From Ruminococcus sp. (GTDB taxonomy: Bacteria > Bacillota > Clostridia > Oscillospirales > Acutalibacteraceae): a stretch of 61,563 nucleotides of DNA. How positions within the stretch are numbered: the stretch's first letter is position 1; each line of letters begins with the position of its first letter. The notes under the pieces are model-generated. The model did no database searches, was not told the origin of the DNA, and saw only the letters and a program-made list of their open reading frames with translations. The position numbers were made by a program, and so were the translations under genes. This document shows positions 1-61,563 of this stretch, in pieces. The stretch lies in the NCBI GenBank assembly GCA_017464765.1, contig JAFTYK010000019.1, positions 1 to 61,563 on the forward strand. Direction: 5' to 3'.

Positions 1-2025
1 AGCGATCAGGCTTTACTTACAAATGTTGAAAATACTCGTAAAACTGTAATTGAAGCACTAAAAAGCTTTTATTTTGATACAAAAGACGCTACAGCGCTCG
101 AAATTTCAAAAGCTTTGATGAAACTTCTGTATCGTATGCATTGTAAAGAAAACCTTCTTAAACTCTGCGATATTCTCGAAAGTGAAAACGAGCTTGAGCT
201 TTGCAATGAGCAGGTACGTATTTATAATATTTTTGTCGAAATTCTTGATAAAATGGTAAGTGTAATTGGTGACTATAGAATTTCAGTAAAGAGGTTTTCT
301 GAGCTTTTACATATCAATTTTGTTAATACCGACATCAGTTTCATTCCACGAGGACTTGATCAGGTGGATATTGCCTGTGCTGACCGTTCGCTAATTGAAA
401 ACAAAAGAGCGGTTTTTGTTATCGGTGCGATTGATGGTGAATTTCCTCATACACCTGTTGAGTCAGGCGTATTCTCTGATAATGAGAGAAATATCCTCAA
501 TGCCCATGGTATTACTATGTCAGATTCTGTTGAACAGCTTATCCCAACGGAAAAATATTTAGCTTACAAAGCTATGACTTGTGCTAAAGAAAAAATATTT
601 TTAAGCTTTTATAATTTCTCGCTCAATGGTGAAAAGCGTAATGCCTCTGTAGTTGTGAGTGAGCTACCTAAGATTCTTAACGGTATTTCACTTCACTCTT
701 CAGTTGAAAACACGGTATTCGACAGTTTGTGGAGTGAAAAATCAGCCTTTGATTATCTGGTCAGAAAATATAATTCGAGTGATCCTGATGTCAGAATACT
801 CAAACAACATTTTTCTGAAAAAGAAAAATATTGTTCAACAATCGATGCTGTTGACAGAGTGCTAAAAAGAGAACCTATCCGAATTACTGACAATGAACTT
901 GCGCAAAAATTGTTTAACCCCCAGATGATGCTTTCTGCGTCACAGGTGGAGAGCTTCCATTTATGTAAATTTGAGTATTTCTGCAAATATGGACTGAGAG
1001 TCAGAGAACGCAGACAGGCGAAAATTGATTCTCTGGAGTATGGTACTTTTATGCACTATTTGCTCGAAGAGTTCTTTAAAAATCATAAGAATGATGATTT
1101 TGCTACCATTACTAAAAGTACGATAGAAACTGAAGTTTCTGCACTTTTAGAACATTATATTGACAGTCACTTAGGCGGTAAAGAAGACAAGAGTAAACGC
1201 TTCTTGTATCTCTATTATAGAATAAAGCGTACTGCTGTACGAATTATTATAAGACTCGTTGAAGAGTTTTCACAGTCAAAATTTCGACCATCAGATTTCG
1301 AACTTAACATAGGCGACGATATTCCTTGTTATAATCTTAAGGTCAACGATGAAATTAGCGTTAAAATTCGTGGAAGCGTTGACCGAGTTGATATCATGGA
1401 AGATGGCGACAAAAAGTATATCCGTGTAGTTGACTATAAAACAGGTACTAAAAAGTACAACCTTTCTGATGTTTTGTACGGAATAAACTTGCAGATGCTT
1501 ATTTATATGTCTGCTATCAATAGCGGTGGCGACTCTTACTTTGAGGGAAAGATTACTCCTGCGGGAGTTTTGTATGTCCCTGCTGTTTCGCCTGTCGCAA
1601 ATGTAACATCAAAAGGTCTTAACAGTGCTATCGCTGATTCTAAAAAGGATAGCAAAATGCACGGCATTATTCTTGATAACATTGATGTTATTAAAGGAAT
1701 GGAACAAGAAGCAAAAGGCGAGTATATACCGGTTTCTATGAAAGGCGATGTGCTTGTTGACAGAAGTGGAAGTCTTGCTAGCTTAGAGGAGTTCGGTGCG
1801 CTTTTCAAGCAGGTTGATAAAGCGATAGGAGAGATGGCAAAGTCCTTGTGTTTTGGTGATGTTGACGCTGTTCCTGCAAAAGGCGATTATGATGCTTGTG
1901 CTTGGTGTCCTTATATTTCTGTTTGCGGATACAAAGACACAGACAGTTGCCGTGAAATTAGAAAGTATAAAAAGGACGAGGTTTTCGATATTTTAGTAGG
2001 AGAGGAGGATAATGATGAAACGTGA
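1..2025 (+). CDS. addB: AddB, ATP-dependent helicase-nuclease subunit B (3' part; start lies upstream of window)
   Basis: The reading frame is open from base 1 and ends with TGA at 2023-2025, giving the last 674 residues; AddB proteins are usually about 1,100-1,200 aa. AddB pairs with AddA to resect double-strand breaks for RecA-mediated repair. The C-terminal PD-(D/E)xK nuclease is visible as GSVDRVDI followed by VVDYKTG (about 1372-1450). An Fe-S cluster is indicated by a Cys in LCKFEYFC (about 960) and a C-x2-C-x5-C pattern (CAWCPYISVC) near 1890-1920, as known for Bacillus AddB. It overlaps addA by 11-14 bases, so the pair is translationally coupled. Confidence 0.93.
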   Translation, partial: SDQALLTNVENTRKTVIEALKSFYFDTKDATALEISKALMKLLYRMHCKENLLKLCDILESENELELCNEQVRIYNIFVEILDKMVSVIGDYRISVKRFSELLHINFVNTDISFIPRGLDQVDIACADRSLIENKRAVFVIGAIDGEFPHTPVESGVFSDNERNILNAHGITMSDSVEQLIPTEKYLAYKAMTCAKEKIFLSFYNFSLNGEKRNASVVVSELPKILNGISLHSSVENTVFDSLWSEKSAFDYLVRKYNSSDPDVRILKQHFSEKEKYCSTIDAVDRVLKREPIRITDNELAQKLFNPQMMLSASQVESFHLCKFEYFCKYGLRVRERRQAKIDSLEYGTFMHYLLEEFFKNHKNDDFATITKSTIETEVSALLEHYIDSHLGGKEDKSKRFLYLYYRIKRTAVRIIIRLVEEFSQSKFRPSDFELNIGDDIPCYNLKVNDEISVKIRGSVDRVDIMEDGDKKYIRVVDYKTGTKKYNLSDVLYGINLQMLIYMSAINSGGDSYFEGKITPAGVLYVPAVSPVANVTSKGLNSAIADSKKDSKMHGIILDNIDVIKGMEQEAKGEYIPVSMKGDVLVDRSGSLASLEEFGALFKQVDKAIGEMAKSLCFGDVDAVPAKGDYDACAWCPYISVCGYKDTDSCREIRKYKKDEVFDILVGEEDNDET

Positions 2026-5000
2026 GTGGACCACTAGTCAGAAACAGGCTATAGACTGTAAAGGCGGTTCGGTTATAGTATCAGCTGCTGCAGGTTCAGG
2101 CAAAACTGCTGTTTTGGTTGAAAGAGTTATTTCCCGCCTTACTGACGAAAACAATCCCATTGATGCTGATAAGCTTTTGATTGTTACATACACACGAGCT
2201 GCTGCAGGTGAACTTAAAGAGCGCTTGTATAATAAGCTTTCAGAATTGATTGCGAAAGACCCTTTCAATAAAGCTCTCCTTCGACAGCAGACGCTTCTCT
2301 CTAAGGCTAATATTTCTACCATTGACGGCTTCTGTTCATCGATTGTCAAAGAGTTTTTCTATGTTCTTGATATTGAGCGAAATTTCAGAATTGCTGATGA
2401 AAGTGAGCTTAAACTCATAAAACAAGACGCCTTAAAACTTACTCTTGATTCGATGTATGCCGATGCTGAACCTGATTTTTTTCACCTTGTCGAGGCTTTT
2501 GGCGGCACTAAAGATGATTTGCAATTGCAGAATAATATTTTGAAAATTCACGAATTTTTGCGTTCGCACCCATATCCTGACTTGTGGATAGATGAAAAGC
2601 TTTCAATGTTTACAGGTTTTGAAAACGTGAGTGACTCTGTGTGGAGCAAAATAGTTATCGAATACGCTAAAGAAGCGGTTGAGTTTTTACGTTCACTGCT
2701 TAAGTCCTCTCATTCATATACTGATATGGACGAGGTCCTGTCACAAAAGCTAACTCCGCTTCTTATTTCTGACTCATCTTTTGTAGATAGACTTGATGAA
2801 GCACTCAGTAATCCCAAGGACTATACGATAAGTGATGTTGTCAAAACATTTGAAAAAGGTCGTTTTCCGTCAATCAAGGGATATACAGATAACTACTATA
2901 AACTCAAGATTCAGAAAAACCGCAGCTTGTTTGCTGATACAATTGCGAAGCTTGAAGTTCTGCTTTCTACATCTGAAAATGATGCAAGAATACAGATTGC
3001 AGACCTGTTTGTGATTTCTACGCAGCTTTTTAACTGTGTAAGACAGTTTAGTTTAAACTACCAAAAGCTCAAAGCTCAAAAAAAGCTTGCTGACTATCCT
3101 GATTTGGAACATTGGACAATAAAGCTTTTGATTGATGAAAAAACACACGAATTAACCGATATAGCAAGACTTTTGCAGTCACGTTTCGACGAAATAATGG
3201 TCGATGAGTATCAGGATGCAAACGAAACTCAGGATCTAATTTTCAACTCACTTAGTAAAAACGGAGAAAATCTCTTTTTCGTTGGTGATGTAAAGCAAAG
3301 TATCTACGGTTTCAGACAGGCTATGCCACAGCTCTTTTTAGACAGAAAGAGTAAATCGTCGTTGTATGATGAAAAGAATCCCGCTTTTCCTGCTAAAATT
3401 TATCTGGACAGAAATTTCAGAAGTATCAAAGGAGTAACACAAGCGGTTAACTTTTTCTTCGAAAAGCTTATGAGTGAGTCCGTCGGAGATATTGTTTATG
3501 ATGAAACCGAAAGCCTGAAATGCGGTGCAATATATAACGAGAGTGAATCTCCTGATGTTTCGTACCACCTGCTTGATTTATCCTTCTTGAATGAACCTGA
3601 CACAAACGTAGAAGAAGCTAAGTATATAGCAAAAACTATCGCGAAAATGATAGGAGAAGGTTTTAAAGTAAAAGAAGGTGACAATTATCGTAACGCAACA
3701 TACTCAGACTTCTGTGTGCTTATGCGTAACGCTAATGCCCATGCTCCGTCTTATGTGGAAACGATGATATCCTGTGGTGTACCTGCATACTGTAACAGTT
3801 CCCACAGTTTCCTCAGTTCAATGGAAATTATGGTTATGAGTAATTTTTTGAGTGTTATTGATAACCCTGCTTTGGATATTGAACTTTTGTCTGTTATGAT
3901 GAGTCCTATATTTGGTTTTACTGCTGATGATTTAGCGGATATCAGGGCGACTTCTAGATACACCTCTCTTTATAAAGCGGTTATGAACAAAGCGGATTTT
4001 GGTGATATGAAGTGTAAGCACCTGCTTAATGAAATAAAATACTACCGCGACATTTGTGTTACAACGCCTGTTGCTACACTCCTTGACATCATTTACGAAC
4101 GTAGCGGTTATCTTTCTATTGTTACGGCGGTTAACGATAATGATATTGCGCTGAGTAATTTAAGGCTTCTCAAGGATTACGCAAAGAATTTTGAAAATGC
4201 TCAGATGAAGGGTCTGTCGCGTTTTGTGTCATATCTCAGACGATTAAGAGAAAATGATATGGATATACCCGGCGCAGTTGACCTTACTACTTCTTCTAAA
4301 AACGTTGTACAGGTTATGAGTATTCACGCAAGTAAAGGACTTGAGTTTCCTGTTTGCTTTGTAGCTAATACAGGAAGAAGATTTGTTTCTGATGTGTCTC
4401 AAAACGTGTTGCTTCACTCAAAGCTAGGTATAGCTGTCAAGCGGAAAGATGAAGACTTGAATGCAACTTTCAATACTATGCCTAAAGACGCTCTTGCGCT
4501 CTCAATCAAGCGCGATGAAATGAGTGAGGAACTCAGAGTGCTTTATGTAGCTATGACACGTGCTAAACAGAAACTATTTCTTTTGTCTTCTCACAAAAAG
4601 ATTGAGAGTTATCTTGAGAAAATTGGAGCCAATCTCACTTCTTCAAAATCAATAATGCCGTTTGTAGTGCGTAATTGCAGTACTTTGAGTGAGTGGCTTA
4701 CTATGTGTGCTATGCTTCATAAAGACGGAAAAGAGCTTCGTGAAATCGCAGGGTGCGAGGTCGAACCTGATTGCAGCGTTGATTTTGATTTGGATATCAA
4801 GATTTTCCCTGTTCTTTATAGCGATAATTCTGAAGAAAACGAAGAGAACACTTTGATTCAGGATAAAGAAGGCGATGATATCGTTATAAGAACGCTCAAT
4901 GAAAGAACTGCGTTTGAATATAAGAAATCTGCTCTTTTCAAACTTCCGTCAAAAATAGCGGCTTCGGATTTATCCCACAAGCTTTCCACAAAATCATTTG

Positions 5001-5551
5001 ACAGAATACTTTCGACTCCTGCTTTTATGAATGATAGTGTTTTAACAGGTGCGCAAAAGGGTACTGCACTCCATTCGTTTATGCAGTTCTGTGATTTTGA
5101 GAAAGCTTACGATAATATTGAGAATGAAATAAACCGTCTTTTCGAAAAAGGTTTTATTTCAAAAATCCAGGCTGATTCCATCGATAGAGAAAAAGCTAGC
5201 AAATTTATCCACAGCGACCTGATAGAAAGATGTATAAAGAGCGACAAGATGTTCAAGGAATTTCGCTTTACTATCAAGGTGAACTCTTGCGTTATCGACG
5301 AGAATTTGCCTGATGAACTTCAAAAAGAAAAAATCATTTTACAAGGTGCTGTGGACTTAGCTTTCGTTGAAGATGGCGAGCTTGTCATAATTGACTACAA
5401 GACAGACAAAGTGAAAGACGTAGAAGAGCTTTACTCTATGTATCATCACCAGCTTCTGATTTATAAAGACGCTATGGAACAGTGTACCAATTATAAAGTC
5501 AAAGAATGTTATATCTATTCAATAGCACATTCAACCGCCTTAAGCGTTTGA
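2015..5551 (+). CDS. addA: AddA, ATP-dependent helicase-nuclease subunit A
   Basis: UvrD/Rep-type SF1 helicase with a C-terminal RecB-type nuclease, about 1,178 aa, full length for the family. Motif I is AAAGSGKT near residue 25-32, motif II is VDEYQDAN, motif III is GDVKQSIYGFRQ and motif VI is LYVAMTRAKQKL. The nuclease signature is GAVDLAF followed by VIIDYKTDK near the C-terminus. It forms the AddAB break-processing complex with the upstream gene. Two adjacent ATGs occur at 2012 and 2015; AGGAGG at 2003-2008 sits 6 bases from the second, so 2015 is preferred. No terminator is visible after the stop. Confidence 0.96.
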   Translation: MKREWTTSQKQAIDCKGGSVIVSAAAGSGKTAVLVERVISRLTDENNPIDADKLLIVTYTRAAAGELKERLYNKLSELIAKDPFNKALLRQQTLLSKANISTIDGFCSSIVKEFFYVLDIERNFRIADESELKLIKQDALKLTLDSMYADAEPDFFHLVEAFGGTKDDLQLQNNILKIHEFLRSHPYPDLWIDEKLSMFTGFENVSDSVWSKIVIEYAKEAVEFLRSLLKSSHSYTDMDEVLSQKLTPLLISDSSFVDRLDEALSNPKDYTISDVVKTFEKGRFPSIKGYTDNYYKLKIQKNRSLFADTIAKLEVLLSTSENDARIQIADLFVISTQLFNCVRQFSLNYQKLKAQKKLADYPDLEHWTIKLLIDEKTHELTDIARLLQSRFDEIMVDEYQDANETQDLIFNSLSKNGENLFFVGDVKQSIYGFRQAMPQLFLDRKSKSSLYDEKNPAFPAKIYLDRNFRSIKGVTQAVNFFFEKLMSESVGDIVYDETESLKCGAIYNESESPDVSYHLLDLSFLNEPDTNVEEAKYIAKTIAKMIGEGFKVKEGDNYRNATYSDFCVLMRNANAHAPSYVETMISCGVPAYCNSSHSFLSSMEIMVMSNFLSVIDNPALDIELLSVMMSPIFGFTADDLADIRATSRYTSLYKAVMNKADFGDMKCKHLLNEIKYYRDICVTTPVATLLDIIYERSGYLSIVTAVNDNDIALSNLRLLKDYAKNFENAQMKGLSRFVSYLRRLRENDMDIPGAVDLTTSSKNVVQVMSIHASKGLEFPVCFVANTGRRFVSDVSQNVLLHSKLGIAVKRKDEDLNATFNTMPKDALALSIKRDEMSEELRVLYVAMTRAKQKLFLLSSHKKIESYLEKIGANLTSSKSIMPFVVRNCSTLSEWLTMCAMLHKDGKELREIAGCEVEPDCSVDFDLDIKIFPVLYSDNSEENEENTLIQDKEGDDIVIRTLNERTAFEYKKSALFKLPSKIAASDLSHKLSTKSFDRILSTPAFMNDSVLTGAQKGTALHSFMQFCDFEKAYDNIENEINRLFEKGFISKIQADSIDREKASKFIHSDLIERCIKSDKMFKEFRFTIKVNSCVIDENLPDELQKEKIILQGAVDLAFVEDGELVIIDYKTDKVKDVEELYSMYHHQLLIYKDAMEQCTNYKVKECYIYSIAHSTALSV

Positions 5552-5552
5552 T

Positions 5553-5581
5553 TTGCATTGATGATATATTTATGCTATGAT
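5553..5581 (+). promoter_or_regulatory. Putative sigma-A promoter for the DUF4349 lipoprotein
   Basis: TTGCAT (5553-5558), 17-base spacer, TATGAT (5576-5581), 29 bases before the start codon at 5611. Both boxes are imperfect, so this is a moderate call. Confidence 0.45.
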
Positions 5582-5610
5582 GAAATTAACAAATTAAAGG
5601 AGGTCTTTGT

Positions 5611-6585
5611 ATGAACAGAAAATTTATGTGCAGATTATTATCTCTACTTTTAGTAATACTCTTAGTTTGCTTTACGCTTACAGCCTGTGGTAGTGCTTCA
5701 AAAGGTGACTATGCCGTCGAAGAGCATAACGGCGCTGTTGTTGATGATTCTCTTGCTGATGATGCTGTTGGAGATTTGTCAACAGGAAGTTCTGCTTCAT
5801 CTACTACTGAAAGCGAAAAATCGATTAAAGATCAGCGTAAAATAATCGAAAGAATCTACTATCAGACTGAAACAAAAGACTTCGATAATTTAGTTAATAC
5901 TCTTGAGTCACAAGCTTTGTCTGTTGGTGGCTATATCGAAAGTTCCGATGTGTATGGTAATGTGTATTCGTCATCGACTTTGCGTAGTGCCAGCTTTGTT
6001 TTCCGCATCCCAAACGATAAAGTGACGGAGTTTACAGATTTCGTGTCTGATAACTCAACTGTTACTAACCGTTCTGTCAATACAGAAGATGTAACACTTG
6101 ATTATGTTGATGCAGAAAGCCGTATAAAAGCTCTTAAAACAGAGAAAGAAGCTTTGGAATCACTTTTGGCAAAAGCTACATCTACAACAGAACTCTTAGA
6201 GATTCGTGATATGCTCACTGATGTTATTTATGAGATTGAAACCTATGAATCTCAGCTTAGAACTTATGATAACCTTATCGACTACACCACAATAACAGTT
6301 GATGTAAACGAGGTTGAGCATACCGCTGTTGTTCACAAGCAGACCACTTGGGAGCGTATCGGCACAAACCTCAAGGATAATTTCAGAGGAATTTGGAACT
6401 TCCTTGTAGAGCTTTTTGTTTTTGTTGTAAGCGCTCTTCCATATCTGTTGTTTGTTGGCGTGATAGTGGTAATTATTATTCTGATTGTTAAGTCTGCAAG
6501 CAAGAAACGCAAGAAAAGTAAAATGAATCCTACTGTGGTTCAACCTGTACAATATTCAAACTTTCCTAATAATCCAAAAGAATAA
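5611..6585 (+). CDS. DUF4349-type membrane lipoprotein
   Basis: 324 aa. The N-terminus is a lipoprotein signal peptide with lipobox LTAC (Cys26). An acidic, Ser/Thr-rich linker follows, then a domain with YIESSDVYG and a later FRIPNDKV segment typical of DUF4349 proteins. A predicted coiled coil lies at about residues 165-215 and a membrane segment near 265-290 precedes a basic cytoplasmic tail. The protein would therefore be held at the outer membrane face at both ends. Its molecular function is unknown. AAAGGAGG at 5596-5603 supports the start. It is a single-gene unit, closed by a strong terminator. Confidence 0.85.
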   Translation: MNRKFMCRLLSLLLVILLVCFTLTACGSASKGDYAVEEHNGAVVDDSLADDAVGDLSTGSSASSTTESEKSIKDQRKIIERIYYQTETKDFDNLVNTLESQALSVGGYIESSDVYGNVYSSSTLRSASFVFRIPNDKVTEFTDFVSDNSTVTNRSVNTEDVTLDYVDAESRIKALKTEKEALESLLAKATSTTELLEIRDMLTDVIYEIETYESQLRTYDNLIDYTTITVDVNEVEHTAVVHKQTTWERIGTNLKDNFRGIWNFLVELFVFVVSALPYLLFVGVIVVIIILIVKSASKKRKKSKMNPTVVQPVQYSNFPNNPKE

Positions 6586-6589
6586 AACA

Positions 6590-6623
6590 AAAACTCCCTG
6601 ACTAATGTAAGTCAGGGAGTTTT
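6590..6623. terminator. Bidirectional rho-independent terminator
   Basis: Perfect 14-base inverted repeat AAAACTCCCTGACT (6590-6603) and AGTCAGGGAGTTTT (6610-6623) with a 6-base loop, between two convergent genes. It has T-runs in both directions. Confidence 0.93.
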
Positions 6624-6624
6624 C

Positions 6625-8217
6625 TTATGCATTAATTAAGATTTGTTCAGCACATTTGATACCGTCTACAGCAGCGGAAATGATTCCGCCTGCGTAACCT
6701 GCACCTTCACCACAAGGATATATACCCTTCAAAGATACACTTTGCAAAGTATCATCACGCGTGATTCGCACAGGTGAGGAGGAGCGTGTTTCTGCGCCTG
6801 TGATTATTGCATCAGGATTTGCAAAGCCATGAAGCTTTTTATCCATAGCGATGATTCCTTCACGCATCGAATCGGCTATATATTGAGGTAGATAATCATC
6901 AACCTTAGCAAAAGTAATACCGGGCTTGTATGACGGAGTAACCTCGCCTAAACGTGCAGTTTTATCGCCTTTTAGGAAATCGCCGACACGCTGGACTGGT
7001 GCGTGGTAATTCTCACCACCGCAGATGAAAGCTTTGTTTTCGATTTTACGCTGAAATTTAACGCCTGCGAGTACATCTTCACTGCCGAAATCTTTCGGAT
7101 TAACGTTTACAAGTAAAGCGGCATTTGAGTTGACGTTATCCCGAGAAAAATTGCTCATACCGTTAGTGACAACTGTGTTTTCTTCACTTTGAGCAGCAAC
7201 AACATATCCACCCGGACACATACAGAAAGTGAATACACCTCGTCCGTTTTGAGAGCGAATGTTCATTTTATAATCAGCAGCACCTAAGTGCTTGGAATTT
7301 GCAAAAGCTCCGTACTGAGCTCTGTCTATTCTTTCTCTTAAGTGTTCAATTCTTGCGCCAACAGCAAATGCTTTCTGCTCCATAAATACGTTCATATTAT
7401 CAAGCATCATGAAAGTATCCCTTGCACTGTGACCAATCGCAAGAATAACATTGTCAGTTTCGATAATCTCGGTAGAACTTGGAGTCTCCACTTCTATTGA
7501 GCACACTTTTTGGTCTTTGTGATTAATTGAAATAAGCTTTGTGTTGAATCTTACTTCACCGCCTAAGGCGATGATTTCTTCTCGGATATTCTTGACAGTT
7601 TCTCTTAGTTTGTCTGTGCCGATGTGAGGCTTAGCGTTATATAAAATCTCACTTGGCGCACCGTGTTTTACAAACTCTAGCAGTACCTTCCTTTGGCGAC
7701 TGTCTTTAGTTCCTGTGTTTAACTTTCCGTCGGAAAATGTTCCTGCTCCACCTTCACCGAATTGTACGTTAGTTTTAGTATCAAGCGCAGCATTTTCCCA
7801 CAAAGCACTGACTTTTTTTGTTCGTTTTTCAACGCAATCTCCACGCTCGATAACTATAGGGCGTTGACCAGCTTGAGCTAATATTAAAGCCGAAAACATA
7901 CCTGCAGGACCGAAACCCACTACAACTGGTCTTTGAGAAAGCTCGTTTTTATACGGAATATCGTAGCGGTATTCATTTACAATTGATGCGTTTTTATTCT
8001 TAGCTTTGGAAAGAGTCTTGTTTTCATCGCAGTTAAGCTTAACATCAATAGTAGCTATAAAATGCACATCGTTTTTATGTCGTGCATCAATAGAACGTCG
8101 AAACAGCGAGATGTTTTCAACAGCTTTCTCGCTAATTCTGAGTTCCTTTAAAACTGCTGATTTTAAATCACTATCGGTGTATGAAAGCTTGAGTTTCAGA
8201 TTGTTAATCCTAATCAT
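6625..8217 (-). CDS. FAD-dependent dehydrogenase of the COG2509 type
   Basis: 530 aa. An N-terminal domain of about 90 residues precedes a Rossmann FAD-binding motif GFGPAGMFSALILAQAG near residue 100. The segment FGEGGAGTFSDGKLNTGT and the C-terminal CGEGAGYAGGIISAAVDG are strongly characteristic of COG2509 flavoproteins. The substrate is unknown for the family. The start codon overlaps the stop of the upstream BaiN-like gene by 4 bases (ATGA), with AGGTGA just ahead, so the two flavoproteins are translationally coupled. This coupling suggests related redox roles, but the pathway cannot be read from sequence. Confidence 0.9.
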   Translation of the reverse strand: MIRINNLKLKLSYTDSDLKSAVLKELRISEKAVENISLFRRSIDARHKNDVHFIATIDVKLNCDENKTLSKAKNKNASIVNEYRYDIPYKNELSQRPVVVGFGPAGMFSALILAQAGQRPIVIERGDCVEKRTKKVSALWENAALDTKTNVQFGEGGAGTFSDGKLNTGTKDSRQRKVLLEFVKHGAPSEILYNAKPHIGTDKLRETVKNIREEIIALGGEVRFNTKLISINHKDQKVCSIEVETPSSTEIIETDNVILAIGHSARDTFMMLDNMNVFMEQKAFAVGARIEHLRERIDRAQYGAFANSKHLGAADYKMNIRSQNGRGVFTFCMCPGGYVVAAQSEENTVVTNGMSNFSRDNVNSNAALLVNVNPKDFGSEDVLAGVKFQRKIENKAFICGGENYHAPVQRVGDFLKGDKTARLGEVTPSYKPGITFAKVDDYLPQYIADSMREGIIAMDKKLHGFANPDAIITGAETRSSSPVRITRDDTLQSVSLKGIYPCGEGAGYAGGIISAAVDGIKCAEQILINA

Positions 8218-9434
8218 AACTGTTCACCTACACACATACCGGACGAAAATGCAAACTGTAGGTTGAAGCCCCCGCAATCACCGTCAACATCTATAGCTTC
8301 GCCACAGATGTAAACACCTTTCGCTTTCTTGCTTTCAAATGTATTTGGGTTAATCTCACTACATGAAACTCCGCCTGCTGTTACCTGAGCAGTAGAAAAA
8401 TCATTTGATGGGATTGTTTCGAACACCCATTCATTTACAGTGTTAGCCAGTGCATTTGTCTCAGCTTTTGATAGTTCGTTCGCTTTTTTGTTAGTGTCAA
8501 TCTTGCTTTCCTTAAGCAGAGCGATACCGATGTTTTTGTGGAATAGCCCTGTGAATATATCTTGTACGCTGTCGTTATTAATTAAGCTGATGCGTTTATT
8601 AAGCATTTCTTTAATTTCTAAAAAAGAATAATCAGGTAATAACTTTAGTATTATTTTTGCATTTTTTTCGCGGTTTAGAATACGAGATAAGTTGAACACA
8701 CATATGCCCGACAGACAATCTGCGCCAAACTGAATTTCACCTTGCTCAGATTTTAAAGGTTTATTGTTTACCACAGCGCTGACGCTACCTTGAGCGCGAA
8801 TTCCTTTGAGTGATTTAATAACGTTACTTTTAACTTTAACAGGTGAAAGGGAAGGGGAAAGCGAAGTTACTTTGTGACCTAAGCTCTGTGCTACTGCATA
8901 AGTATTTCCTACAACTTTCTGAGCGTAGTTGTTTTTTCCGCCTGTAGCTATGACTACCTTCTCTGCAATAATTGTTTTATCGCTACATCTGAGTTTATAG
9001 CCACCTTTATGTTTGCTGATATCGATAACCTCGGTGTCGCATAACTCTTGTACCTTATTTCTTTTTAGTTCATTTCGCAGTACAGAGAGAACAGCACTTG
9101 CTTGTTTAGAAAGAGGGTAGACTCTGTTTTCGAAGTCTCTCATAGTAAGCAGTCCGATTGAGCTGAAATAATCAATAACTTTCGACGGCGGATAATCCTC
9201 TAATAGAAAATTAATTCCGTCATCAAAACTGTTGTTGTAATTTTTGATACAAGTTGCTAAGTTTGAAAGATTACATCTGCCGTTGCCACTTACAAGTATT
9301 TTTTTACCGACACGGTTGTCACGCTCAATTACAATTATTTTCTTGTCAGGATTGGTTTTGGAAGCGACACAAGCACACATAAGTCCGCTCGCGCCTCCTC
9401 CTATAATCGCGGTATACACTTTGATGGTTTCCAT
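8214..9434 (-). CDS. NAD(P)/FAD-dependent oxidoreductase, BaiN/HI0933 family
   Basis: 406 aa. The N-terminal FAD motif is IGGGASGLMCA, followed by the family motif GNGRCNLSN. The C-terminal second FAD motif is GEAIDVDGDCGGFNLQ. Members of this family include the bile-acid enzyme BaiN, but most are uncharacterised flavoproteins and the substrate here is unknown. An AGGTGA ribosome site precedes the start. It is the first gene of a two-gene unit. A second, distinct member of the same family lies at 57800-59038. Confidence 0.9.
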   Translation of the reverse strand: METIKVYTAIIGGGASGLMCACVASKTNPDKKIIVIERDNRVGKKILVSGNGRCNLSNLATCIKNYNNSFDDGINFLLEDYPPSKVIDYFSSIGLLTMRDFENRVYPLSKQASAVLSVLRNELKRNKVQELCDTEVIDISKHKGGYKLRCSDKTIIAEKVVIATGGKNNYAQKVVGNTYAVAQSLGHKVTSLSPSLSPVKVKSNVIKSLKGIRAQGSVSAVVNNKPLKSEQGEIQFGADCLSGICVFNLSRILNREKNAKIILKLLPDYSFLEIKEMLNKRISLINNDSVQDIFTGLFHKNIGIALLKESKIDTNKKANELSKAETNALANTVNEWVFETIPSNDFSTAQVTAGGVSCSEINPNTFESKKAKGVYICGEAIDVDGDCGGFNLQFAFSSGMCVGEQL

Positions 9435-9453
9435 ATTTTTTCACCTATCTATA

Positions 9454-9481
9454 AAAGGGTAACTCAAAAAAGCTACCCTTT
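9454..9481 (-). terminator. Rho-independent terminator of the leftward small exporter gene
   Basis: Inverted repeat AAAGGGTA (9454-9461) and TACCCTTT (9474-9481), just past the stop at 9493. A T-rich run follows on the minus strand. Confidence 0.7.
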
Positions 9482-9492
9482 AGTTTGTTTTA

Positions 9493-9984
9493 TTAACTTA
9501 ATACGGCGCTCAGTCCACCAAAAACGCCCATACTCGCAAGTCCCATAATAACACCTGCGATAAGTACACCTAAAAGAACAGCGAGGGTACTGCGTTTGAA
9601 GTCGAAGTCGAGCATACTCGCAGCAAGTGTACCTGTCCATGCACCTGTGCCGGGAAGCGGAATGGCAACGAAAAGCATAAGAGCAATAAACAGTCCATTT
9701 TTGCTGGCTTTTTCTTCGAGTTTTCTACCGCCTTTTTCACCTTTTTCTAAACAGAAAGTGAAAAATTTACCGATATATTTTTTATCAGAACCCCAAAGAA
9801 GTACTTTCCTTGCAAAAAGGTAAATGAAAGGTACAGGGAGCATGTTTCCTATAATAGCACAAACATAAACCCAGAACGGATTTAAATTCCAAGCAGGGTT
9901 AAGGCCAATTGGGACGGCACCTCGAAGTTCTATGATAGGTACCATTGAAACGAGAAATACTATAAGATACTCATAAAGTTTCAT
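9493..9984 (-). CDS. Small multidrug export family membrane protein (COG2426)
   Basis: 163 aa and largely hydrophobic, with about four to five membrane segments. The N-terminal VSMVPIIELRGAVPIG and the central AIPLPGTGAWTGTLAAS are the two re-entrant-like signature segments of COG2426 proteins. The family is annotated as small multidrug export proteins from limited evidence; actual substrates are unproven. It is monocistronic with its own promoter and terminator. Confidence 0.85.
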   Translation of the reverse strand: MKLYEYLIVFLVSMVPIIELRGAVPIGLNPAWNLNPFWVYVCAIIGNMLPVPFIYLFARKVLLWGSDKKYIGKFFTFCLEKGEKGGRKLEEKASKNGLFIALMLFVAIPLPGTGAWTGTLAASMLDFDFKRSTLAVLLGVLIAGVIMGLASMGVFGGLSAVLS

Positions 9985-10070
9985 TTTATTCTCCTTTAAT
10001 GTAGCAATGTGAATTTATTACTATTCAAAACTAATCACATATATGATATGCGCAAATTTATCTGTATAGC

Positions 10071-10099
10071 ATTATACACTAAATAAAAAACTAATTCAA
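10071..10099 (-). promoter_or_regulatory. Putative sigma-A promoter for the COG2426 gene
   Basis: On the minus strand: TTGAAT (10094-10099), 17-base spacer, TATAAT (10071-10076), about 85 bases before the start codon at 9984. Confidence 0.6.
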
Positions 10100-10127
10100 T
10101 ACCTATTTCTTTTAGCTATTTCGTCAG

Positions 10128-10156
10128 TTGACATCAAAGTTTTTAAAGACTAAAAT
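10128..10156 (+). promoter_or_regulatory. Putative sigma-A promoter for the VanZ-like/MATE unit
   Basis: TTGACA (10128-10133), 17-base spacer, TAAAAT (10151-10156), about 25 bases ahead of the TTG start at 10181. Confidence 0.65.
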
Positions 10157-10180
10157 ATACAGTGGACAGGAAGTGTTATT

Positions 10181-10657
10181 TTGAATAACAAAACTTTGAT
10201 TATAAAACGTGTGATACTGACATTTTTGAGTGCTTTTGCGATTTGTTTTATTTTTTACAATTCATCGCTTAACGCTGATGATTCAACAGTCCAAAGCAGA
10301 GGAGTTTTAGAGATTATTAATAACCTCTTTTCGACACTTAATATTGATATATCATTAAGCGATAAATTCGTCAGAAAATGCGCTCATTTTGCTGAATATT
10401 TTTTGCTTGGAACTTTGCTGTATATTACGGTTAAGTCATATACGAGAAAGCTTCAATATGAAATTTATTTTGCTTTAGGTATTGGTTTTGTTACCGCTTG
10501 TATTGATGAGACTATTCAGCTTTTTTCAGAAGGTCGGTCTGGTCAGATTTCTGATGTATTTTTAGATTTTTTCGGTGTATGCACAGCCGTCTTTATATTA
10601 TATTTTATCTTTAAATGTGCATCAAAAAGGAAAACAAAAACAGATAGGATGTATTAA
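10181..10657 (+). CDS. VanZ-like family membrane protein
   Basis: 158 aa with about four membrane helices. It has the family's conserved charged motifs RKCAHFAEYFLLG near residue 67 and DETIQLFSEGRSGQISDVFLDFFG near residue 110. VanZ confers low-level teicoplanin resistance in enterococci, but most VanZ-like proteins have no known role. The start is TTG, preceded by AGGAAGTG at 10168-10175; no ATG precedes the conserved region. It is followed after one base by the MATE gene, forming an operon. Confidence 0.85.
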   Translation: MNNKTLIIKRVILTFLSAFAICFIFYNSSLNADDSTVQSRGVLEIINNLFSTLNIDISLSDKFVRKCAHFAEYFLLGTLLYITVKSYTRKLQYEIYFALGIGFVTACIDETIQLFSEGRSGQISDVFLDFFGVCTAVFILYFIFKCASKRKTKTDRMY

Positions 10658-10658
10658 T

Positions 10659-12056
10659 TTGAGTGAATCAAGAGCTTTAAACAAAATGGGAACTAAATCA
10701 ATGTTCCCGCTTTTAATGTCAATGTCTTTACCCGCGATGTTCTCGATGCTTATACAAGCGCTTTATAACATCGTTGATAGTATTTTTGTGTCGCAGGTTG
10801 GTTCCAATGCGCTGAATGCGGTTTCCCTCGCTTATCCGTTGCAGATGATTATGATTTCATTCGCCGTGGGTACCGGAGTGGGTGTTAATTCACTTATCGC
10901 AAGACGACTTGGAGCTAAACGCTATGATGAGGCAAGTGACGCGGCTACACATGGAATGGCCATAGCTGTCTTTACTTGGTTGCTTTTCGTTATAATTGGT
11001 GCTTTTTTCTCGCGCCCGTTTATTTCGATTTTCTCCGATAATGAAACTATTGTTACATACGGAACACAGTATTTGAATGTTGTGTTAATTGCGTCTATCG
11101 GTAGCATGGTTTCGGTAATGGGTGAGAAAACCTTACAGGCTACAGGTAATATGATTGTTCCTATGCTTACTCAGCTATTGGGTGCCGTTATAAACATTGT
11201 TCTTGATCCGTTGTTTATTCATGGATACTGGATTTTCCCTCGTCTTGAGGTTTTAGGTGCAGCTATTGCAACAGTTATAGCACAGTTTTGTTCAATGTTC
11301 TTTATCATAACAATTCTTGTTGTTAAAAAACATGACATTAAAATCAGCTTTAAGAATTTTAAACTTAAAGCCTCAGTGCTTAAAAATATCTACATAGTTG
11401 GATTTCCTGCAATTATTATGCAGAGTATTGGTTCGGTTATGGTCAGCGGTATCAATGGTATTATCTCTGCTTTTGCAGGGTCGGTCGCTATTAAAGAAGC
11501 GTATATCAATGTGTTTGGAATCTACTTTAAACTCCAGAGTTTTGTGTTTATGCCTGTGTTTGGTTTGTCACAGGGTACATCGCCGATTATCGGCTACAAC
11601 TACGGTGCTAAAAATAAAAAGCGTATGTATTCCGCTTTGAAGATTTGTTTGCTTGTTGCAGGCGTAATTATGACTTTGGGAATGTTATTATTCCAGTTTG
11701 GCTCACCGTTCTTACTATCGCTGTTTGAAGCTGATGAGCTTACCGTAGAACTTGGTGTTCCTGCATTCAAGGTTATCAGCCTATGCTTTATTCCGGCAGC
11801 TGTTGGTATTACTTTTTCAACATTATTTCAGGCGGTCGGTAAGGGTATCAGAAGTATGCTTATGTCAATAATGCGACAGTTGCTCGTACTTCTTCCTGCA
11901 GCTTTTATTCTTGCACAGGTTGATTTGTTGCTTTTATGGTATGCTTTTCCGATTGCGGAAGTTGTCGCTTTAGTTGCTGCTTTATTATTTTTTATCAATC
12001 TAGTGAAACATGACTTAAAAAAACTCGATGAAGTTAATGATACACTAGAGGCTTAA
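10659..12056 (+). CDS. MATE family efflux transporter
   Basis: 465 aa with about 12 hydrophobic helices in the MATE arrangement. The N-terminal segment MFSMLIQALYNIVDSIFVSQ and the repeat-related segment in the second half (FGLSQGTSPIIGYNYGAKN) are typical of multidrug and toxin extrusion proteins, which export cations or drugs using Na+ or H+ gradients. The likely start is TTG at 10659, one base after the VanZ-like stop. An in-frame ATG at 10575 would run deep into the VanZ-like gene and encode nothing MATE-like; ATG at 10686 is the other candidate. The substrate cannot be predicted. Confidence 0.9.
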   Translation: MSESRALNKMGTKSMFPLLMSMSLPAMFSMLIQALYNIVDSIFVSQVGSNALNAVSLAYPLQMIMISFAVGTGVGVNSLIARRLGAKRYDEASDAATHGMAIAVFTWLLFVIIGAFFSRPFISIFSDNETIVTYGTQYLNVVLIASIGSMVSVMGEKTLQATGNMIVPMLTQLLGAVINIVLDPLFIHGYWIFPRLEVLGAAIATVIAQFCSMFFIITILVVKKHDIKISFKNFKLKASVLKNIYIVGFPAIIMQSIGSVMVSGINGIISAFAGSVAIKEAYINVFGIYFKLQSFVFMPVFGLSQGTSPIIGYNYGAKNKKRMYSALKICLLVAGVIMTLGMLLFQFGSPFLLSLFEADELTVELGVPAFKVISLCFIPAAVGITFSTLFQAVGKGIRSMLMSIMRQLLVLLPAAFILAQVDLLLLWYAFPIAEVVALVAALLFFINLVKHDLKKLDEVNDTLEA

Positions 12057-12102
12057 GTTTTAAAGTTTATCACCTTTGCATATATTTTGTTGAGGTGGTA
12101 AT

Positions 12103-12471
12103 ATGCAAGAATACAGAAAAGACGAGATTATCTACGATGAGGATTGGCGAAGTTTTGATGAACCAATGACAGCTGAAGTGGTTGATGATGACGTCCCTAA
12201 TGAATCATCAATAAGTGAAAAAGATAATAAAAAGAAAGAGAAAAAGCCTGTTTCACTTATTGGTATTCAGCTTGTAATTTGTATTATTATAGCGATTTTG
12301 ATATTTATGCTCAAAGCTATGGATGGCGAAACATACAATTTGCTTTGCAATTGGTATGAGGAGCAGATGAAAAACACTCTTGTTTCTTCTAAAAAGTTTG
12401 AAGATATTGACCTTTCCAAATATTTCGAAGCAACGCTTGATCAAAAGAGTTCAACGTTCGATGAAAGCTAA
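12103..12471 (+). CDS. Small single-pass membrane protein in the SpoIVFA position
   Basis: 122 aa with no recognised domain. A charged, acidic cytoplasmic part of about 50 residues ends in a Lys-rich stretch. One membrane helix (about 52-70, LIGIQLVICIIIAILIFML) and a short external tail of about 50 residues follow. GAGGTGG lies ahead of the ATG. It overlaps the M50 protease gene by 11 bases. In Bacillus the gene before spoIVFB encodes SpoIVFA, a membrane regulator with a LytM domain. This protein is far shorter and lacks that domain, so a SpoIVFA-like role rests on position and topology only. Confidence 0.7.
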   Translation: MQEYRKDEIIYDEDWRSFDEPMTAEVVDDDVPNESSISEKDNKKKEKKPVSLIGIQLVICIIIAILIFMLKAMDGETYNLLCNWYEEQMKNTLVSSKKFEDIDLSKYFEATLDQKSSTFDES

Positions 12472-13027
12472 GTTTTTGGGCATATCTTTTGAGGCTTCAT
12501 TTCTGACGGTTGCACTGATGAGTATTGTACTTATACTTGATAAGTCAGGAAAAGTCTTTTTGTGCTTTTTATGTGCAATTATTCACGAGTGTGGTCATCT
12601 TTTGGCTATGATGTTGTTTTCTGTCAAACCAAAATCTGTTGTACTACGGTTGTTTGATATCGTGATTGACGCTGATACCGATAAATCGTTCTTAGCCGAT
12701 TTAGTAATCACACTAAGTGGACCAATTCTTAATTTTCTGACTGCTATTCTGTTTTACTTTATGTCTTATCCTATGTTTGTTATCAGCGTGTTTATAGGAG
12801 CGTTTAATTTGCTTCCTTTGGAAACCTTCGATGGAGGACATGTGCTTACTCTTATCCTTTCAGAAAAACTATGCGTTGTAGCGGTAAGACGAATATTAAG
12901 AACTCTGACTTTTATATTATTACTTCCCTTGTTTTTTATCGGTATACTAGTACTGTTTTATTCGAAATACAACTATTCGTTACTACTTATTTCGCTGTAT
13001 CTGTTAGCGATTCTTTTTACAAAATGA
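12461..13027 (+). CDS. SpoIVFB-like M50 site-2 protease
   Basis: 188 aa multi-pass membrane protein. It carries the zinc motif HECGH (HExxH) in an early helix and the second metal-ligand motif NLLPLETFDGGH, both diagnostic of M50 intramembrane proteases. SpoIVFB cleaves pro-sigma-K in the mother cell during sporulation. The same window has the other checkpoint players SpoIVB and a BofA-like protein, which fits this role. No CBS domain is present, unlike in B. subtilis SpoIVFB. ATG at 12461 lies inside the end of the preceding gene, so translation is probably coupled. The next genes are the radical-SAM/DUF2344 pair, a common clostridial neighbourhood. Confidence 0.8.
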   Translation: MKAKFLGISFEASFLTVALMSIVLILDKSGKVFLCFLCAIIHECGHLLAMMLFSVKPKSVVLRLFDIVIDADTDKSFLADLVITLSGPILNFLTAILFYFMSYPMFVISVFIGAFNLLPLETFDGGHVLTLILSEKLCVVAVRRILRTLTFILLLPLFFIGILVLFYSKYNYSLLLISLYLLAILFTK

Positions 13028-13037
13028 TGGAGGACTT

Positions 13038-14897
13038 ATGATTAAATCCAAACTTGAAAAAATACTTCTTAAAGTTCAGAAACCGGGCAAATATGTTGGC
13101 GGTGAACTTAATGCTGTTATTAAGAATAAAGACGAAGTCGATGTTAGATTTGCGTTTTGTTTCCCTGATACTTATGAAATCGGTATGTCACATTTAGGAA
13201 TGAAAATACTATATAGTCTGTTTAACTCTAAGCCATATATCTGGTGTGAGCGAGTTTTTGCCCCTTGGATTGATATGGAAGAGCAGATGGTAAAAAACGA
13301 TATCCCGCTCTACGCTTTAGAGAGTATGGACCCTATTTCTGAATTCGATTTCATCGGCTTTACTTTGCAGTATGAGCTGTCATACACTAACGTACTCAAT
13401 ATGCTTAAACTTGGAAATGTTCCGCTTAAATCAAGTGAGCGTACTGAACTTAAAAACATTGTTGTAGCGGGCGGCCCTTGTGCGTGTAATCCTGAACCCA
13501 TTGCTGATATAGTTGACATCTTTTTTATCGGTGATGGTGAAGAGGTTGACCTTGAGGTTATTGAGCTTTTCAGAGAGTGTAAGAAAAGTGGCAAATCCAA
13601 GGAGGAGTTCCTTTATCTTGCTTCTCAGATTAAAGGTGTTTACGTTCCTGCGCTTTATGATGTGACATATAACGAAGATGGTACTATAAAGAGCTTCACT
13701 TCAAAGCGTGAGGGTGTACCTGAGAAAATAGAAAAACGCGTTATGATGGATATGGACAAGTCTTATTATCCTGATAATTTTGTAGTTCCTAATGTTGAGA
13801 TTGTACATGACAGAGCTGTTGAAGAAATCTTCAGAGGCTGTATCCGTGGTTGTCGTTTCTGTCAGGCAGGATTCTTGTACCGACCTGTCAGAGAAAAGTC
13901 CGTTGATTGTATAAACGAGCAGTGCCACGCACTTTGCCGAAATACAGGCTATGATGAGATTTCTCTCTCAAGTTTAAGCTCAAGCGACTATACACAGATT
14001 GTTCCACTTCTCGAGAAGCTGAGTGAGTGGTCAGTTGATGAGAATGTAAGTCTATCTTTACCATCGCTCCGAGTTGACGGATTTTCAGAAGATATTTTGT
14101 CTAAAATCAAATCGGTTAGAAAAAGCGGCCTTACTTTTGCTCCTGAAGCTGGTACACAGCGTCTCAGAGATGTTATTAATAAAAATGTCAAAGAGGACGA
14201 GCTTTTAGATACTTGTTTAGTAGCTTTCGATGGTGGCTATTCAACCGTTAAACTTTACTTTATGATTGGTTTACCAACCGAAACTCTTGATGATGTTAAG
14301 GGAATAGCCGAACTTGGTCAGAAAGTAGTAAACACTTTCTATAAAGCAGAAAACAGACCAAAGGGTAAGGGCGTCAGAGTAACGCTTTCTTCATCGTCAT
14401 TTGTTCCGAAACCATTCACACCGTTCCAGTGGGAACCACAGGATAGCATTGAAACTATACACACCAAGCAGGCTCATATCAGAGAGAACTTAACCACTAA
14501 GAAAATTTCCTATAATTACCACGATGCGGACACTTCTTTTATGGAGGCTGTATTTGCTCGAGGTGATAGAAAGCTCAATGAAGTTTTAATAAAAGCTTGC
14601 GAAAAAGGAATGCACTTTGATGGTTGGAGTGATTGTTTCTCACTTAAAAAATGGCTCGAAGTGTTTGATGAGTGCGGAATAGATCCACATTTTTACGCTA
14701 ACCGTCGTCGTAGTTTCGATGAGATTTTACCTTGGGATCATATCGACTATTCAGTTACCAAGGAGTTCCTTATCAACGAGTGCAAAAAGGCTTATGAAAA
14801 CGAAACAACACCGCATTGTAGAGAAAAATGTTCTAACTGCGGTGCTATGAAGCATAAAGGAGGTGTCTGCTTTGAAAAACGTTCGTGTATGGTTTAA
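13038..14897 (+). CDS. TIGR03960-family B12-binding-type radical SAM protein
   Basis: 619 aa. An N-terminal cobalamin-binding-like region is followed by the radical SAM cluster CIRGCRFC (CxxxCxxC) at about residue 270, with FRGCIRGCRFCQAGFLYRP typical of TIGR03960. The tail has a small Cys cluster, KCSNCGAM. The family is widespread in Clostridia beside a DUF2344 protein; its substrate is not established. GGAGG lies just before the ATG. The end overlaps the DUF2344 gene, and in many relatives the two are fused or adjacent. Confidence 0.9.
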   Translation: MIKSKLEKILLKVQKPGKYVGGELNAVIKNKDEVDVRFAFCFPDTYEIGMSHLGMKILYSLFNSKPYIWCERVFAPWIDMEEQMVKNDIPLYALESMDPISEFDFIGFTLQYELSYTNVLNMLKLGNVPLKSSERTELKNIVVAGGPCACNPEPIADIVDIFFIGDGEEVDLEVIELFRECKKSGKSKEEFLYLASQIKGVYVPALYDVTYNEDGTIKSFTSKREGVPEKIEKRVMMDMDKSYYPDNFVVPNVEIVHDRAVEEIFRGCIRGCRFCQAGFLYRPVREKSVDCINEQCHALCRNTGYDEISLSSLSSSDYTQIVPLLEKLSEWSVDENVSLSLPSLRVDGFSEDILSKIKSVRKSGLTFAPEAGTQRLRDVINKNVKEDELLDTCLVAFDGGYSTVKLYFMIGLPTETLDDVKGIAELGQKVVNTFYKAENRPKGKGVRVTLSSSSFVPKPFTPFQWEPQDSIETIHTKQAHIRENLTTKKISYNYHDADTSFMEAVFARGDRKLNEVLIKACEKGMHFDGWSDCFSLKKWLEVFDECGIDPHFYANRRRSFDEILPWDHIDYSVTKEFLINECKKAYENETTPHCREKCSNCGAMKHKGGVCFEKRSCMV

Positions 14898-15531
14898 GAA
14901 AGACGATGAGTGCAGATACATCTCCCATCTTGATTTAAATAGAGTTATGATTCGTGCAATCCAGAAGAGCAGACTTCCTGTGTGGCGTACCGAAGGCTTT
15001 AACGTTCATCCGTATATTACATTTTCGCTACCTTTGTCATTAGGATTCAGAGGCGAGCGTGAGAGTATGGATATGCGTATACTTGATGATAAATTAAAGC
15101 TTGATGTTATTAAAGTCGAGCTTAATAAATGTTTGCCTCACGGCTTAGAGGTTTTCGATGTTACAGAACCTAAGATTAAGTCAGGCGCTATTAATAGTGC
15201 TAAATTTAAAATGCGACTCTCAACCGATGATATTTCCGTTGAAGAATTATATTCTAAATTTCAGGAAATTCTCAGCTCTGATGAAATCTTAGTTGATAAA
15301 AAGACTAAAAAAGGTATCAAGAAAATCGATATCAAAGAGTATTTCAAAGACGCTAAACACTATGATACCGACCATGATATCGTTGTTCGAGTAACTCTTC
15401 CTGCAGGTAGCACAACTAATATCAATCCTACATTACTTGTTAATGCTTTACAGGAAAAGTATGCAATCGAAGTTTACTATGATATAACACGAGTTGATGT
15501 TTTTGATACGGAGGGAAGACCTTTTGAGTAA
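14872..15531 (+). CDS. TIGR03936/DUF2344 family protein
   Basis: About 219 aa. The N-terminus has FKKDDECRYISHLDLNRVM and the basic segment RTEGFNVHPYITFSLPLSLGF, characteristic of the DUF2344 partner of TIGR03960 radical SAM proteins; the two are sometimes one polypeptide. The biochemical role is unknown. A GTG at 14863 is inside the ribosome site AAAGGAGGT (14856-14864), so the TTG at 14872, 7 bases after GGAGG, is the better start. It overlaps the preceding gene by 26 bases. Confidence 0.85.
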   Translation: MKNVRVWFKKDDECRYISHLDLNRVMIRAIQKSRLPVWRTEGFNVHPYITFSLPLSLGFRGERESMDMRILDDKLKLDVIKVELNKCLPHGLEVFDVTEPKIKSGAINSAKFKMRLSTDDISVEELYSKFQEILSSDEILVDKKTKKGIKKIDIKEYFKDAKHYDTDHDIVVRVTLPAGSTTNINPTLLVNALQEKYAIEVYYDITRVDVFDTEGRPFE

Positions 15532-16237
15532 CTTTGATCTCTCAAAAAAGAGATTTGATATTGTACTACTTGATGCTGACGAAACTGTGTTTGATTTTAA
15601 GAAAGCCGAAGCTTACTCATTTAAACTTATGCTTGAAAGTTACGGTATTGATTATACTGACGAACGTTTAGCTTTGTATAGTAGTGTAAATCTTAGTATG
15701 TGGAAAGCCCTTGAAAGGGGAGAAGTGACTCGAGAAAAACTCAAGACACTTCGCTTTGAAAAATTCTTTTCTGAAATAGGAGTCAGCGGTATCGATTGTG
15801 TCGAAGTTAACGATAGATATCTAACTAATCTTTCAAACTCTACGTTTATGATTGATGGTGCTGCCGAATTTGTAAAAGAACTACACAAGTATTGCAAAAT
15901 TTATCTCGCTACAAACGGCTTAACAAAAGCACAGACAGGCAGGTTATCTAAATCTGAGATTAAGGACTTCGTTGACGGAATGTTTATAAGCGAAGAAATA
16001 GGTTACGCTAAACCGGACAAAGCTTATTTTGATTTCATTTTTGACAGCATTAAAGTTACTGATAAAAGCAGAGTTATTATGCTTGGTGACAGCCTTACCT
16101 CTGATATGCTTGGGGGGCGAAATGCAGGAATAACCACTTGTCGTTTTAATCGTGACGGAGTTATTGTCGAATCGGATTTATGCGATTATCAGATTACGCG
16201 TTATGACGAATTCTTTGATATTTTGTTTTCTGAATAA
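15524..16237 (+). CDS. HAD-superfamily hydrolase, YjjG-type (noncanonical pyrimidine nucleotidase-like)
   Basis: About 237 aa. HAD motif I is DADET, the Lys motif lies in YAKPDKAYFDFIF and motif IV is MLGDSLTSDMLGG. The DADET(V/L)FDF opening and the cap arrangement match YjjG/YfnB nucleotidases, which remove phosphate from (d)UMP/dTMP or related monophosphates. TTG at 15524 overlaps the stop of the DUF2344 gene and is placed 9 bases after GGAGG (15510-15514). An ATG at 15494 would lie upstream of that site. Specificity within the HAD family is a guess. Confidence 0.82.
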   Translation: MSNFDLSKKRFDIVLLDADETVFDFKKAEAYSFKLMLESYGIDYTDERLALYSSVNLSMWKALERGEVTREKLKTLRFEKFFSEIGVSGIDCVEVNDRYLTNLSNSTFMIDGAAEFVKELHKYCKIYLATNGLTKAQTGRLSKSEIKDFVDGMFISEEIGYAKPDKAYFDFIFDSIKVTDKSRVIMLGDSLTSDMLGGRNAGITTCRFNRDGVIVESDLCDYQITRYDEFFDILFSE

Positions 16238-16249
16238 CAAGAGGTAGTT

Positions 16250-16723
16250 ATGAAACTTTTATTCAAGCAAAGAATGTTTTCCTGGTTTGACAGCTATGAT
16301 ATTTTTGATGAATCAGGTAGAACAGTTTATACGGTAAAAGGTGAATTAGCTTGGGGACACCAGTTAAGAATATATGACTCCATTGGTAATGAGATGGGGT
16401 TGGTTAAACAACGTGTATTTACCTTTTTGCCAAAGTTTGAAATATATCGCTTAGGGCAATACATAGGAAGCGTAAATAAAGAGTTTTCACTTGTTACACC
16501 TAAGTTTAATATTGATTTTAACAGCTGGAGAATCATAGGTGATTGGCTGGGTTGGGAGTACTCTATTCTCAATGCACAAGGTCAAACTGTTGCTCAGATT
16601 AGTAAAGAAGTTTTCAAGTGGACTGATACCTATGTGATGAACATCAATAATCCGCAGGACGCAATTTATGTACTAATGTTGGTTTTAGCTATTGATGCAG
16701 AAAAGTGTTCGAATAATTGCTGA
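16250..16723 (+). CDS. LURP-one-related (tubby-like fold) family protein
   Basis: 157 aa, cytoplasmic, no signal peptide. The pattern MKLLFKQRMFSWFDSYDIFDE followed by repeated beta-hairpins with YTVKGEL, GLVKQRV and AQISKE fits bacterial LURP-one-related proteins (scramblase/tubby-like beta-barrel with one helix). Function in bacteria is unknown. It follows the HAD gene by 12 bases with an AGAGGTAG ribosome site, so it is the last gene of the run. Confidence 0.75.
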   Translation: MKLLFKQRMFSWFDSYDIFDESGRTVYTVKGELAWGHQLRIYDSIGNEMGLVKQRVFTFLPKFEIYRLGQYIGSVNKEFSLVTPKFNIDFNSWRIIGDWLGWEYSILNAQGQTVAQISKEVFKWTDTYVMNINNPQDAIYVLMLVLAIDAEKCSNNC

Positions 16724-16771
16724 TATTTTATTAAATCAATGAGTAATAGGTTGATTCTAGTTAATCTGTTA

Positions 16772-16800
16772 TTTACATAATAACCTTTTATATGTATAAT
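16772..16800 (+). promoter_or_regulatory. Putative sigma-A promoter for the small lipoprotein
   Basis: TTTACA (16772-16777), 17-base spacer, TATAAT (16795-16800), leaving a leader of about 70 bases before the ATG at 16877. Confidence 0.6.
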
Positions 16801-16876
16801 TTAATTAGAACTAACTATCTGAACAGTGGTGTCTGCTTCAGATTTAATTTATTATGTTTTTTAAGGAGGTTATTTT

Positions 16877-17218
16877 ATGAAAAAAGCAAGTGTTTTTGTA
16901 GCAGTGGTTTTGATGTTGTCAATATTACTGTGTGCGTGTGGCGGTGGTGGCAACAAAATTGTTGGTACATGGACAGGTTCGCAGGACGGAGTTGCAGTTA
17001 CGATTTCTTTCAATGAGGATGGAACAGGTGTTATGACAGCTATGATAATTTCAGTTCCTTTTACCTACACTGCTGAAAACGGTGTGTTGAAAATGGAAGC
17101 TGATGAAAGTATGGCTGATATTGCTGATTTCACGGATGCGCCTTATAAGGTAGACGGAGATACGCTTATCCTCGGTGAAGGAGAAGAGATGTTTGAGTTG
17201 ACAAGACTTAAGCAATAG
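16877..17218 (+). CDS. Small lipoprotein with lipocalin-like/DUF5640-type domain
   Basis: 113 aa. The signal peptide has lipobox LCAC (Cys21) followed by a Gly-rich spacer. The mature part begins IVGTWTGSQDG and contains NEDGTGVMT, YTAENGVLKM and a final VDGDTLILGEGEEMFELTR. This is the compact beta-barrel pattern of bacterial lipocalin-like lipoproteins. Ligand and role are unknown. AAGGAGGT lies ahead of the start. It has its own promoter and is followed by a strong terminator. Confidence 0.82.
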   Translation: MKKASVFVAVVLMLSILLCACGGGGNKIVGTWTGSQDGVAVTISFNEDGTGVMTAMIISVPFTYTAENGVLKMEADESMADIADFTDAPYKVDGDTLILGEGEEMFELTRLKQ

Positions 17219-17256
17219 TTTTGTCTTAAGAACACTAAACTAAATTATCTTTGATT

Positions 17257-17282
17257 AAAAGCACCCGATACGGGTGCTTTTT
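17257..17282 (+). terminator. Rho-independent terminator after the small lipoprotein
   Basis: Stem AAAAGCACCCG (17257-17267) with CGGGTGCTTTT (from 17271), loop ATA, followed by T's. The same hairpin recurs at 17542-17568. Confidence 0.9.
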
Positions 17283-17290
17283 CTTTTTGG

Positions 17291-17531
17291 CACAGTCGCC
17301 TTCAAATCCCTCACTATCCGCAGAAGGTTAAATAAAAAGGGATACCCGATTGGGTATCCCTTTTTATATGGCGTAGAGTGAGGGATAATAATTGTCTTTG
17401 AAAAATTATTCGTGCTTGTCGACCCAATGTTTCACATTTGGTACCCGACTTCGCACCTTCTCGCTACAAAATAGTCCGCAGGACTGTTTTGCTTAACGCT
17501 CGAAGCCCCCTTGGGGTTCAAATCCCTTTAT
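17291..17531. other. Relics of tRNA-Ser 3' end and unexplained hairpin-rich segment
   Basis: No gene is seen here. On the plus strand TTCAAATCCCTCACT (17301-17315) equals the T-loop and 3' end of tRNA-Ser, and GGGGTTCAAATCCC (17513-17526) is another T-arm-like piece. On the minus strand 17368-17386 repeats the last 19 bases region of the tRNA locus (ATGGCGTAGAGTGAGGGAT). Between them are inverted repeats, the clearest being CAAAATAGTCC (17467-17477) with GGACTGTTTTG (17481-17491). I read these as decayed partial copies of the tRNA plus terminator cassette. Confidence 0.6.
17334..17365. terminator. Bidirectional terminator-like hairpin
   Basis: Perfect 14-base stem AAAAAGGGATACCC (17334-17347) and GGGTATCCCTTTTT (17352-17365) with a 4-base loop. 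It directly precedes the tRNA 3'-end relic at 17368. Confidence 0.85.
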
Positions 17532-17541
17532 GATATAAAGC

Positions 17542-17568
17542 AAAAAGCACCCGATACGGGTGCTTTTT
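17542..17568. terminator. Terminator immediately downstream of tRNA-Ser
   Basis: AAAAAGCACCCG (17542-17553) and CGGGTGCTTTTT (17557-17568), loop ATA. On the minus strand it begins 5 bases after the tRNA CCA end. It is nearly identical to the hairpin at 17257. Confidence 0.85.
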
Positions 17569-17573
17569 ATTTA

Positions 17574-17662
17574 TGGCGTAGAGTGAGGGATTTGAACCCT
17601 CGGTACCTGAAAGGTACACAGCATTTCCAGTGCTGCTCCTTCGGCCGCTCGGACAACTCTAC
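17574..17662 (-). tRNA. tRNA-Ser (anticodon GGA)
   Basis: Minus-strand cloverleaf of 89 bases including encoded CCA. Acceptor GTAGAGT pairs with ACTCTAC, with discriminator G. The anticodon stem is CAGCA/TGCTG around loop CTGGAAA, giving anticodon GGA. A long variable arm (TGTACCTTTCAGGTACC) is present as in class II serine tRNAs. The T arm is GAGGGTTCAAATCCCTC. It reads UCC and UCU codons. Confidence 0.96.
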
Positions 17663-17716
17663 GTATACGGCACAAATCAAAGTGCCTTTGTATTATAACT
17701 AACCTAAAGAAAAAAA

Positions 17717-18607
17717 TCAAGTGTTATTTTTCTCGAATGTTGCAATTCTATGGTTTATGTAGTTTAGCACCCGTTTTTTATCCTTTGTCCAAAGTGGAGC
17801 TATGAGCGTATTCTTATCACCATCACCCGTGAGTCTGTGAACAACTACGTTTTCAGGTAGTACGCATATACACTCACAAAGTATATCGGCATATTCTTCT
17901 AAACTAAGAACCTCAAATTTTCTGTTTTCGTAATCAACAGCTAAATCTGTTCCTTTCAATACGTGTAGTAGTTGTAATTTTATTCCATCTGTAACTTTCC
18001 CAACTTCTTTTACAGTTTCAACAATCATTTCTTTTGTTTCGTTTGGCAGACCAATGATGACGTGGGTGATAACATGTATGCCTAAAACTTTCAGCTTTTC
18101 TACAGCTTCAAAATATACAGGGGTATCATATCCTCGTCTGATGTAATGTGCAGTACTTTCATGTATACTTTGTAGTCCAAGCTCAACCCATACCGGCTTA
18201 ATATCTACAAGTTCTTTTAGTAGAGTGATAACCTCATTGCTAAGACAATCAGGTCGCGTAGCTATAGATAGTATTGCGATATCATCACGCTTAATAGTTT
18301 CAAGAAAAACACTCCTGAGGTAATTGATATCACCATAGGTCGAGGTAAATGCCTGAAAATATGCTATGTACCTATCACTTAGAGATTTATTACTAACGAC
18401 TGATTTTGCTTTTTCGATTTGTGAGCTGATAGGGAGTAGTGCGCTTTGAGCGAAATCTCCCGAACCTTTGCTAGAGCAAAAAATACACCCTTTATCACCG
18501 CATATACCGTCGCGATTAGGGCAAGTGGTAGCACAACTAAGCGATAATTTATAGTATTTTTCGCCGTATTCTTTTTTCAGATATTGGGAAAGAGAAGTGT
18601 ATTTCAT
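17717..18607 (-). CDS. TIGR01212 family radical SAM protein (YtqA/COG1242-like)
   Basis: About 296 aa. The radical SAM cysteines appear in SCATTCPNRDG and CGDKGCIFC near residues 24-45, the extended spacing typical of TIGR01212. Family features QAFTSTYGD, SIATRPDCL and WVELGLQS follow. These proteins resemble the Elp3 catalytic core without its acetyltransferase domain; the substrate is not known. Two in-frame ATGs occur at 18619 and 18607. GGAGG (18613-18617 on the plus map) overlaps the first, so 18607 is preferred. Confidence 0.9.
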   Translation of the reverse strand: MKYTSLSQYLKKEYGEKYYKLSLSCATTCPNRDGICGDKGCIFCSSKGSGDFAQSALLPISSQIEKAKSVVSNKSLSDRYIAYFQAFTSTYGDINYLRSVFLETIKRDDIAILSIATRPDCLSNEVITLLKELVDIKPVWVELGLQSIHESTAHYIRRGYDTPVYFEAVEKLKVLGIHVITHVIIGLPNETKEMIVETVKEVGKVTDGIKLQLLHVLKGTDLAVDYENRKFEVLSLEEYADILCECICVLPENVVVHRLTGDGDKNTLIAPLWTKDKKRVLNYINHRIATFEKNNT

Positions 18608-18667
18608 AGTATCCTCCATAATTATTATCTAGTTTATTTCATAAGCAAGAGAAAATCAAGTGTTATA

Positions 18668-18694
18668 ATTCTAATATAGAAAATGTATTAGAAT
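18668..18694. promoter_or_regulatory. Candidate operator: perfect inverted repeat
   Basis: ATTCTAATA (18668-18676) and TATTAGAAT (18686-18694), 9-base spacer, between divergent genes. No regulator gene is adjacent, so the binding protein is unknown. Confidence 0.4.
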
Positions 18695-18885
18695 AAAAAT
18701 AGACCCTGCTCTTTCGTACAAAAAAACTTAATCTAATTTGTGCAATATTGCTAAACGGTTGTGCGAAATAACTTCAAAAATACGGTTTATAATTCTTTGA
18801 AGTGCATTAAAATAGCTTTTAGTTACAAACTAGAAATTTACAGTTCACATTCTATTAAATATTTATTATTGCTTTTTACCAAAAC

Positions 18886-18914
18886 TTGATATATAATTAC
18901 TTTGGTTATATTAT
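18886..18914 (+). promoter_or_regulatory. Putative sigma-A promoter of the surface locus
   Basis: TTGATA (18886-18891), 17-base spacer, TATTAT (18909-18914), giving a leader of about 110 bases before the start at 19029. Confidence 0.5.
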
Positions 18915-19028
18915 GTTTTGGGGTAATTGCGTCCTGAAGTAGGATTATTGTTATTTTTATAACGATTTATTTGCTGATATTATACAGATTATATTATACA
19001 TTTATATACATATTTAATGGTGATTGTT

Positions 19029-19847
19029 ATGGACAAAAATCAACAGCAGCTCCTGTTGGAAATTGAAAAACTTAACAAAGCCCAGGCTAGAATCAAACGT
19101 AAGACAACTTTTATGCTCTGCGTTATAGCTCTTTTAGTGCTTATCACATCTACTCTGGCGTGGTTTACACTCAACAGCTTTGCAAGTGTAGAGAATATCC
19201 AGATGGATATTACTACAGGTGTAGACCTGAGAGTCGATATGGAGAACCATGGTCCGGATATAGAGCTTTATAAGAAGACCATCACTAACGAGATGATTAA
19301 TGGTTATTTAGCTTCACACGGTAACTACACTCTTGCTGATCAGATGCTCGACCCTGTTACAACAAGTAACGGTATCACTTTCCAGAGTGAGAAGGGTGCA
19401 GTTAGAGAAGCTGGAGAAGGTTCATTCCTTGAGTTTGATTGTTACTTTATCGCCTCTACTGATATGTGGGTTCATCTGTCAAGTGATGATGCTAATGATT
19501 TCGAAGGCACTTCTGTTACTACTACTGAAACAGGTCTTAAGGCTGAAGTTATTCAGGCAGTAAGAGTTGGTTTCGAAGAGGAGGGCGCAACTCCTGCGGC
19601 TATTTACGAACCTAACAAAGTCGGTTCTGCTGTAAATGGTCAGACAACATTCGATCTTTCAGTGCCTATGAACTATTCTAACTCAACTCGTCTTTTCCAT
19701 CTTAATGAACTTGAACCAAAGAAGGTTACAATTCGAGTATGGGCTGAGGGTAATGACCCTCAGTGTGACGATGACGTTCAGCGTTCTAATCTCACAGTAA
19801 GACTCCTGTTCTCTGGTACTGATGAGGACAATACACCATTTGGTTAA
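19029..19847 (+). CDS. SipW/TasA-type exported surface protein 1
   Basis: About 272 aa. A charged cytoplasmic N-terminus of 25 residues precedes one hydrophobic segment (about 27-43) ending in STLAWFTLNS. The aromatic AWF position resembles the cleavage-region motif of SipW-processed proteins such as TasA (TWAAFND). The mature part is beta-rich and begins TTGVDLRVDM. Near the C-terminus is VWAEGNDPQC, a motif shared with five neighbours. There is no wall anchor. ATG at 19017 has no ribosome site; ATG at 19029 follows GGTGAT (19019-19024). It is the first gene of the locus. Function as a fibre subunit is inferred. Confidence 0.78.
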   Translation: MDKNQQQLLLEIEKLNKAQARIKRKTTFMLCVIALLVLITSTLAWFTLNSFASVENIQMDITTGVDLRVDMENHGPDIELYKKTITNEMINGYLASHGNYTLADQMLDPVTTSNGITFQSEKGAVREAGEGSFLEFDCYFIASTDMWVHLSSDDANDFEGTSVTTTETGLKAEVIQAVRVGFEEEGATPAAIYEPNKVGSAVNGQTTFDLSVPMNYSNSTRLFHLNELEPKKVTIRVWAEGNDPQCDDDVQRSNLTVRLLFSGTDEDNTPFG

Positions 19848-19889
19848 TTCCTATTACATTATATATAGCAGTTTTGGGAGGTGGCTTTG

Positions 19890-20741
19890 ATGCCATTGTT
19901 TAAGAAAAAACTTAATAACGACGAGCCTTTTACTCCCGAACAGTTAAAGAAGCTCGAAGACAAAGGTGACATAGCGGTTGACAAAGCCCGCAATATGACC
20001 ATCTTCGATAGATTCTTAGCACGAAGAGATAGTAAGGACATCGGACGTACTGTTCGCTGGAAACGTAGAGCAGGAGTAACACTTGTTATCGCGATTTTCA
20101 TTCTTATTATTCTTTGGATTATCTCTTGGTTACTTACAACAATCGGTGACCTCGTAATTTCTGTTGAAAACGGCGCGGCTAAAGAGGGTATCATCATCAG
20201 CGAATCGTTAAACGATGATGGCTCTATGAAAGACCCTAAGCTTCAGCTTTCTGCTCAGAACGTTACTGAAGTTACTAACATTACATACGATTGGCTTCCA
20301 ACTGACCTTGATACTGAGGCTGATGGTGAGCATAACGGTGAGAACTACCTTGCTTATACTTTCTATCTTACTAATAACGGTAAGGAAACACTTGATTTAG
20401 AAAGTACACTCAAGTTCACTGGTATCGCTAAGAACGCTGACGAAGCACTCCGTGTTATGATTTACAGAAACGGCGAGCCTACAATTTACGCTCAGAAGAA
20501 CCGTGACGGTAGTCCACTCGAAGATATTGTTAACTTCGAGTTCGTTGAGGGTAATGATGATCTCAATCTTAACGACTACGTTCTTCTCAATGACCTCACT
20601 GAGGACATTGAGCCTAACGAAACTATTAAGTACACAATCGTTACCTGGATTGAGGGTAACGACCCTGAGTGCTTGAATGACATTATGGGTGGTTACGTTA
20701 AAATGCAGTGGCTCTTCAACGTAGATGGAGAGGAAATTTAA
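19890..20741 (+). CDS. Surface-locus membrane-anchored protein 2
   Basis: About 283 aa. A long, charged cytoplasmic N-terminus of about 58 residues is followed by one membrane helix (about 61-83) that lacks the AWF motif of its neighbours, having ISWLLTTIG instead. It may stay membrane-anchored instead of being cleaved. The external domain has a beta-sandwich-like pattern and ends with TWIEGNDPECLND and GGYVKMQWLF, closely matching the C-terminus of protein 1 and others. GGGAGG at 19876-19881 is 8 bases before ATG 19890. It could be the base or anchor of the structure; this is inference. Confidence 0.75.
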   Translation: MPLFKKKLNNDEPFTPEQLKKLEDKGDIAVDKARNMTIFDRFLARRDSKDIGRTVRWKRRAGVTLVIAIFILIILWIISWLLTTIGDLVISVENGAAKEGIIISESLNDDGSMKDPKLQLSAQNVTEVTNITYDWLPTDLDTEADGEHNGENYLAYTFYLTNNGKETLDLESTLKFTGIAKNADEALRVMIYRNGEPTIYAQKNRDGSPLEDIVNFEFVEGNDDLNLNDYVLLNDLTEDIEPNETIKYTIVTWIEGNDPECLNDIMGGYVKMQWLFNVDGEEI

Positions 20742-20916
20742 GCGCCGACGCTCGTAGCCCTCACAAGATCAAAGTCGAGTCTGTATTTTCGTAGTTGATG
20801 ATGTCAACGTAGAAAATCAATGCGAGACTGTGGATTTTTGAGCAATAGCGAAGAGTAACGAGGCGTGATATCTAAGAGCCGAGCTGAAAGCCTCACCTGT
20901 TTAAAGGTAGGGGAAT

Positions 20917-20942
20917 GTAGGGGCGATCATTGGTCGTCTGGA
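20917..20942 (+). repeat. GTAGGGG-type palindromic repeat, copy 1
   Basis: TGTAGGGGCGATCATTGG then TCGTC; near-palindromic core GGGCGATCA/TGGTCGTC. Identical over its core to 23096-23124. Confidence 0.75.
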
Positions 20943-20965
20943 TAAAAATATCAAGTATTTGTGTG

Positions 20966-20988
20966 TGACGGCGTCCTTGATGTCCCGA
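20966..20988 (+). repeat. GTAGGGG-type palindromic repeat, diverged copy 2
   Basis: GTGACGGCGTCCTTGATG then TCCCG, matching 23015-23042 (GGACGGCATCCTTGACG then TCCCG) with few changes. Confidence 0.65.
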
Positions 20989-21007
20989 AAGCAAAGCACA
21001 AAAATAT

Positions 21008-21054
21008 CTCTATCCGATGAGAGAGGTGTCACCGATAGGTGACGGAGGGAGAGA
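21008..21054 (+). repeat. Double-hairpin repeat, copy 1
   Basis: Hairpin TCTCT/AGAGA (21008-21025), hairpin GTCACC (21029-21034) with GGTGAC (21039-21044), then tail GGAGGGAGAG. It has the same architecture as the copies at 22144 and 23142. Confidence 0.65.
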
Positions 21055-21134
21055 ACATAAATTTCAACTCCCATGAATTCTGGTATTTACCATATGAGGC
21101 GTACTCGTGTGGTCAATATATAATTTATTAAACA

Positions 21135-21158
21135 ATCCCCTACGTGTTTTTGGGGGAT
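21135..21158 (+). promoter_or_regulatory. Leader hairpin ahead of the main subunit gene
   Basis: ATCCCC (21135-21140) pairs with GGGGAT (21153-21158). It lies between a TATAAT box (21120-21125) and the strong AAGGAGG site (21166-21172). It could protect the mRNA 5' end or attenuate read-through. Confidence 0.4.
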
Positions 21159-21180
21159 ACAAATTAAGGAGGAATTTCTC

Positions 21181-22053
21181 ATGAAAAACACAACATTTAG
21201 AAAGAAGGCTTTATTGTCTTCTGTTGCTATGCTCCTCGTAGCTCTCGTAGCTCTTGGTTCTGCAACATTCGCATGGTTCGCTGCTAACCCTAACGCAGAA
21301 GCTGCAGGTCTTTCTTTAAAGACTACTGCTTCAACTGGTCTTGTAGTTAAGACAGATTCATTTGACATTTGGTCACACAATGCTATTCTTAACGCTGCTC
21401 AGGATTCAGAGGGCAACCTCTTAAAGAATGCTGAAGATGAGTATTACACATCACCTAAGGCTTTCGATCTCCAGCCAGTTTCTCAGGATCAGACAACTCC
21501 AGCTAACTTCTGGACTGTTGCTGCTAAAGATTCCGGTGACGAAATTTATGATCCTAATGCTACTATGACTTCAGCTTCTGTTGGTACTTACAAAGCTACT
21601 GGTGCTGTTTACTCAGAAAAGATCTACTTCAGACTTTCTGATGGTTCTGCCGCTACAACAGATAACGTTTACCTCACAGGTGTAACAATCACAAAGAATG
21701 CTAACGCTACTATGGAAAACGCTATCCGTGTTGCTGTTGTTAATAACGAAAATCAGCTTCTCGGTACATACTGCATTTCTTCTGCAGGTGCTAACGGCAC
21801 ATTAACAACAGCTGCTAAAACTGCTGGTGATTTCAATCCAGCTCTTGCTACAGCTGTAGGTAAAGATGGTGTTAAGGTTGTTGACGGTGCTGACCTCACA
21901 GCTGACGCTGCTGACAAAGATAACTACGTAACAGTTTACGTATACCTCGATGGCCAGGATGGAGACTGCTACTCAGACAAGGTTGGTACAGTAAATGCTA
22001 CTCAGATCATTTCTGGTATTGATCTTGACTTCAAACTTAAGGCTGCTCCTTAA
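21181..22053 (+). CDS. Probable major SipW/TasA-type fibre subunit
   Basis: 290 aa. A short basic N-terminus (FRKKA), a hydrophobic segment at residues 11-29 and SATFAWFAAN (AWF at 31-33) form a classic SipW-type signal, with Ala-rich sequence after it. The mature part begins SLKTTASTGLVVKTD and ends with VYVYLDGQDGDC and a final beta strand. The optimal AAGGAGG site 8 bases from the ATG, repetitive Ala/Thr-rich composition and a private leader suggest this is the most abundant product of the locus. This makes it the best candidate for a polymerising subunit, but no direct evidence of polymerisation can be read. Confidence 0.78.
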   Translation: MKNTTFRKKALLSSVAMLLVALVALGSATFAWFAANPNAEAAGLSLKTTASTGLVVKTDSFDIWSHNAILNAAQDSEGNLLKNAEDEYYTSPKAFDLQPVSQDQTTPANFWTVAAKDSGDEIYDPNATMTSASVGTYKATGAVYSEKIYFRLSDGSAATTDNVYLTGVTITKNANATMENAIRVAVVNNENQLLGTYCISSAGANGTLTTAAKTAGDFNPALATAVGKDGVKVVDGADLTADAADKDNYVTVYVYLDGQDGDCYSDKVGTVNATQIISGIDLDFKLKAAP

Positions 22054-22101
22054 GTTATTTGATTAACGAAGTTAAATGATTATTTAAACTAAATGTTGTT
22101 C

Positions 22102-22127
22102 GTGCCTCCCCTTAGTTGGGGAGGCAC
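22102..22127. repeat. Perfect 10-bp hairpin after the main subunit gene
   Basis: GTGCCTCCCC (22102-22111) and GGGGAGGCAC (22118-22127), loop TTAGTT. No T-run follows, so it is more like a repeat element or an mRNA 3' stabiliser than an ordinary terminator. Confidence 0.75.
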
Positions 22128-22143
22128 AGATGACAACAAATTT

Positions 22144-22191
22144 GCCTCCCTTGTTAAAGGGAGGGGGACCGCTTTAGCGGTGGAGGGATTG
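22144..22191 (+). repeat. Double-hairpin repeat, copy 2
   Basis: CCTCCC (22145-22150) with GGGAGG (22159-22164), then ACCGC (22168-22172) with GCGGT (22177-22181), then tail GGAGGGATTG. Confidence 0.75.
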
Positions 22192-22225
22192 AAAAATCTC
22201 AATTAACCCATATCAAGGAGAATTT

Positions 22226-23014
22226 ATGAAAGTATTTAAGAGTATTTTAAACACATTGATTAACATTTTAATAGTTTTGGTTTTAGTTGTTTCTATACTT
22301 GTTGCAACTTTAGCACTTACTTCTAAATCCTCCGGTATTTCTAACATTTTTGGCTACACCTTTCAGGTTGTAATGTCTGACTCCATGGATGGTGGTAGTG
22401 AAGACTACGAGGGTGGCGACTTCAAAAAAGGTGACGTCATCATCGGCAAGGTTACTAATAACGCAAAAAGTGACACCCCTGAAACATACGTGATTGGTGA
22501 TATAATTACATACAAAGGTTACTTACAGAATAATGAGCATTTAGGTGAACAGCTTATTTGCCATAGAATCGTTGGTGTACAAGATAGAGATGGTGAACCT
22601 GTTTACCAAACACAGGGCGACAACCGTTCTATTTGTACAGTTCCTGATCAGGAAGTTGTTGCTGATTATATTAACGCTAATGCAATTGTTGCAAAATTCC
22701 ATACCAATGATTTTGATGGTATTAAGATTGCAGGAGTAGGTAAAGCCTATGAGTTTATTAACTCACAGCTCGGCTTCTTCCTTTGCATCCTTTTACCAAT
22801 GATTTTCTTCTTCCTTTATGTTCTTATCAAAGTTGTTATTAACTTTGTTGAGTACAAAAAGGCTAAAGAAGACGAAGAAAAGGAGAAAAACACTCCTTCT
22901 TCTGAACCTGCTCCACAAATGTCTGCTGAAGAATACGAGCAGTTTAAACAGTTTATGGCGTTAAAAAACGCCCAAGCATCAGATTCTGATGCACCTTCCG
23001 AAGAGGAAGTTTAA
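22226..23014 (+). CDS. SipW/ER-type signal peptidase I (first of two)
   Basis: 262 aa. The N-terminal membrane helix spans about 10-31 and a second helix about 182-207 leads into an acidic cytoplasmic tail. The catalytic Ser is S53 in VVMSDSMDGG. The expected Lys is replaced by His113 in ICHRIVGV, as in SipW, archaeal and ER signal peptidases; TQGDNR supplies the conserved C-terminal acid box. In Bacillus, SipW processes TasA and TapA. The probable substrates are the AWF/SWF proteins around it. AAGGAG precedes the ATG. A large insertion between the Ser and His boxes makes it longer than the second copy. Confidence 0.9.
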   Translation: MKVFKSILNTLINILIVLVLVVSILVATLALTSKSSGISNIFGYTFQVVMSDSMDGGSEDYEGGDFKKGDVIIGKVTNNAKSDTPETYVIGDIITYKGYLQNNEHLGEQLICHRIVGVQDRDGEPVYQTQGDNRSICTVPDQEVVADYINANAIVAKFHTNDFDGIKIAGVGKAYEFINSQLGFFLCILLPMIFFFLYVLIKVVINFVEYKKAKEDEEKEKNTPSSEPAPQMSAEEYEQFKQFMALKNAQASDSDAPSEEEV

Positions 23015-23042
23015 TGTAGGGGACGGCATCCTTGACGTCCCG
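23015..23042 (+). repeat. GTAGGGG-type palindromic repeat, copy 3
   Basis: Starts right after the signal peptidase stop. The core GGGACG (arms) and CGTCCC surround GCATCCTTGA. Confidence 0.75.
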
Positions 23043-23056
23043 TAATATCATAATAT

Positions 23057-23082
23057 AAGGGCGACCATCGGTTGTCCAAGTG
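23057..23082 (+). repeat. GTAGGGG-type palindromic repeat, copy 4
   Basis: AAGGGCGACCATCGGTTG then TCCAAGTG. Its tail AAGTG matches the GAGTG of copy 5. Confidence 0.7.
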
Positions 23083-23095
23083 TTAAATACAAGAT

Positions 23096-23124
23096 TGTAG
23101 GGGCGATCATTGGTCGTCCGAGTG
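23096..23124 (+). repeat. GTAGGGG-type palindromic repeat, copy 5
   Basis: TGTAGGGGCGATCATTGG then TCGTCCGAGTG; identical to copy 1 over 23 bases. Confidence 0.8.
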
Positions 23125-23141
23125 TGAAGCACACAAAATAA

Positions 23142-23206
23142 GGCTCCTTTGTGTAAAGGGAGCTGTCAGCGTAGCTGACTGAGGGATTGTACTAAAAAAC
23201 TCCCTC
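23142..23206 (+). repeat. Double-hairpin repeat, copy 3
   Basis: GCTCC (23143-23147) with GGAGC (23159-23163), GTCAGC (23165-23170) with GCTGAC (23174-23179), tail TGAGGGATTGT. The tail's GAGGGA can also pair with TCCCTC at 23201-23206. I know this sequence type as a common intergenic repeat of gut Clostridia. Confidence 0.8.
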
Positions 23207-23286
23207 AAACATTACTTTGGAAATAATTAGTGGCTTTATGCTACGTTATTTTATATATCCTTAAATCGATAAAGGAGTAGAACATT

Positions 23287-24819
23287 ATGGATACCATCTT
23301 TAAATTCTTATTTGACTTTTTAGGTCAGTTCTTCGGTTCTATCTGGGGCGCTATCGTTGGCGTTGCCAAGGGAATCGTTGGCATGTTCAATTTCTCTGAA
23401 TATGTCAAGATTATTGAGAACTACACTACAACTTTAGGAGGCCTTGCGTGGGTAATCGCAATTATTGCTATTATATTACTCGCTGCAGTACTTGGTCTTA
23501 TTATCTTCTTTATCGTTATGTGGGTTAAAAAGTTTGTTAAGTTCAAGAAGAAGGTTAAGGACACAAACGACCTTGTTAATGAAGTTAACGCTTTAAATAA
23601 AGAAGTTATGCGTATGAACCTCGAGAAAGACAAGATTCTTTCTATGAAGGTTTCACAGATCGGTCTGAACCCTAATGAAATTTCTGAGCTTACAGGCGAC
23701 GAGATGGAAGCACTCAACAAGGGTGAAGAAGAAGTCAAGGGCGGTCGTTTCAACAAGCTTATTGCTATTGATAATGAATGGGCTGATTATCAGCCACCAC
23801 AGTACGATTGGGATATTACTCTTCCTGAGTTCTGTGACAGATTCAGAAACTTCGCTTGTTCAAGACTCAAGCTCTTCTATGATATCAAGATTTTACGTTG
23901 CTTTGTCGCAGCTTTCGCTTCAAACCGTTTGCTTATCTTACAGGGTATTTCCGGTACTGGTAAAACATCGCTTCCGTACGCATTTGGTAAGTTCGTTCAG
24001 AACCCTGCTGTTATCGCATCAGTTCAGCCTTCATGGCGTGACCGTACTGAGCTTTTCGGTTACTTCAACGAATTTACTAAGAAGTACAACGAAACCGAAC
24101 TTCTCCGTGCGCTTTATGAAGCTTCATACAATGAGAATGTTTACGTTGTAATCCTCGACGAAATGAACATCGCTCGTGTCGAGTACTACTTTGCTGAGAT
24201 GCTTTCAATTCTTGAAATGCCTGCTCACGATGAGTGGATTATCGAGTTAGTTTCTGCTCCATGGCCTGATGACCCTGCTCACTTCGATAATGGTAAAATC
24301 TGTGTTCCTGATAATATTTGGTACGTTGGTACTGCTAACAACGACGACTCTACATTCGCTATCACAGATAAGGTTTACGACCGTGCATTGCCAATTGATA
24401 TTAACAGTAAGGGTAAACCTTTCGATGCTCCTGATACAGAGCCTATCTTTATAAACTACAAGCATTTGACAAAACTTCTTTCAGATGCTGTTGAAGCTTA
24501 TCCAATCTCTGAAGAGAACCTCAAGAAAATTGAAATTCTTGATGACTATGTAATTGAACACTTCCGTGTAGCTTTCGGTAACCGTGTTATGAAGCAGATG
24601 AAAGACTTCGTTCCTGCTTATGTTGGATGCGGTGGTACTGAAATTGACGGTATCGACTATTGCCTTGCTAAGAAGGTATTTAGAAAGTTTGAAGCACTCA
24701 ACATTTCTTACATCCGCGACGAGATCGATGGTCTTGTTCAGCAGCTTGATCAACTCTTTGGTAAAGAGAATATGAACGAGTGTAAAGAATATGTAAGAAT
24801 GCTTCAGAAGATGATGTGA
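23287..24819 (+). CDS. Membrane-anchored McrB-like AAA+ NTPase
   Basis: 510 aa. The N-terminal hydrophobic stretch (about 4-34) and a clear membrane helix (about 53-80) precede a short coiled segment, so the ATPase is tethered on the cytoplasmic side. The AAA+ core has Walker A GISGTGKTS (220-228), Walker B VVILDEMN (287-294) with the McrB-like NIARVEYYFAEMLSILE, and sensor 1 TANND (349-353). McrB proteins are GTPases of restriction systems; membrane anchoring is unusual for them. The coiled-coil gene follows after 39 bases and is its probable partner. Position inside the surface locus suggests a role in secretion, assembly or quality control of fibres, which is inference. Confidence 0.85.
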   Translation: MDTIFKFLFDFLGQFFGSIWGAIVGVAKGIVGMFNFSEYVKIIENYTTTLGGLAWVIAIIAIILLAAVLGLIIFFIVMWVKKFVKFKKKVKDTNDLVNEVNALNKEVMRMNLEKDKILSMKVSQIGLNPNEISELTGDEMEALNKGEEEVKGGRFNKLIAIDNEWADYQPPQYDWDITLPEFCDRFRNFACSRLKLFYDIKILRCFVAAFASNRLLILQGISGTGKTSLPYAFGKFVQNPAVIASVQPSWRDRTELFGYFNEFTKKYNETELLRALYEASYNENVYVVILDEMNIARVEYYFAEMLSILEMPAHDEWIIELVSAPWPDDPAHFDNGKICVPDNIWYVGTANNDDSTFAITDKVYDRALPIDINSKGKPFDAPDTEPIFINYKHLTKLLSDAVEAYPISEENLKKIEILDDYVIEHFRVAFGNRVMKQMKDFVPAYVGCGGTEIDGIDYCLAKKVFRKFEALNISYIRDEIDGLVQQLDQLFGKENMNECKEYVRMLQKMM

Positions 24820-24858
24820 TTTTAGATTTTAACTTTACTTAAAGGATGGTGAGTCCCC

Positions 24859-27237
24859 ATGTTAGATTATAGTAGATACTATCGCGCGTATGCTGAAATG
24901 CAGCAGACACTCGAAGGGGATTTTACAAGAGAATATTTAACTGGGGCATTAAAAGACAGCGATACTGGTAAGGATATTCTTGCAGGTAACGCTTACAACC
25001 GAGTTATCGATATGGAGTGGGTAGAGAAGATTGAAGAAACTCTCCCTTATATGGATAAAGCCATCCGCGAAGAGCGTAGATTCATCGAAACTTATGAAGA
25101 AGTTGACCGTGTTGACAAAGTAAAGCAGGTTACTAAAGAAGCTGTCCGTCACTTAACACAGCACACTAGCCTTATTCAGGCTGTTGATCCTGATGGTTCT
25201 GTTTCTCCGTCTAAGCTTCTTAATACCCATCGTGAAGATAGCTACGCTACATACGAAAATAGATTTTTATACACGCTTATTTTTAAAACTATTTCTTTCG
25301 TTGAAGCACGTTTCCGTGCTTTGAAAGAAGCTCCGAATGACTCATATACAAGCGTTGAGATGAAGCGTTATGCTAACCTCAATAATCAGATGTTTGCTTT
25401 TAATCTCACTTACGCTTCTGAATCTCACGATCGTGATAAGGTCGATAAGGAAGAGGATATCTCGAATCTTACTGACTACGAACGTATCACTCGTATCCGT
25501 ATGATGCTTGATGATTTTGTTAACACAAACCTCATTCAGGCACTAAAGGGTTGTATTCAGGTTCGTTCACCAATTAACAAAACTAACTGTATCAAAAAGA
25601 ACCCTAACTTCTCAAAGTGTAATGAGTTATGGTCTTTCATAGAAGCTTATCGTAAGACAGGTTACGTTGTAGAGTCTAATGAGTTTTCCGGCGAAATGGA
25701 TTCTGACACTCAGAGCGAACTTTACGATGTAATGGCTTTCCAGCACTTTGTTATGACTATCAGCACCAACAAACCGCTGAAAGATAAGCTCCACGCAGAG
25801 TATATCGCTGAAAATGAGCGTAGAGCTGCTGAGGCTAATAAACCTGAAGAAGAACAGGCTAAATGGCTTGAGGAGCAGATTTACGAAGCTAGACGTGAAG
25901 AAATGGCTCTTAGACTCAAGGAGGTCCGTGAGCGCGATATGATCATCGCTCAGCTCACTACTGAACTTGACCAAGAGAAAGAAAAAGTCAGACAGCGTGA
26001 TCTTAAGATCAAAGAGTTGCAGACACTCCTTGATGTTCGAGAAAAAGAACTCGAAGAAACTAAGGAAGAACTCAGAGCTGCTTTACAGAGAGTTGCTGAA
26101 CTCGAGGCAGAACTCGAGGTCTGCAAAGCTAGAATCGCTGAACTTGAAGGCATTGTTGAGGAGCAGAAGAAGACTATCGAAGCTCAGGCTGCAACAATCG
26201 TTGCACTCGAAGCTAAGATTGTTGAACTCAACGCTCTTATTGATACATTAAATGCTAAGATTGCTGAACTTGAAGCTAAGGTTGCAGAACTCGAGGCCGA
26301 AGTCGCAAGATGTAAAGCTAAAATCAAGGAACTCGAAGCTCACATTGACTTCCTTAATGATAAAATTTCTGTTCTTGAAACTACTATTCGTGACCTTAAT
26401 GCTGAAATTGAGGAACATAAAGCTAGAATCTCAGAACTTGAAGATTTAACTGCTAAGCAAGCTAAAACTATTGAAGATCAGGCTTCCCAGATTGTTATTC
26501 TCAACACAAGCGTTAACGATCTTAGAAATGCAAATTCTGAGTTGACTGACGAAAACGCAGGTCTTAAGTCCACCGTTGCACAGCATGAGAATACAATCGC
26601 GACACAGGCTGCGGACATAGAGGAAAAAGCTTCTCAGATTAACACCGCAAACGGCCAGATTGCTAATCTTTCAACACAGCTTTCTACTTTAGAGGGTGAC
26701 TACAAAACCCTCAAGAGTGACTTTGTGAAAGAGAAAGCAAAGGTTGTTGAGCGCGATAGCTTAATAGAGAAGAGTAACGAAAAGACAAATAAACTTCAGG
26801 ACGAACTCACAAATTCACGTTCTGAGTATAATGAGCTTAATAAAACAGTCAGCACTCACATCGCTAACTTGAAAGCGAAGGATAAAGAACTTTCACAGAA
26901 AGATAAAGCGATGAAAAATGCTGAAAAGAATAACGATAAAGCAATTGCAAAGCTTGAGAAAGATTTCGAGTCTAAACTTTCAGCGCTAAAAGCTGAATAC
27001 GAAGCGAAGCTTAAAGCTAAAGACAGCGAAATCGCTACAGCTAAAGGCTTTACTGACCAGCAAAAATACGAAGCTAAGCTTAAGTCAGCTACTAAAGAAA
27101 TCGAAGATAAATACAACAAGAATCTTAAGAAAGCTAAGAAGAAAGCTAAAGCCTTTGCTAAGAAAGCAGCTCTCTTGCTTGACTATAAACCTGAAAAGAT
27201 TCTTGATCTTGAAAACGTTGAGGATTACCTCGACTAA
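24859..27237 (+). CDS. DUF2357-like N-terminus plus long coiled-coil protein
   Basis: 792 aa with no signal peptide or membrane helix. The N-terminal 300 residues are globular, with LLNTHREDSYATYENRFLYTL (YENRF at 132-136), resembling the DUF2357 region found in partners of McrB-like ATPases. Residues about 310-770 are an almost unbroken coiled coil with Glu/Lys/Ala/Leu heptads. The tail is very basic (KKAKKKAKAFAKK) and ends in an acidic LENVEDYLD. No PD-(D/E)xK nuclease motif is visible, so it is not a normal McrC. A scaffold or tether working with the AAA+ protein is the simplest reading. Confidence 0.75.
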   Translation: MLDYSRYYRAYAEMQQTLEGDFTREYLTGALKDSDTGKDILAGNAYNRVIDMEWVEKIEETLPYMDKAIREERRFIETYEEVDRVDKVKQVTKEAVRHLTQHTSLIQAVDPDGSVSPSKLLNTHREDSYATYENRFLYTLIFKTISFVEARFRALKEAPNDSYTSVEMKRYANLNNQMFAFNLTYASESHDRDKVDKEEDISNLTDYERITRIRMMLDDFVNTNLIQALKGCIQVRSPINKTNCIKKNPNFSKCNELWSFIEAYRKTGYVVESNEFSGEMDSDTQSELYDVMAFQHFVMTISTNKPLKDKLHAEYIAENERRAAEANKPEEEQAKWLEEQIYEARREEMALRLKEVRERDMIIAQLTTELDQEKEKVRQRDLKIKELQTLLDVREKELEETKEELRAALQRVAELEAELEVCKARIAELEGIVEEQKKTIEAQAATIVALEAKIVELNALIDTLNAKIAELEAKVAELEAEVARCKAKIKELEAHIDFLNDKISVLETTIRDLNAEIEEHKARISELEDLTAKQAKTIEDQASQIVILNTSVNDLRNANSELTDENAGLKSTVAQHENTIATQAADIEEKASQINTANGQIANLSTQLSTLEGDYKTLKSDFVKEKAKVVERDSLIEKSNEKTNKLQDELTNSRSEYNELNKTVSTHIANLKAKDKELSQKDKAMKNAEKNNDKAIAKLEKDFESKLSALKAEYEAKLKAKDSEIATAKGFTDQQKYEAKLKSATKEIEDKYNKNLKKAKKKAKAFAKKAALLLDYKPEKILDLENVEDYLD

Positions 27238-27267
27238 CAACTAAACTATAACGAAAGGAGCAATAAT

Positions 27268-28308
27268 ATGAAGAGTAAGCAGAACACATCTTTGATGATA
27301 AAAGCTATCATGTTATTGCTCGCTTTAATTATTATGGTATTTGTAGCATCTCTTGCTTGGTTTACTGAAACAGCTACTCCTGTTGAAGCAACAGGTGTAT
27401 CTGTAAAGACCAGTGCTTCAAAGTATTTTGATATGGCTGTTGGTTTTGAATCATCAGTTAATGGTTATCAATACACAATCTCGCAGTACTCAAAGAATCT
27501 GAATCTTCGTGACGGTATTACTGCTGATGGTAAGCATTATGATGCTTTGCACGATTTCAGTCCAATTGATATCACAGGTGATGGTGTAACGCTTGTACGT
27601 CCGTCTATGCAACCTAAAAATGTTGATATCGATCGTAACAGTGGTACGTTTACTACCGTTTCACCTAATAAGGAGTACATTTGCTTTGATATGTATTTCA
27701 GAGCTAGTGAACCATGTCAGGTTTTCCTTGATGAAGGTTCCTTTGTTAAAGGTGCTATCGAAGATACACCAGGTGATGGGAATCTTGTGGATACTGAACT
27801 TTTAGCCAATGATGATGGTAGGAAAGCGAAAGAAGGAAACTTCTCAAAAGATGCAGTTGTCGGTGCAGTTCGAGTCTCTTTTGTAAATTATGATGTTTTT
27901 TATGAGGGTGAGGACTTAGAGAATCTTCAGAATGAAGCACGCTTACTTTGGTTGCCACGCCCAGATATCCATCTCAATACACCTAATAATGAGATATGGA
28001 GTTTATCTACAGGTCTTACTAAGGACAACGTTATTGATGACTCCTTTGGTTCGTCTACTTTCACTCATCAATATTATACATATATCTATGATGAAGCACA
28101 GGAGAGATATTTTGGTGAGGATAGAATCTATGAAAATACTGTCACTGATCCAAGCAAAGACGCTATCTGTAGTGTGAACTATAAAAACGGTGACTACTAC
28201 TACGGTAAAACTCAGGTTAACATCTGGATTGAAGGCTGTGACGCTGAGGCTCGTCGTGCTATAGCTGGCGGTAAGTTCCAGGTTAATTTTGATTTAGCTG
28301 GCGCATAA
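27268..28308 (+). CDS. SipW/TasA-type exported surface protein 4
   Basis: 346 aa. The signal-like N-terminus has a hydrophobic segment (about 9-28) ending in SLAWFTETA (AWF at 30-32). The mature part begins VKTSASKYFDMAVGF, similar to its neighbours, and ends VNIWIEGCDAEARRAIAGGKFQVNFDL. This is the locus C-terminal motif, here with Ala in place of the usual Cys. GAAAGGAG precedes the ATG. It follows the coiled-coil gene by 30 bases and precedes the first giant protein by 30 bases, so it is in the same transcript. A minor subunit role is inferred. Confidence 0.75.
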   Translation: MKSKQNTSLMIKAIMLLLALIIMVFVASLAWFTETATPVEATGVSVKTSASKYFDMAVGFESSVNGYQYTISQYSKNLNLRDGITADGKHYDALHDFSPIDITGDGVTLVRPSMQPKNVDIDRNSGTFTTVSPNKEYICFDMYFRASEPCQVFLDEGSFVKGAIEDTPGDGNLVDTELLANDDGRKAKEGNFSKDAVVGAVRVSFVNYDVFYEGEDLENLQNEARLLWLPRPDIHLNTPNNEIWSLSTGLTKDNVIDDSFGSSTFTHQYYTYIYDEAQERYFGEDRIYENTVTDPSKDAICSVNYKNGDYYYGKTQVNIWIEGCDAEARRAIAGGKFQVNFDLAGA

Positions 28309-28338
28309 AACTTTTTGCATTCCGTTTTTAGGAGATTT

Positions 28339-31300
28339 ATGATGAAACAATCTAACTTCAAAAAACTGAATATCTTTAAAACTTCTCCACTAATCGGTGT
28401 TATTGCCATTGTCGAAGTTATTATCCTTATCTGTGTGAGTACTTTCGCATGGTTTGTTTTTGCTGATAATAACACGGTCAACACCGATGTTCTTTCTGTT
28501 GAGCCTGACTCAGGTCTTGAGATTGACTTTAACGATGCTAACGAAAATGATTATGTTAACATTTGGAACTATCTCAACGAATTCCAGTTTGAGCCTGTTA
28601 CATCTCTTGATGGACGTAATATTTTTGTTCCGACAACAGGAACTTTGAATGCTATTGATACTTCTAATATGAAGTTCAGAGAAGCGACAGTTAACGATAT
28701 GAACTCAAAGTATATCAATATCGACTTTACTTTGACTAATAACGGTACGACGGCTATGCCTGTTTACCTTAGTTCTAAGTCATATTTTAATTTGTATGAT
28801 CCTGATACTAAAGAGTCTATTGCTAGCAAGGCTATCCGTATTGCTTTCTATCAGAACGATGGTGAATCTGGTCGAATCACTTCATCACTTCTTTCTAAAG
28901 AATACGATGGCGATACACCTGAGGAGCCTGATGACCCTGATTCACCTGGTGATACTCAAAACAGTTTTTATATCTATTTTAATAAGTCAGGTTCAACCTG
29001 GACTGATGTCTGGATTGAGACTGATTATACAGCTCAAGCAGGTTCCAATAAACGTATACAAATGAAACAATTAGATACTAACTCTGATATTTATTATCTT
29101 GATTTACAAGCTTCACTTTCAAACTTCAACCCAACTAATTTTTATACATGGGTAAAATTCCATGATAGTGCAAATAGCAATAGTACTACAACTTCAACTG
29201 TTCAGTTACCTAATGCGAAGATTGAAGCTGATAGTATGTACTCTTTTAGGCTTGATGATAATGGTAAAGCTTATACCGGTAGCTACAATGGCGGTAATGG
29301 TATGATGTTAAATGATCCTGTTCCGTACAATGGAGATAAACCAAATGTAGGAGGCGACGATACAGGAGATAGTGGTACAGGTGATGAAGATACAGGTGAA
29401 GTACAAGGTCAGACTACTGTCTACTTTAACAACACTCTCGGTTGGAAACAGCCTTATGCTTACATCTGGCAGGCAAATGATAAGAACACCAAAGATGATG
29501 ATGTTCCACTTTCTGCTTGGCCTGGCAAACCAATGACACACATTTCTGGATCTATTTACTACTATACTTTTAATTCAAAATACGATTCCATCATCTTTAA
29601 TGATGGAAATTCCGAAGGCGGAGCTGTTAAAACTCAGGATATTTCTCCTGTTAAAGATGGATATATTTATATGATCGGTACACCAACTGGAGACAACGAG
29701 TTCGGCTATGCACAGGAAGATTATATAGGAACTGTTGAAGCTGGAACTTATCCTGTTATTTCACCTGGTGTATCTACAGGTTTCCAGCGACCTTACGCAC
29801 CTGTTACTCAGATTGACGATAATAATGGTAAATCTAGGGTTGTTATTCCTGCTTTTGCGTCTTCTATCGATGATTATAATTACGGATCGGAACACTCATT
29901 GTTTACAATTGAGCCTGGTCAGACATTACCTCTTTCTATGATCATTTGGCTTGAGGGAACTGATCCTGACTGTACAGAGGATGTTTATTCTGGTAAATTC
30001 ATCGATATGAACCTTGTCTTTGCAACTAAAGACTCCGGCGATAAGATGTATACATATAAGTTCCTTGATAAAACTAAGGAAAATTGGATTGATGACAAAA
30101 TCACTACTGATACAGGTGTTTCTTTTAAACCTGTTATTCAGCTCTATGACGTTAATTCCGGTAAGGGTTATCAGATGAGTGTTCACGATGATGAGGAAGG
30201 TAACCCTACTATTTGGCAATGTAGCGCGCCAGAAGCGTTGGTTAATTCCGATCACATTATGTTCCGTCGAGTAAATCCAATGAATGAGGACGAAGTCTGG
30301 AACTATTGGGATACTAGTGGTTTTAGCGGAAAGGACGGTGCTGTTGTAGATAGTACGGTTTACTTCTCTGCTTTCTCGGACGGCGCTCCAACTAAAGCCG
30401 TTAAAGATACTAATGCTACAGAAGAAGCAAATGCGCCTGAACGTTCTTGCGGTGGTCTGTGGGGTGACCACGAAACAAAGATTCTTACTGTCTATGATGG
30501 TACGGAAAACCAGTGGATTAAGAATTCCACCAAAGAAGGTACCACTTCAGTACTTACTATGAACTATACGTATAACGGACAGAACATTGAATATAAAGCT
30601 TCTGGTTCCGGAAACGATATGTATTATTTTGTTGTTCCAAAGGTTGTTTATTCTAAAAATGGCAATTCTCGTCCACTCATCACTTTCAAGCGTTACTTTA
30701 ATTTTGATAGTAAATACGCGTTGAATTCTGATAAGAACGAGCTTACTTATCATATGAAGTGGGACTGTACAGCCTGTGATGGACAATTTGGTCAGATTAC
30801 TGGAAATAATAGTGGTGACTTCTACTGGGGTTCTGATATTCTTTACATACAGGCTAAGAAGGCAGTTACTGATAAAATGAGTGGATCACATTTACAGGTA
30901 CATTTTTACACAACTTCTGATGGATCTGAAGTTAGTGGTACCAGCCATTACACAACCCTTTATAGAAATGATAACTTTGCAGCTTCAGGCGATGGCTACG
31001 GTTATGCATGCGTAGTTCCATCGAACAAGAATTATTATAAGTATCGTGTTGAGCGTTGTAACCCTAACAGTACATCTGAAAAGTGGAACATTACTTCTCT
31101 ACAAGATATCAACACATCAAATAATGATTCTGACTACAGTTATTTGAATACGGTATCAAACAACATTTGTACTATCGATTACTTATTCTTAAAAGTTTAT
31201 CTTGAGTGTTCTACAAGTTATTGTGGAGATAGTTGGGATCCTGAGATTTACGTATTTAAAGAAGGTGGCGGTGAAGAAAAAGCATGGCCAGGTACCACTA

Positions 31301-31587
31301 TGACTTGGTCATCAAATACCGCTGAAGGCGGTGGATCTGGGTATAAACAGTATTATTACGATGTTAACGTTTCTAGTTATGATCGTATTATATTCTCCAA
31401 TGATTATGATTATGGCAACCAGCGTCGTCAGACTGGTGATATTATCGTTGGTACTGATGATCAAGTCAGCGGTATGATTTATCAATGGGATTCAAGTAAC
31501 CAGAGATGGCGCTCTTCACATAAAACAGGTGTTACTGCTAACGAAACATTACATGCAACACTTTATAATTCTAAAGACTGGCCTTAA
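28339..31587 (+). CDS. Giant surface protein A with starch-binding-like modules
   Basis: About 1,082 aa. SipW-type signal: hydrophobic 18-35 then STFAWFVFAD. A TasA-like beta domain includes the motif IIWLEGTDPDC near residue 537. A module at about residues 359-440 (TVYFNNTLGW, AYIWQANDKN, AWPGKPMT, DSIIFNDG, KTQDI) strongly resembles CBM25/26 starch-binding domains. A second at about 950-1040 (EIYVFKEGGG, AWPGTTMTW, DRIIFSNDYD, RQTGDI) repeats the pattern. No catalytic domain or wall anchor is visible. AGGAG at 28330-28334 favours ATG 28339 over an earlier in-frame ATG at 28315. It is probably an adhesin at the fibre tip or surface. Confidence 0.8.
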   Translation: MMKQSNFKKLNIFKTSPLIGVIAIVEVIILICVSTFAWFVFADNNTVNTDVLSVEPDSGLEIDFNDANENDYVNIWNYLNEFQFEPVTSLDGRNIFVPTTGTLNAIDTSNMKFREATVNDMNSKYINIDFTLTNNGTTAMPVYLSSKSYFNLYDPDTKESIASKAIRIAFYQNDGESGRITSSLLSKEYDGDTPEEPDDPDSPGDTQNSFYIYFNKSGSTWTDVWIETDYTAQAGSNKRIQMKQLDTNSDIYYLDLQASLSNFNPTNFYTWVKFHDSANSNSTTTSTVQLPNAKIEADSMYSFRLDDNGKAYTGSYNGGNGMMLNDPVPYNGDKPNVGGDDTGDSGTGDEDTGEVQGQTTVYFNNTLGWKQPYAYIWQANDKNTKDDDVPLSAWPGKPMTHISGSIYYYTFNSKYDSIIFNDGNSEGGAVKTQDISPVKDGYIYMIGTPTGDNEFGYAQEDYIGTVEAGTYPVISPGVSTGFQRPYAPVTQIDDNNGKSRVVIPAFASSIDDYNYGSEHSLFTIEPGQTLPLSMIIWLEGTDPDCTEDVYSGKFIDMNLVFATKDSGDKMYTYKFLDKTKENWIDDKITTDTGVSFKPVIQLYDVNSGKGYQMSVHDDEEGNPTIWQCSAPEALVNSDHIMFRRVNPMNEDEVWNYWDTSGFSGKDGAVVDSTVYFSAFSDGAPTKAVKDTNATEEANAPERSCGGLWGDHETKILTVYDGTENQWIKNSTKEGTTSVLTMNYTYNGQNIEYKASGSGNDMYYFVVPKVVYSKNGNSRPLITFKRYFNFDSKYALNSDKNELTYHMKWDCTACDGQFGQITGNNSGDFYWGSDILYIQAKKAVTDKMSGSHLQVHFYTTSDGSEVSGTSHYTTLYRNDNFAASGDGYGYACVVPSNKNYYKYRVERCNPNSTSEKWNITSLQDINTSNNDSDYSYLNTVSNNICTIDYLFLKVYLECSTSYCGDSWDPEIYVFKEGGGEEKAWPGTTMTWSSNTAEGGGSGYKQYYYDVNVSSYDRIIFSNDYDYGNQRRQTGDIIVGTDDQVSGMIYQWDSSNQRWRSSHKTGVTANETLHATLYNSKDWP

Positions 31588-31624
31588 TATTAATTCTTAA
31601 AATACACATAAAGGAGGTGTCACG

Positions 31625-33886
31625 ATGAAAGATTTCTTGAAGAAATTCAGAGGTAGTAAGATTACAAAAATGCTTTTTAAAGGCAAAAATAAAAATTCAA
31701 TACTTTCAATCGTGGCACTTGTCGAGTGTATTATTCTTTTAGGAATTACAACGTATAGCTGGATTGAGTCAGCATCATCACTTGTTATCAAAGGTGATAA
31801 TTTACCTATTTCACAGAATATTGATTATCGCTTTGATGTCAAAGATGGTTCTTTGAATATGGTTGATCTGAATAGTTATTTCAGACCAACAGCATTGTAT
31901 CAGATGGCTCACGCTTCGTCGCCAGATGGTACTAATTTCTATTTCAAGAAAGCAAACGCTACTACTTACCGTCTTGGTGACACAACTGACTACAACACAA
32001 GTTATTACAACATCGATTTTCAGGTTCACAATGAAACTGCGAAAACTTTCAACTATTACTTTGATAATGCTAACATTTTCACTGTGACATCTGATCAGGA
32101 GATTGAAGAAGACGTACTCAAAGTTGCAGAAGGTGCGTTCCGTATCGTAGTAACAGCAGGTACTAATACACAGAATACTCGAATTTATTCCCGTGATACG
32201 GTTTCCTACAAACCTGTAAACGATAAGACAGGAGATACTACATCAAGTGACTTCACAACTACAGGTTTAACAAACGGCAGTGAATATAATTATCAGACTA
32301 ATACAACTAATAGTATTTACGTTTTCTCAACAACAGGTGGCGGTGATGATACAAAAGTAAATCTCAAAATCTGGTTTGAAGAAAAAGACCCTGGTTATGT
32401 TGCTTTGTCTGCCGAAAACAAGAAGAAACTTGAGGGTGCTACTGTTAGTATTAATCTTAAATTTGTAAACTCTGAGTCTAATTTCCAGACATTCTTTTTT
32501 GAGGATTATACTTTTAGTACTGTCGAGGGCCACGAAGGGAAGCATGTGACTTCAGAAGACCAGACAAAGAAACTCTATTTTTATCATAATGATGGAACAA
32601 CTACTTCTGTTATTCCTATGACAACAACAACTTCTCAGAACGAAGCCACTCGTTGGGTTACAGCTTCAGACGATGGTGAACCTACACCACGTATCTCTGA
32701 TGCTATGAGAAAAGATCTAAATGATAATCCAACTCACGGTTACTTTTTCTATGGTACATATAATGCATCTACTAATGTAAAGACAGAACACTATAAATGG
32801 CCTATATCAAAACCTGCTGTTAATGATAGTAACGTCTATATTTTCAAAGCTATGAGTGTTCTCAAGTTCAAAGGTGTCAACACAGGTTATGGTGTATGGG
32901 ACGATACTGAGATTAAGCTGTGGTACTTTAGAGACCAAACATCATCTGCAACAACTGAAGCATATAACACAAATGGTTATCAGTTCATTGCTAAAGCAGG
33001 GCAAAACAGACTTTACCTTAGTAATTCATCAACAGCTTCAGCGTCTGCTACTAGAATGTACTATGATGCATCAGAAAAATTATACAAAGGTTACTTTGTT
33101 TCAGATGTAACCGATCCGATTTTCTCATTTACAAGCGCAGCTGATTTCAAGGATGATAATATCAAAGTTCAGTGGGATGCGTCTAACCCTACTGAGTATG
33201 ACGGAAAAACTGTTTACAAAGCACTTGGTTATGAGGGAACAGGTACTGTTTCTTCACTGTCAAAAGCTGTGGGTGTAGGTACATGGATGAATACTGAACA
33301 AATCTTGTTCTCAACTGAGCTTGTCGATGCTTCTATGAACAAAGACTTCAGATATAAAATCAGCGCTATTGTTAATGGTACACGTCGTTACTATTATATG
33401 ACTAAACATAGTAATGCACTCACATGGGGTGCTTTTGTACCAGTCAAAAGCGGCACAACTTCTGAAGATTATATATCCTTCCAGCGCTTTGCTGATGTAA
33501 CTACAGAGAATAACGCTGGTACATGGAATTCTGAGGCTATTGCGAGAAATGGTAGCAACAAGTACTACGCAACTGATATGGCAGCATCAACTTCTCGCGG
33601 TCAGTGGCATATAGGTGTTGTTGTTGATGGTTCTGCTGATAATGTTATTAACGATGTATTGACTACCGTCGAAGGTTCTAAACTTGAGTATTCTATCGAT
33701 AATGGTAATACATATCTTCCAATTAATCAACTTGATAACTACCGTTGGTATACTGGTGATTTTGATAACACAGTAACAACTCTCAAATATCGTTGGACAG
33801 CTTACACTGGTACAGGTGTTAACGAAGCTGTGTTTACTTATGGACACGATTTAGTTGATGGTATTTATTTCAATATTACTGAATGA
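31625..33886 (+). CDS. Giant surface protein B
   Basis: 753 aa. A basic N-terminus of about 24 residues, hydrophobic 26-43 and ITTYSWIESAS (YSW at 44-46) form a variant of the locus signal motif. The first 270 residues form a TasA-like beta domain ending LKIWFEEKDPGYV, a degenerate copy of the locus motif. The rest is a run of beta modules with WYFRDQ, MYYDASEKLYKGYF and YISFQRFADVTTENNAGTWN, the last similar to a segment of giant protein A (MFRRVNPMNEDEVWNYW). AAGGAGGTG precedes the ATG. Modules look carbohydrate-binding in style, but I cannot assign a family. Confidence 0.75.
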   Translation: MKDFLKKFRGSKITKMLFKGKNKNSILSIVALVECIILLGITTYSWIESASSLVIKGDNLPISQNIDYRFDVKDGSLNMVDLNSYFRPTALYQMAHASSPDGTNFYFKKANATTYRLGDTTDYNTSYYNIDFQVHNETAKTFNYYFDNANIFTVTSDQEIEEDVLKVAEGAFRIVVTAGTNTQNTRIYSRDTVSYKPVNDKTGDTTSSDFTTTGLTNGSEYNYQTNTTNSIYVFSTTGGGDDTKVNLKIWFEEKDPGYVALSAENKKKLEGATVSINLKFVNSESNFQTFFFEDYTFSTVEGHEGKHVTSEDQTKKLYFYHNDGTTTSVIPMTTTTSQNEATRWVTASDDGEPTPRISDAMRKDLNDNPTHGYFFYGTYNASTNVKTEHYKWPISKPAVNDSNVYIFKAMSVLKFKGVNTGYGVWDDTEIKLWYFRDQTSSATTEAYNTNGYQFIAKAGQNRLYLSNSSTASASATRMYYDASEKLYKGYFVSDVTDPIFSFTSAADFKDDNIKVQWDASNPTEYDGKTVYKALGYEGTGTVSSLSKAVGVGTWMNTEQILFSTELVDASMNKDFRYKISAIVNGTRRYYYMTKHSNALTWGAFVPVKSGTTSEDYISFQRFADVTTENNAGTWNSEAIARNGSNKYYATDMAASTSRGQWHIGVVVDGSADNVINDVLTTVEGSKLEYSIDNGNTYLPINQLDNYRWYTGDFDNTVTTLKYRWTAYTGTGVNEAVFTYGHDLVDGIYFNITE

Positions 33887-33917
33887 TTTATATATTTTTT
33901 GATAAGGAGGTGTTGAA

Positions 33918-36900
33918 ATGAGCCAGAAAAAAAGATATACAAGAGCAGAAATTAAAGCGCAGATTAAAGAAAAAAAGCGTATGAAAGCTTTGGCAGTACA
34001 GCGTAACGTTACTGTATTCGCGTTACTAGTTATGCTTATTTTAGGTTTAGTTTCAACAACCTTCTCTGCTTTTGTTTCTACTAACACAGGGGAGAGCGGT
34101 TCTCTCGTTGCTGATATTCAGACTCTCGCTGTGTATCAGGGTAACAAAGACCAGGTTGCAAACCTTGGTGCTAATGCTGATATTTCTTCAACTTCAGCAG
34201 ATACATACTACTTAGCTGGTACAATGAATGGTTGGAATACTACATCTACTCCAATGACTCAAGGTACGGACACTAATGGACAGACTTTTTATTACTCCGG
34301 ATATTACAGCAATCAAGAACAGTTTAAGGTTGTTAAAAACGGAAGTACATGGCTTGGTAGTAATAAGAATTCATCTTCTATTTATCCAAATTCGCTTTCA
34401 ATGTATGAATATGGTAGTACTGGTAACTGTTGGCCTGGTTCTGGTGGCTATTATGTTGTATATAATCCTACAAAGGACAAAATTTCTTGTGTAACAGTAT
34501 TACCATTAAAAGTAGAGGTTACTCCTTTTGAAGTTGGCGATGTCGTTTACTTCGATATTAGAAATAACACCGGATGGCTCACTGCTGATTCTAGTAGCCA
34601 GATGTATATTCAGTTTAATGACAGTACTACAGGTAGCACAAGTAACCGCGCACAGTTGACACGTATTGGTACTTACCTATATATGTACAAGTTTACATCA
34701 CAGTGTGATAGTGCGATACGTTTCTGGCGAGGAAACAGCAGTAATATGTGGAACTATACTAATCCACTTTCTGCTGGTAGTAGCAATGGTATTTATTTAT
34801 CTGGTACAAATGATTGGAGTGGTTCTGGTACAGCGGGTACTTTCTCACTTACTAGTTTAAGCACTCCGTCGCTTACTCTTTCACCTAATAGCATTACTTT
34901 AGGTCAGTCTACCACTTTGTCTTCCTCAGCTTCAACACCATCAATCAGTTATAAGATTGATAGTACTTCATATTCTACTAATACAATAAGTGGGGATATT
35001 AAGTATACCTTCAAGAATGGTTCTACTGCGCTTAATACTGCAAGTACAACTAGTTCATATACTTGGACTCCTTCTTTAGCTGGTACATTTTCTACTTATG
35101 TCACTATTACAAGTACCTCTACAGGTTTATCGGCAACTTCAGCTGCACAGACACTTACTGTAAAAGCTACATATACTTATGTTGTGACGGCTAATACAGG
35201 TGGTACGGTACGACTTACAAGCTCATCGTCTACAGCGTCAAGCTTAAGTGGTAGTGTGACAGCTGGTGAGTATATTTCTATTACTGCAGTTCCTAATACA
35301 GGTTTCACTTTTGCTGGATGGACAGATGCGACTAAAGGTACTATTGGTGCGTCTTCTGAGTCAACAACATTTACTCCTAGTGCTACTGGTGCATCTGTAA
35401 AAGCTAATTTCCGTCCAAACACCCCATCTGCTCTCACATTAACAGGGACACCTTCTGTTTCTGGTAACGGTACTGAATCTAACCCTTACATTGTTTTTAA
35501 TGATAGTGGATTCACTATTACTGCTAACGCTACCGTTGTAAGTGGTGCTAGTAAGTATTATACAACCACCGATCCTGATGATGATGACGGATATTCAACT
35601 CAGAATGTGTTCACACCATTTAGTTCAGATATTTCTCTAAAAGGTGTTGATCAATCATACACAGTATACGCTAAAGCTTATGCTGGTGGATATTATTCAA
35701 ACAATAGTATTAACGCTACAGCACACTATATGGTATTCAGTCACTTAAATGGTGATAATACTGGTTTCACTTTGAGTGATGATAATATTGATGACACTGA
35801 GTCTGTCACATTGTCCGGTGCTTATGTGAATAGTGTTGCTGATGCTGAAAAAGCGTACATCACTCGGACTTATCAGTTCAGCACAAATAACTCTACTTTC
35901 TCTGATTTATCGGATACAACATGGAAACCTGATACTACTGGTACATACTACTTTAGAGTAAAGACCACTAATACAAAAACAGGGGAGACTGTTTATTCAG
36001 AGTCCCAGTCGATAACTGTTACCCAGAGTACCAGATATTATACTATAACTGTTACAAAGGCAACTGGCTCTGGTAATGGTACTGCTACTCTCAAATCTGA
36101 AGGCACTACTATTACAGATAACCATATACTTTCTAACAAACCTCTTACACTTGCTCTTGCACGTGCAAATGCTACACCATCAAATTACTATTTCACTTAT
36201 ATTAAAGTAACTGATGGCACAACTACATGGGAAAAGACTAACATTAACGAAAATTTAGCTGATACAGTAGTTATTGAGCACGTTAAAGGTGATGTTACTA
36301 TTGAGTATTGCACTGCAGTTAAACCTTTAGTTCAGCCTAAGTTACCTGCTAATGCTTCATCTATCAGTTTTAAATATGTGAGTGATGGTGTCACAAAGAC
36401 AAGTACTACTGCAGGTAATTACTACGTTGATTACAATAGCGATATTTCGTATTCTGTAACACCGAATACAGGATTTTACGTAAGTGATATGAAGGGTGTT
36501 GAAATCGGCACTATTACTTCATCAACAGTAGAGGGTACAAAGAGCGGTATTATACAGAATGTAGGCGAGGTAACAGCTACACTTACAAAAAATAGCACTA
36601 TTAAAGTTATTATCGATACCACTTCTAACGTTACTACAGGTGGTTCGATGACTATTGATGGTACTGCTGTTTCTTTCGGTGTCGAAAAACCACTTAACTA
36701 TAACGCACAAGCTGAGGTTGTTATTACACCACCTGATGGTTGTTATGCAGTAGTCAGCGGTGATGTTACTAATGCTACCATTGACACTGAAGGTAAGGCT
36801 ACATTTAATGTAACTTTAACTAATAAGAACAAGGAATGTACTGTAAAGTTTGTTTCTAACCCTAAGATATATATGATTCAGCCACAGTATGGTTCTGTAT

Positions 36901-38453
36901 ATGTAACAGACGATCTTGGTAACTACTACTTTAACGGCGATTCAGTTGGTTACGGCACAATGCTTACTGTTCACGCTAAGCCTGACCATGCTAACGCTAA
37001 GTTAAGTAGCGTTCTTGTTAACAATGCATCGATCGGAACTGTTGATGGTTCGACATTCAATATTAAAGATGATTCAACAGCTACGGCTAGTATTTCAGTA
37101 GACAATGAATTTGCTTTTGCTGAGGATGAACACACAGCGTACGGTACTCGTCGTATCTTCTTCACAGATACATGTGCATGGGGAAATAGTAACGCTAATA
37201 ACGTTTTAGTACACTATTCCAATACATCAGGTGATACTGATTTTAATAAAAATAATATTACTATGACTCGCAAGTACTATAACGAGTATAGTCAGTATGT
37301 TTACTATGCTGACATTCCGTTTAGTACAAAATATGTTACTTTTGTTAATGCTGCTAATACTGCACAGTATTCAACGCAGGGTACAATTGCTGACACAAAC
37401 AATGCGTTTTACATGGGCAATACTGGCAACTATCCACGAGCTATTTCTACTTGGGTATTTAACTATTCTGACTATGTAGCAACAGACAGAGTTGATACTA
37501 TCCAGCAGGCGATAACTTCTAAGGGCGATGCTGCTACATTCACTTACACTTGTGACTTTGGTGACAGTGCGCTTTCAGCAGAAGTAGTTTCTGGTAATGC
37601 TGCTACCTTTGATTTTGATAAGGGTACTTTATCAATCACTCCAACATCTAATATTTATAACCATACCTTAGTTAAGGTTACATCGTCAGCGTCAACAACT
37701 GTTAAGTACTACCTCATCAGGGTTGATAGTTTTGAGATAGACGCCTTTTCTGGTTTACAGAAGATCTATAGTACAAGTGTATTTAACGATATTCAGCTTG
37801 ATCTTATTTTAAAGGGTGGAGTACTCAATTACGCAGCAAGCTTCTTTGTTTCTGATACTAATGCCTCAAATTCCTTTGGTGAGTTGACACCAAACAAAAG
37901 CGGTACATTTGAGTACGTAGATTCAATTGAAGGCTATATTAATAGCTTCCTTATTGAATACGCTATCAACTCAGTAAGCGGAGTTAAGTATTATAAAGTA
38001 AAAGCTTCTGATAGCGCTAATCATACAGCGACTGCTACTATTAAAACTTTATTTGGTACAAATACTCATAAGGGTGAACGTGCCATTTACTTCTTTAATG
38101 ATACTAATGTCAACCTTTCTAAGTATAAGCTCAGGGCTTGCTTTATGGATGCGGAAAGTAATAAGAGTACTATTAAGACTTTTGTTACTATGCAGCAGGT
38201 AGGCGACACTAACTATTACCGTGCAGTTATTCCAAAGAATGCTGAGAGTTATGTTAATTTCTATCTCTGTAATCCAAAGACTTTCTCGAATAATTTTGCA
38301 GACTTTGATGGTACAGATGATTCAACTGAGTTCTATTCTTTCGGTTTATTTGATGTTGCAGTACCAAATAAAGATGCTGCAAACATTGTTTACAAAGCTA
38401 ATTCAATCGATGCTAATGGTATCATTGGTGAATTCGTTGATTTTAATTATTAA
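33918..38453 (+). CDS. Giant surface protein C, multidomain adhesin with glucan-binding-like modules
   Basis: 1,511 aa, Ser/Thr/Asn-rich. A cytoplasmic basic N-terminus of 30 residues precedes hydrophobic 31-46 and TTFSAFVSTN. Near residue 97 YYLAGTMNGWN looks like a CBM48/CBM20-type start. VYFDIRNNTGW (about 211) and RIFFTDTCAWGN (about 1077) begin CBM26-like modules, and RAIYFFNDT (about 1388) begins another. Ig-like segments and an InlB B-repeat-like module (GGTVRL, ITAVPNTGFTFAGW, about 422-495) lie between. There is no LPxTG, SLH or C-terminal helix. AAGGAGGTG precedes the ATG. It is a likely adhesin, and the largest protein in the window. Confidence 0.8.
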   Translation: MSQKKRYTRAEIKAQIKEKKRMKALAVQRNVTVFALLVMLILGLVSTTFSAFVSTNTGESGSLVADIQTLAVYQGNKDQVANLGANADISSTSADTYYLAGTMNGWNTTSTPMTQGTDTNGQTFYYSGYYSNQEQFKVVKNGSTWLGSNKNSSSIYPNSLSMYEYGSTGNCWPGSGGYYVVYNPTKDKISCVTVLPLKVEVTPFEVGDVVYFDIRNNTGWLTADSSSQMYIQFNDSTTGSTSNRAQLTRIGTYLYMYKFTSQCDSAIRFWRGNSSNMWNYTNPLSAGSSNGIYLSGTNDWSGSGTAGTFSLTSLSTPSLTLSPNSITLGQSTTLSSSASTPSISYKIDSTSYSTNTISGDIKYTFKNGSTALNTASTTSSYTWTPSLAGTFSTYVTITSTSTGLSATSAAQTLTVKATYTYVVTANTGGTVRLTSSSSTASSLSGSVTAGEYISITAVPNTGFTFAGWTDATKGTIGASSESTTFTPSATGASVKANFRPNTPSALTLTGTPSVSGNGTESNPYIVFNDSGFTITANATVVSGASKYYTTTDPDDDDGYSTQNVFTPFSSDISLKGVDQSYTVYAKAYAGGYYSNNSINATAHYMVFSHLNGDNTGFTLSDDNIDDTESVTLSGAYVNSVADAEKAYITRTYQFSTNNSTFSDLSDTTWKPDTTGTYYFRVKTTNTKTGETVYSESQSITVTQSTRYYTITVTKATGSGNGTATLKSEGTTITDNHILSNKPLTLALARANATPSNYYFTYIKVTDGTTTWEKTNINENLADTVVIEHVKGDVTIEYCTAVKPLVQPKLPANASSISFKYVSDGVTKTSTTAGNYYVDYNSDISYSVTPNTGFYVSDMKGVEIGTITSSTVEGTKSGIIQNVGEVTATLTKNSTIKVIIDTTSNVTTGGSMTIDGTAVSFGVEKPLNYNAQAEVVITPPDGCYAVVSGDVTNATIDTEGKATFNVTLTNKNKECTVKFVSNPKIYMIQPQYGSVYVTDDLGNYYFNGDSVGYGTMLTVHAKPDHANAKLSSVLVNNASIGTVDGSTFNIKDDSTATASISVDNEFAFAEDEHTAYGTRRIFFTDTCAWGNSNANNVLVHYSNTSGDTDFNKNNITMTRKYYNEYSQYVYYADIPFSTKYVTFVNAANTAQYSTQGTIADTNNAFYMGNTGNYPRAISTWVFNYSDYVATDRVDTIQQAITSKGDAATFTYTCDFGDSALSAEVVSGNAATFDFDKGTLSITPTSNIYNHTLVKVTSSASTTVKYYLIRVDSFEIDAFSGLQKIYSTSVFNDIQLDLILKGGVLNYAASFFVSDTNASNSFGELTPNKSGTFEYVDSIEGYINSFLIEYAINSVSGVKYYKVKASDSANHTATATIKTLFGTNTHKGERAIYFFNDTNVNLSKYKLRACFMDAESNKSTIKTFVTMQQVGDTNYYRAVIPKNAESYVNFYLCNPKTFSNNFADFDGTDDSTEFYSFGLFDVAVPNKDAANIVYKANSIDANGIIGEFVDFNY

Positions 38454-38474
38454 TTATTATAGGAGGTGAAAACC

Positions 38475-39080
38475 ATGAAAAGAATATTACCTGCAATCTG
38501 TGTTCTTTTAGCAGTATTAATTGTAATTTTAGGCATGACAACCATATCTTTCTCATGGTTTGAACCTGACATAGAAGAGGGTATTGGTCTTGAGTTTAAG
38601 GAGGATACAAAGCTTCGTTCACAGGAATGTACCATAGCTACTTACTCTGGAACTAAAGGCAATAAGATTACTGATTACAAAACCACCGAAGTTGCTGATG
38701 CCAATGTTACTCTTGAAGCTACTTCTGAAACAGTTACCGCAGAAGATGGTAGTGAAAGTACTGTGTACACACCTGTTTACGCTTACTACAAAACCGTAAT
38801 CACAAATCCTAGTGATGATTATGATACTGTTGTATCGTTGTTCTTGCCTTCTTTTGTTCCGAGTAACGGTAACTCCAGTTTATGTGTAGCTTATCCTACT
38901 AACTCATGTAGAACTTTCTCAGAAGAACAGACTGACATCCATATCATTCGTAACGCTTATGTTCCAAATAATGTAGCAACTGATTCAAACCCGGGTCAGC
39001 TTGTTGTCGAATGGTTTGTGAAGTGTAGTGTTGGTTCTGTTACCTTTAATCCTTCACAGGTTTATTTGATGTACAGCTAA
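38475..39080 (+). CDS. SipW/TasA-type exported surface protein 8 (small)
   Basis: About 201 aa. The signal-like N-terminus is hydrophobic at 5-24 and ends in TISFSWFEPD (SWF at 27-29). The mature part is a single beta-rich domain ending VVEWFVKCSVGSVTFNPSQVYLMYS, which may be a truncated version of the locus C-terminal motif. A GTG at 38466 lies inside the AGGAGG site (38461-38466), so ATG 38475, 8 bases after it, is preferred. It sits 9 bases before the second signal peptidase. Such gene pairing resembles the tapA-sipW pairing of Bacillus. Confidence 0.72.
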   Translation: MKRILPAICVLLAVLIVILGMTTISFSWFEPDIEEGIGLEFKEDTKLRSQECTIATYSGTKGNKITDYKTTEVADANVTLEATSETVTAEDGSESTVYTPVYAYYKTVITNPSDDYDTVVSLFLPSFVPSNGNSSLCVAYPTNSCRTFSEEQTDIHIIRNAYVPNNVATDSNPGQLVVEWFVKCSVGSVTFNPSQVYLMYS

Positions 39081-39089
39081 GGTGACACT

Positions 39090-39731
39090 GTGAAAATTAC
39101 GAAAAAGATAATGGGTATTTTAGGTACTGTTTTGCTTATAGTATTAATTGCAGTACTTATCTTGATGTTTAATGCCCGCATTTCAGGTGAAGCACCTTCA
39201 GTTTTCGGCTACCAGATTTTCCGTGTATCATCAGGAAGTATGGAGCCTGAGCTTATGATTGGTGATGTAATTCTTGTTAAAGAGGCTGAACCTATTGATA
39301 TTGAGAAAGGTGACATTGTCACTTATAAAGGTAAAGAAGGAGATTTCTCTGGTAAATTTATCACTCATAAGATGATTGAAGATCCTCAGCTTGTTGATGG
39401 AGAATATGTTTTTAAATCACAAGGTATTGTTGAGGGCGCTCTTCCTGACCCACTGTGGTATGAAGATCAGCTTTTAGGTGAGTTTGTTTGTAAAGTTCCA
39501 TTTATTGATAGTGTTTACACTTTCTTCTTGAAACCATATGGATTAATAGTATTTATACTGGTTATAATGGTTTTATTCGGGTATGAGCTTATTTCATTGA
39601 TTGTTTCATACAAAAATCTTGATGAACTTGAGTATGAAGAAAAACAAAAGGAAAAATCTAATAGGAAAAAAGAGATTGTTTTATCTAATGAAGTTGAGCT
39701 TAAATCCGATGATGAAGATTCAGAAAAATAA
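39090..39731 (+). CDS. SipW/ER-type signal peptidase I (second copy)
   Basis: 213 aa. The N-terminal helix is about 7-28. The catalytic Ser is S50 in VSSGSMEPEL, and His93 in FITHKMIE replaces the Lys of ordinary bacterial signal peptidases. A C-terminal helix (about 150-172) is followed by a charged cytoplasmic tail. The start is GTG at 39090, preceded by AAGGTGA. It is the last gene of the locus, before a strong terminator. It differs strongly from the first copy around the active-site spacing, so the two may serve different substrates. Confidence 0.9.
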   Translation: MKITKKIMGILGTVLLIVLIAVLILMFNARISGEAPSVFGYQIFRVSSGSMEPELMIGDVILVKEAEPIDIEKGDIVTYKGKEGDFSGKFITHKMIEDPQLVDGEYVFKSQGIVEGALPDPLWYEDQLLGEFVCKVPFIDSVYTFFLKPYGLIVFILVIMVLFGYELISLIVSYKNLDELEYEEKQKEKSNRKKEIVLSNEVELKSDDEDSEK

Positions 39732-39740
39732 TAGTTTTAA

Positions 39741-39769
39741 AGACCTGAGTTTTACTCGGGTCTTTTTTT
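39741..39769 (+). terminator. Terminator closing the surface locus
   Basis: AGACCTGAGT (39741-39750) and ACTCGGGTCT (39754-39763), loop TTT, one G-T pair, then seven T's. Confidence 0.92.
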
Positions 39770-39911
39770 ATGTGAATATTGTAAAAATATCAGAAAATTT
39801 ATGTAGAAATTCTTTATAGTAAAATATATATCAACTTATTGTGCTAAAATACCTATGTATATTCTATATATTGGGTTAGTATGTGTAATTATAATATCAA
39901 TTTGTGAGGTA

Positions 39912-40610
39912 ATGATGGCTACAGATAATGTTCACGAGGGACACAGAGCCAGAGTGAGAAAGAAATTTTTGCTCAATGGACTTGATGGGTTTGAGCAACA
40001 TGAAGCGCTTGAGTTTTTATTGTTTTATTGTGTCCACATGAAGAATACAAGTGAATTAGCACATCGTTTGCTTGACGCATTCGGTTCTCTTTCTGCCGTG
40101 TTTGATGCGCCATACGATGCTTTGCGTAATTTTGGGTTATCTGAATCTCAAGCTAGTTTTTTGAAACTTATTCCTGAAATGGCACGACTTTACATTGATG
40201 ATAAGCATAATAATATTAACAAAGTTGTTGATTATGATAACATAGGCGACAGTATACTTCGCAAGTTTATCGGAAGAGAAAACGAGAATGTGTTGCTGTT
40301 ATTATTAGACGCTAAGGGAAAAGAAGTTTTCTGCGGTATAGTTTCAAAAGGCTCACTTAATAATACTAACTTACCTATCAGAAAGATAGTTGATTTTGCT
40401 TTGAGATATAATGCTAAATCAGCGATAATTGCTCACAATCACCCTAGTGGACTAGCTTTGCCGTCACGTGATGATTTAGAAGCTACAGCTAACGTGAGCA
40501 ACGCCTTATCTCTAATCGGAGTGCGACTACTTGATCACTACATTGTTGCAGACAATGATTGTGTATCGCTAGCGCAAAGTGGCATAGCACCAGCATTATT
40601 TGAGATTTAG
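39912..40610 (+). CDS. radC: RadC/JAB-domain DNA repair protein
   Basis: About 232 aa. The N-terminal helix-hairpin-helix-like region (FLLFYCVHMKNTSELAHRLLDAFGSL) is followed by the JAMM metal motif IIAHNHPSG with the downstream Ser and Asp in LPSRDDLEAT, and LLDHYIVAD. RadC proteins are JAMM-fold and their in vivo role remains unclear despite the repair name. An in-frame ATG at 39855 would add a hydrophobic non-conserved leader with no ribosome site. GAGGT at 39906-39910 supports ATG 39912 or 39915. Confidence 0.9.
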   Translation: MMATDNVHEGHRARVRKKFLLNGLDGFEQHEALEFLLFYCVHMKNTSELAHRLLDAFGSLSAVFDAPYDALRNFGLSESQASFLKLIPEMARLYIDDKHNNINKVVDYDNIGDSILRKFIGRENENVLLLLLDAKGKEVFCGIVSKGSLNNTNLPIRKIVDFALRYNAKSAIIAHNHPSGLALPSRDDLEATANVSNALSLIGVRLLDHYIVADNDCVSLAQSGIAPALFEI

Positions 40611-40627
40611 TTATAAAGGAGATTACT

Positions 40628-41662
40628 ATGAGTGTAAATGAGAAAAAATCCTTACAACTTTTTGATATCAGTAAGTATAAAGCTGAAATTTACGGTATCA
40701 GTATTTTCTGGATTATGCTGTTCCATGCTCACCCGATGTTCGGTGTTGACTATACTTTAGGCACAAAGTTTTTGAAACCGCTTGATAACCTTATCGGACT
40801 TGGTAATATGGGTGTTGAAATATTCTTGTTTTGTTCGGGTATTTTTCTGTATTTTTCTTATGTAAGAAACAGCGATGCCTATAATTTTATGTGCAAGAGA
40901 ATATCGCGACTATTCTGGCCTGTTGCTATTATCTCGGGGCCTTATTGGATTTACACCTGTATTGTTAAAAATGAGTCTATTTTACAGTTTGTCAGTAAGT
41001 TTACTATGCTGGATTTCTGGATTTCTGGCGATCAGCAGATATGGTTTGTATCCGCAATTTTCTTGTTTTATGTAATTTATCCGTATATTTACGGTTTCTT
41101 GTTTAAAGGAAAGTTTCTCAACGATTTTTCTCGTCTTGTGATTTTACTGGCAGTTGTAGCTTTGGTTACAATATCTGTTATGTATATCTATCCTGAATAT
41201 TACTCAAAAATTGAGATTGCCCTCACTCGACTTCCTGTATTTATTATAGGTTCATATTTCGGCAAATTAGTATATGAAAAAAAGACTTTACCTAAGTACA
41301 CGTACCTTATTTGTGCAGCACTTATTATTGTGTCTTTTATTGTATTGAATATGGGCGTGTTAACAGGACCATTCAAAAGATGGTTCTATATGATTGGCGG
41401 TATTCCTCTCACATTAGTTTTACCAGGAATACTGAACATACTAAAATGTAAACCTATAAATAAATTCTTTGCTTTTTTCGGCGGTATATCGCTCAATCTC
41501 TATGTATCGCACGTTGTTGTTATCAGAGTGTATAAACTCTTACCATTTGGTGATATAAAACGTCTTTATATTTATCTTATACTATTAGCTATATCGGTAT
41601 TAGTAGGCTATCTTGCGGAGATATTAATTAAGCAAATTACAAAAAAGAAAGTTAAAGCGTAG
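40628..41662 (+). CDS. Acyltransferase 3 (OafA/WecH-like) membrane protein
   Basis: 344 aa with about ten membrane helices. The N-terminal FWIMLFHAHPMFG supplies the catalytic-type His of acyltransferase 3 proteins, and the second helix has GVEIFLFCSGIFLYFSYVRN. A late segment, FGGISLNLYVSHV, is also typical. Such enzymes O-acetylate sugars of surface polysaccharides. The target is unknown. AAAGGAG precedes the ATG. It is placed between radC and uvrB with no functional link visible. Confidence 0.85.
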   Translation: MSVNEKKSLQLFDISKYKAEIYGISIFWIMLFHAHPMFGVDYTLGTKFLKPLDNLIGLGNMGVEIFLFCSGIFLYFSYVRNSDAYNFMCKRISRLFWPVAIISGPYWIYTCIVKNESILQFVSKFTMLDFWISGDQQIWFVSAIFLFYVIYPYIYGFLFKGKFLNDFSRLVILLAVVALVTISVMYIYPEYYSKIEIALTRLPVFIIGSYFGKLVYEKKTLPKYTYLICAALIIVSFIVLNMGVLTGPFKRWFYMIGGIPLTLVLPGILNILKCKPINKFFAFFGGISLNLYVSHVVVIRVYKLLPFGDIKRLYIYLILLAISVLVGYLAEILIKQITKKKVKA

Positions 41663-41682
41663 ATTTAGGAGTGCCATAGTTT

Positions 41683-43644
41683 ATGGAGAATAAATTTAAA
41701 CTTGTATCAAACTATGAGCCGTATGGTGATCAACCTAAGGCGATTGATACTCTAGTAAATTCAATAAACAATGGCTGCAAAGAGCAGACTTTGCTCGGTG
41801 TTACAGGTTCGGGAAAAACTTTCACGATGGCTAATATTATCGAGAAAGTAAATCGTCCGACTTTGGTTTTAGCACACAACAAAACTCTCGCAGCTCAGCT
41901 TTGTTCTGAGTTTAAGGAGTTTTTTCCTGATAACGCTGTCGAGTATTTTGTATCTTATTATGACTACTATCAGCCTGAAGCTTACATCCCGTCTACTGAC
42001 ACCTATATTGAGAAAGACAGCTCGATAAATGATGAGATTGACAAATTGCGCCACAGCGCAACACTCGCACTTTCTGAACGAAGAGATGTTATTATCGTTG
42101 CGTCGGTTTCGTGTATATATTCACTCGGTGACCCGATTGATTATAGAAGTATGGTTATTTCTCTTCGTCCCGGTATGCAAAAATCCCGTGATGAACTACT
42201 GAAAAAGCTTGTCGAGTTACAGTATGAACGCAATGATATCAACTTTATCCGAAATAAGTTTCGAGTCAGGGGAGATGTTGTTGAAATCTTTCCTGCTGCT
42301 TCAAGCGATAGAATTATTCGTGTTGAATTTTTCGGTGATGAGATTGATAGAATTACTGAAATCAACCCGCTGACAGGCGAGCTTATGGGGACTGTGCGCC
42401 ACGCGGCGATTTATCCTGCTTCCCACTATATTGTAGGCGGAGAGAAAATGAACAGGGCTATCGCTGAGCTTGAGCGTGAGCTTGAAGAACGTTTAGCGTA
42501 TTTTCGTGAAAACGGAAAGTTGCTTGAAGCCCAGCGAATTGAACAGCGAACACGATACGATATCGAAATGTTACAGGAAATAGGAATGTGTTCAGGTATC
42601 GAGAATTATTCACGGGTACTTTCAGGCAGAAAACCCGGCTCAGCACCATTTACACTGCTCGATTATTTTCCTGAAGATTTTCTACTGTTTGTTGATGAAT
42701 CTCACGTAACGCTCCCGCAAGTCAGGGGAATGTTCGCAGGAGATAAAGCCAGAAAAACTAGTCTTATTGACTACGGATTCAGACTTCCGTCAGCTCTTGA
42801 TAATAGACCATTGAATTTTGATGAGTTTTATCAGCGCGTTAATCAGGCTGTTTTTGTCAGCGCTACACCGGGAGATTTCGAACTCGAAAAATCCGATGTT
42901 GTAGCTGAACAGATTATTCGTCCAACAGGACTTCTTGACCCTGAAATTTCTGTTCGACCGACTGAAGGTCAGCTTGATGACTTGATTTCTGAAATTAATA
43001 AGCGTATCGACAAAGGTCAGAGAACTCTTGTTACAACTCTTACGAAGAAAATGGCTGAAGACCTCACCGCTTATCTTGAAACTTATGGTATCAAAGTCAG
43101 GTATATGCACCATGATATAGATACCGTTGAACGTATGGAAATCGTGCGTGATTTAAGACTCGGAGAATTTGATGTGTTAGTTGGTATCAATCTTTTGAGA
43201 GAAGGTCTTGATATTCCTGAGGTATCGCTTGTTGCTATTTTAGATGCTGATAAAGAAGGCTTTCTGCGAAGTGAGCGTTCACTTATTCAGACGGTTGGAC
43301 GTGCTGCGCGTAATGTTGATGGTACTGTTATTATGTATGCCGATTCTGTTACGGAATCAATGAAAAGAACTCTCACCGAAACTAACCGTAGACGTACAAT
43401 TCAGCATCAGTATAATGTTGATAACAATATCACACCTAAGACTATTGAGAAGAAAGTTTCTGATGTACTTGAGATTTCTACTCATACAGATGATAAACCT
43501 GATGATTACAAAAGACTTTCAAAAGAAGAAAAGTATAAGCTTATTGATAGCTTGAAAAAAGAAATGCACGCTGCTGCTAAACTACTTGAATTTGAACATG
43601 CAGCATTTTTACGAGATAAAATTAAGAAACTACAAGGAAAGTAG
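41683..43644 (+). CDS. uvrB: UvrB, excinuclease ABC subunit B
   Basis: 653 aa, full length. It recognises and loads at damage with UvrA and recruits UvrC for nucleotide excision repair. Walker A is [13 protein letters not shown], the DNA-clamping beta-hairpin is [12 protein letters not shown], the DEAD-like motif is [13 protein letters not shown] and helicase motif VI is [10 protein letters not shown]. The C-terminal UVR domain ([24 protein letters not shown]) is intact. Unusually the next genes are a topoisomerase pair instead of uvrA; the 8-base gap indicates cotranscription. Confidence 0.97.
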
Positions 43645-43652
43645 GTAAGCAA

Positions 43653-45641
43653 ATGGCTAAACCTAAGAAAAAACAAGAATATGGCAATGAGAGTATCGTG
43701 ACCCTTAAAGGCGCCGATAGAGTACGTAAACGTCCTGCTGTTATTTTCGGTTCCGATGGTATCGAGGGATGTCAGCACTCTGTTTTCGAAATTTTGTCTA
43801 ACTCTATCGACGAAGCTAGAGAAGGTTATGGTAAGCTTATTTCTGTAACTCGTTATTCTAACGGTAGCGTTGAGATTGAAGACCATGGACGCGGTATTCC
43901 TGTTGATTACAATAAAAACGAAGAACGCTATAACTGGGAGCTTGTATTCTGTGAGCTTTATGCTGGCGGTAAGTATAATAACAATGAGGGAAACAACTAC
44001 GAGTATTCCTTAGGTCTCAACGGTCTGGGTCTTTGTTCAACACAGTATTCTTCTGAGTATATGGATGTTGATATTAGAAGAGATGGCAAACGCTATACTC
44101 TTCACTTTGAAAAGGGCGAGAATGTCGGAGGACTAAAAGTCGAAGATTATGCTAAAAAGGATACAGGCTCAAAAATTACTTGGAAACCTGATTTAGAGGT
44201 TTTCACCGATATTGATATTCAACCTGAGTATTTTACTGATGTTCTCAAAAGACAGGCTATTGTTAATGCAGGTATAAAATTTGTTTTCCGTAATCAGGTG
44301 GGAAGATCTTTTGAAACACAGGAATTCTTATATGATAATGGCATCGAAGATCACGTTAAAGAACTTGTTGGTGAAACAGGCTTAACAACCGTACAGACCT
44401 GGCAAACAGAGCGAAAAGTTCGAGATAGAGCTGATAAAGACGAGTACAAATGTAAAATCAATATTTCACTCGCTTTCTCTAATAAGGTAAATACAACCGA
44501 GTATTACCATAACTCAAGTTTCCTTGAACATGGTGGCGCCCCAGAGAAAGCCGTCAAAAATGCTTTCGTCTATATGATAGACAACTACTTAAAACAGAAC
44601 AATAAATATACTAAGAGCGAAGGAAAAATTACATTCGCCGATGTTGAAGATTGCTTAATAATAGTTATTTCATCGTTCTCAAGTGTTACATCTTATGAGA
44701 ACCAAACTAAAAAGGCTATCACCAACAAAGGTATTCAGGACGCAATGACTGAGTTCTTGCGTAAACAGCTTGAGATTTATTTTATTGAGAATCCGCTGGA
44801 AGCTGAAAAAATCGGCGCTCAGGTACTTATCAATAAGCGTTCTCGTGAAGATGCGGAGAAAACTCGAGTTCGTATAAAGAAAAACTTAACCTCAAATATG
44901 GATATGACCAGCCGTGTCGCGAAGTTCGTTGACTGTCGTAGTCGTGACGTTAACGAACGCGAGTTGTTTATAGTGGAGGGTGACTCTGCGCTTGGTGCTT
45001 GTAAACAGGCGAGAAACCCGGATTTTCAGGCGATTATCCCAATCAGAGGTAAAATCCTCAACTGTCTGAAAGCGGATTATAATCGTATTTTTAAGTCTGA
45101 AATTATTACTGACCTTATCAAAGTTTTAGGCTGTGGTGTTCAGGTGAAATCAAAATCTAACAAGGATATAAGTAGCTTTGATATCAACAACCTTCGCTGG
45201 TCAAAAGTAATATTCTGTACTGATGCTGATGTTGACGGTTTCCAGATTAGAACGCTACTGCTTACTATGATATATCGTTTGACTCCTGATTTGATTGAAG
45301 CGGGCAAGGTGTTCATCGCTGAATCACCACTTTATGAAATTACAGCAGGGGATAAGGTTTATTTCGCTTATACTGAAGCTGAAAAAGAACAGTATATCGA
45401 AGAAATCGGTAACAAGAAGTTCACCGTTCAGCGAAGCAAAGGTCTTGGTGAAAACGAACCTGATATGATGAGTTTGACTACTATGAATCCATCTACTCGT
45501 CGACTTATCAAGGTTATGCCTGATGATATCGAAAAAACTGCTCAAATCTTTGATATCCTGCTCGGTGATAATCTTCAGGGCAGAAAGGACTTTATTGTTG
45601 AGAATGGTCCTGATTATACCGACAATCTAGATGTAAGCTAA
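43653..45641 (+). CDS. Type IIA topoisomerase subunit B (GyrB/ParE family, divergent)
   Basis: 662 aa. The GHKL ATPase has NSIDEA, DHGRGIPVD and GLNGLGLCSTQ. The TOPRIM domain has FIVEGDSALGACKQAR, IRGKILN and TDADVDGFQIRTLLL. It forms the ATPase/TOPRIM half of a topoisomerase with the next gene. Several signature positions differ from standard GyrB (for example EGDSALGAC in place of EGDSAGGSA), indicating a ParE-like or accessory clostridial lineage. The start ATG follows AGGTAAG. Whether it acts as topoisomerase IV or a dedicated second enzyme cannot be judged here. Confidence 0.88.
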   Translation: MAKPKKKQEYGNESIVTLKGADRVRKRPAVIFGSDGIEGCQHSVFEILSNSIDEAREGYGKLISVTRYSNGSVEIEDHGRGIPVDYNKNEERYNWELVFCELYAGGKYNNNEGNNYEYSLGLNGLGLCSTQYSSEYMDVDIRRDGKRYTLHFEKGENVGGLKVEDYAKKDTGSKITWKPDLEVFTDIDIQPEYFTDVLKRQAIVNAGIKFVFRNQVGRSFETQEFLYDNGIEDHVKELVGETGLTTVQTWQTERKVRDRADKDEYKCKINISLAFSNKVNTTEYYHNSSFLEHGGAPEKAVKNAFVYMIDNYLKQNNKYTKSEGKITFADVEDCLIIVISSFSSVTSYENQTKKAITNKGIQDAMTEFLRKQLEIYFIENPLEAEKIGAQVLINKRSREDAEKTRVRIKKNLTSNMDMTSRVAKFVDCRSRDVNERELFIVEGDSALGACKQARNPDFQAIIPIRGKILNCLKADYNRIFKSEIITDLIKVLGCGVQVKSKSNKDISSFDINNLRWSKVIFCTDADVDGFQIRTLLLTMIYRLTPDLIEAGKVFIAESPLYEITAGDKVYFAYTEAEKEQYIEEIGNKKFTVQRSKGLGENEPDMMSLTTMNPSTRRLIKVMPDDIEKTAQIFDILLGDNLQGRKDFIVENGPDYTDNLDVS

Positions 45642-45660
45642 AGATAATAGGTGAATATAT

Positions 45661-47901
45661 CTGGCTAGAAAAAAGAAAGAAAAAAATATCCAGGTAAAGC
45701 CGATAGCAAACGGTGTAATCACCGGTGCAGGTGATGTAGTTGAACAGAAAATAGCCGAAACTATTGAGGTCAACTATATGCCTTACGCTATGAGCGTAAT
45801 TATGTCACGTGCTATTCCTGAGATAGACGGCTTCAAGCCATCACACAGAAAGCTTCTCTATACAATGTATAAGATGGGGCTTCTCTCAGGCGCTCGTACA
45901 AAGTCAGCAAACATCGTAGGTGCTACAATGAAACTCAATCCTCATGGTGATGCGGCTATTTATGATACTATGGTGCGTTTGTCACGAGGATATGAAGCTT
46001 TGCTTCACCCTTACGTTGACTCAAAAGGTAACTTCGGTAAGTTTTACTCTCGTGATATGGCTTGGGCAGCATCACGATATACAGAAGCGAAACTCGATTC
46101 TCTGTGTAATGAACTGTTTAAAGATATTGACAAGGATACAGTAGATTTCGTGGATAACTACGATAATACTCAGAAAGAGCCAGTGCTTTTACCTGCTAGT
46201 TTTCCGTCAGTATTAGTTAACGCTAACACAGGTATAGCTGTTGGTATGGCATCAAATATCTGTTCATTCAATTTAAGAGAGATTTGTGAAACTACTGCGG
46301 CACTTATCCGCGACAATGATCACGATATCTTATCAACACTCCCTGCTCCTGATTTTTCAGGCGGAGCTCAGATTATTTATAACGAAGAAAATATGCGTGA
46401 AGTTTATCGTACAGGTAGAGGAGCTGTAAAAGTTCGCTCTATATATGCTTACGATAAATCTAACAACTGTATTGATATCACTAATATCCCGCCTACTACA
46501 ACGGTCGAGATTATCATCGAGAAGATTATCGACCTAGTAAAGGCAGGAAAAATTAAAGAAATCGCTGATATACGTGATGAAACGGGTTTAGACGGCTTAA
46601 AGATTACTATTGATTTAAAGCGTGGTACCGACCCTGATAAGCTTATGCTTAAACTCTTTAAGCTCACGACACTTGAAGACAGCTTCTCGTGTAACTTCAA
46701 CGTTCTTATTGGCGGCGTACCTATGGTTCTTGGTGTTAAAGAACTCTTGGAAGAGTGGATAGCGTTTCGTATTGAGTGTATCCGTCGCCGCACTTTTTAC
46801 GACCTGAACAAAAAGCGTGACAAACTCCATCTCTTGAAAGGTTTGGAACTAATTCTTTTAGATATTGACAAGGCTATTCGAATTGTTCGTGAAACAGACG
46901 AGGAATCTGAGGTTGTACCAAACCTTATGATTGGTTTTGGAATCGATGAAGTTCAAGCTGAGTACGTAGCAGAAATTAAACTGAGACACTTGAATCGTGA
47001 GTACATTTTAAAGCGTACTAAGGATATTGAAAAGCTTGTTGAAGAAATTGCCGAGCTAGAAGCGATTCTAGCTAGCAAAGGCAGAGTTAAAACCATCATC
47101 GTTAGAGAGCTTAAGGAAGTAGCGGAAAAATACGGCAAAGAGCGTAAATGCCCACTCCTTCATATTGATGACGCTCAGGCTGATGTTGATATTGCCGAGG
47201 AGATACCTGACTATCCTGTCCATTTATTCTTTACAAGAGATGGATATTTCAAAAAGATAACACCACTGTCTTTAAGAATGAGCGGCGAACAGAAGCTCAA
47301 GGATAACGACGAAATTGTAAATACTCTCGAAACGACTAATAACACTGACCTCTTGTTCTTTACAAACAAATGTCAGGTTTATAAAGCGAAAGTTCACGAA
47401 TTTGCCGACACTAAAGCGAGCGTTTATGGCGACTATATTCCTGCTAAACTGTCGATGGATGAGGGAGAGCAGGCGGTATTTATGCTTAACACTAAAGATT
47501 ACGAGGGATATCTTGTCTTTGCGTTTGAGAATGGTAAGGTCGCTAAAGTTCCTCTTAATGCCTACTGGACTAAAACCAACCGTAAAAAACTCATTAACGC
47601 TTATTCTGACAAGTCACCTCTTGCTGGTATAGGTTACTGTGCTGTTGATTGTGAATTCGTTCTTACTTCTTCGTCTGGCAGAAAACTTCTGCTCCATAGT
47701 GGTTCTATCAACGCTAAAGCATCTAAATCTACTCAGGGTGTAGCAGTTATGAAGCTTAAGAAAGGCCATCGTGTTATGGATATCATTCCTTATGTTGAAG
47801 GTACTTTCGCTAAACCTTCACGCTACCGCACACGTACTCTACCTGCACTCGGAGCGCTTCCTAGCGAAGAAGATGAGGCTCAACAGCTTTCAATTTTATA
47901 A
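45661..47901 (+). CDS. Type IIA topoisomerase subunit A (GyrA/ParC family), probable CTG start
   Basis: About 746 aa. The breakage-reunion domain has YAMSVIMSRAIPEIDGFKPSHRK and the catalytic Tyr in AASRYTEAKL. A short C-terminal beta-propeller region ends in an acidic tail. The first in-frame ATG (45778) would start at MPYAMSV and cut off the conserved N-terminal helix. The frame continues upstream to a TGA at 45652, with no ATG, GTG or TTG. CTG at 45661 lies 7 bases after AGGTGA (45648-45653) and gives a basic N-terminus LARKKKEKN. It is paired with the preceding subunit B gene. Confidence 0.85.
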   Translation: MARKKKEKNIQVKPIANGVITGAGDVVEQKIAETIEVNYMPYAMSVIMSRAIPEIDGFKPSHRKLLYTMYKMGLLSGARTKSANIVGATMKLNPHGDAAIYDTMVRLSRGYEALLHPYVDSKGNFGKFYSRDMAWAASRYTEAKLDSLCNELFKDIDKDTVDFVDNYDNTQKEPVLLPASFPSVLVNANTGIAVGMASNICSFNLREICETTAALIRDNDHDILSTLPAPDFSGGAQIIYNEENMREVYRTGRGAVKVRSIYAYDKSNNCIDITNIPPTTTVEIIIEKIIDLVKAGKIKEIADIRDETGLDGLKITIDLKRGTDPDKLMLKLFKLTTLEDSFSCNFNVLIGGVPMVLGVKELLEEWIAFRIECIRRRTFYDLNKKRDKLHLLKGLELILLDIDKAIRIVRETDEESEVVPNLMIGFGIDEVQAEYVAEIKLRHLNREYILKRTKDIEKLVEEIAELEAILASKGRVKTIIVRELKEVAEKYGKERKCPLLHIDDAQADVDIAEEIPDYPVHLFFTRDGYFKKITPLSLRMSGEQKLKDNDEIVNTLETTNNTDLLFFTNKCQVYKAKVHEFADTKASVYGDYIPAKLSMDEGEQAVFMLNTKDYEGYLVFAFENGKVAKVPLNAYWTKTNRKKLINAYSDKSPLAGIGYCAVDCEFVLTSSSGRKLLLHSGSINAKASKSTQGVAVMKLKKGHRVMDIIPYVEGTFAKPSRYRTRTLPALGALPSEEDEAQQLSIL

Positions 47902-47914
47902 TTAAAAATAATGC

Positions 47915-47943
47915 TTGCATTATATAAACTTCTGTGTTATTAT
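47915..47943 (+). promoter_or_regulatory. Putative sigma-A promoter of secG
   Basis: TTGCAT (47915-47920), 17-base spacer, TATTAT (47938-47943), about 50 bases ahead of the secG start. Confidence 0.6.
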
Positions 47944-47993
47944 TAACTAGTTATTAAAGAACTTCATTACTTTTGTACGAAAGGAAGATAAAT

Positions 47994-48242
47994 ATGTCAG
48001 TATGGGGTTATATCTTAGGTGCTTTACTTATCCTTGCATCTTTGGTTATGATTATCGTTATTATTCTTCAGGAAGGTAATACTCAGGGCCTCGGCGTTGT
48101 TTCCGGTGGTGCTGATACATTCTTCTCTAAGAATAAGGCTCGTTCAATCGACGCAATGCTCGCTAAAGCTACAAAGTGGGTAGCTCTTGGCTTTGTTGCT
48201 GTTGTACTTGCCCTCAATATTATTGCTTTCTTTGCAGCATAA
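47994..48242 (+). CDS. secG: SecG, preprotein translocase subunit
   Basis: About 82 aa with two membrane helices. The loop has VIILQEGNTQGLGVVSGGADTFFSKNKA, the SecG signature (QEG...GG..D.FF). It supports SecYEG-mediated export in the membrane. AAGGAAG at 47981-47987 favours ATG 47994 over an in-frame ATG at 47973 that precedes it. Confidence 0.92.
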   Translation: MSVWGYILGALLILASLVMIIVIILQEGNTQGLGVVSGGADTFFSKNKARSIDAMLAKATKWVALGFVAVVLALNIIAFFAA

Positions 48243-48267
48243 TTTTGAATACTTAACTCATAAAATT

Positions 48268-48296
48268 GACTATCGGTTTAACCGATAGTCTTTTTT
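48268..48296 (+). terminator. Terminator after secG
   Basis: GACTATCGGT (48268-48277) and ACCGATAGTC (48281-48290), loop TTA, followed by six T's. Confidence 0.93.
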
Positions 48297-48311
48297 GTTT
48301 GGGGATAAAGT

Positions 48312-48566
48312 ATGATAAGGTTGTTGATTTTTTCAATAGGTTCTTTTATTGTTTTTTCTATTTTTCATTTTGTTGGCAAAAAGAAAAAGCCCTGTAAAAG
48401 GGCTTTAGTTTCAATACTATGTGGACCGTTGGTTTTGATTCTTGTGAACGTGTTATCAAATTACACTAATGTTTTAGTTCCTCTTTCTGAACTATCATTT
48501 ATGACTTCGATAGCGGGCGGTATCCCAGGTGTGACACTTTTAATTTTGACTTCAGTTTTACTGTAA
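48312..48566 (+). CDS. BofA-like small membrane protein (pro-sigma-K processing inhibitor family)
   Basis: 84 aa with about three hydrophobic segments. The pattern VGKKKKPCKRAL, LVNVLSN and, near the end, SIAGGIPGVTLLIL matches BofA-family proteins (K-P-K loop, LVN, GxPGVxLL). BofA holds SpoIVFB inactive until SpoIVB relieves it, and both those partners are in this window. A GGGGAT site precedes the ATG weakly. It lies right after the secG terminator with no clear promoter of its own. A 7-bp hairpin (48386-48406) lies inside its coding part. Assignment rests on short motifs. Confidence 0.62.
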   Translation: MIRLLIFSIGSFIVFSIFHFVGKKKKPCKRALVSILCGPLVLILVNVLSNYTNVLVPLSELSFMTSIAGGIPGVTLLILTSVLL

Positions 48567-49163
48567 TTACAGTATAGAGTTCAAATCTTTCAGAGCCTCA
48601 GTAACCGCACCTTTATTTCTTGTGAGCATAGCGATAATTGTGTTGTAGAATTGTTGAGGATTTTTGTGGAAGTTCTTTCTTACAATTCTTGCTTGATTTA
48701 TATCCGGAACATAAAGTGTGAATTTAAGCAAATCCATATCGCCACCTGAAATAGAACAAGTAACATTATAGCCATTATCAACTTTTGTGATAGTTACAAC
48801 GTTTTCCTTTTCTATGCGTTCTTTTTCTAAGAGCGAAAGTGTACATTCACAGGCCTTTTCTTTGACAGTGTAGGCAAGAGTGTCTTCGAGTTGTCTTGCA
48901 ATAAGTTTACCTGAGTCAGTAATAAAGTAAAGCTTTTTTTCTTCGTCAACAAGCTCAAGATTTTTGCTTTTACATAGGTCATCGAAGCTCGAGCTGCACT
49001 CGAAGTAGTTAGCAAGTCCCTTTTGTTGAAGCGCTGTAACAATAGTTTCTTTCTTCATAGGGACAGAAACCCTATCGAATATATAACAGATAAGAGTTCT
49101 AATCTCTGTTTTACTTCTAACACCGCCTAAGCTGATGCCTTCATCAAAAGTGTCAAATGCCAT
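48567..49163 (-). CDS. DUF4364 family protein
   Basis: About 198 aa, soluble. The N-terminus, VRSKTEIRTLICYIFDRVSVPM, with a following helical segment looks like a winged-helix fold, as in clostridial DUF4364 proteins, and the C-terminus KNPQQFYNTIIAMLTRNK is typical of the family. The role is not known; a DNA-binding regulator is a reasonable guess. AAAGGTGGTG upstream supports the start at 49163 over an earlier in-frame ATG at 49208. Its stop abuts the stop of the BofA-like gene. Confidence 0.78.
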   Translation of the reverse strand: MAFDTFDEGISLGGVRSKTEIRTLICYIFDRVSVPMKKETIVTALQQKGLANYFECSSSFDDLCKSKNLELVDEEKKLYFITDSGKLIARQLEDTLAYTVKEKACECTLSLLEKERIEKENVVTITKVDNGYNVTCSISGGDMDLLKFTLYVPDINQARIVRKNFHKNPQQFYNTIIAMLTRNKGAVTEALKDLNSIL

Positions 49164-49191
49164 ATTCACACCACCTTTTCTATATGTGTTT

Positions 49192-49219
49192 ATTATACCA
49201 CATAGCACATAAAAGTCAA
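49192..49219 (-). promoter_or_regulatory. Putative sigma-A promoter of the DUF4364 gene
   Basis: On the minus strand: TTGACT (49214-49219), 16-base spacer, TATAAT (49192-49197). Confidence 0.65.
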
Positions 49220-49267
49220 AGAAAATGAATTTGACAAAAATTTAACATATTCTTAATCGAAACTACA

Positions 49268-49296
49268 TTGACGATTAATTTAAGTGGTGATATAAT
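49268..49296 (+). promoter_or_regulatory. Putative sigma-A promoter of the nfeD-SPFH operon
   Basis: TTGACG (49268-49273), 17-base spacer, TATAAT (49291-49296), 21 bases before the start at 49318. Confidence 0.7.
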
Positions 49297-49317
49297 TTCC
49301 TCAAGGAGATGAGAATT

Positions 49318-49743
49318 ATGTCGATATTTTGGCTAATACTAGCAGTAGTTATGTTTGTTTTAGAAGCTACCACAGCACAGCTAGTTTCTATCTGGTTTGC
49401 TTTGGGAGCAGTCGGCGGATGTATCACTTCTCTTTTCACAGATGTTTTGTGGATACAGATTGTTGTCGCTGTTTTGGTAACATTGATTACCTTACTTGTT
49501 ACAAGACCCCTTGCTAAACGTTTAACACAGGTGAAACTCACACATACTAATTCTGATAAATACATCGGTAAAGATGGTGTTGTGACTATCGCTATCGATA
49601 ACGTTTCTGCCACAGGTCAGGTAAAGGTAGGTTACAGTGTATGGAGTGCCAAGAGTGCCGACGGAAATGTAATTGAAAAAGACAGTAAACTCGTAGTCAA
49701 AGCTATTGAGGGAGCTAAACTCGTAGTTGAAACTGTGAAATAA
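49318..49743 (+). CDS. NfeD-like membrane protein
   Basis: About 141 aa. Two to three N-terminal membrane helices (FWLILAVVMFVLEATTAQLVSIWFALGA) are followed by a small OB-fold-like domain with YIGKDGVVTIAIDN and GQVKVGYSVWSA. NfeD proteins partner with SPFH/flotillin-like proteins in membrane microdomains. The SPFH gene follows after 30 bases, fitting the usual pair. AAGGAG (49303-49308) touches an ATG at 49309, so ATG 49318 is preferred. Confidence 0.87.
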   Translation: MSIFWLILAVVMFVLEATTAQLVSIWFALGAVGGCITSLFTDVLWIQIVVAVLVTLITLLVTRPLAKRLTQVKLTHTNSDKYIGKDGVVTIAIDNVSATGQVKVGYSVWSAKSADGNVIEKDSKLVVKAIEGAKLVVETVK

Positions 49744-49773
49744 TCATTGGTATTTTAGAAAGGATGTATATAT

Positions 49774-50679
49774 ATGGAATTTATCATTATTATTGCATTA
49801 GTTTTATTTGTATTCTTGCTTGTTATCAGTAACATCAAAATCGTACCACAGGCTCATGCTTTTGTTATCGAACGACTTGGAGCATATCACGCAACATGGG
49901 GTACAGGTCTTCACCTGAAGATTCCATTCATTGACCGTATTGCTAAGAAAGTATCTTTAAAAGAACAGGTTGTTGACTTCCCGCCACAGCCGGTTATCAC
50001 ACGAGATAACGTTACAATGCAGATTGATACTGTAGTTTACTACGAAATCACTGACCCTAAACTTTACACATATGGTGTTGAACGTCCACTTTCAGCTATT
50101 GAAAACTTAACTGCAACAACACTCAGAAATATCATTGGTGATCTTGAGCTTGATAACACACTCACTTCCCGTGATACTATCAACGATAAAATTAGAATCA
50201 TCTTAGACGAAGCTACTGATGCTTGGGGTATTAAAGTAATCCGTGTTGAGCTTAAGAACATTTTACCTCCACGCGAGATTCAGGATGCCATGGAAAAGCA
50301 GATGAAGGCTGAGCGTGAAAGACGTGCTAGAATCCTCGATGCAGAGGGTGAAAAGCGTAGTCAGATTCTCGTTGCTGAGGGTCTCAAAGAGTCTACAATC
50401 CTCAAAGCTGATGCTGTAAAAGAATCTAAAATCAGAGAGGCTGAAGGTGAAGCTCAGGCTATTTTAGCTGTTCAGCAGGCTTACGCTGATGCTCTCAAGA
50501 TGCTCAACGAAGCAGCTCCAACTGATAAGGTTATCGCTCTAAAGAGCCTTGAGTCACTCCAGAAAGTCGCTGATGGTAAGGCTACAAAGATATTTATTCC
50601 ATCAGAACTTCAGGGTTTAGCTACTATGGCTACAACGGTTAAAGAAGTTTTCTCTACAGATACACCAAAAGCTGAATAA
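49774..50679 (+). CDS. SPFH/band-7 domain protein (stomatin/QmcA-like)
   Basis: 301 aa. An N-terminal membrane anchor of about 20 residues is followed by the SPFH domain (FVIERLGAYHATWGTGLHLKIPFIDRI) and a helical region (EKQMKAERERRARILDAEGEKR) with repeated Glu/Ala heptads typical of stomatin-like oligomers. It forms membrane-bound rings or patches and is paired with NfeD. The distal part (KSLESLQKVADGKATKIFIPSEL) is characteristic of the bacterial subfamily. Confidence 0.92.
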   Translation: MEFIIIIALVLFVFLLVISNIKIVPQAHAFVIERLGAYHATWGTGLHLKIPFIDRIAKKVSLKEQVVDFPPQPVITRDNVTMQIDTVVYYEITDPKLYTYGVERPLSAIENLTATTLRNIIGDLELDNTLTSRDTINDKIRIILDEATDAWGIKVIRVELKNILPPREIQDAMEKQMKAERERRARILDAEGEKRSQILVAEGLKESTILKADAVKESKIREAEGEAQAILAVQQAYADALKMLNEAAPTDKVIALKSLESLQKVADGKATKIFIPSELQGLATMATTVKEVFSTDTPKAE

Positions 50680-50697
50680 TTAACTACTGCAAAACTA

Positions 50698-50727
50698 AAG
50701 GCTGTGTGCAATTTTGCACACAGCCTT
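50698..50727. terminator. Bidirectional terminator between SPFH gene and copper ATPase
   Basis: AAGGCTGTGTGCA (50698-50710) and TGCACACAGCCTT (50715-50727), perfect 13-base stem between convergent genes. Confidence 0.92.
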
Positions 50728-50738
50728 CTTATTTTCTA

Positions 50739-53108
50739 TTAATCAATTGAAATTACAGTATATCCTGCATCCTCAACAGCTTTTTTGAGTACATCGTTTG
50801 AAACATCACCTGTAATGCTAGCTGTTTTCTTGTCTAAATCAACTGTAGCTGTAACACCGTCGAGTGTGTTTAATGCTTTTTCAACGTGTGCTTTACAGTG
50901 CATACACATCATACCATCAATTACCATAGTTTTCATATTGTTTTTACTCTCCTTAAAATTATGTTTTGGTTTAAAAAATTTAAGTCTTAATGCATTTGAT
51001 ACAACACAAATCGAGCTTAGGCTCATTGCGATTGTTCCGTACATTGGCTCAAGCCTGATGTTGAATTTTGGATATAAAACACCAGCCGCAATCGGAATGA
51101 AAATAATATTGTAAAAAAATGCCCAGAAAAGATTTTCTTTGATGTTCTTAAGCGTTGCTTTACTTAACTCTACAGCAGTGAGAACATCTAATAAATCACT
51201 TCTTGTGAGTATTATATCAGCTGAGTCTATAGCGATGTCAGTTCCTGCTCCGATAGCAATGCCAACATCTGCAGAAACTAAAGCAGGTGAATCATTGATT
51301 CCGTCTCCAACCATAACTGTCACACCATCGGCCTTTAATTCTCTTACAATTCTTTCTTTATCGTGTGGCATAAGACCAGAATAAACGTGAGCAACACCAG
51401 TCTCATTTTTTACGAACTGTGCTGAGCTTTCATTATCTCCTGTGAGCATATATGTGTTAATGCCGAGTTTATTCAGCTTTTCTATAGCAATTATGCTTGA
51501 TTCTTTTATTTTATCTGAGACATAAATAATACCTAAAAGCTCAGTTTCGTTGCTGACATAAAGCTTTGTGAATCCGTTATCAGTTTCATCATCAGTAACA
51601 TTGTTTGGATTAGCAAAAGTCTTGTTACCAACCCTATAAGTAACACCGTTGATAGTGCCTTTTATACCTTTAGAAACTATTGTGTCAAAATTTTCAACAT
51701 CATAGTAGTCGTTTTTGTCATAAGCTGTGATAATAGCATGGGCGAGAGGATGCCCGGATTGTTTTTCAAGACTTGAAGTAATTTTCAGTAATTCATCTCT
51801 ATCTATCTTTGAAAAGAGTTTTATTTTATTAACCTGAGGTTTGCCTTCAGTTATGGTTCCTGTTTTGTCGAAAACAATGCTTTTGGCTTTTGATAAAACT
51901 TCAAGAGCCTGTGATGACTTTATGAGTATTGAATTGCTCGCCGCAACTCCGGTGGAAACCATAATTGCTGTTGGTGTTGCAAGCCCCAAAGCACAAGGAC
52001 AGGAAATAACCATAACTGCAATACCAAAGGATAGGGCTGTTGAAAAATCATTTGAAGTAAAGTTCCAGATTAAAGTTGTGATTATTGACAGGGCAATAAT
52101 TGCAGGTACAAAGAATTTACTAACAGTATCAGCAATTTTTGCGATTGGAGCTTTGGAAGATGACGCCTCTTCAACAAGGGAAATGATTTTCGAAAGAGTG
52201 GTATCGCTCTTGATTTTTTCAGTTCTGACTTCAACATAACCCGAAAGTAAGGTTGTACCGCAAAAAACATTATCGTTAGAGTTCTTTTCGACAGGCATAC
52301 TTTCGCCCGTTAGTGCAGATTCATCCGTGTGACCACTACCGCTTATAACTTTTCCGTCAATAGAAACCCTGTCACCACTTTTTATGATTACAATGTCACC
52401 AACAACTACATCATCAGTTGAAATCGTAATTTCTACACCTTCACGTCTGACGAGTGTCGTGTCAGGAGAGAGGTCCATAAGTTTCGAAATAGCCTCTGTG
52501 GTCTTGGACTTTGAACGAGATTCAAAATACTTTCCGACTGATACAAAGGTCAGAATCATGGCTGCTGATTCAAAATATAGGTTATGAATGTAGTTTTCCA
52601 AGGTGAAAACCGCTATTACACTATATACAATAGATGCTGTTGAACCTAAAGCTATCAGCGTATCCATATTTGGAGAAAGTTTAAAAAGTCCCCTGAAACC
52701 GCTTGTAAAATATTTAAAATTCAGTGCTACTATTATAGCTGTGAGTATTATTTGAACAACAACAGAACGTACAGGAGCTATGTGCAGGGAGAACATGTGT
52801 CCCATACCTACAATCATCAACGGGATAAGTAACACAACCGACGTTATTAATTTTATTAGCTTAATATCTAAAGACTTTTTGTTTTTAGTATTAACTTCTT
52901 CGTGGATTTTAGCACCATATCCAATGCTTTCGATAGCTTTGATGATACTATCTTCGCTCGTGCTGTTTTCATCAATGTTAGCTACCATTGAGTTTTGGAG
53001 CAAATTCACAGAACAAGAAACGCCGTCGAGTGAATTCACTTTATTTTCAATGTGTGCCGAACACGCCGAACACGACATACCAATAATGTCAAATTTGACT
53101 TTTTTCAT
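50739..53108 (-). CDS. copA: Copper-type P1B ATPase with HMA domains at both ends
   Basis: 789 aa. An N-terminal HMA domain has GMSCSACSAH (Cys13, Cys16). The membrane CPC motif is ISCPCALGLATPT, the phosphorylation motif is FDKTGTITEG and the hinge is VGDGINDSPALVSADVGIA. This marks a Cu(I) exporter. After the last membrane helices a short linker leads to a second HMA domain with GMMCMHCKAH, which looks like a CopZ chaperone fused to the C-terminus. AAGGAG lies ahead of the start. No CsoR or CopY gene is adjacent. Specificity for Cu versus Ag is not separable. Confidence 0.92.
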   Translation of the reverse strand: MKKVKFDIIGMSCSACSAHIENKVNSLDGVSCSVNLLQNSMVANIDENSTSEDSIIKAIESIGYGAKIHEEVNTKNKKSLDIKLIKLITSVVLLIPLMIVGMGHMFSLHIAPVRSVVVQIILTAIIVALNFKYFTSGFRGLFKLSPNMDTLIALGSTASIVYSVIAVFTLENYIHNLYFESAAMILTFVSVGKYFESRSKSKTTEAISKLMDLSPDTTLVRREGVEITISTDDVVVGDIVIIKSGDRVSIDGKVISGSGHTDESALTGESMPVEKNSNDNVFCGTTLLSGYVEVRTEKIKSDTTLSKIISLVEEASSSKAPIAKIADTVSKFFVPAIIALSIITTLIWNFTSNDFSTALSFGIAVMVISCPCALGLATPTAIMVSTGVAASNSILIKSSQALEVLSKAKSIVFDKTGTITEGKPQVNKIKLFSKIDRDELLKITSSLEKQSGHPLAHAIITAYDKNDYYDVENFDTIVSKGIKGTINGVTYRVGNKTFANPNNVTDDETDNGFTKLYVSNETELLGIIYVSDKIKESSIIAIEKLNKLGINTYMLTGDNESSAQFVKNETGVAHVYSGLMPHDKERIVRELKADGVTVMVGDGINDSPALVSADVGIAIGAGTDIAIDSADIILTRSDLLDVLTAVELSKATLKNIKENLFWAFFYNIIFIPIAAGVLYPKFNIRLEPMYGTIAMSLSSICVVSNALRLKFFKPKHNFKESKNNMKTMVIDGMMCMHCKAHVEKALNTLDGVTATVDLDKKTASITGDVSNDVLKKAVEDAGYTVISID

Positions 53109-53149
53109 ATATCAAACTCCTTAAAACGAGTTAGCAGTTGCTTACTATA

Positions 53150-53177
53150 ATTTTATCACATAAAAAAAACTTGTCAA
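53150..53177 (-). promoter_or_regulatory. Putative sigma-A promoter of the copper ATPase
   Basis: On the minus strand: TTGACA (53172-53177), 16-base spacer, TAAAAT (53150-53155). The near-dyad TTAGCA/TGCTTA at 53131-53144 lies just downstream of the -10 box and is a weak operator candidate. Confidence 0.6.
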
Positions 53178-53188
53178 TAAATAAACCG

Positions 53189-53217
53189 AAAGGGTGCCTG
53201 AAATCCAGACACCCTTT
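53189..53217. terminator. Terminator downstream of spo0A
   Basis: GGGTGCCTG (53192-53200) and CAGACACCC (53206-53214), one mismatch, flanked by A's and T's. The T-run is longer on the plus strand, so it is a moderate terminator for leftward spo0A. Confidence 0.65.
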
Positions 53218-53233
53218 TTTATATCAATATTAA

Positions 53234-54013
53234 TTAACCTGCTGTTCTTAGCTGTAATCTCAGTTTATCTGAAATCATTGCGATAAATTCACTGTTTGTA
53301 GGTTTACCTCGGCTACCTTGAATTGTATAGCCAAAGTAAGAGTTAAGAACCTCAACATCACCTCTGTCCCAAGCTACTTCGATAGCGTGTCTTATAGCAC
53401 GTTCTACTCTGGAACTTGTGGTCGAGTACTTTTTAGCAACAGAAGGATATAGCTGTTTTGTGACAGCGTTGATGATTTCAGGCTTTTCAATACTCATGAT
53501 AATTGAATCTCTGAGATAGTGATAACCTTTAATGTGAGCGGGAACACCAATCTGGTGTAAAATTTCCGTTACTTTCACTTCGATAGAAAAGCTGTCCATT
53601 GCACTTGATTTAATTCCACCTGCTTCTTTGAGATTGCTATGGTGTAGAAGTCGTACTATGTTTTTAGCAAGTTCGTCTAAGTTAAATGGCTTTAAAACAA
53701 AGTACGTAGCACCGCTACCCATAACTTCTCTTTGTAAAACAGGGGAGTCGAATGTCGAGTAAACGATGAACATAGGGGATTTTTGTAGTTCTTTTTGTTT
53801 GATGGTACGCATAACGCCAATCGCGTCGACCCTCGTCATGAAAAGATCCATCATAACTACGTCGGGAAGAGTGTTACATATTTTTGTGATTAGTTCTTCT
53901 CCGTCTTTTGTACAAAAAGATGTTTCGATGTTGTGGATTTTGAGCGCATTTTGAGTTTCTGTTGTTCTGTCACTGCTGTCGTGAGTCATCAGAAGTTTGA
54001 TTGTGTCAGTCAT
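53234..54013 (-). CDS. spo0A: Spo0A, sporulation master response regulator
   Basis: About 259 aa. The receiver domain has the phospho-acceptor Asp in DVVMMDLFM, Ser/Thr in VYSTFDS and Lys in VLKPFN. The acidic pair that normally binds metal reads HD in LLMTHDSSD, so one acid is replaced by His. The C-terminal DNA-binding domain is unmistakable: [34 protein letters not shown] and [17 protein letters not shown]. Phosphorylated Spo0A starts sporulation. GGGAG precedes ATG 54013; an in-frame ATG at 54097 adds a non-conserved leader. It follows spoIVB, the conserved order. Confidence 0.96.
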
Positions 54014-54024
54014 TTTTACATCTC

Positions 54025-54062
54025 CCAATTTATGATTGTGAAAAGATAATACCATAAATTGG
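54025..54062 (-). promoter_or_regulatory. Inverted repeat spanning the spo0A promoter
   Basis: Perfect 10-base arms CCAATTTATG (54025-54034) and CATAAATTGG (54053-54062), 18-base spacer, bracketing the putative -10 box. The half-site AAATTGG recurs in AAATTGG-TAT-CCAATTT at 54149-54165. Confidence 0.5.
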
Positions 54063-54074
54063 TAAAAATAGCAA
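54046..54074 (-). promoter_or_regulatory. Putative sigma-A promoter of spo0A
   Basis: On the minus strand: TTGCTA (54069-54074), 17-base spacer, TATTAT (54046-54051), about 33 bases before the start codon. Confidence 0.55.
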
Positions 54075-54144
54075 TAGAAAACACAAATTTTTTTCAAAAA
54101 AACCTTATATCCGTATTTTATATCGTGTTTAAAAGTGTGTTTTG

Positions 54145-54225
54145 CGAGAAATTGGTATCCAATTTACGGCGAATAAGAAGTTTTTGGTTACAGCACTTTG
54201 AGCTTTCCGTTTTGGATACTGTTAG
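54145..54225 (-). pseudogene. Decayed partial copy of the spoIVB 3' end
   Basis: Downstream of the spoIVB stop, the sequence matches spoIVB at about 54304-54380: GTATCC, CGGCGAAT, GGTTACAGCAC and AGCTTTCCGTTTTGGATA occur in the same order. In the copy the peptide reads IQNGKL and then meets a stop, so it is not coding. It looks like an old local tandem duplication. Confidence 0.6.
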
Positions 54226-54239
54226 TGTTTAATAGAATT

Positions 54240-55259
54240 CTAAGCTTTTACGTTCTGTGTTTTGCTTGCTAAACGGTTAGTATTGTTGAGCATATTTGTA
54301 ATTGAAATCCCGTATCCTTTTTCCGGCGAATTTACAAATACATGGGTTACAGCACCTACTAGCTTTCCGTTTTGGATAATCGGGGAACCTGACATGCCTT
54401 GTACAATACCGCCTGTTTTATTAATCAGTTCTTCGTCTTTTACTTTTAAAATCATATTTTGACCGTTTTTTTGTGACATATTTAACTTTACTATCTCAAT
54501 TTTATATTCTTTCGGGGTTTTGCCCTCTATTGTTGAAATTATGCTCGCTTCGCCTGTGTCAATCTCGTTGTTCTTAGCTACTTCGATATATCTTGTGTTA
54601 TCTGTATAATCATACTTACCATATATTCCAAAACCATTGTTTACTGTGATTTCTCCGATTTTGTCATTTTCAAAGTAACCATTCAGTCCCCCTAGAGAAG
54701 ACTGTGAGCCTTTTGTACAGTTAGAGATAGTAGCACTCATTATTTCACCGTTTCTTATTGGCATCAGCAAATTTGTGTCTTTGTCGCATATACCGTGTCC
54801 AAGTGCCGCGAACGTTTCATTTTCAGGATCAAAATAAGTCACCGTCCCTATTCCTGCTGTAGAATCTCTGATCCACATTCCAAGAATATAGTTGTTATTC
54901 TGATCTTTTTTCGGAACAATATTTTTTGTTATCTCATTTTTATCTCTCATTATTGTTAGTTTTATAGCATTACCGAATGAGTTTTCAACGATACTTTTAA
55001 ATTGTTCGTTTGAAGTAATACTATTATCGTTTGCTTTTACTATAAGGTCGTTTACCTTAATTCCCGAGTCTTTGGCGGGGGAATTATCTTCAGATACCTC
55101 AATTACAATTACACCATTAGTGAAAAGTTTAAGTCCAAAGGGTGTACCACCCAATATAACTTTCTTGTTATTACTTTCAGCGTTAACAGTAATTAAAGAT
55201 GTGGTTAATAGTAATACTAATATAGTGGCAACAAATTTTTTAAAATTTAATTTTTGCAA
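54240..55259 (-). CDS. spoIVB: SpoIVB, S55 serine peptidase of the sigma-K checkpoint
   Basis: 339 aa. An N-terminal signal/anchor helix is followed by a PDZ domain (GVIVIEVSEDNSPAKDSGI, VNDLIVKANDNSI). The S55 peptidase domain has the catalytic His in FAALGHGICD and Ser in GMSGSPIIQNGKLVGAV. SpoIVB is secreted from the forespore and cleaves the SpoIVFA regulator so that SpoIVFB can process pro-sigma-K. AAAGGAG precedes the ATG. It lies directly upstream of spo0A as in most spore formers. Confidence 0.95.
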   Translation of the reverse strand: MQKLNFKKFVATILVLLLTTSLITVNAESNNKKVILGGTPFGLKLFTNGVIVIEVSEDNSPAKDSGIKVNDLIVKANDNSITSNEQFKSIVENSFGNAIKLTIMRDKNEITKNIVPKKDQNNNYILGMWIRDSTAGIGTVTYFDPENETFAALGHGICDKDTNLLMPIRNGEIMSATISNCTKGSQSSLGGLNGYFENDKIGEITVNNGFGIYGKYDYTDNTRYIEVAKNNEIDTGEASIISTIEGKTPKEYKIEIVKLNMSQKNGQNMILKVKDEELINKTGGIVQGMSGSPIIQNGKLVGAVTHVFVNSPEKGYGISITNMLNNTNRLASKTQNVKA

Positions 55260-55380
55260 TTTATCACGCTCCTTTTTCTGTTGCCACTATTATTGTGAGC
55301 GTTAAATCACCATTTAGTTTGGTAATGAAATTCTAAGAAAAATTATTTGCTATGTATCGTATTAAAAACCTCGATTTTAA

Positions 55381-55408
55381 TTGAAAAAAGGATACATTAT
55401 GCTATAAT
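55381..55408 (+). promoter_or_regulatory. Putative sigma-A promoter of cca
   Basis: TTGAAA (55381-55386), 16-base spacer, TATAAT (55403-55408), 33 bases before the start. Confidence 0.65.
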
Positions 55409-55441
55409 GTATTAAAATGGTTTCTAAAAGGTGGTGTGAAT

Positions 55442-56794
55442 GTGAAGATAGTTTTACCCGATAGTGCAAAGTTTGTAATAAATACGCTTGAAGATAATGG
55501 GTTTGAATGTTTCGTTGTAGGTGGATGTGTCCGTGATATTCTTAGTGATAGAAAGGTTCACGACTGGGATTTTACAACAAGTGCGACTCCTGATGAGATT
55601 ATCTCTTGCTTTACTTCGTACACCACTATTGATATAGGAAAGCGATTTGGCACAATTTGTGTTGTAATCGATGGTGAAAACTTTGAAATTACTACTTATC
55701 GCACTGACGGAGAATACGAGGATTCACGACATCCTGAAACCGTTACTTTTTCAAAAAATCTGAAAGATGATTTATCACGCAGAGATTTTACCGTAAACGC
55801 AATGGCTTATAATGACAGAGTCGGTTTAGTTGATGAATTTGACGGACTAAAAGACCTTCAGTATGGAGTAGTTCGATGTGTTGGCGAACCTGATGTACGT
55901 TTCACTGAAGATGCGTTGCGTATCATTCGTGCGTTGCGTTTTGCTTCAACTTATGGTTATTCTATCGAACCAAAAACTAGTGAATCAATACTTAAGAATA
56001 AAGATAAGTTATCTTTAGTAGCCTGTGAACGAGTAGTAGTTGAACTCAATAAACTGTTGTGTGGTGACCACGTTGACTTTATTCTACGCAGATATAAGGA
56101 CGTTATCGCTACAATTATTCCGGAAATTTCCATTATGTTTAATTTTGATCAGAAATCCTTGCATCATAATAAGGATTTGTGGCGACATACTGTGTCAGCG
56201 GTCAAGAACACTCCTAAAAACGAAGTGTTGAGGACCGCGATGCTTCTGCATGATCTTGGAAAACCTATGACAGTTTCTACTGATAAAGACGGTCACTGCC
56301 ATTTCCATAATCACCCTAAGCTTTCTGCTGCTATGGCTACGACGGTACTGAAAAGACTTAAGTATCCAACTGCATTCATTAATACGGTTAATACTTTGAT
56401 TGAAAATCACGATAATCGTCTGACGCCTCAAAGTGCTGTAGTTAAACGATGTCTGTGTGATCTGGGCGAAGAAAATATGAGAAATCTCCTTTCTATTCAA
56501 AGAGCGGACATCTTAGCACAGTCAATGTATAAGCGAGAGGAAAAGCTTTCAACTTTAGAGGCGGTATATAATGAGTTTGAGCGAGTAATATCAAGCGGAG
56601 AATGCTACTCGCTTGATACTTTAGCGGTAAACGGCAAAGATATTATCCACTTAGGTGTTCAAAGTGGTCAGCTCATTGGTGAAGTTTTATCTAAGCTTCT
56701 TGATAAAGTCATAAAAGACGAACTCAAGAATGAAAAAGAGGAGCTTTTATTTTTTGCTCGACACTATATTGATAGCGTGGAAGGTATGCGATGA
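55442..56794 (+). CDS. cca: CCA tRNA nucleotidyltransferase with HD domain
   Basis: About 450 aa. The class II poly(A)-polymerase-like head domain has FVVGGCVRDILSDRKVHDWDF and RRDFTVNAMAY, with DxD metal residues in the first. The central HD domain (MLLHDLGKP, HNHPKLS) is the phosphohydrolase-type insertion. It adds or repairs the 3' CCA of tRNAs. The start is a GTG; 55436 and 55442 are both possible, and 55442 has the better distance from AAGGTGG. It is monocistronic, ending in its own terminator. Confidence 0.93.
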   Translation: MKIVLPDSAKFVINTLEDNGFECFVVGGCVRDILSDRKVHDWDFTTSATPDEIISCFTSYTTIDIGKRFGTICVVIDGENFEITTYRTDGEYEDSRHPETVTFSKNLKDDLSRRDFTVNAMAYNDRVGLVDEFDGLKDLQYGVVRCVGEPDVRFTEDALRIIRALRFASTYGYSIEPKTSESILKNKDKLSLVACERVVVELNKLLCGDHVDFILRRYKDVIATIIPEISIMFNFDQKSLHHNKDLWRHTVSAVKNTPKNEVLRTAMLLHDLGKPMTVSTDKDGHCHFHNHPKLSAAMATTVLKRLKYPTAFINTVNTLIENHDNRLTPQSAVVKRCLCDLGEENMRNLLSIQRADILAQSMYKREEKLSTLEAVYNEFERVISSGECYSLDTLAVNGKDIIHLGVQSGQLIGEVLSKLLDKVIKDELKNEKEELLFFARHYIDSVEGMR

Positions 56795-56806
56795 GCATAC
56801 CTTTTT
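56781..56806 (+). terminator. Terminator overlapping the cca stop
   Basis: AAGGTATGC (56781-56789) and GCATACCTT (56795-56803), 5-base loop, then T's. The left arm encodes the last codons of cca. Confidence 0.87.
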
Positions 56807-56855
56807 GCAATTTTTGAAACTTAAATTTCAAATTTGCTCAAAAAATCTAAATTAT

Positions 56856-56882
56856 CTTGCATATTTTATTGAATAATGCAAG
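56856..56882 (+). promoter_or_regulatory. Candidate operator over the rpiR promoter
   Basis: Inverted repeat CTTGCAT (56856-56862) and ATGCAAG (56876-56882), 13-base spacer, covering the -35 box. Autoregulation by the adjacent RpiR protein is a natural hypothesis. Confidence 0.45.
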
Positions 56883-56897
56883 ACAGTGTGCTAAAAT
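56869..56897 (+). promoter_or_regulatory. Putative sigma-A promoter of the rpiR operon
   Basis: TTGAAT (56869-56874), 17-base spacer, TAAAAT (56892-56897), 28 bases before ATG 56926. Confidence 0.6.
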
Positions 56898-56925
56898 GAA
56901 ATCATATTATATAAGAGGTACTGTT

Positions 56926-57810
56926 ATGGTTTCTAATCTTTTAGTTCGAATAGATATGAAAAGAAATAGCTTTTCGAAAGGACAGCGACGTATCGCGAAC
57001 TTTATCGAGGAGCATTACGACGAAGCTGCTTTTATGACTGCCAATAAGCTCGGCGAGATTGTTGGGGTTTCTGAGAGTACTGTTGTTCGCTTTGCTACAG
57101 AAATTGGTTACAACGGATATCCGAGTCTTCAGAAAGCTATGCAGGAAATGATTCGCGATAAGTTGACTTCTATTCAGCGAATTGAAGTCACCACCGGAAG
57201 AATTGGTAACAAAGACGTTCTACAAAGCGTTTTGAATCAGGATATCGAAAAAATCAAGCGTACTATTGAAGAAATCTCTAAGGAAGATTTCGATAGAGCT
57301 GTTGATGCTATAATTAACGCTGAACATATTTACATTTTTGGTGTAAAATCGGCTTCATATATTGCGAGCTTCTTTGGGTATTATCTTGACCTTATGTTTG
57401 GTAATGTTATTATGCTCAATACCACAAGCAAGACTACAAATTTCGAAAAACTTTTCAGAATTACTGATAAAGATGTTATGATTGGTATCAGCTTCCCACG
57501 TTACAGCACAATGGCAGTTGATGCGATGAATTTTGCAAGAGAAAGAGGAACACATGTTGTAGCTATTACTGATAGTATGGTCTCTCCGCTTGTTTCAACA
57601 GCCGACTCGATTCTGATTGCACGTTCTGATATCGCGTCTATCGTAGATTCCCTTGTAGCTCCGCTCAGCCTTATCAACGCACTTATCGTTGCGATGGTAA
57701 TTAAACGTAAAGATGATGTTAAGGAAACTTTCTCAAAGTTAGAACAGGTTTGGCACGAACATAATATCTATGCTTTTGATTCGTCAATGGAGAATTCTAA
57801 TGAAAAGTAA
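56926..57810 (+). CDS. MurR/RpiR family transcriptional regulator
   Basis: About 294 aa. The N-terminal RpiR helix-turn-helix has FSKGQRRIANFIEEHYDEAAFMTANKLGEIVGVSESTVVRFA. The C-terminal SIS sugar-isomerase domain has IYIFGVKSASYIASFFGYYL and VMIGISFPRYSTMAVDAM and would bind a sugar phosphate. The ligand is unknown and no sugar operon is adjacent; instead the downstream genes are a flavoprotein and cmk. AGAGGTA supports the start at 56926. Confidence 0.92.
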   Translation: MVSNLLVRIDMKRNSFSKGQRRIANFIEEHYDEAAFMTANKLGEIVGVSESTVVRFATEIGYNGYPSLQKAMQEMIRDKLTSIQRIEVTTGRIGNKDVLQSVLNQDIEKIKRTIEEISKEDFDRAVDAIINAEHIYIFGVKSASYIASFFGYYLDLMFGNVIMLNTTSKTTNFEKLFRITDKDVMIGISFPRYSTMAVDAMNFARERGTHVVAITDSMVSPLVSTADSILIARSDIASIVDSLVAPLSLINALIVAMVIKRKDDVKETFSKLEQVWHEHNIYAFDSSMENSNEK

Positions 57811-59038
57811 GAGAGTTATTGTTATCGGTGTCGGACCTGCGGGAATGAAGGCGGCAGGTGTTGCAGCTAAAAACGGAGCAGATGTTATCCTTTTTGAAAA
57901 AAATGAAAAAGTCGGAAGAAAGCTTATGATTACTGGCAAAGGCAGATGTAACATAACTAACTTCTGTGATAACGACGAGTTTATTTCTAATATTCCGACT
58001 AACCCAAGGTTTATGTATAGCGCTATAAACGCTTTTACTACTTATGATACAATAGCATTTTTCGAAGATTTAGGGGTTGCAACTAAAGTCGAAAGGGGGA
58101 ACCGTGTTTTCCCTGTATCTGATAAAGCTTCAGATGTTTGCGATGCTATGAAAAGCTTTGTGATTAGTAATGGTGCTAAAATCATAAACGAAAGCGTCAA
58201 AGCTATTATTTCTAAAGACGGAATGGTTACAGCAGTAAATACAGTAAATCAAACTTATTCTTGTGATAGTTTGATTACTGCAACAGGTGGCAAAAGCTAT
58301 CCTAAAACAGGTTCCACAGGAGATGGCTATGTTTTTGCTAAAAGCGTAGGTCATACTGTTTCTACTCCTACAGCTTCTTTGGTTCCGCTTGTCAGCGACG
58401 ATATGCTATGTAAAGAACTTCAGGGGTTAGCCCTTAAGAATGTAGCGGTTAAGGTTGTTGAAGAAAATCCGAATAGAGAAATATATTCTGATTTTGGCGA
58501 AATGCTTTTTACACATTTCGGTCTTTCAGGTCCTACAATACTATCAGCCAGCGCTCATATGCGTGATATGAAGCCAAATAAGTATTCTGTTCACATTGAT
58601 TTGAAACCAGCACTTGATTTCGAAACTCTCGATAAACGTTTGCTTAAGGATTTTTCAAAGTTTATCAATAAAGATATTTCGAATTCACTATTCGAGCTTT
58701 TGCCAAAGAGCCTTATCCCCGTTATACTTAATTTGTGCGGTATCAACCCGCATTTGAAGTGTAACAGCATTACGGTTTCTCAGCGTCATTTGCTTCTTAG
58801 TTCAATCAAAGATTTGGTTGTTAACATAGTAGGTTTTCGCCCTATTGATGAGGCTATCATAACATGTGGCGGTGTAAAAGTTCAGGAAATTGACCCGAAA
58901 ACAATGCGTTCAAAGATTTTACCTAACCTGTATTTTGCGGGTGAAGTAATAGATGTTGATGCGTACACGGGCGGATTTAATTTACAGATTGCGTTTTCAA
59001 CGGCTTATTTAGCTGGCGAGAACGCTTCACTTGATTGA
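57800..59038 (+). CDS. NAD(P)/FAD-dependent oxidoreductase, BaiN/HI0933 family (second member)
   Basis: About 412 aa. The FAD motif GVGPAGMKAAGVAAKNGADV is followed by GRKLMITGKGRCNITN, and the C-terminal motif FAGEVIDVDAYTGGFNLQ is intact. It differs clearly from the copy at 8214-9434. The start at 57800 overlaps the RpiR gene by 11 bases with GGAGA ahead, so it is translationally coupled. It leads the cmk-plsC-ispH run, a common clostridial arrangement. The substrate is unknown. Confidence 0.92.
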   Translation: MKSKRVIVIGVGPAGMKAAGVAAKNGADVILFEKNEKVGRKLMITGKGRCNITNFCDNDEFISNIPTNPRFMYSAINAFTTYDTIAFFEDLGVATKVERGNRVFPVSDKASDVCDAMKSFVISNGAKIINESVKAIISKDGMVTAVNTVNQTYSCDSLITATGGKSYPKTGSTGDGYVFAKSVGHTVSTPTASLVPLVSDDMLCKELQGLALKNVAVKVVEENPNREIYSDFGEMLFTHFGLSGPTILSASAHMRDMKPNKYSVHIDLKPALDFETLDKRLLKDFSKFINKDISNSLFELLPKSLIPVILNLCGINPHLKCNSITVSQRHLLLSSIKDLVVNIVGFRPIDEAIITCGGVKVQEIDPKTMRSKILPNLYFAGEVIDVDAYTGGFNLQIAFSTAYLAGENASLD

Positions 59039-59058
59039 TTATGAAAAGGATGGTTAAT

Positions 59059-59727
59059 ATGAATATTGCTATTGCTATAGACGGTCCTGCAGGTGCAGGA
59101 AAATCAACTATTGCCAAGCTCGCTGCTAAAGAGCTTTCTTTTATTTATGTTGATACAGGTGCATTGTATCGTGCTATCGGTCTTTGTGCTTACCGTAATA
59201 ATATTGGTTCAAAGGACGTGCCTCAAATTTTAAAAATGCTTGAGGATATCAGAGTTGAACTCGCTTTCAATGATAAAGGTGAGCAGATTGTATTACTCAA
59301 CGGCGAGGATGTAAGCTCCCTTATCCGTACACCTGAGATTTCAATGTACGCTTCTGATGTTTCTGCTATTCCTGAAGTAAGAGCTTTTTTGCTTGATTTA
59401 CAGAGAAATATGGCAAAAACAAATAATATTATTATGGATGGACGCGATATCGGCACAGTTGTTCTACCAAATGCTAAAGTGAAGATTTTTCTCACAGCAT
59501 CAGCAGAAGTCAGAGCAAAAAGAAGATTCGATGAGCTTATCGAAAAAGGAATGGACGTAAAATACGAAGATGTCTTAAAAGATGTTGAAACTCGTGATTA
59601 TAACGACTCCCATCGTGAAACAGCTCCACTTAAACCTGCTGAAGATTCTGTTATTGTTGATACATCGGGACTTGATTTACAGCAGTCAGTTCAAAAACTT
59701 ATCTCTATTATGAAGGAGAATATGTAA
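59059..59727 (+). CDS. cmk: Cytidylate kinase
   Basis: About 222 aa. It phosphorylates CMP and dCMP. The P-loop is IDGPAGAGKSTIAKLAA, followed by YVDTGALYRAIG, DGRDIGTVVLPNA and RDYNDSHRETAPLKPA, all Cmk signatures. Several in-frame ATGs exist; AAAGGATGG just ahead supports 59059. It is followed at once by plsC and the IspH-S1 fusion. Confidence 0.95.
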   Translation: MNIAIAIDGPAGAGKSTIAKLAAKELSFIYVDTGALYRAIGLCAYRNNIGSKDVPQILKMLEDIRVELAFNDKGEQIVLLNGEDVSSLIRTPEISMYASDVSAIPEVRAFLLDLQRNMAKTNNIIMDGRDIGTVVLPNAKVKIFLTASAEVRAKRRFDELIEKGMDVKYEDVLKDVETRDYNDSHRETAPLKPAEDSVIVDTSGLDLQQSVQKLISIMKENM

Positions 59728-59728
59728 A

Positions 59729-60343
59729 ATGGGGTACAAGCGTTGGATGTTTACCTCGATAAAATATTTGGTAACACCGATTTTTAAACTTATCTATCGT
59801 ACTAAGTACATAAATGCGCATAATGTACCAAAAGAAGGCGCGTATATTTTTGCGGGCAATCATATCAGTAGCGTTGACCCGATTATTATGGCTATTGGTC
59901 AACGTCATAGAAATATCCACTTTATGGCTAAATCTGAACTGTTCAAAAATCCGGTTTTGCGTTGGTTTTTTCTGTCTATTGGTGCATTTCCTGTCGATAG
60001 AGGAAACAGCGACAAAGGTGCTGTGAAGCATTTTGAACAGATTTTAGATGACGGCGAACTGATGGGTATTTTTATTGAGGGTACACGTTCTAAGACCGGC
60101 GAGTTCTTAAAACCTAAGAGTGGAGCTGCTCTTATCGCTTACGATACAAAAACTCCGGTTATCCCGGTTTGTCAAACTAAAATTAACGGTCGACGTGTGT
60201 GTCACTTTGGTGAGCCTATGTCCTTAAAAGACTTAGGCTTTGAAAATGGCGGCGCAAGAGAGTATCGAGAGGCTAGTCGAAGAATTATGGATAAACTAAA
60301 AGAATTCAGAGAGCAGGATATCAATGAAAGTAACCGTAGCTAA
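59729..60343 (+). CDS. 1-acyl-sn-glycerol-3-phosphate acyltransferase (PlsC-like)
   Basis: 204 aa. The catalytic motif is NHISSVDP (HxxxxD) with FIEGTRSKTGEFLKPKSGAALIA as the substrate-binding block. It makes phosphatidic acid from lysophosphatidic acid in membrane lipid synthesis. A single base separates it from cmk, with GGAG ahead. It overlaps the IspH start by 20 bases. Confidence 0.92.
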   Translation: MGYKRWMFTSIKYLVTPIFKLIYRTKYINAHNVPKEGAYIFAGNHISSVDPIIMAIGQRHRNIHFMAKSELFKNPVLRWFFLSIGAFPVDRGNSDKGAVKHFEQILDDGELMGIFIEGTRSKTGEFLKPKSGAALIAYDTKTPVIPVCQTKINGRRVCHFGEPMSLKDLGFENGGAREYREASRRIMDKLKEFREQDINESNRS

Positions 60344-61563
60344 AACCGCAGGCTTTTGCTTTGGAGTGAACAGGGCTGTAGAAATAGTTAACTCTTTAGC
60401 GCAGAATGATGCTAGAGTCTGTACGTTGGGACCTATTATTCACAACAAAGAGATGGTACAAGAGCTGAAAGAAAAAGGTGTTTTTTCTATAGATGAGCTA
60501 AGCGAGGCTTCGTCTTTTGATACTGTTGTTATTCGTTCCCATGGTGTATCAAGAGATGTTTATGATGAGCTTTCAACTATGTCGTGTGAGGTGGTTGACG
60601 CTACCTGTCCTTTTGTTTCTAAAATTCACAGAATTGTTGCTAAAGCAGGGGAGAACAACAAAACTGTATTAATCGCCGGAGATAAAAACCATCCTGAGGT
60701 TATGGGTATTGTTGGTCACTGCAAGGGAGAGTGTTACACATTTAAAGATGAAGAAGAACTTAGTAACGCTCTTAACTTAATTCGCGAAAAGAATATTAAT
60801 GATCTCTGTGTTGTTGCTCAGACGACATTTGATATAACTCTCTTTGAAAAATGTTTAAAAATTCTCAAAAAAGTATATACAAATGCAGAAATTTTTGATA
60901 CAATATGTAATGCTACGTCGGAAAGACAAACTGAAGCAGCAACACTTTCAAAGTCATCTGACTGTATGATTATAATTGGTGATAAGCACAGTTCCAATAC
61001 TTGCAAGCTTTTTTCTATTTGTAAGCGTAACTGTGAAAATACCTTTTTGGTCGAAACAGCGGCTGATCTTGATCTTGATGTTATTGCCAAAGCAAAACTT
61101 ATCGGTGTAACTGCGGGTGCTTCTACACCTGCAAGGATAATAAAGGAGGTACTGGATACAATGAATGATGTAATCAAATCCAGCGAAACAAACGAATTAG
61201 AAAATTTTGAGGAGATGTTAGAAGAGTCTCTCAAAAGTTTAAATACAAATGAAAGGGTTATGGGCACTGTTGTTGGCATTGCGCCAAACGAGGTTTTTGT
61301 TGATGTCGGCAGAAAACAGGCTGGTTTTATTCCACTTGATGAGCTTTCATCTGTTCCTGTTAACAATCCTGAAGAGGTTGTTAAGATTGGCGACGAGCTT
61401 GAGCTTCTCATAATGAAGACTAACGACCAGGAAGGCACAATCATGCTTTCTAAGCGTAGAGTTGACGCTAAGAAGGGCTGGGAGCTCTTAGAGAAGGCAT
61501 ATGAAGACAAAGAAATCGTTACAGGTGTTGTTACAGAAATCATCAACGGTGGCGTAATCGCTG
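60324..61563 (+). CDS. ispH: IspH (HMBPP reductase) fused to ribosomal protein S1 domains; runs off the window
   Basis: Open from ATG 60324 to the last base. The first 280 residues are IspH: AKTAGFCFGVNRAV, DATCPFVSKIHRI, CNATSERQTEA and GVTAGASTPARII, with the Fe-S cysteines present. It makes IPP and DMAPP in the non-mevalonate pathway. A linker of about 40 acidic residues then leads into S1 repeats (RVMGTVVGIAPNEVFVDVGRKQAGFIPLDEL, VTGVVTEIINGGV). Such IspH-S1 fusions are common in Clostridia. The ATG is inside plsC. Confidence 0.94.
   Translation, partial: MKVTVAKTAGFCFGVNRAVEIVNSLAQNDARVCTLGPIIHNKEMVQELKEKGVFSIDELSEASSFDTVVIRSHGVSRDVYDELSTMSCEVVDATCPFVSKIHRIVAKAGENNKTVLIAGDKNHPEVMGIVGHCKGECYTFKDEEELSNALNLIREKNINDLCVVAQTTFDITLFEKCLKILKKVYTNAEIFDTICNATSERQTEAATLSKSSDCMIIIGDKHSSNTCKLFSICKRNCENTFLVETAADLDLDVIAKAKLIGVTAGASTPARIIKEVLDTMNDVIKSSETNELENFEEMLEESLKSLNTNERVMGTVVGIAPNEVFVDVGRKQAGFIPLDELSSVPVNNPEEVVKIGDELELLIMKTNDQEGTIMLSKRRVDAKKGWELLEKAYEDKEIVTGVVTEIINGGVIA

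Follow-up and report, generated by a model that had tools for sequence, protein, structure and literature searches.

The question raised by the locus described here is why a gene for a McrB-like AAA+ NTPase stands among genes for signal peptidases and exported proteins, as McrB-type GTPases are restriction motors. The window, i.e. the whole stretch of 61,563 nucleotides of Ruminococcus sp. DNA that was analysed, contained 12 open reading frames (ORFs) between positions 19017 and 39731, all in one orientation on the forward (+) strand. These code for two SipW/ER-type signal peptidases, eight exported or membrane-anchored proteins, one membrane-anchored McrB-like AAA+ NTPase, and one coiled-coil protein. 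This cluster is conserved and probably builds surface fibres, perhaps fibres that grip starch. The explanation as a whole, namely a CoCoPALM-type locus for TasA/BsaA-like fibres that recruited a restriction-related NTPase for their assembly, is given a probability of about 0.55.

An earlier reading of this DNA, made from the sequence alone, had described 12 same-strand genes between a control region and a terminator, and the ORF list bore out this layout. The genes are preceded by a region of approximately 400 bp without a called gene (18620 – 19016, + strand), which held no ORF of at least 60 amino acids and no Rfam family at gathering score, and they are followed by a terminator-like hairpin and a T run, read by eye (approximately 39738 – 39768, + strand). 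Some neighbouring genes of the locus lie 439, 172, and 272 bp apart, and promoter-like sites in positions 18500 – 23300, the only stretch scanned, were not above those in shuffles (15 versus 12.4, standard deviation 4.8), so that gap sizes and promoter scan do not establish a single transcript for all 12 genes. Of the known RNA families, only a tRNA (17577 – 17662) reached gathering score in the window. Elsewhere in the window, an AddAB-like pair with PD-(D/E)xK domains (115 – 5551) looks like housekeeping repair.

A first indication of a surface system comes from the peptidases. SipB (39090 – 39731) scored above the cut-off of TIGR02228 (78.9 bits) and of PF10502, and under that of NF046067 (2.2e-25), while SipA (22226 – 23014) matched NF046067 (7.6e-22) and TIGR02228 (43.3 bits) under both cut-offs, its SDSM, CHRI, and GDN motifs being readable. 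The Ser and His motifs were found in both proteins, supporting the proposal of two SipW/ER-type peptidases. A total of 177 ORFs were labelled SipW, of which 96 contained SxSM and 88 a His motif after SxSM; the Lys-type motif was found in none of them. A second indication is an aromatic motif at the end of the hydrophobic segment of seven exported proteins, as claimed before. This motif is AWF in four of them, i.e. LAWF in S1 (19017 – 19847; the start may be 19029) and S4 (27268 – 28308), and FAWF in S3 (21181 – 22053) and S5 (28315 – 31587; ATG start at 28339). It is YSW in S6 (31625 – 33886), SAF in S7 (33918 – 38453; 1511 amino acids), and SWF in S8 (38466 – 39080), a small protein with homologues in the relatives. 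S2 (19881 – 20741), the eighth protein, is membrane-anchored and carries no aromatic cleavage motif. A test for the motif was positive for 7 of the 12 ORFs of the locus versus 0 of the 33 other window ORFs of at least 100 amino acids, indicating that this SipW-type motif is more than chance. Similarly, of 398 ORFs located close to the AAA+ gene of relatives and on its strand, 231 were positive, versus 3 of 80 length-matched background ORFs from six other stretches of DNA (3 of 93 when no length limit was set). The cut-off of the curated model TIGR04088 was reached by no window protein.

Profile comparison placed S1, S2, and S3 in one family (S1 against S3, hhalign probability 99.2%), S1 containing a WAEGNDPQC motif and S2 a WIEGNDPEC motif; S4 carries WIEGCD at its C-terminus. 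Among the 33 window genes for which codon usage was measured, that for S3 had the lowest effective number of codons (34.6) and thus the strongest bias. S3 is likely the major fibre subunit and S2 is a candidate fibre base or TapA-like anchor. Concerning the large proteins, which had been called glucan-binding-like, this description held for S5, in which Pfam found two CBM26 modules (PF16738, 1.2e-16, two stretches); it did not hold for S7, which contains an InlB-type B-repeat (PF18998, 9.7e-9), or for S6, to which no Pfam family was assigned. CBM26 occurred on SipW-type ORFs in 15 of the 88 loci for which 7 kb or more of downstream DNA was available, counted over 29 of 29 seeds after duplicate contigs had been dropped. 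In the tree, the 17 rows with CBM26 all fell within one clade of 44 (support 95/90). Genome G000 gave 30 CBM26 matches, in agreement with a starch specialist. Hence, a fibre that would adhere to starch is better grounded than before, by the CBM26 modules on SipW-type ORFs in those 15 loci.

Likeness to the TasA/SipW system, also proposed before, was sustained in part. Indeed, the surface system is of the SipW type, and the signal regions of S1 and S3 matched those of the TasA/CalY/BsaA family at a profile probability of 83 – 94%, a value obtained without shuffle control. However, the bodies of S1 and S3 did not match TasA in profile comparison, and S2 gave a weak colinear score of 24.7 – 25.6 with the TasA family (mature TasA/CalY set of seven sequences), compared with column-shuffle maxima of 15.5 – 16.0 and a score of 16.2 for the unrelated DUF2357-like profile A6. 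Against the BsaA set alone, S2 had no match (score 18.4). Furthermore, PF12389 (TasA/camelysin) matched none of the locus and window proteins scanned and none in G000, the BsaA model TIGR04090 had no match in the genome of the window, and searches of the PDB with the S1, S2, and S3 profiles returned nothing usable. As neither the bodies of S1 and S3 matched TasA nor S2 the BsaA set alone, the fibre fold is unproven. Alternatively, the exported proteins could be separate adhesins, either membrane-near or shed, and their use of SipW incidental. This is improbable, although S5 – S7 are large, the similarity to TasA is weak, and one subclade of relatives encodes a single cargo protein behind the coiled-coil gene, of approximately 2,000 – 5,900 residues (the largest lengths being sums across two adjacent stretches of DNA) and with an N-terminus like an ordinary signal peptide. 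Against separate adhesins stand the small size and homology of S1, S2, and S3, the codon bias of S3, which is typical for abundant subunits, and the conserved hydrophobic mature N-terminus (WF), which fits a donor strand. A surface-fibre role of the locus is regarded as likely.

The NTPase itself (AAA+; 23287 – 24819) reached the cut-off of no Pfam or NCBIfam model, but its profile A1 matched McrB structures (6.3e-8), McrB being the only solved relative at an E value of 0.01. The motifs GISGTGKT, LDEMN, and NNDD were invariant across 18 aligned AAA+ sequences; judged from these motifs, the NTPase looks active. The pattern NxD[DE] was present in 122 of 127 AAA+ ORFs (five had no match), representing the NxD rather than the NxxD signature. 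In addition, a hydropathy test indicated membrane anchoring for 121 of the 124 AAA+ ORFs that possess a P-loop and are closed at their 5' end, the remaining three being remote matches. Behind the hydrophobic segment comes a run of charged residues. Pfam gave weak matches to FtsL in 8 of 18 sequences (best 0.037), and neither FtsB nor DivIC was among the 25 families listed out of 56 for the AAA+ proteins. The downstream partner (CC; 24859 – 27237) does contain a coiled coil, a long one, as described earlier, but that description was incomplete, as a region resembling the N-domain of McrC (DUF2357) is present too. PF09823 (DUF2357) was found in 6 of 19 aligned CC proteins at E values up to 10 (best 4.2e-11) and scored above its cut-off in 4 of the 8 CC proteins scanned (L033, L059, L069, and L206); the window copy is tied to this domain through alignments, without a direct Pfam match. 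A search of the PDB with the A6 profile found no McrC. A PD-(D/E)xK domain was absent among the families listed for CC, in which the coiled coil follows the DUF2357-like region instead, and Pfam listed no nuclease domain in any of the 12 genes.

Two other roles of this pair were weighed against fibre assembly. Membrane-anchored AAA+ rings such as FtsH perform quality control, and the AAA+/DUF2357 pair could likewise extract uncut or misfolded pre-subunits or destroy stalled export complexes, without a part in assembly. Its membrane anchoring and its position beside substrates with long hydrophobic signals would agree with this. Yet Pfam listed no protease domain for the AAA+ protein (FtsH_ext appeared in 2 of 18 sequences, at E values of 0.12 or worse), its nearest solved relatives are McrB proteins and, to our knowledge, the combination of a DUF2357 activator and a coiled-coil rod is not found in FtsH-type machines, making such a role unlikely. 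Still less likely is a surface-linked defence module that, for instance, senses phage attachment to the fibres or shuts the surface off upon infection. Relatives of the McrBC, CoCoNuT, and PADLOC PDC-M26A types are known or candidate defence proteins, and the PDC-M26A model matched all three AAA+ proteins tested (5.4e-38 for that of the window). However, besides the lack of a Pfam nuclease domain in the 12 genes, no evident defence gene was seen among the other window genes scanned (up to position 47901), one scan returned no relatives on viral contigs, and plasmid matches were remote, none of 263 records covering 80% of the query. Moreover, a SipW gene was a constant companion of the pair, being present in 75 of 79 named AAA+/DUF2357 loci, which come from the best 80 of 574 matches and lean toward close relatives.

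Within the family of the host, a SipW gene accompanied the pair in 22 of 23 loci. Given both counts, the pair is not found mostly away from SipW genes, and the co-occurrence upholds the idea that the AAA+ and coiled-coil genes belong to the SipW system. The DUF2357/CC gene was the next + strand gene after the AAA+ gene in 75 of the 79 named loci (again from the best 80 of 574). A mere chance neighbourhood of a McrB-like gene and a SipW operon, conceivable given how common SipW genes are in this family, is rejected by these adjacency counts and by the conservation of the neighbourhood over many genera, into metagenome-assembled genomes named Bacillales and Erysipelotrichaceae. SipW genes on their own are much more widespread than the pair, TIGR02228 peptidases occurring in 165 of 200 genomes of the family (96 above cut-off), and a close AAA+ protein in only 24 of 200. 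The counts may be low, because the ORF caller discarded any ORF that overlapped a longer one, so that some genes were hidden behind antisense ORFs (e.g., the AAA+ gene of L064). Anchored AAA+/DUF2357 pairs without SipW in the available flanking DNA were found in L196 – L200 and L206, and likewise no SipW in the available DNA of the remote matches L036 – L040. Edge-cut loci aside, variants lacking SipW are mainly confined to two long branches. In the midpoint-rooted tree, L200 and L206 stand on long branches that may be joined falsely. Pairwise distances of the AAA+ protein correlated with those of CC (0.82), S2 (0.71), and SipW (0.68), and only at 0.38 with those of S3, all values including shared ancestry, which they do not separate from functional coupling. 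Altogether, comparison of the sequenced loci shows that the AAA+/DUF2357 pair and the SipW-type genes form a conserved unit.

The sequence-only reading knew of no described fibre system combining these parts, a claim that has to be withdrawn for the pairing of McrB-like proteins with signal peptidases, already named CoCoPALM. In the section devoted to it (Bell et al. 2024, eLife, PMC11090510), CoCoPALM comprises NxD McrB-like GTPases that carry a fused FtsB-like membrane/coiled-coil domain and are associated with signal peptidases; it is treated in a few sentences, its study being deferred. The present locus shares the NxD McrB-like NTPase with an N-terminal membrane segment, the McrC homologue with a coiled coil, and the signal-peptidase link. 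The nuclease that marks CoCoNuT systems, either in the McrC homologue or as a HEPN or other nuclease encoded close by, was not found by Pfam in the 12 genes. The CoCoPALM section contains no SipW substrates, S1/S2/S3 family, CBM26 adhesins, or gene order, the term SipW does not occur in the main text, and the supplementary tables may list more. As in the tapA-sipW-tasA operon of B. subtilis, as far as described in the parts of PMC9674648 considered, a SipW-type peptidase adjoins its substrates, an aromatic residue follows the cleavage site directly, and a major subunit is combined with an anchor. Unlike that operon, the locus has genes for two peptidases, for a starch-binding adhesin, and for a McrB-like NTPase, its candidate substrates and anchored proteins number eight, and the bodies of S1 and S3 are not detectably TasA by profile. 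Similarly, it resembles sipW-bsaABCRSD of Clostridium perfringens in being a clostridial SipW operon with accessory exported proteins and with an exported protein that polymerises there and would do so here, SipW being needed there for export and polymerisation of BsaA according to the parts of PMC7395162 considered. That paper contains no occurrence of 'AAA', whereas the locus has an AAA+ gene and TIGR04090 is unmatched. With McrBC type IV restriction, the locus has the McrB-like AAA+ core and the DUF2357-like partner in common, but a membrane anchor replaces the DNA-binding domain and a coiled coil the nuclease. Finally, starch-binding surface proteins of a starch-specialist Ruminococcus are also found in the amylosome of Ruminococcus bromii; unlike in the amylosome, as far as the descriptions considered go, CBM26 is here carried by a SipW-type adhesin. 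The cargo (the S1/S2/S3 family, the likely major subunit S3, and the starch-binding adhesins) is missing from the papers searched; the AAA+/SipW pairing itself is not wholly new.

In the preferred explanation, SipA and SipB would cleave their substrates after an -xA|WF motif, and the hydrophobic N-terminus thereby freed would serve as donor strand; TasA polymerises in this way according to the parts of PMC9674648 considered. The fibre would consist mainly of S3, with S2 as its base in the membrane and S1, S4, and S8 as minor subunits, whereas S5 – S7 would form substrate-binding tips or shafts, S5 holding starch via CBM26. At the membrane's inner face, the McrB-like protein may assemble into a hexameric ring, the axis of which would be occupied by the DUF2357 domain as activator, and the coiled coil would serve as a cytoplasmic rod or scaffold. 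Hydrolysis of NTP would collect or gate the peptidases, the base, and the pre-subunits in one place, giving fibre growth an ordered start. In the parts of the literature considered, the SipW systems of B. subtilis and C. perfringens have no reported AAA+ protein, indicating that an assembly motor is not obviously required. This role of the NTPase in fibre assembly is a tentative leading guess. More speculative still is that, across gut Firmicutes, a GTPase of McrBC lineage, having lost its nuclease and acquired a membrane anchor, became the dedicated cytoplasmic engine of SipW-cut donor-strand fibres. Its cargo would then be exchangeable, consisting of fibres that bind starch in Ruminococcus-like bacteria, of proteins as long as about 5,900 residues in others, and of surface giants with a transglutaminase core in SipW-less branches.

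That a McrB-type GTPase is steadily paired with signal peptidases and surface proteins, and that no nuclease was found, suggests a shift from defence to the building of the cell surface. This also warns that the PADLOC defence model PDC-M26A matches an NTPase that is probably non-defensive. Moreover, the CoCoPALM class, little described so far, gains concrete cargo and a testable role. For the starch-eating Ruminococcus-like bacteria of the gut, the locus gives a hint at how they might hold starch.

The window, a single contig (C47) of a 1.5-Mb assembly that is 67% complete, is filled between 19017 and 39731 by twelve ORFs, all on the plus strand. Their order is S1, S2, S3, SipA, AAA+, CC, S4, S5, S6, S7, S8, and SipB, with S1 to S8 representing exported or anchored proteins, SipA and SipB SipW/ER-type signal peptidases, AAA+ a membrane-anchored McrB-like NTPase (23287-24819), and CC its DUF2357-like, coiled-coil partner (24859-27237). 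Ten genes scanned upstream look ordinary and include AddAB-like recombination proteins; 3' of SipB, a terminator-like hairpin precedes genes for RadC, an acyltransferase, UvrB, and gyrase (gene scan as far as 47901). A 22-base repeat, identical at 20917-20938 and 23097-23118, in the gaps before the S3 and AAA+ genes (0 expected from shuffles), may be a dispersed intergenic repeat. A GC-rich inverted repeat directly 3' of S3 (22110-22180) is possibly a partial terminator or a processing site lifting S3 above its neighbours.

The SipW genes and the AAA+/CC pair form a real conserved unit. The sequence-only reading had treated them as one system, and they indeed occur together. AAA+ matches were found in 29 of 200 genomes of the family (Acutalibacteraceae), 24 of them close (at least 53% identity, the window's own included) and five remote. 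Excluding the window, a SipW-like gene was present in 22 of the 23 close neighbourhoods, the miss (L035) beginning within the AAA+ gene, and in 75 of the 79 named loci with a called AAA+ ORF, named loci being the best 80 of at least 574 relatives. In 75 of these 79, the next plus-strand ORF after AAA+ was the DUF2357/CC gene. The four named loci lacking SipW had only 39, 586, 1361, and 2370 bp of upstream DNA, with 4 to 10 kb downstream; two of the four CC misses were cut off and two (L111 and L136) uncut. No SipW-like gene was found in the five remote family loci (L036-L040). Among 20 order and class regions, hand-picked with odd and remote ones included, 13 contained SipW; the remainder comprised one branch (L196-L199), two regions apart on long branches (L200 and L206), and L211, which carries S2 and S3 genes. 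SipW-type peptidases were far commoner than AAA+: of the 200 genomes of the family, 165 had one at E 0.001, and in 96 the hit exceeded the cut-off. At E 1e-60 and counting the window's own, AAA+ was retrieved from 30/295 genomes of the order, 15/291 of the class, and 1/398 of the phylum, namely the window itself. Among the matches listed, the AAA+ proteins most like the window's belonged to MAGs of uncultured Ruminococcus and Eubacteriales; judged by title, two of the top three came from goat and cattle colon.

The cargo varied among relatives. In L196, L197, and L199, the AAA+/CC genes adjoin a gene for a protein 1292 or 1383 residues long, with a transglutaminase core in both that were scanned (L196, 2744-6622; L199, 2262-6413); these two carry hydrophobic segments at both termini and lie beside an anchored McrB/DUF2357 pair without SipW. 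In L198 and L199, one DUF2357/CC gene is located between two AAA+ genes, a single AAA+ copy being usual. Elsewhere (L044, L045, L047, L114, L118, L121, and L138), giants of about 2,000 to 5,900 amino acids behind the AAA+/CC genes end in a WG[VLI]x tail. This tail, perhaps a sorting or recognition signal, occurred in 7 of 15 ORFs above 1,800 amino acids with a complete 3' end and in 4 of about 1,700 other ORFs.

The window's AAA+ protein matched no Pfam or NCBIfam model at cut-off, and the sole solved relative of its alignment profile was E. coli McrB (three distinct sequences, best 6.3e-8). The Walker A, Walker B, and NNDD residues were invariant across 18 sequences, and NxD[DE] was present in 122 of 127 AAA+ ORFs. 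Of 19 aligned CC proteins, six matched DUF2357 (PF09823, the N-domain of McrC) in their N-terminal domain, the best at 4.2e-11, and the match exceeded the cut-off in four of eight scanned (L033, L059, L069, and L206); in the window's own CC the domain was placed via the alignment, without a direct hit. CC carries a coiled coil where McrC has its nuclease. These proteins recall the CoCoPALM class of NxD McrB-like GTPases linked to signal peptidases, named in Bell et al. 2024 (PMC11090510), which, with its preprint, was the only paper among those listed for this class with it as its subject, judged by title. Three of the four CoCoPALM features tested were found; the fourth, FtsB-like homology, may or may not apply to the membrane segment at the N-terminus of AAA+, after which comes a charged and probably helical stretch. 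A search of the literature on SipW/TasA, Ruminococcus starch, pili, McrB, and the amylosome, with supplements and most subscription journals outside its scope, gave, in its listings, no account of the cargo seen here. The locus is a new variant among SipW loci; the role proposed for its NTPase is a guess. The PADLOC candidate defence model PDC-M26A also matches AAA+ (5.4e-38); loci of this type may be mislabelled by automated defence annotation.

Concerning the substrates, the aromatic end of the hydrophobic segment (AWF, YSW, SAF, or SWF) noted earlier was recovered in seven of the eight exported or anchored proteins. A SipW-type motif test was positive for 7 of 12 locus ORFs versus 0 of 33 others in the window, and, in relatives, for 231 of 398 same-strand ORFs nearby versus 3 of 80 length-matched background ORFs. 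SipB exceeded the cut-off for TIGR02228 and PF10502, and the SipW equivalog model matched both peptidases under its strict cut-off. S1, S2, and S3 are members of one family by profile comparison (S1-S3, 99.2%; S1-S2, 97.1%; S3-S2, 97.7%), with a common C-terminal motif, approximately W-x-E-G-x-D-P-x-C, that is looser in S3. The effective codon number of S3 (34.6) was the lowest among 33 window genes measured, which fits the expectation for an abundant subunit. The suspected likeness to TasA, which assembles by donor strand (PMC9674648), was seen in some profile comparisons only. The signal regions of S1 and S3 matched signal-retaining TasA-type sets (83-94% probability, run without control and perhaps raised by shared hydrophobicity), whereas their bodies did not match PF12389 and TIGR04090 family sets from other genomes in profile comparison. 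The TapA model TIGR04087 matched S1 far under its cut-off (E=0.0047). The S2 ectodomain could be aligned colinearly over about 150 columns and scored 24.7-25.6, against column-shuffle maxima of 16.0 (20 shuffles) and 15.5 (30 shuffles); the pooled set reached 50.6% with full-length S2, and no profile match to the ectodomain was obtained with the set of BsaA alone, a SipW-dependent protein of C. perfringens (PMC7395162). At the sequence level, a relationship of S2 to the TasA family is suggestive only.

Finally, S5 contains CBM26 in two stretches. Of the 23 family genomes with AAA+ that were searched (G122 left out), 12 contained CBM26. The window's own incomplete 1.5-Mb genome had 30 matches; the organism looks like a starch specialist. 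With duplicates removed, 88 loci had 7 kb or more of downstream sequence after the AAA+ gene; in 15 of these, SipW-type locus ORFs carried CBM26. In the AAA+ tree (115 rows, after removal of 11 duplicate or remote loci), all 17 CBM26-bearing rows fell inside a single 44-row clade (support 95/90). The locus likely builds a surface fibre, which may plausibly grip starch.
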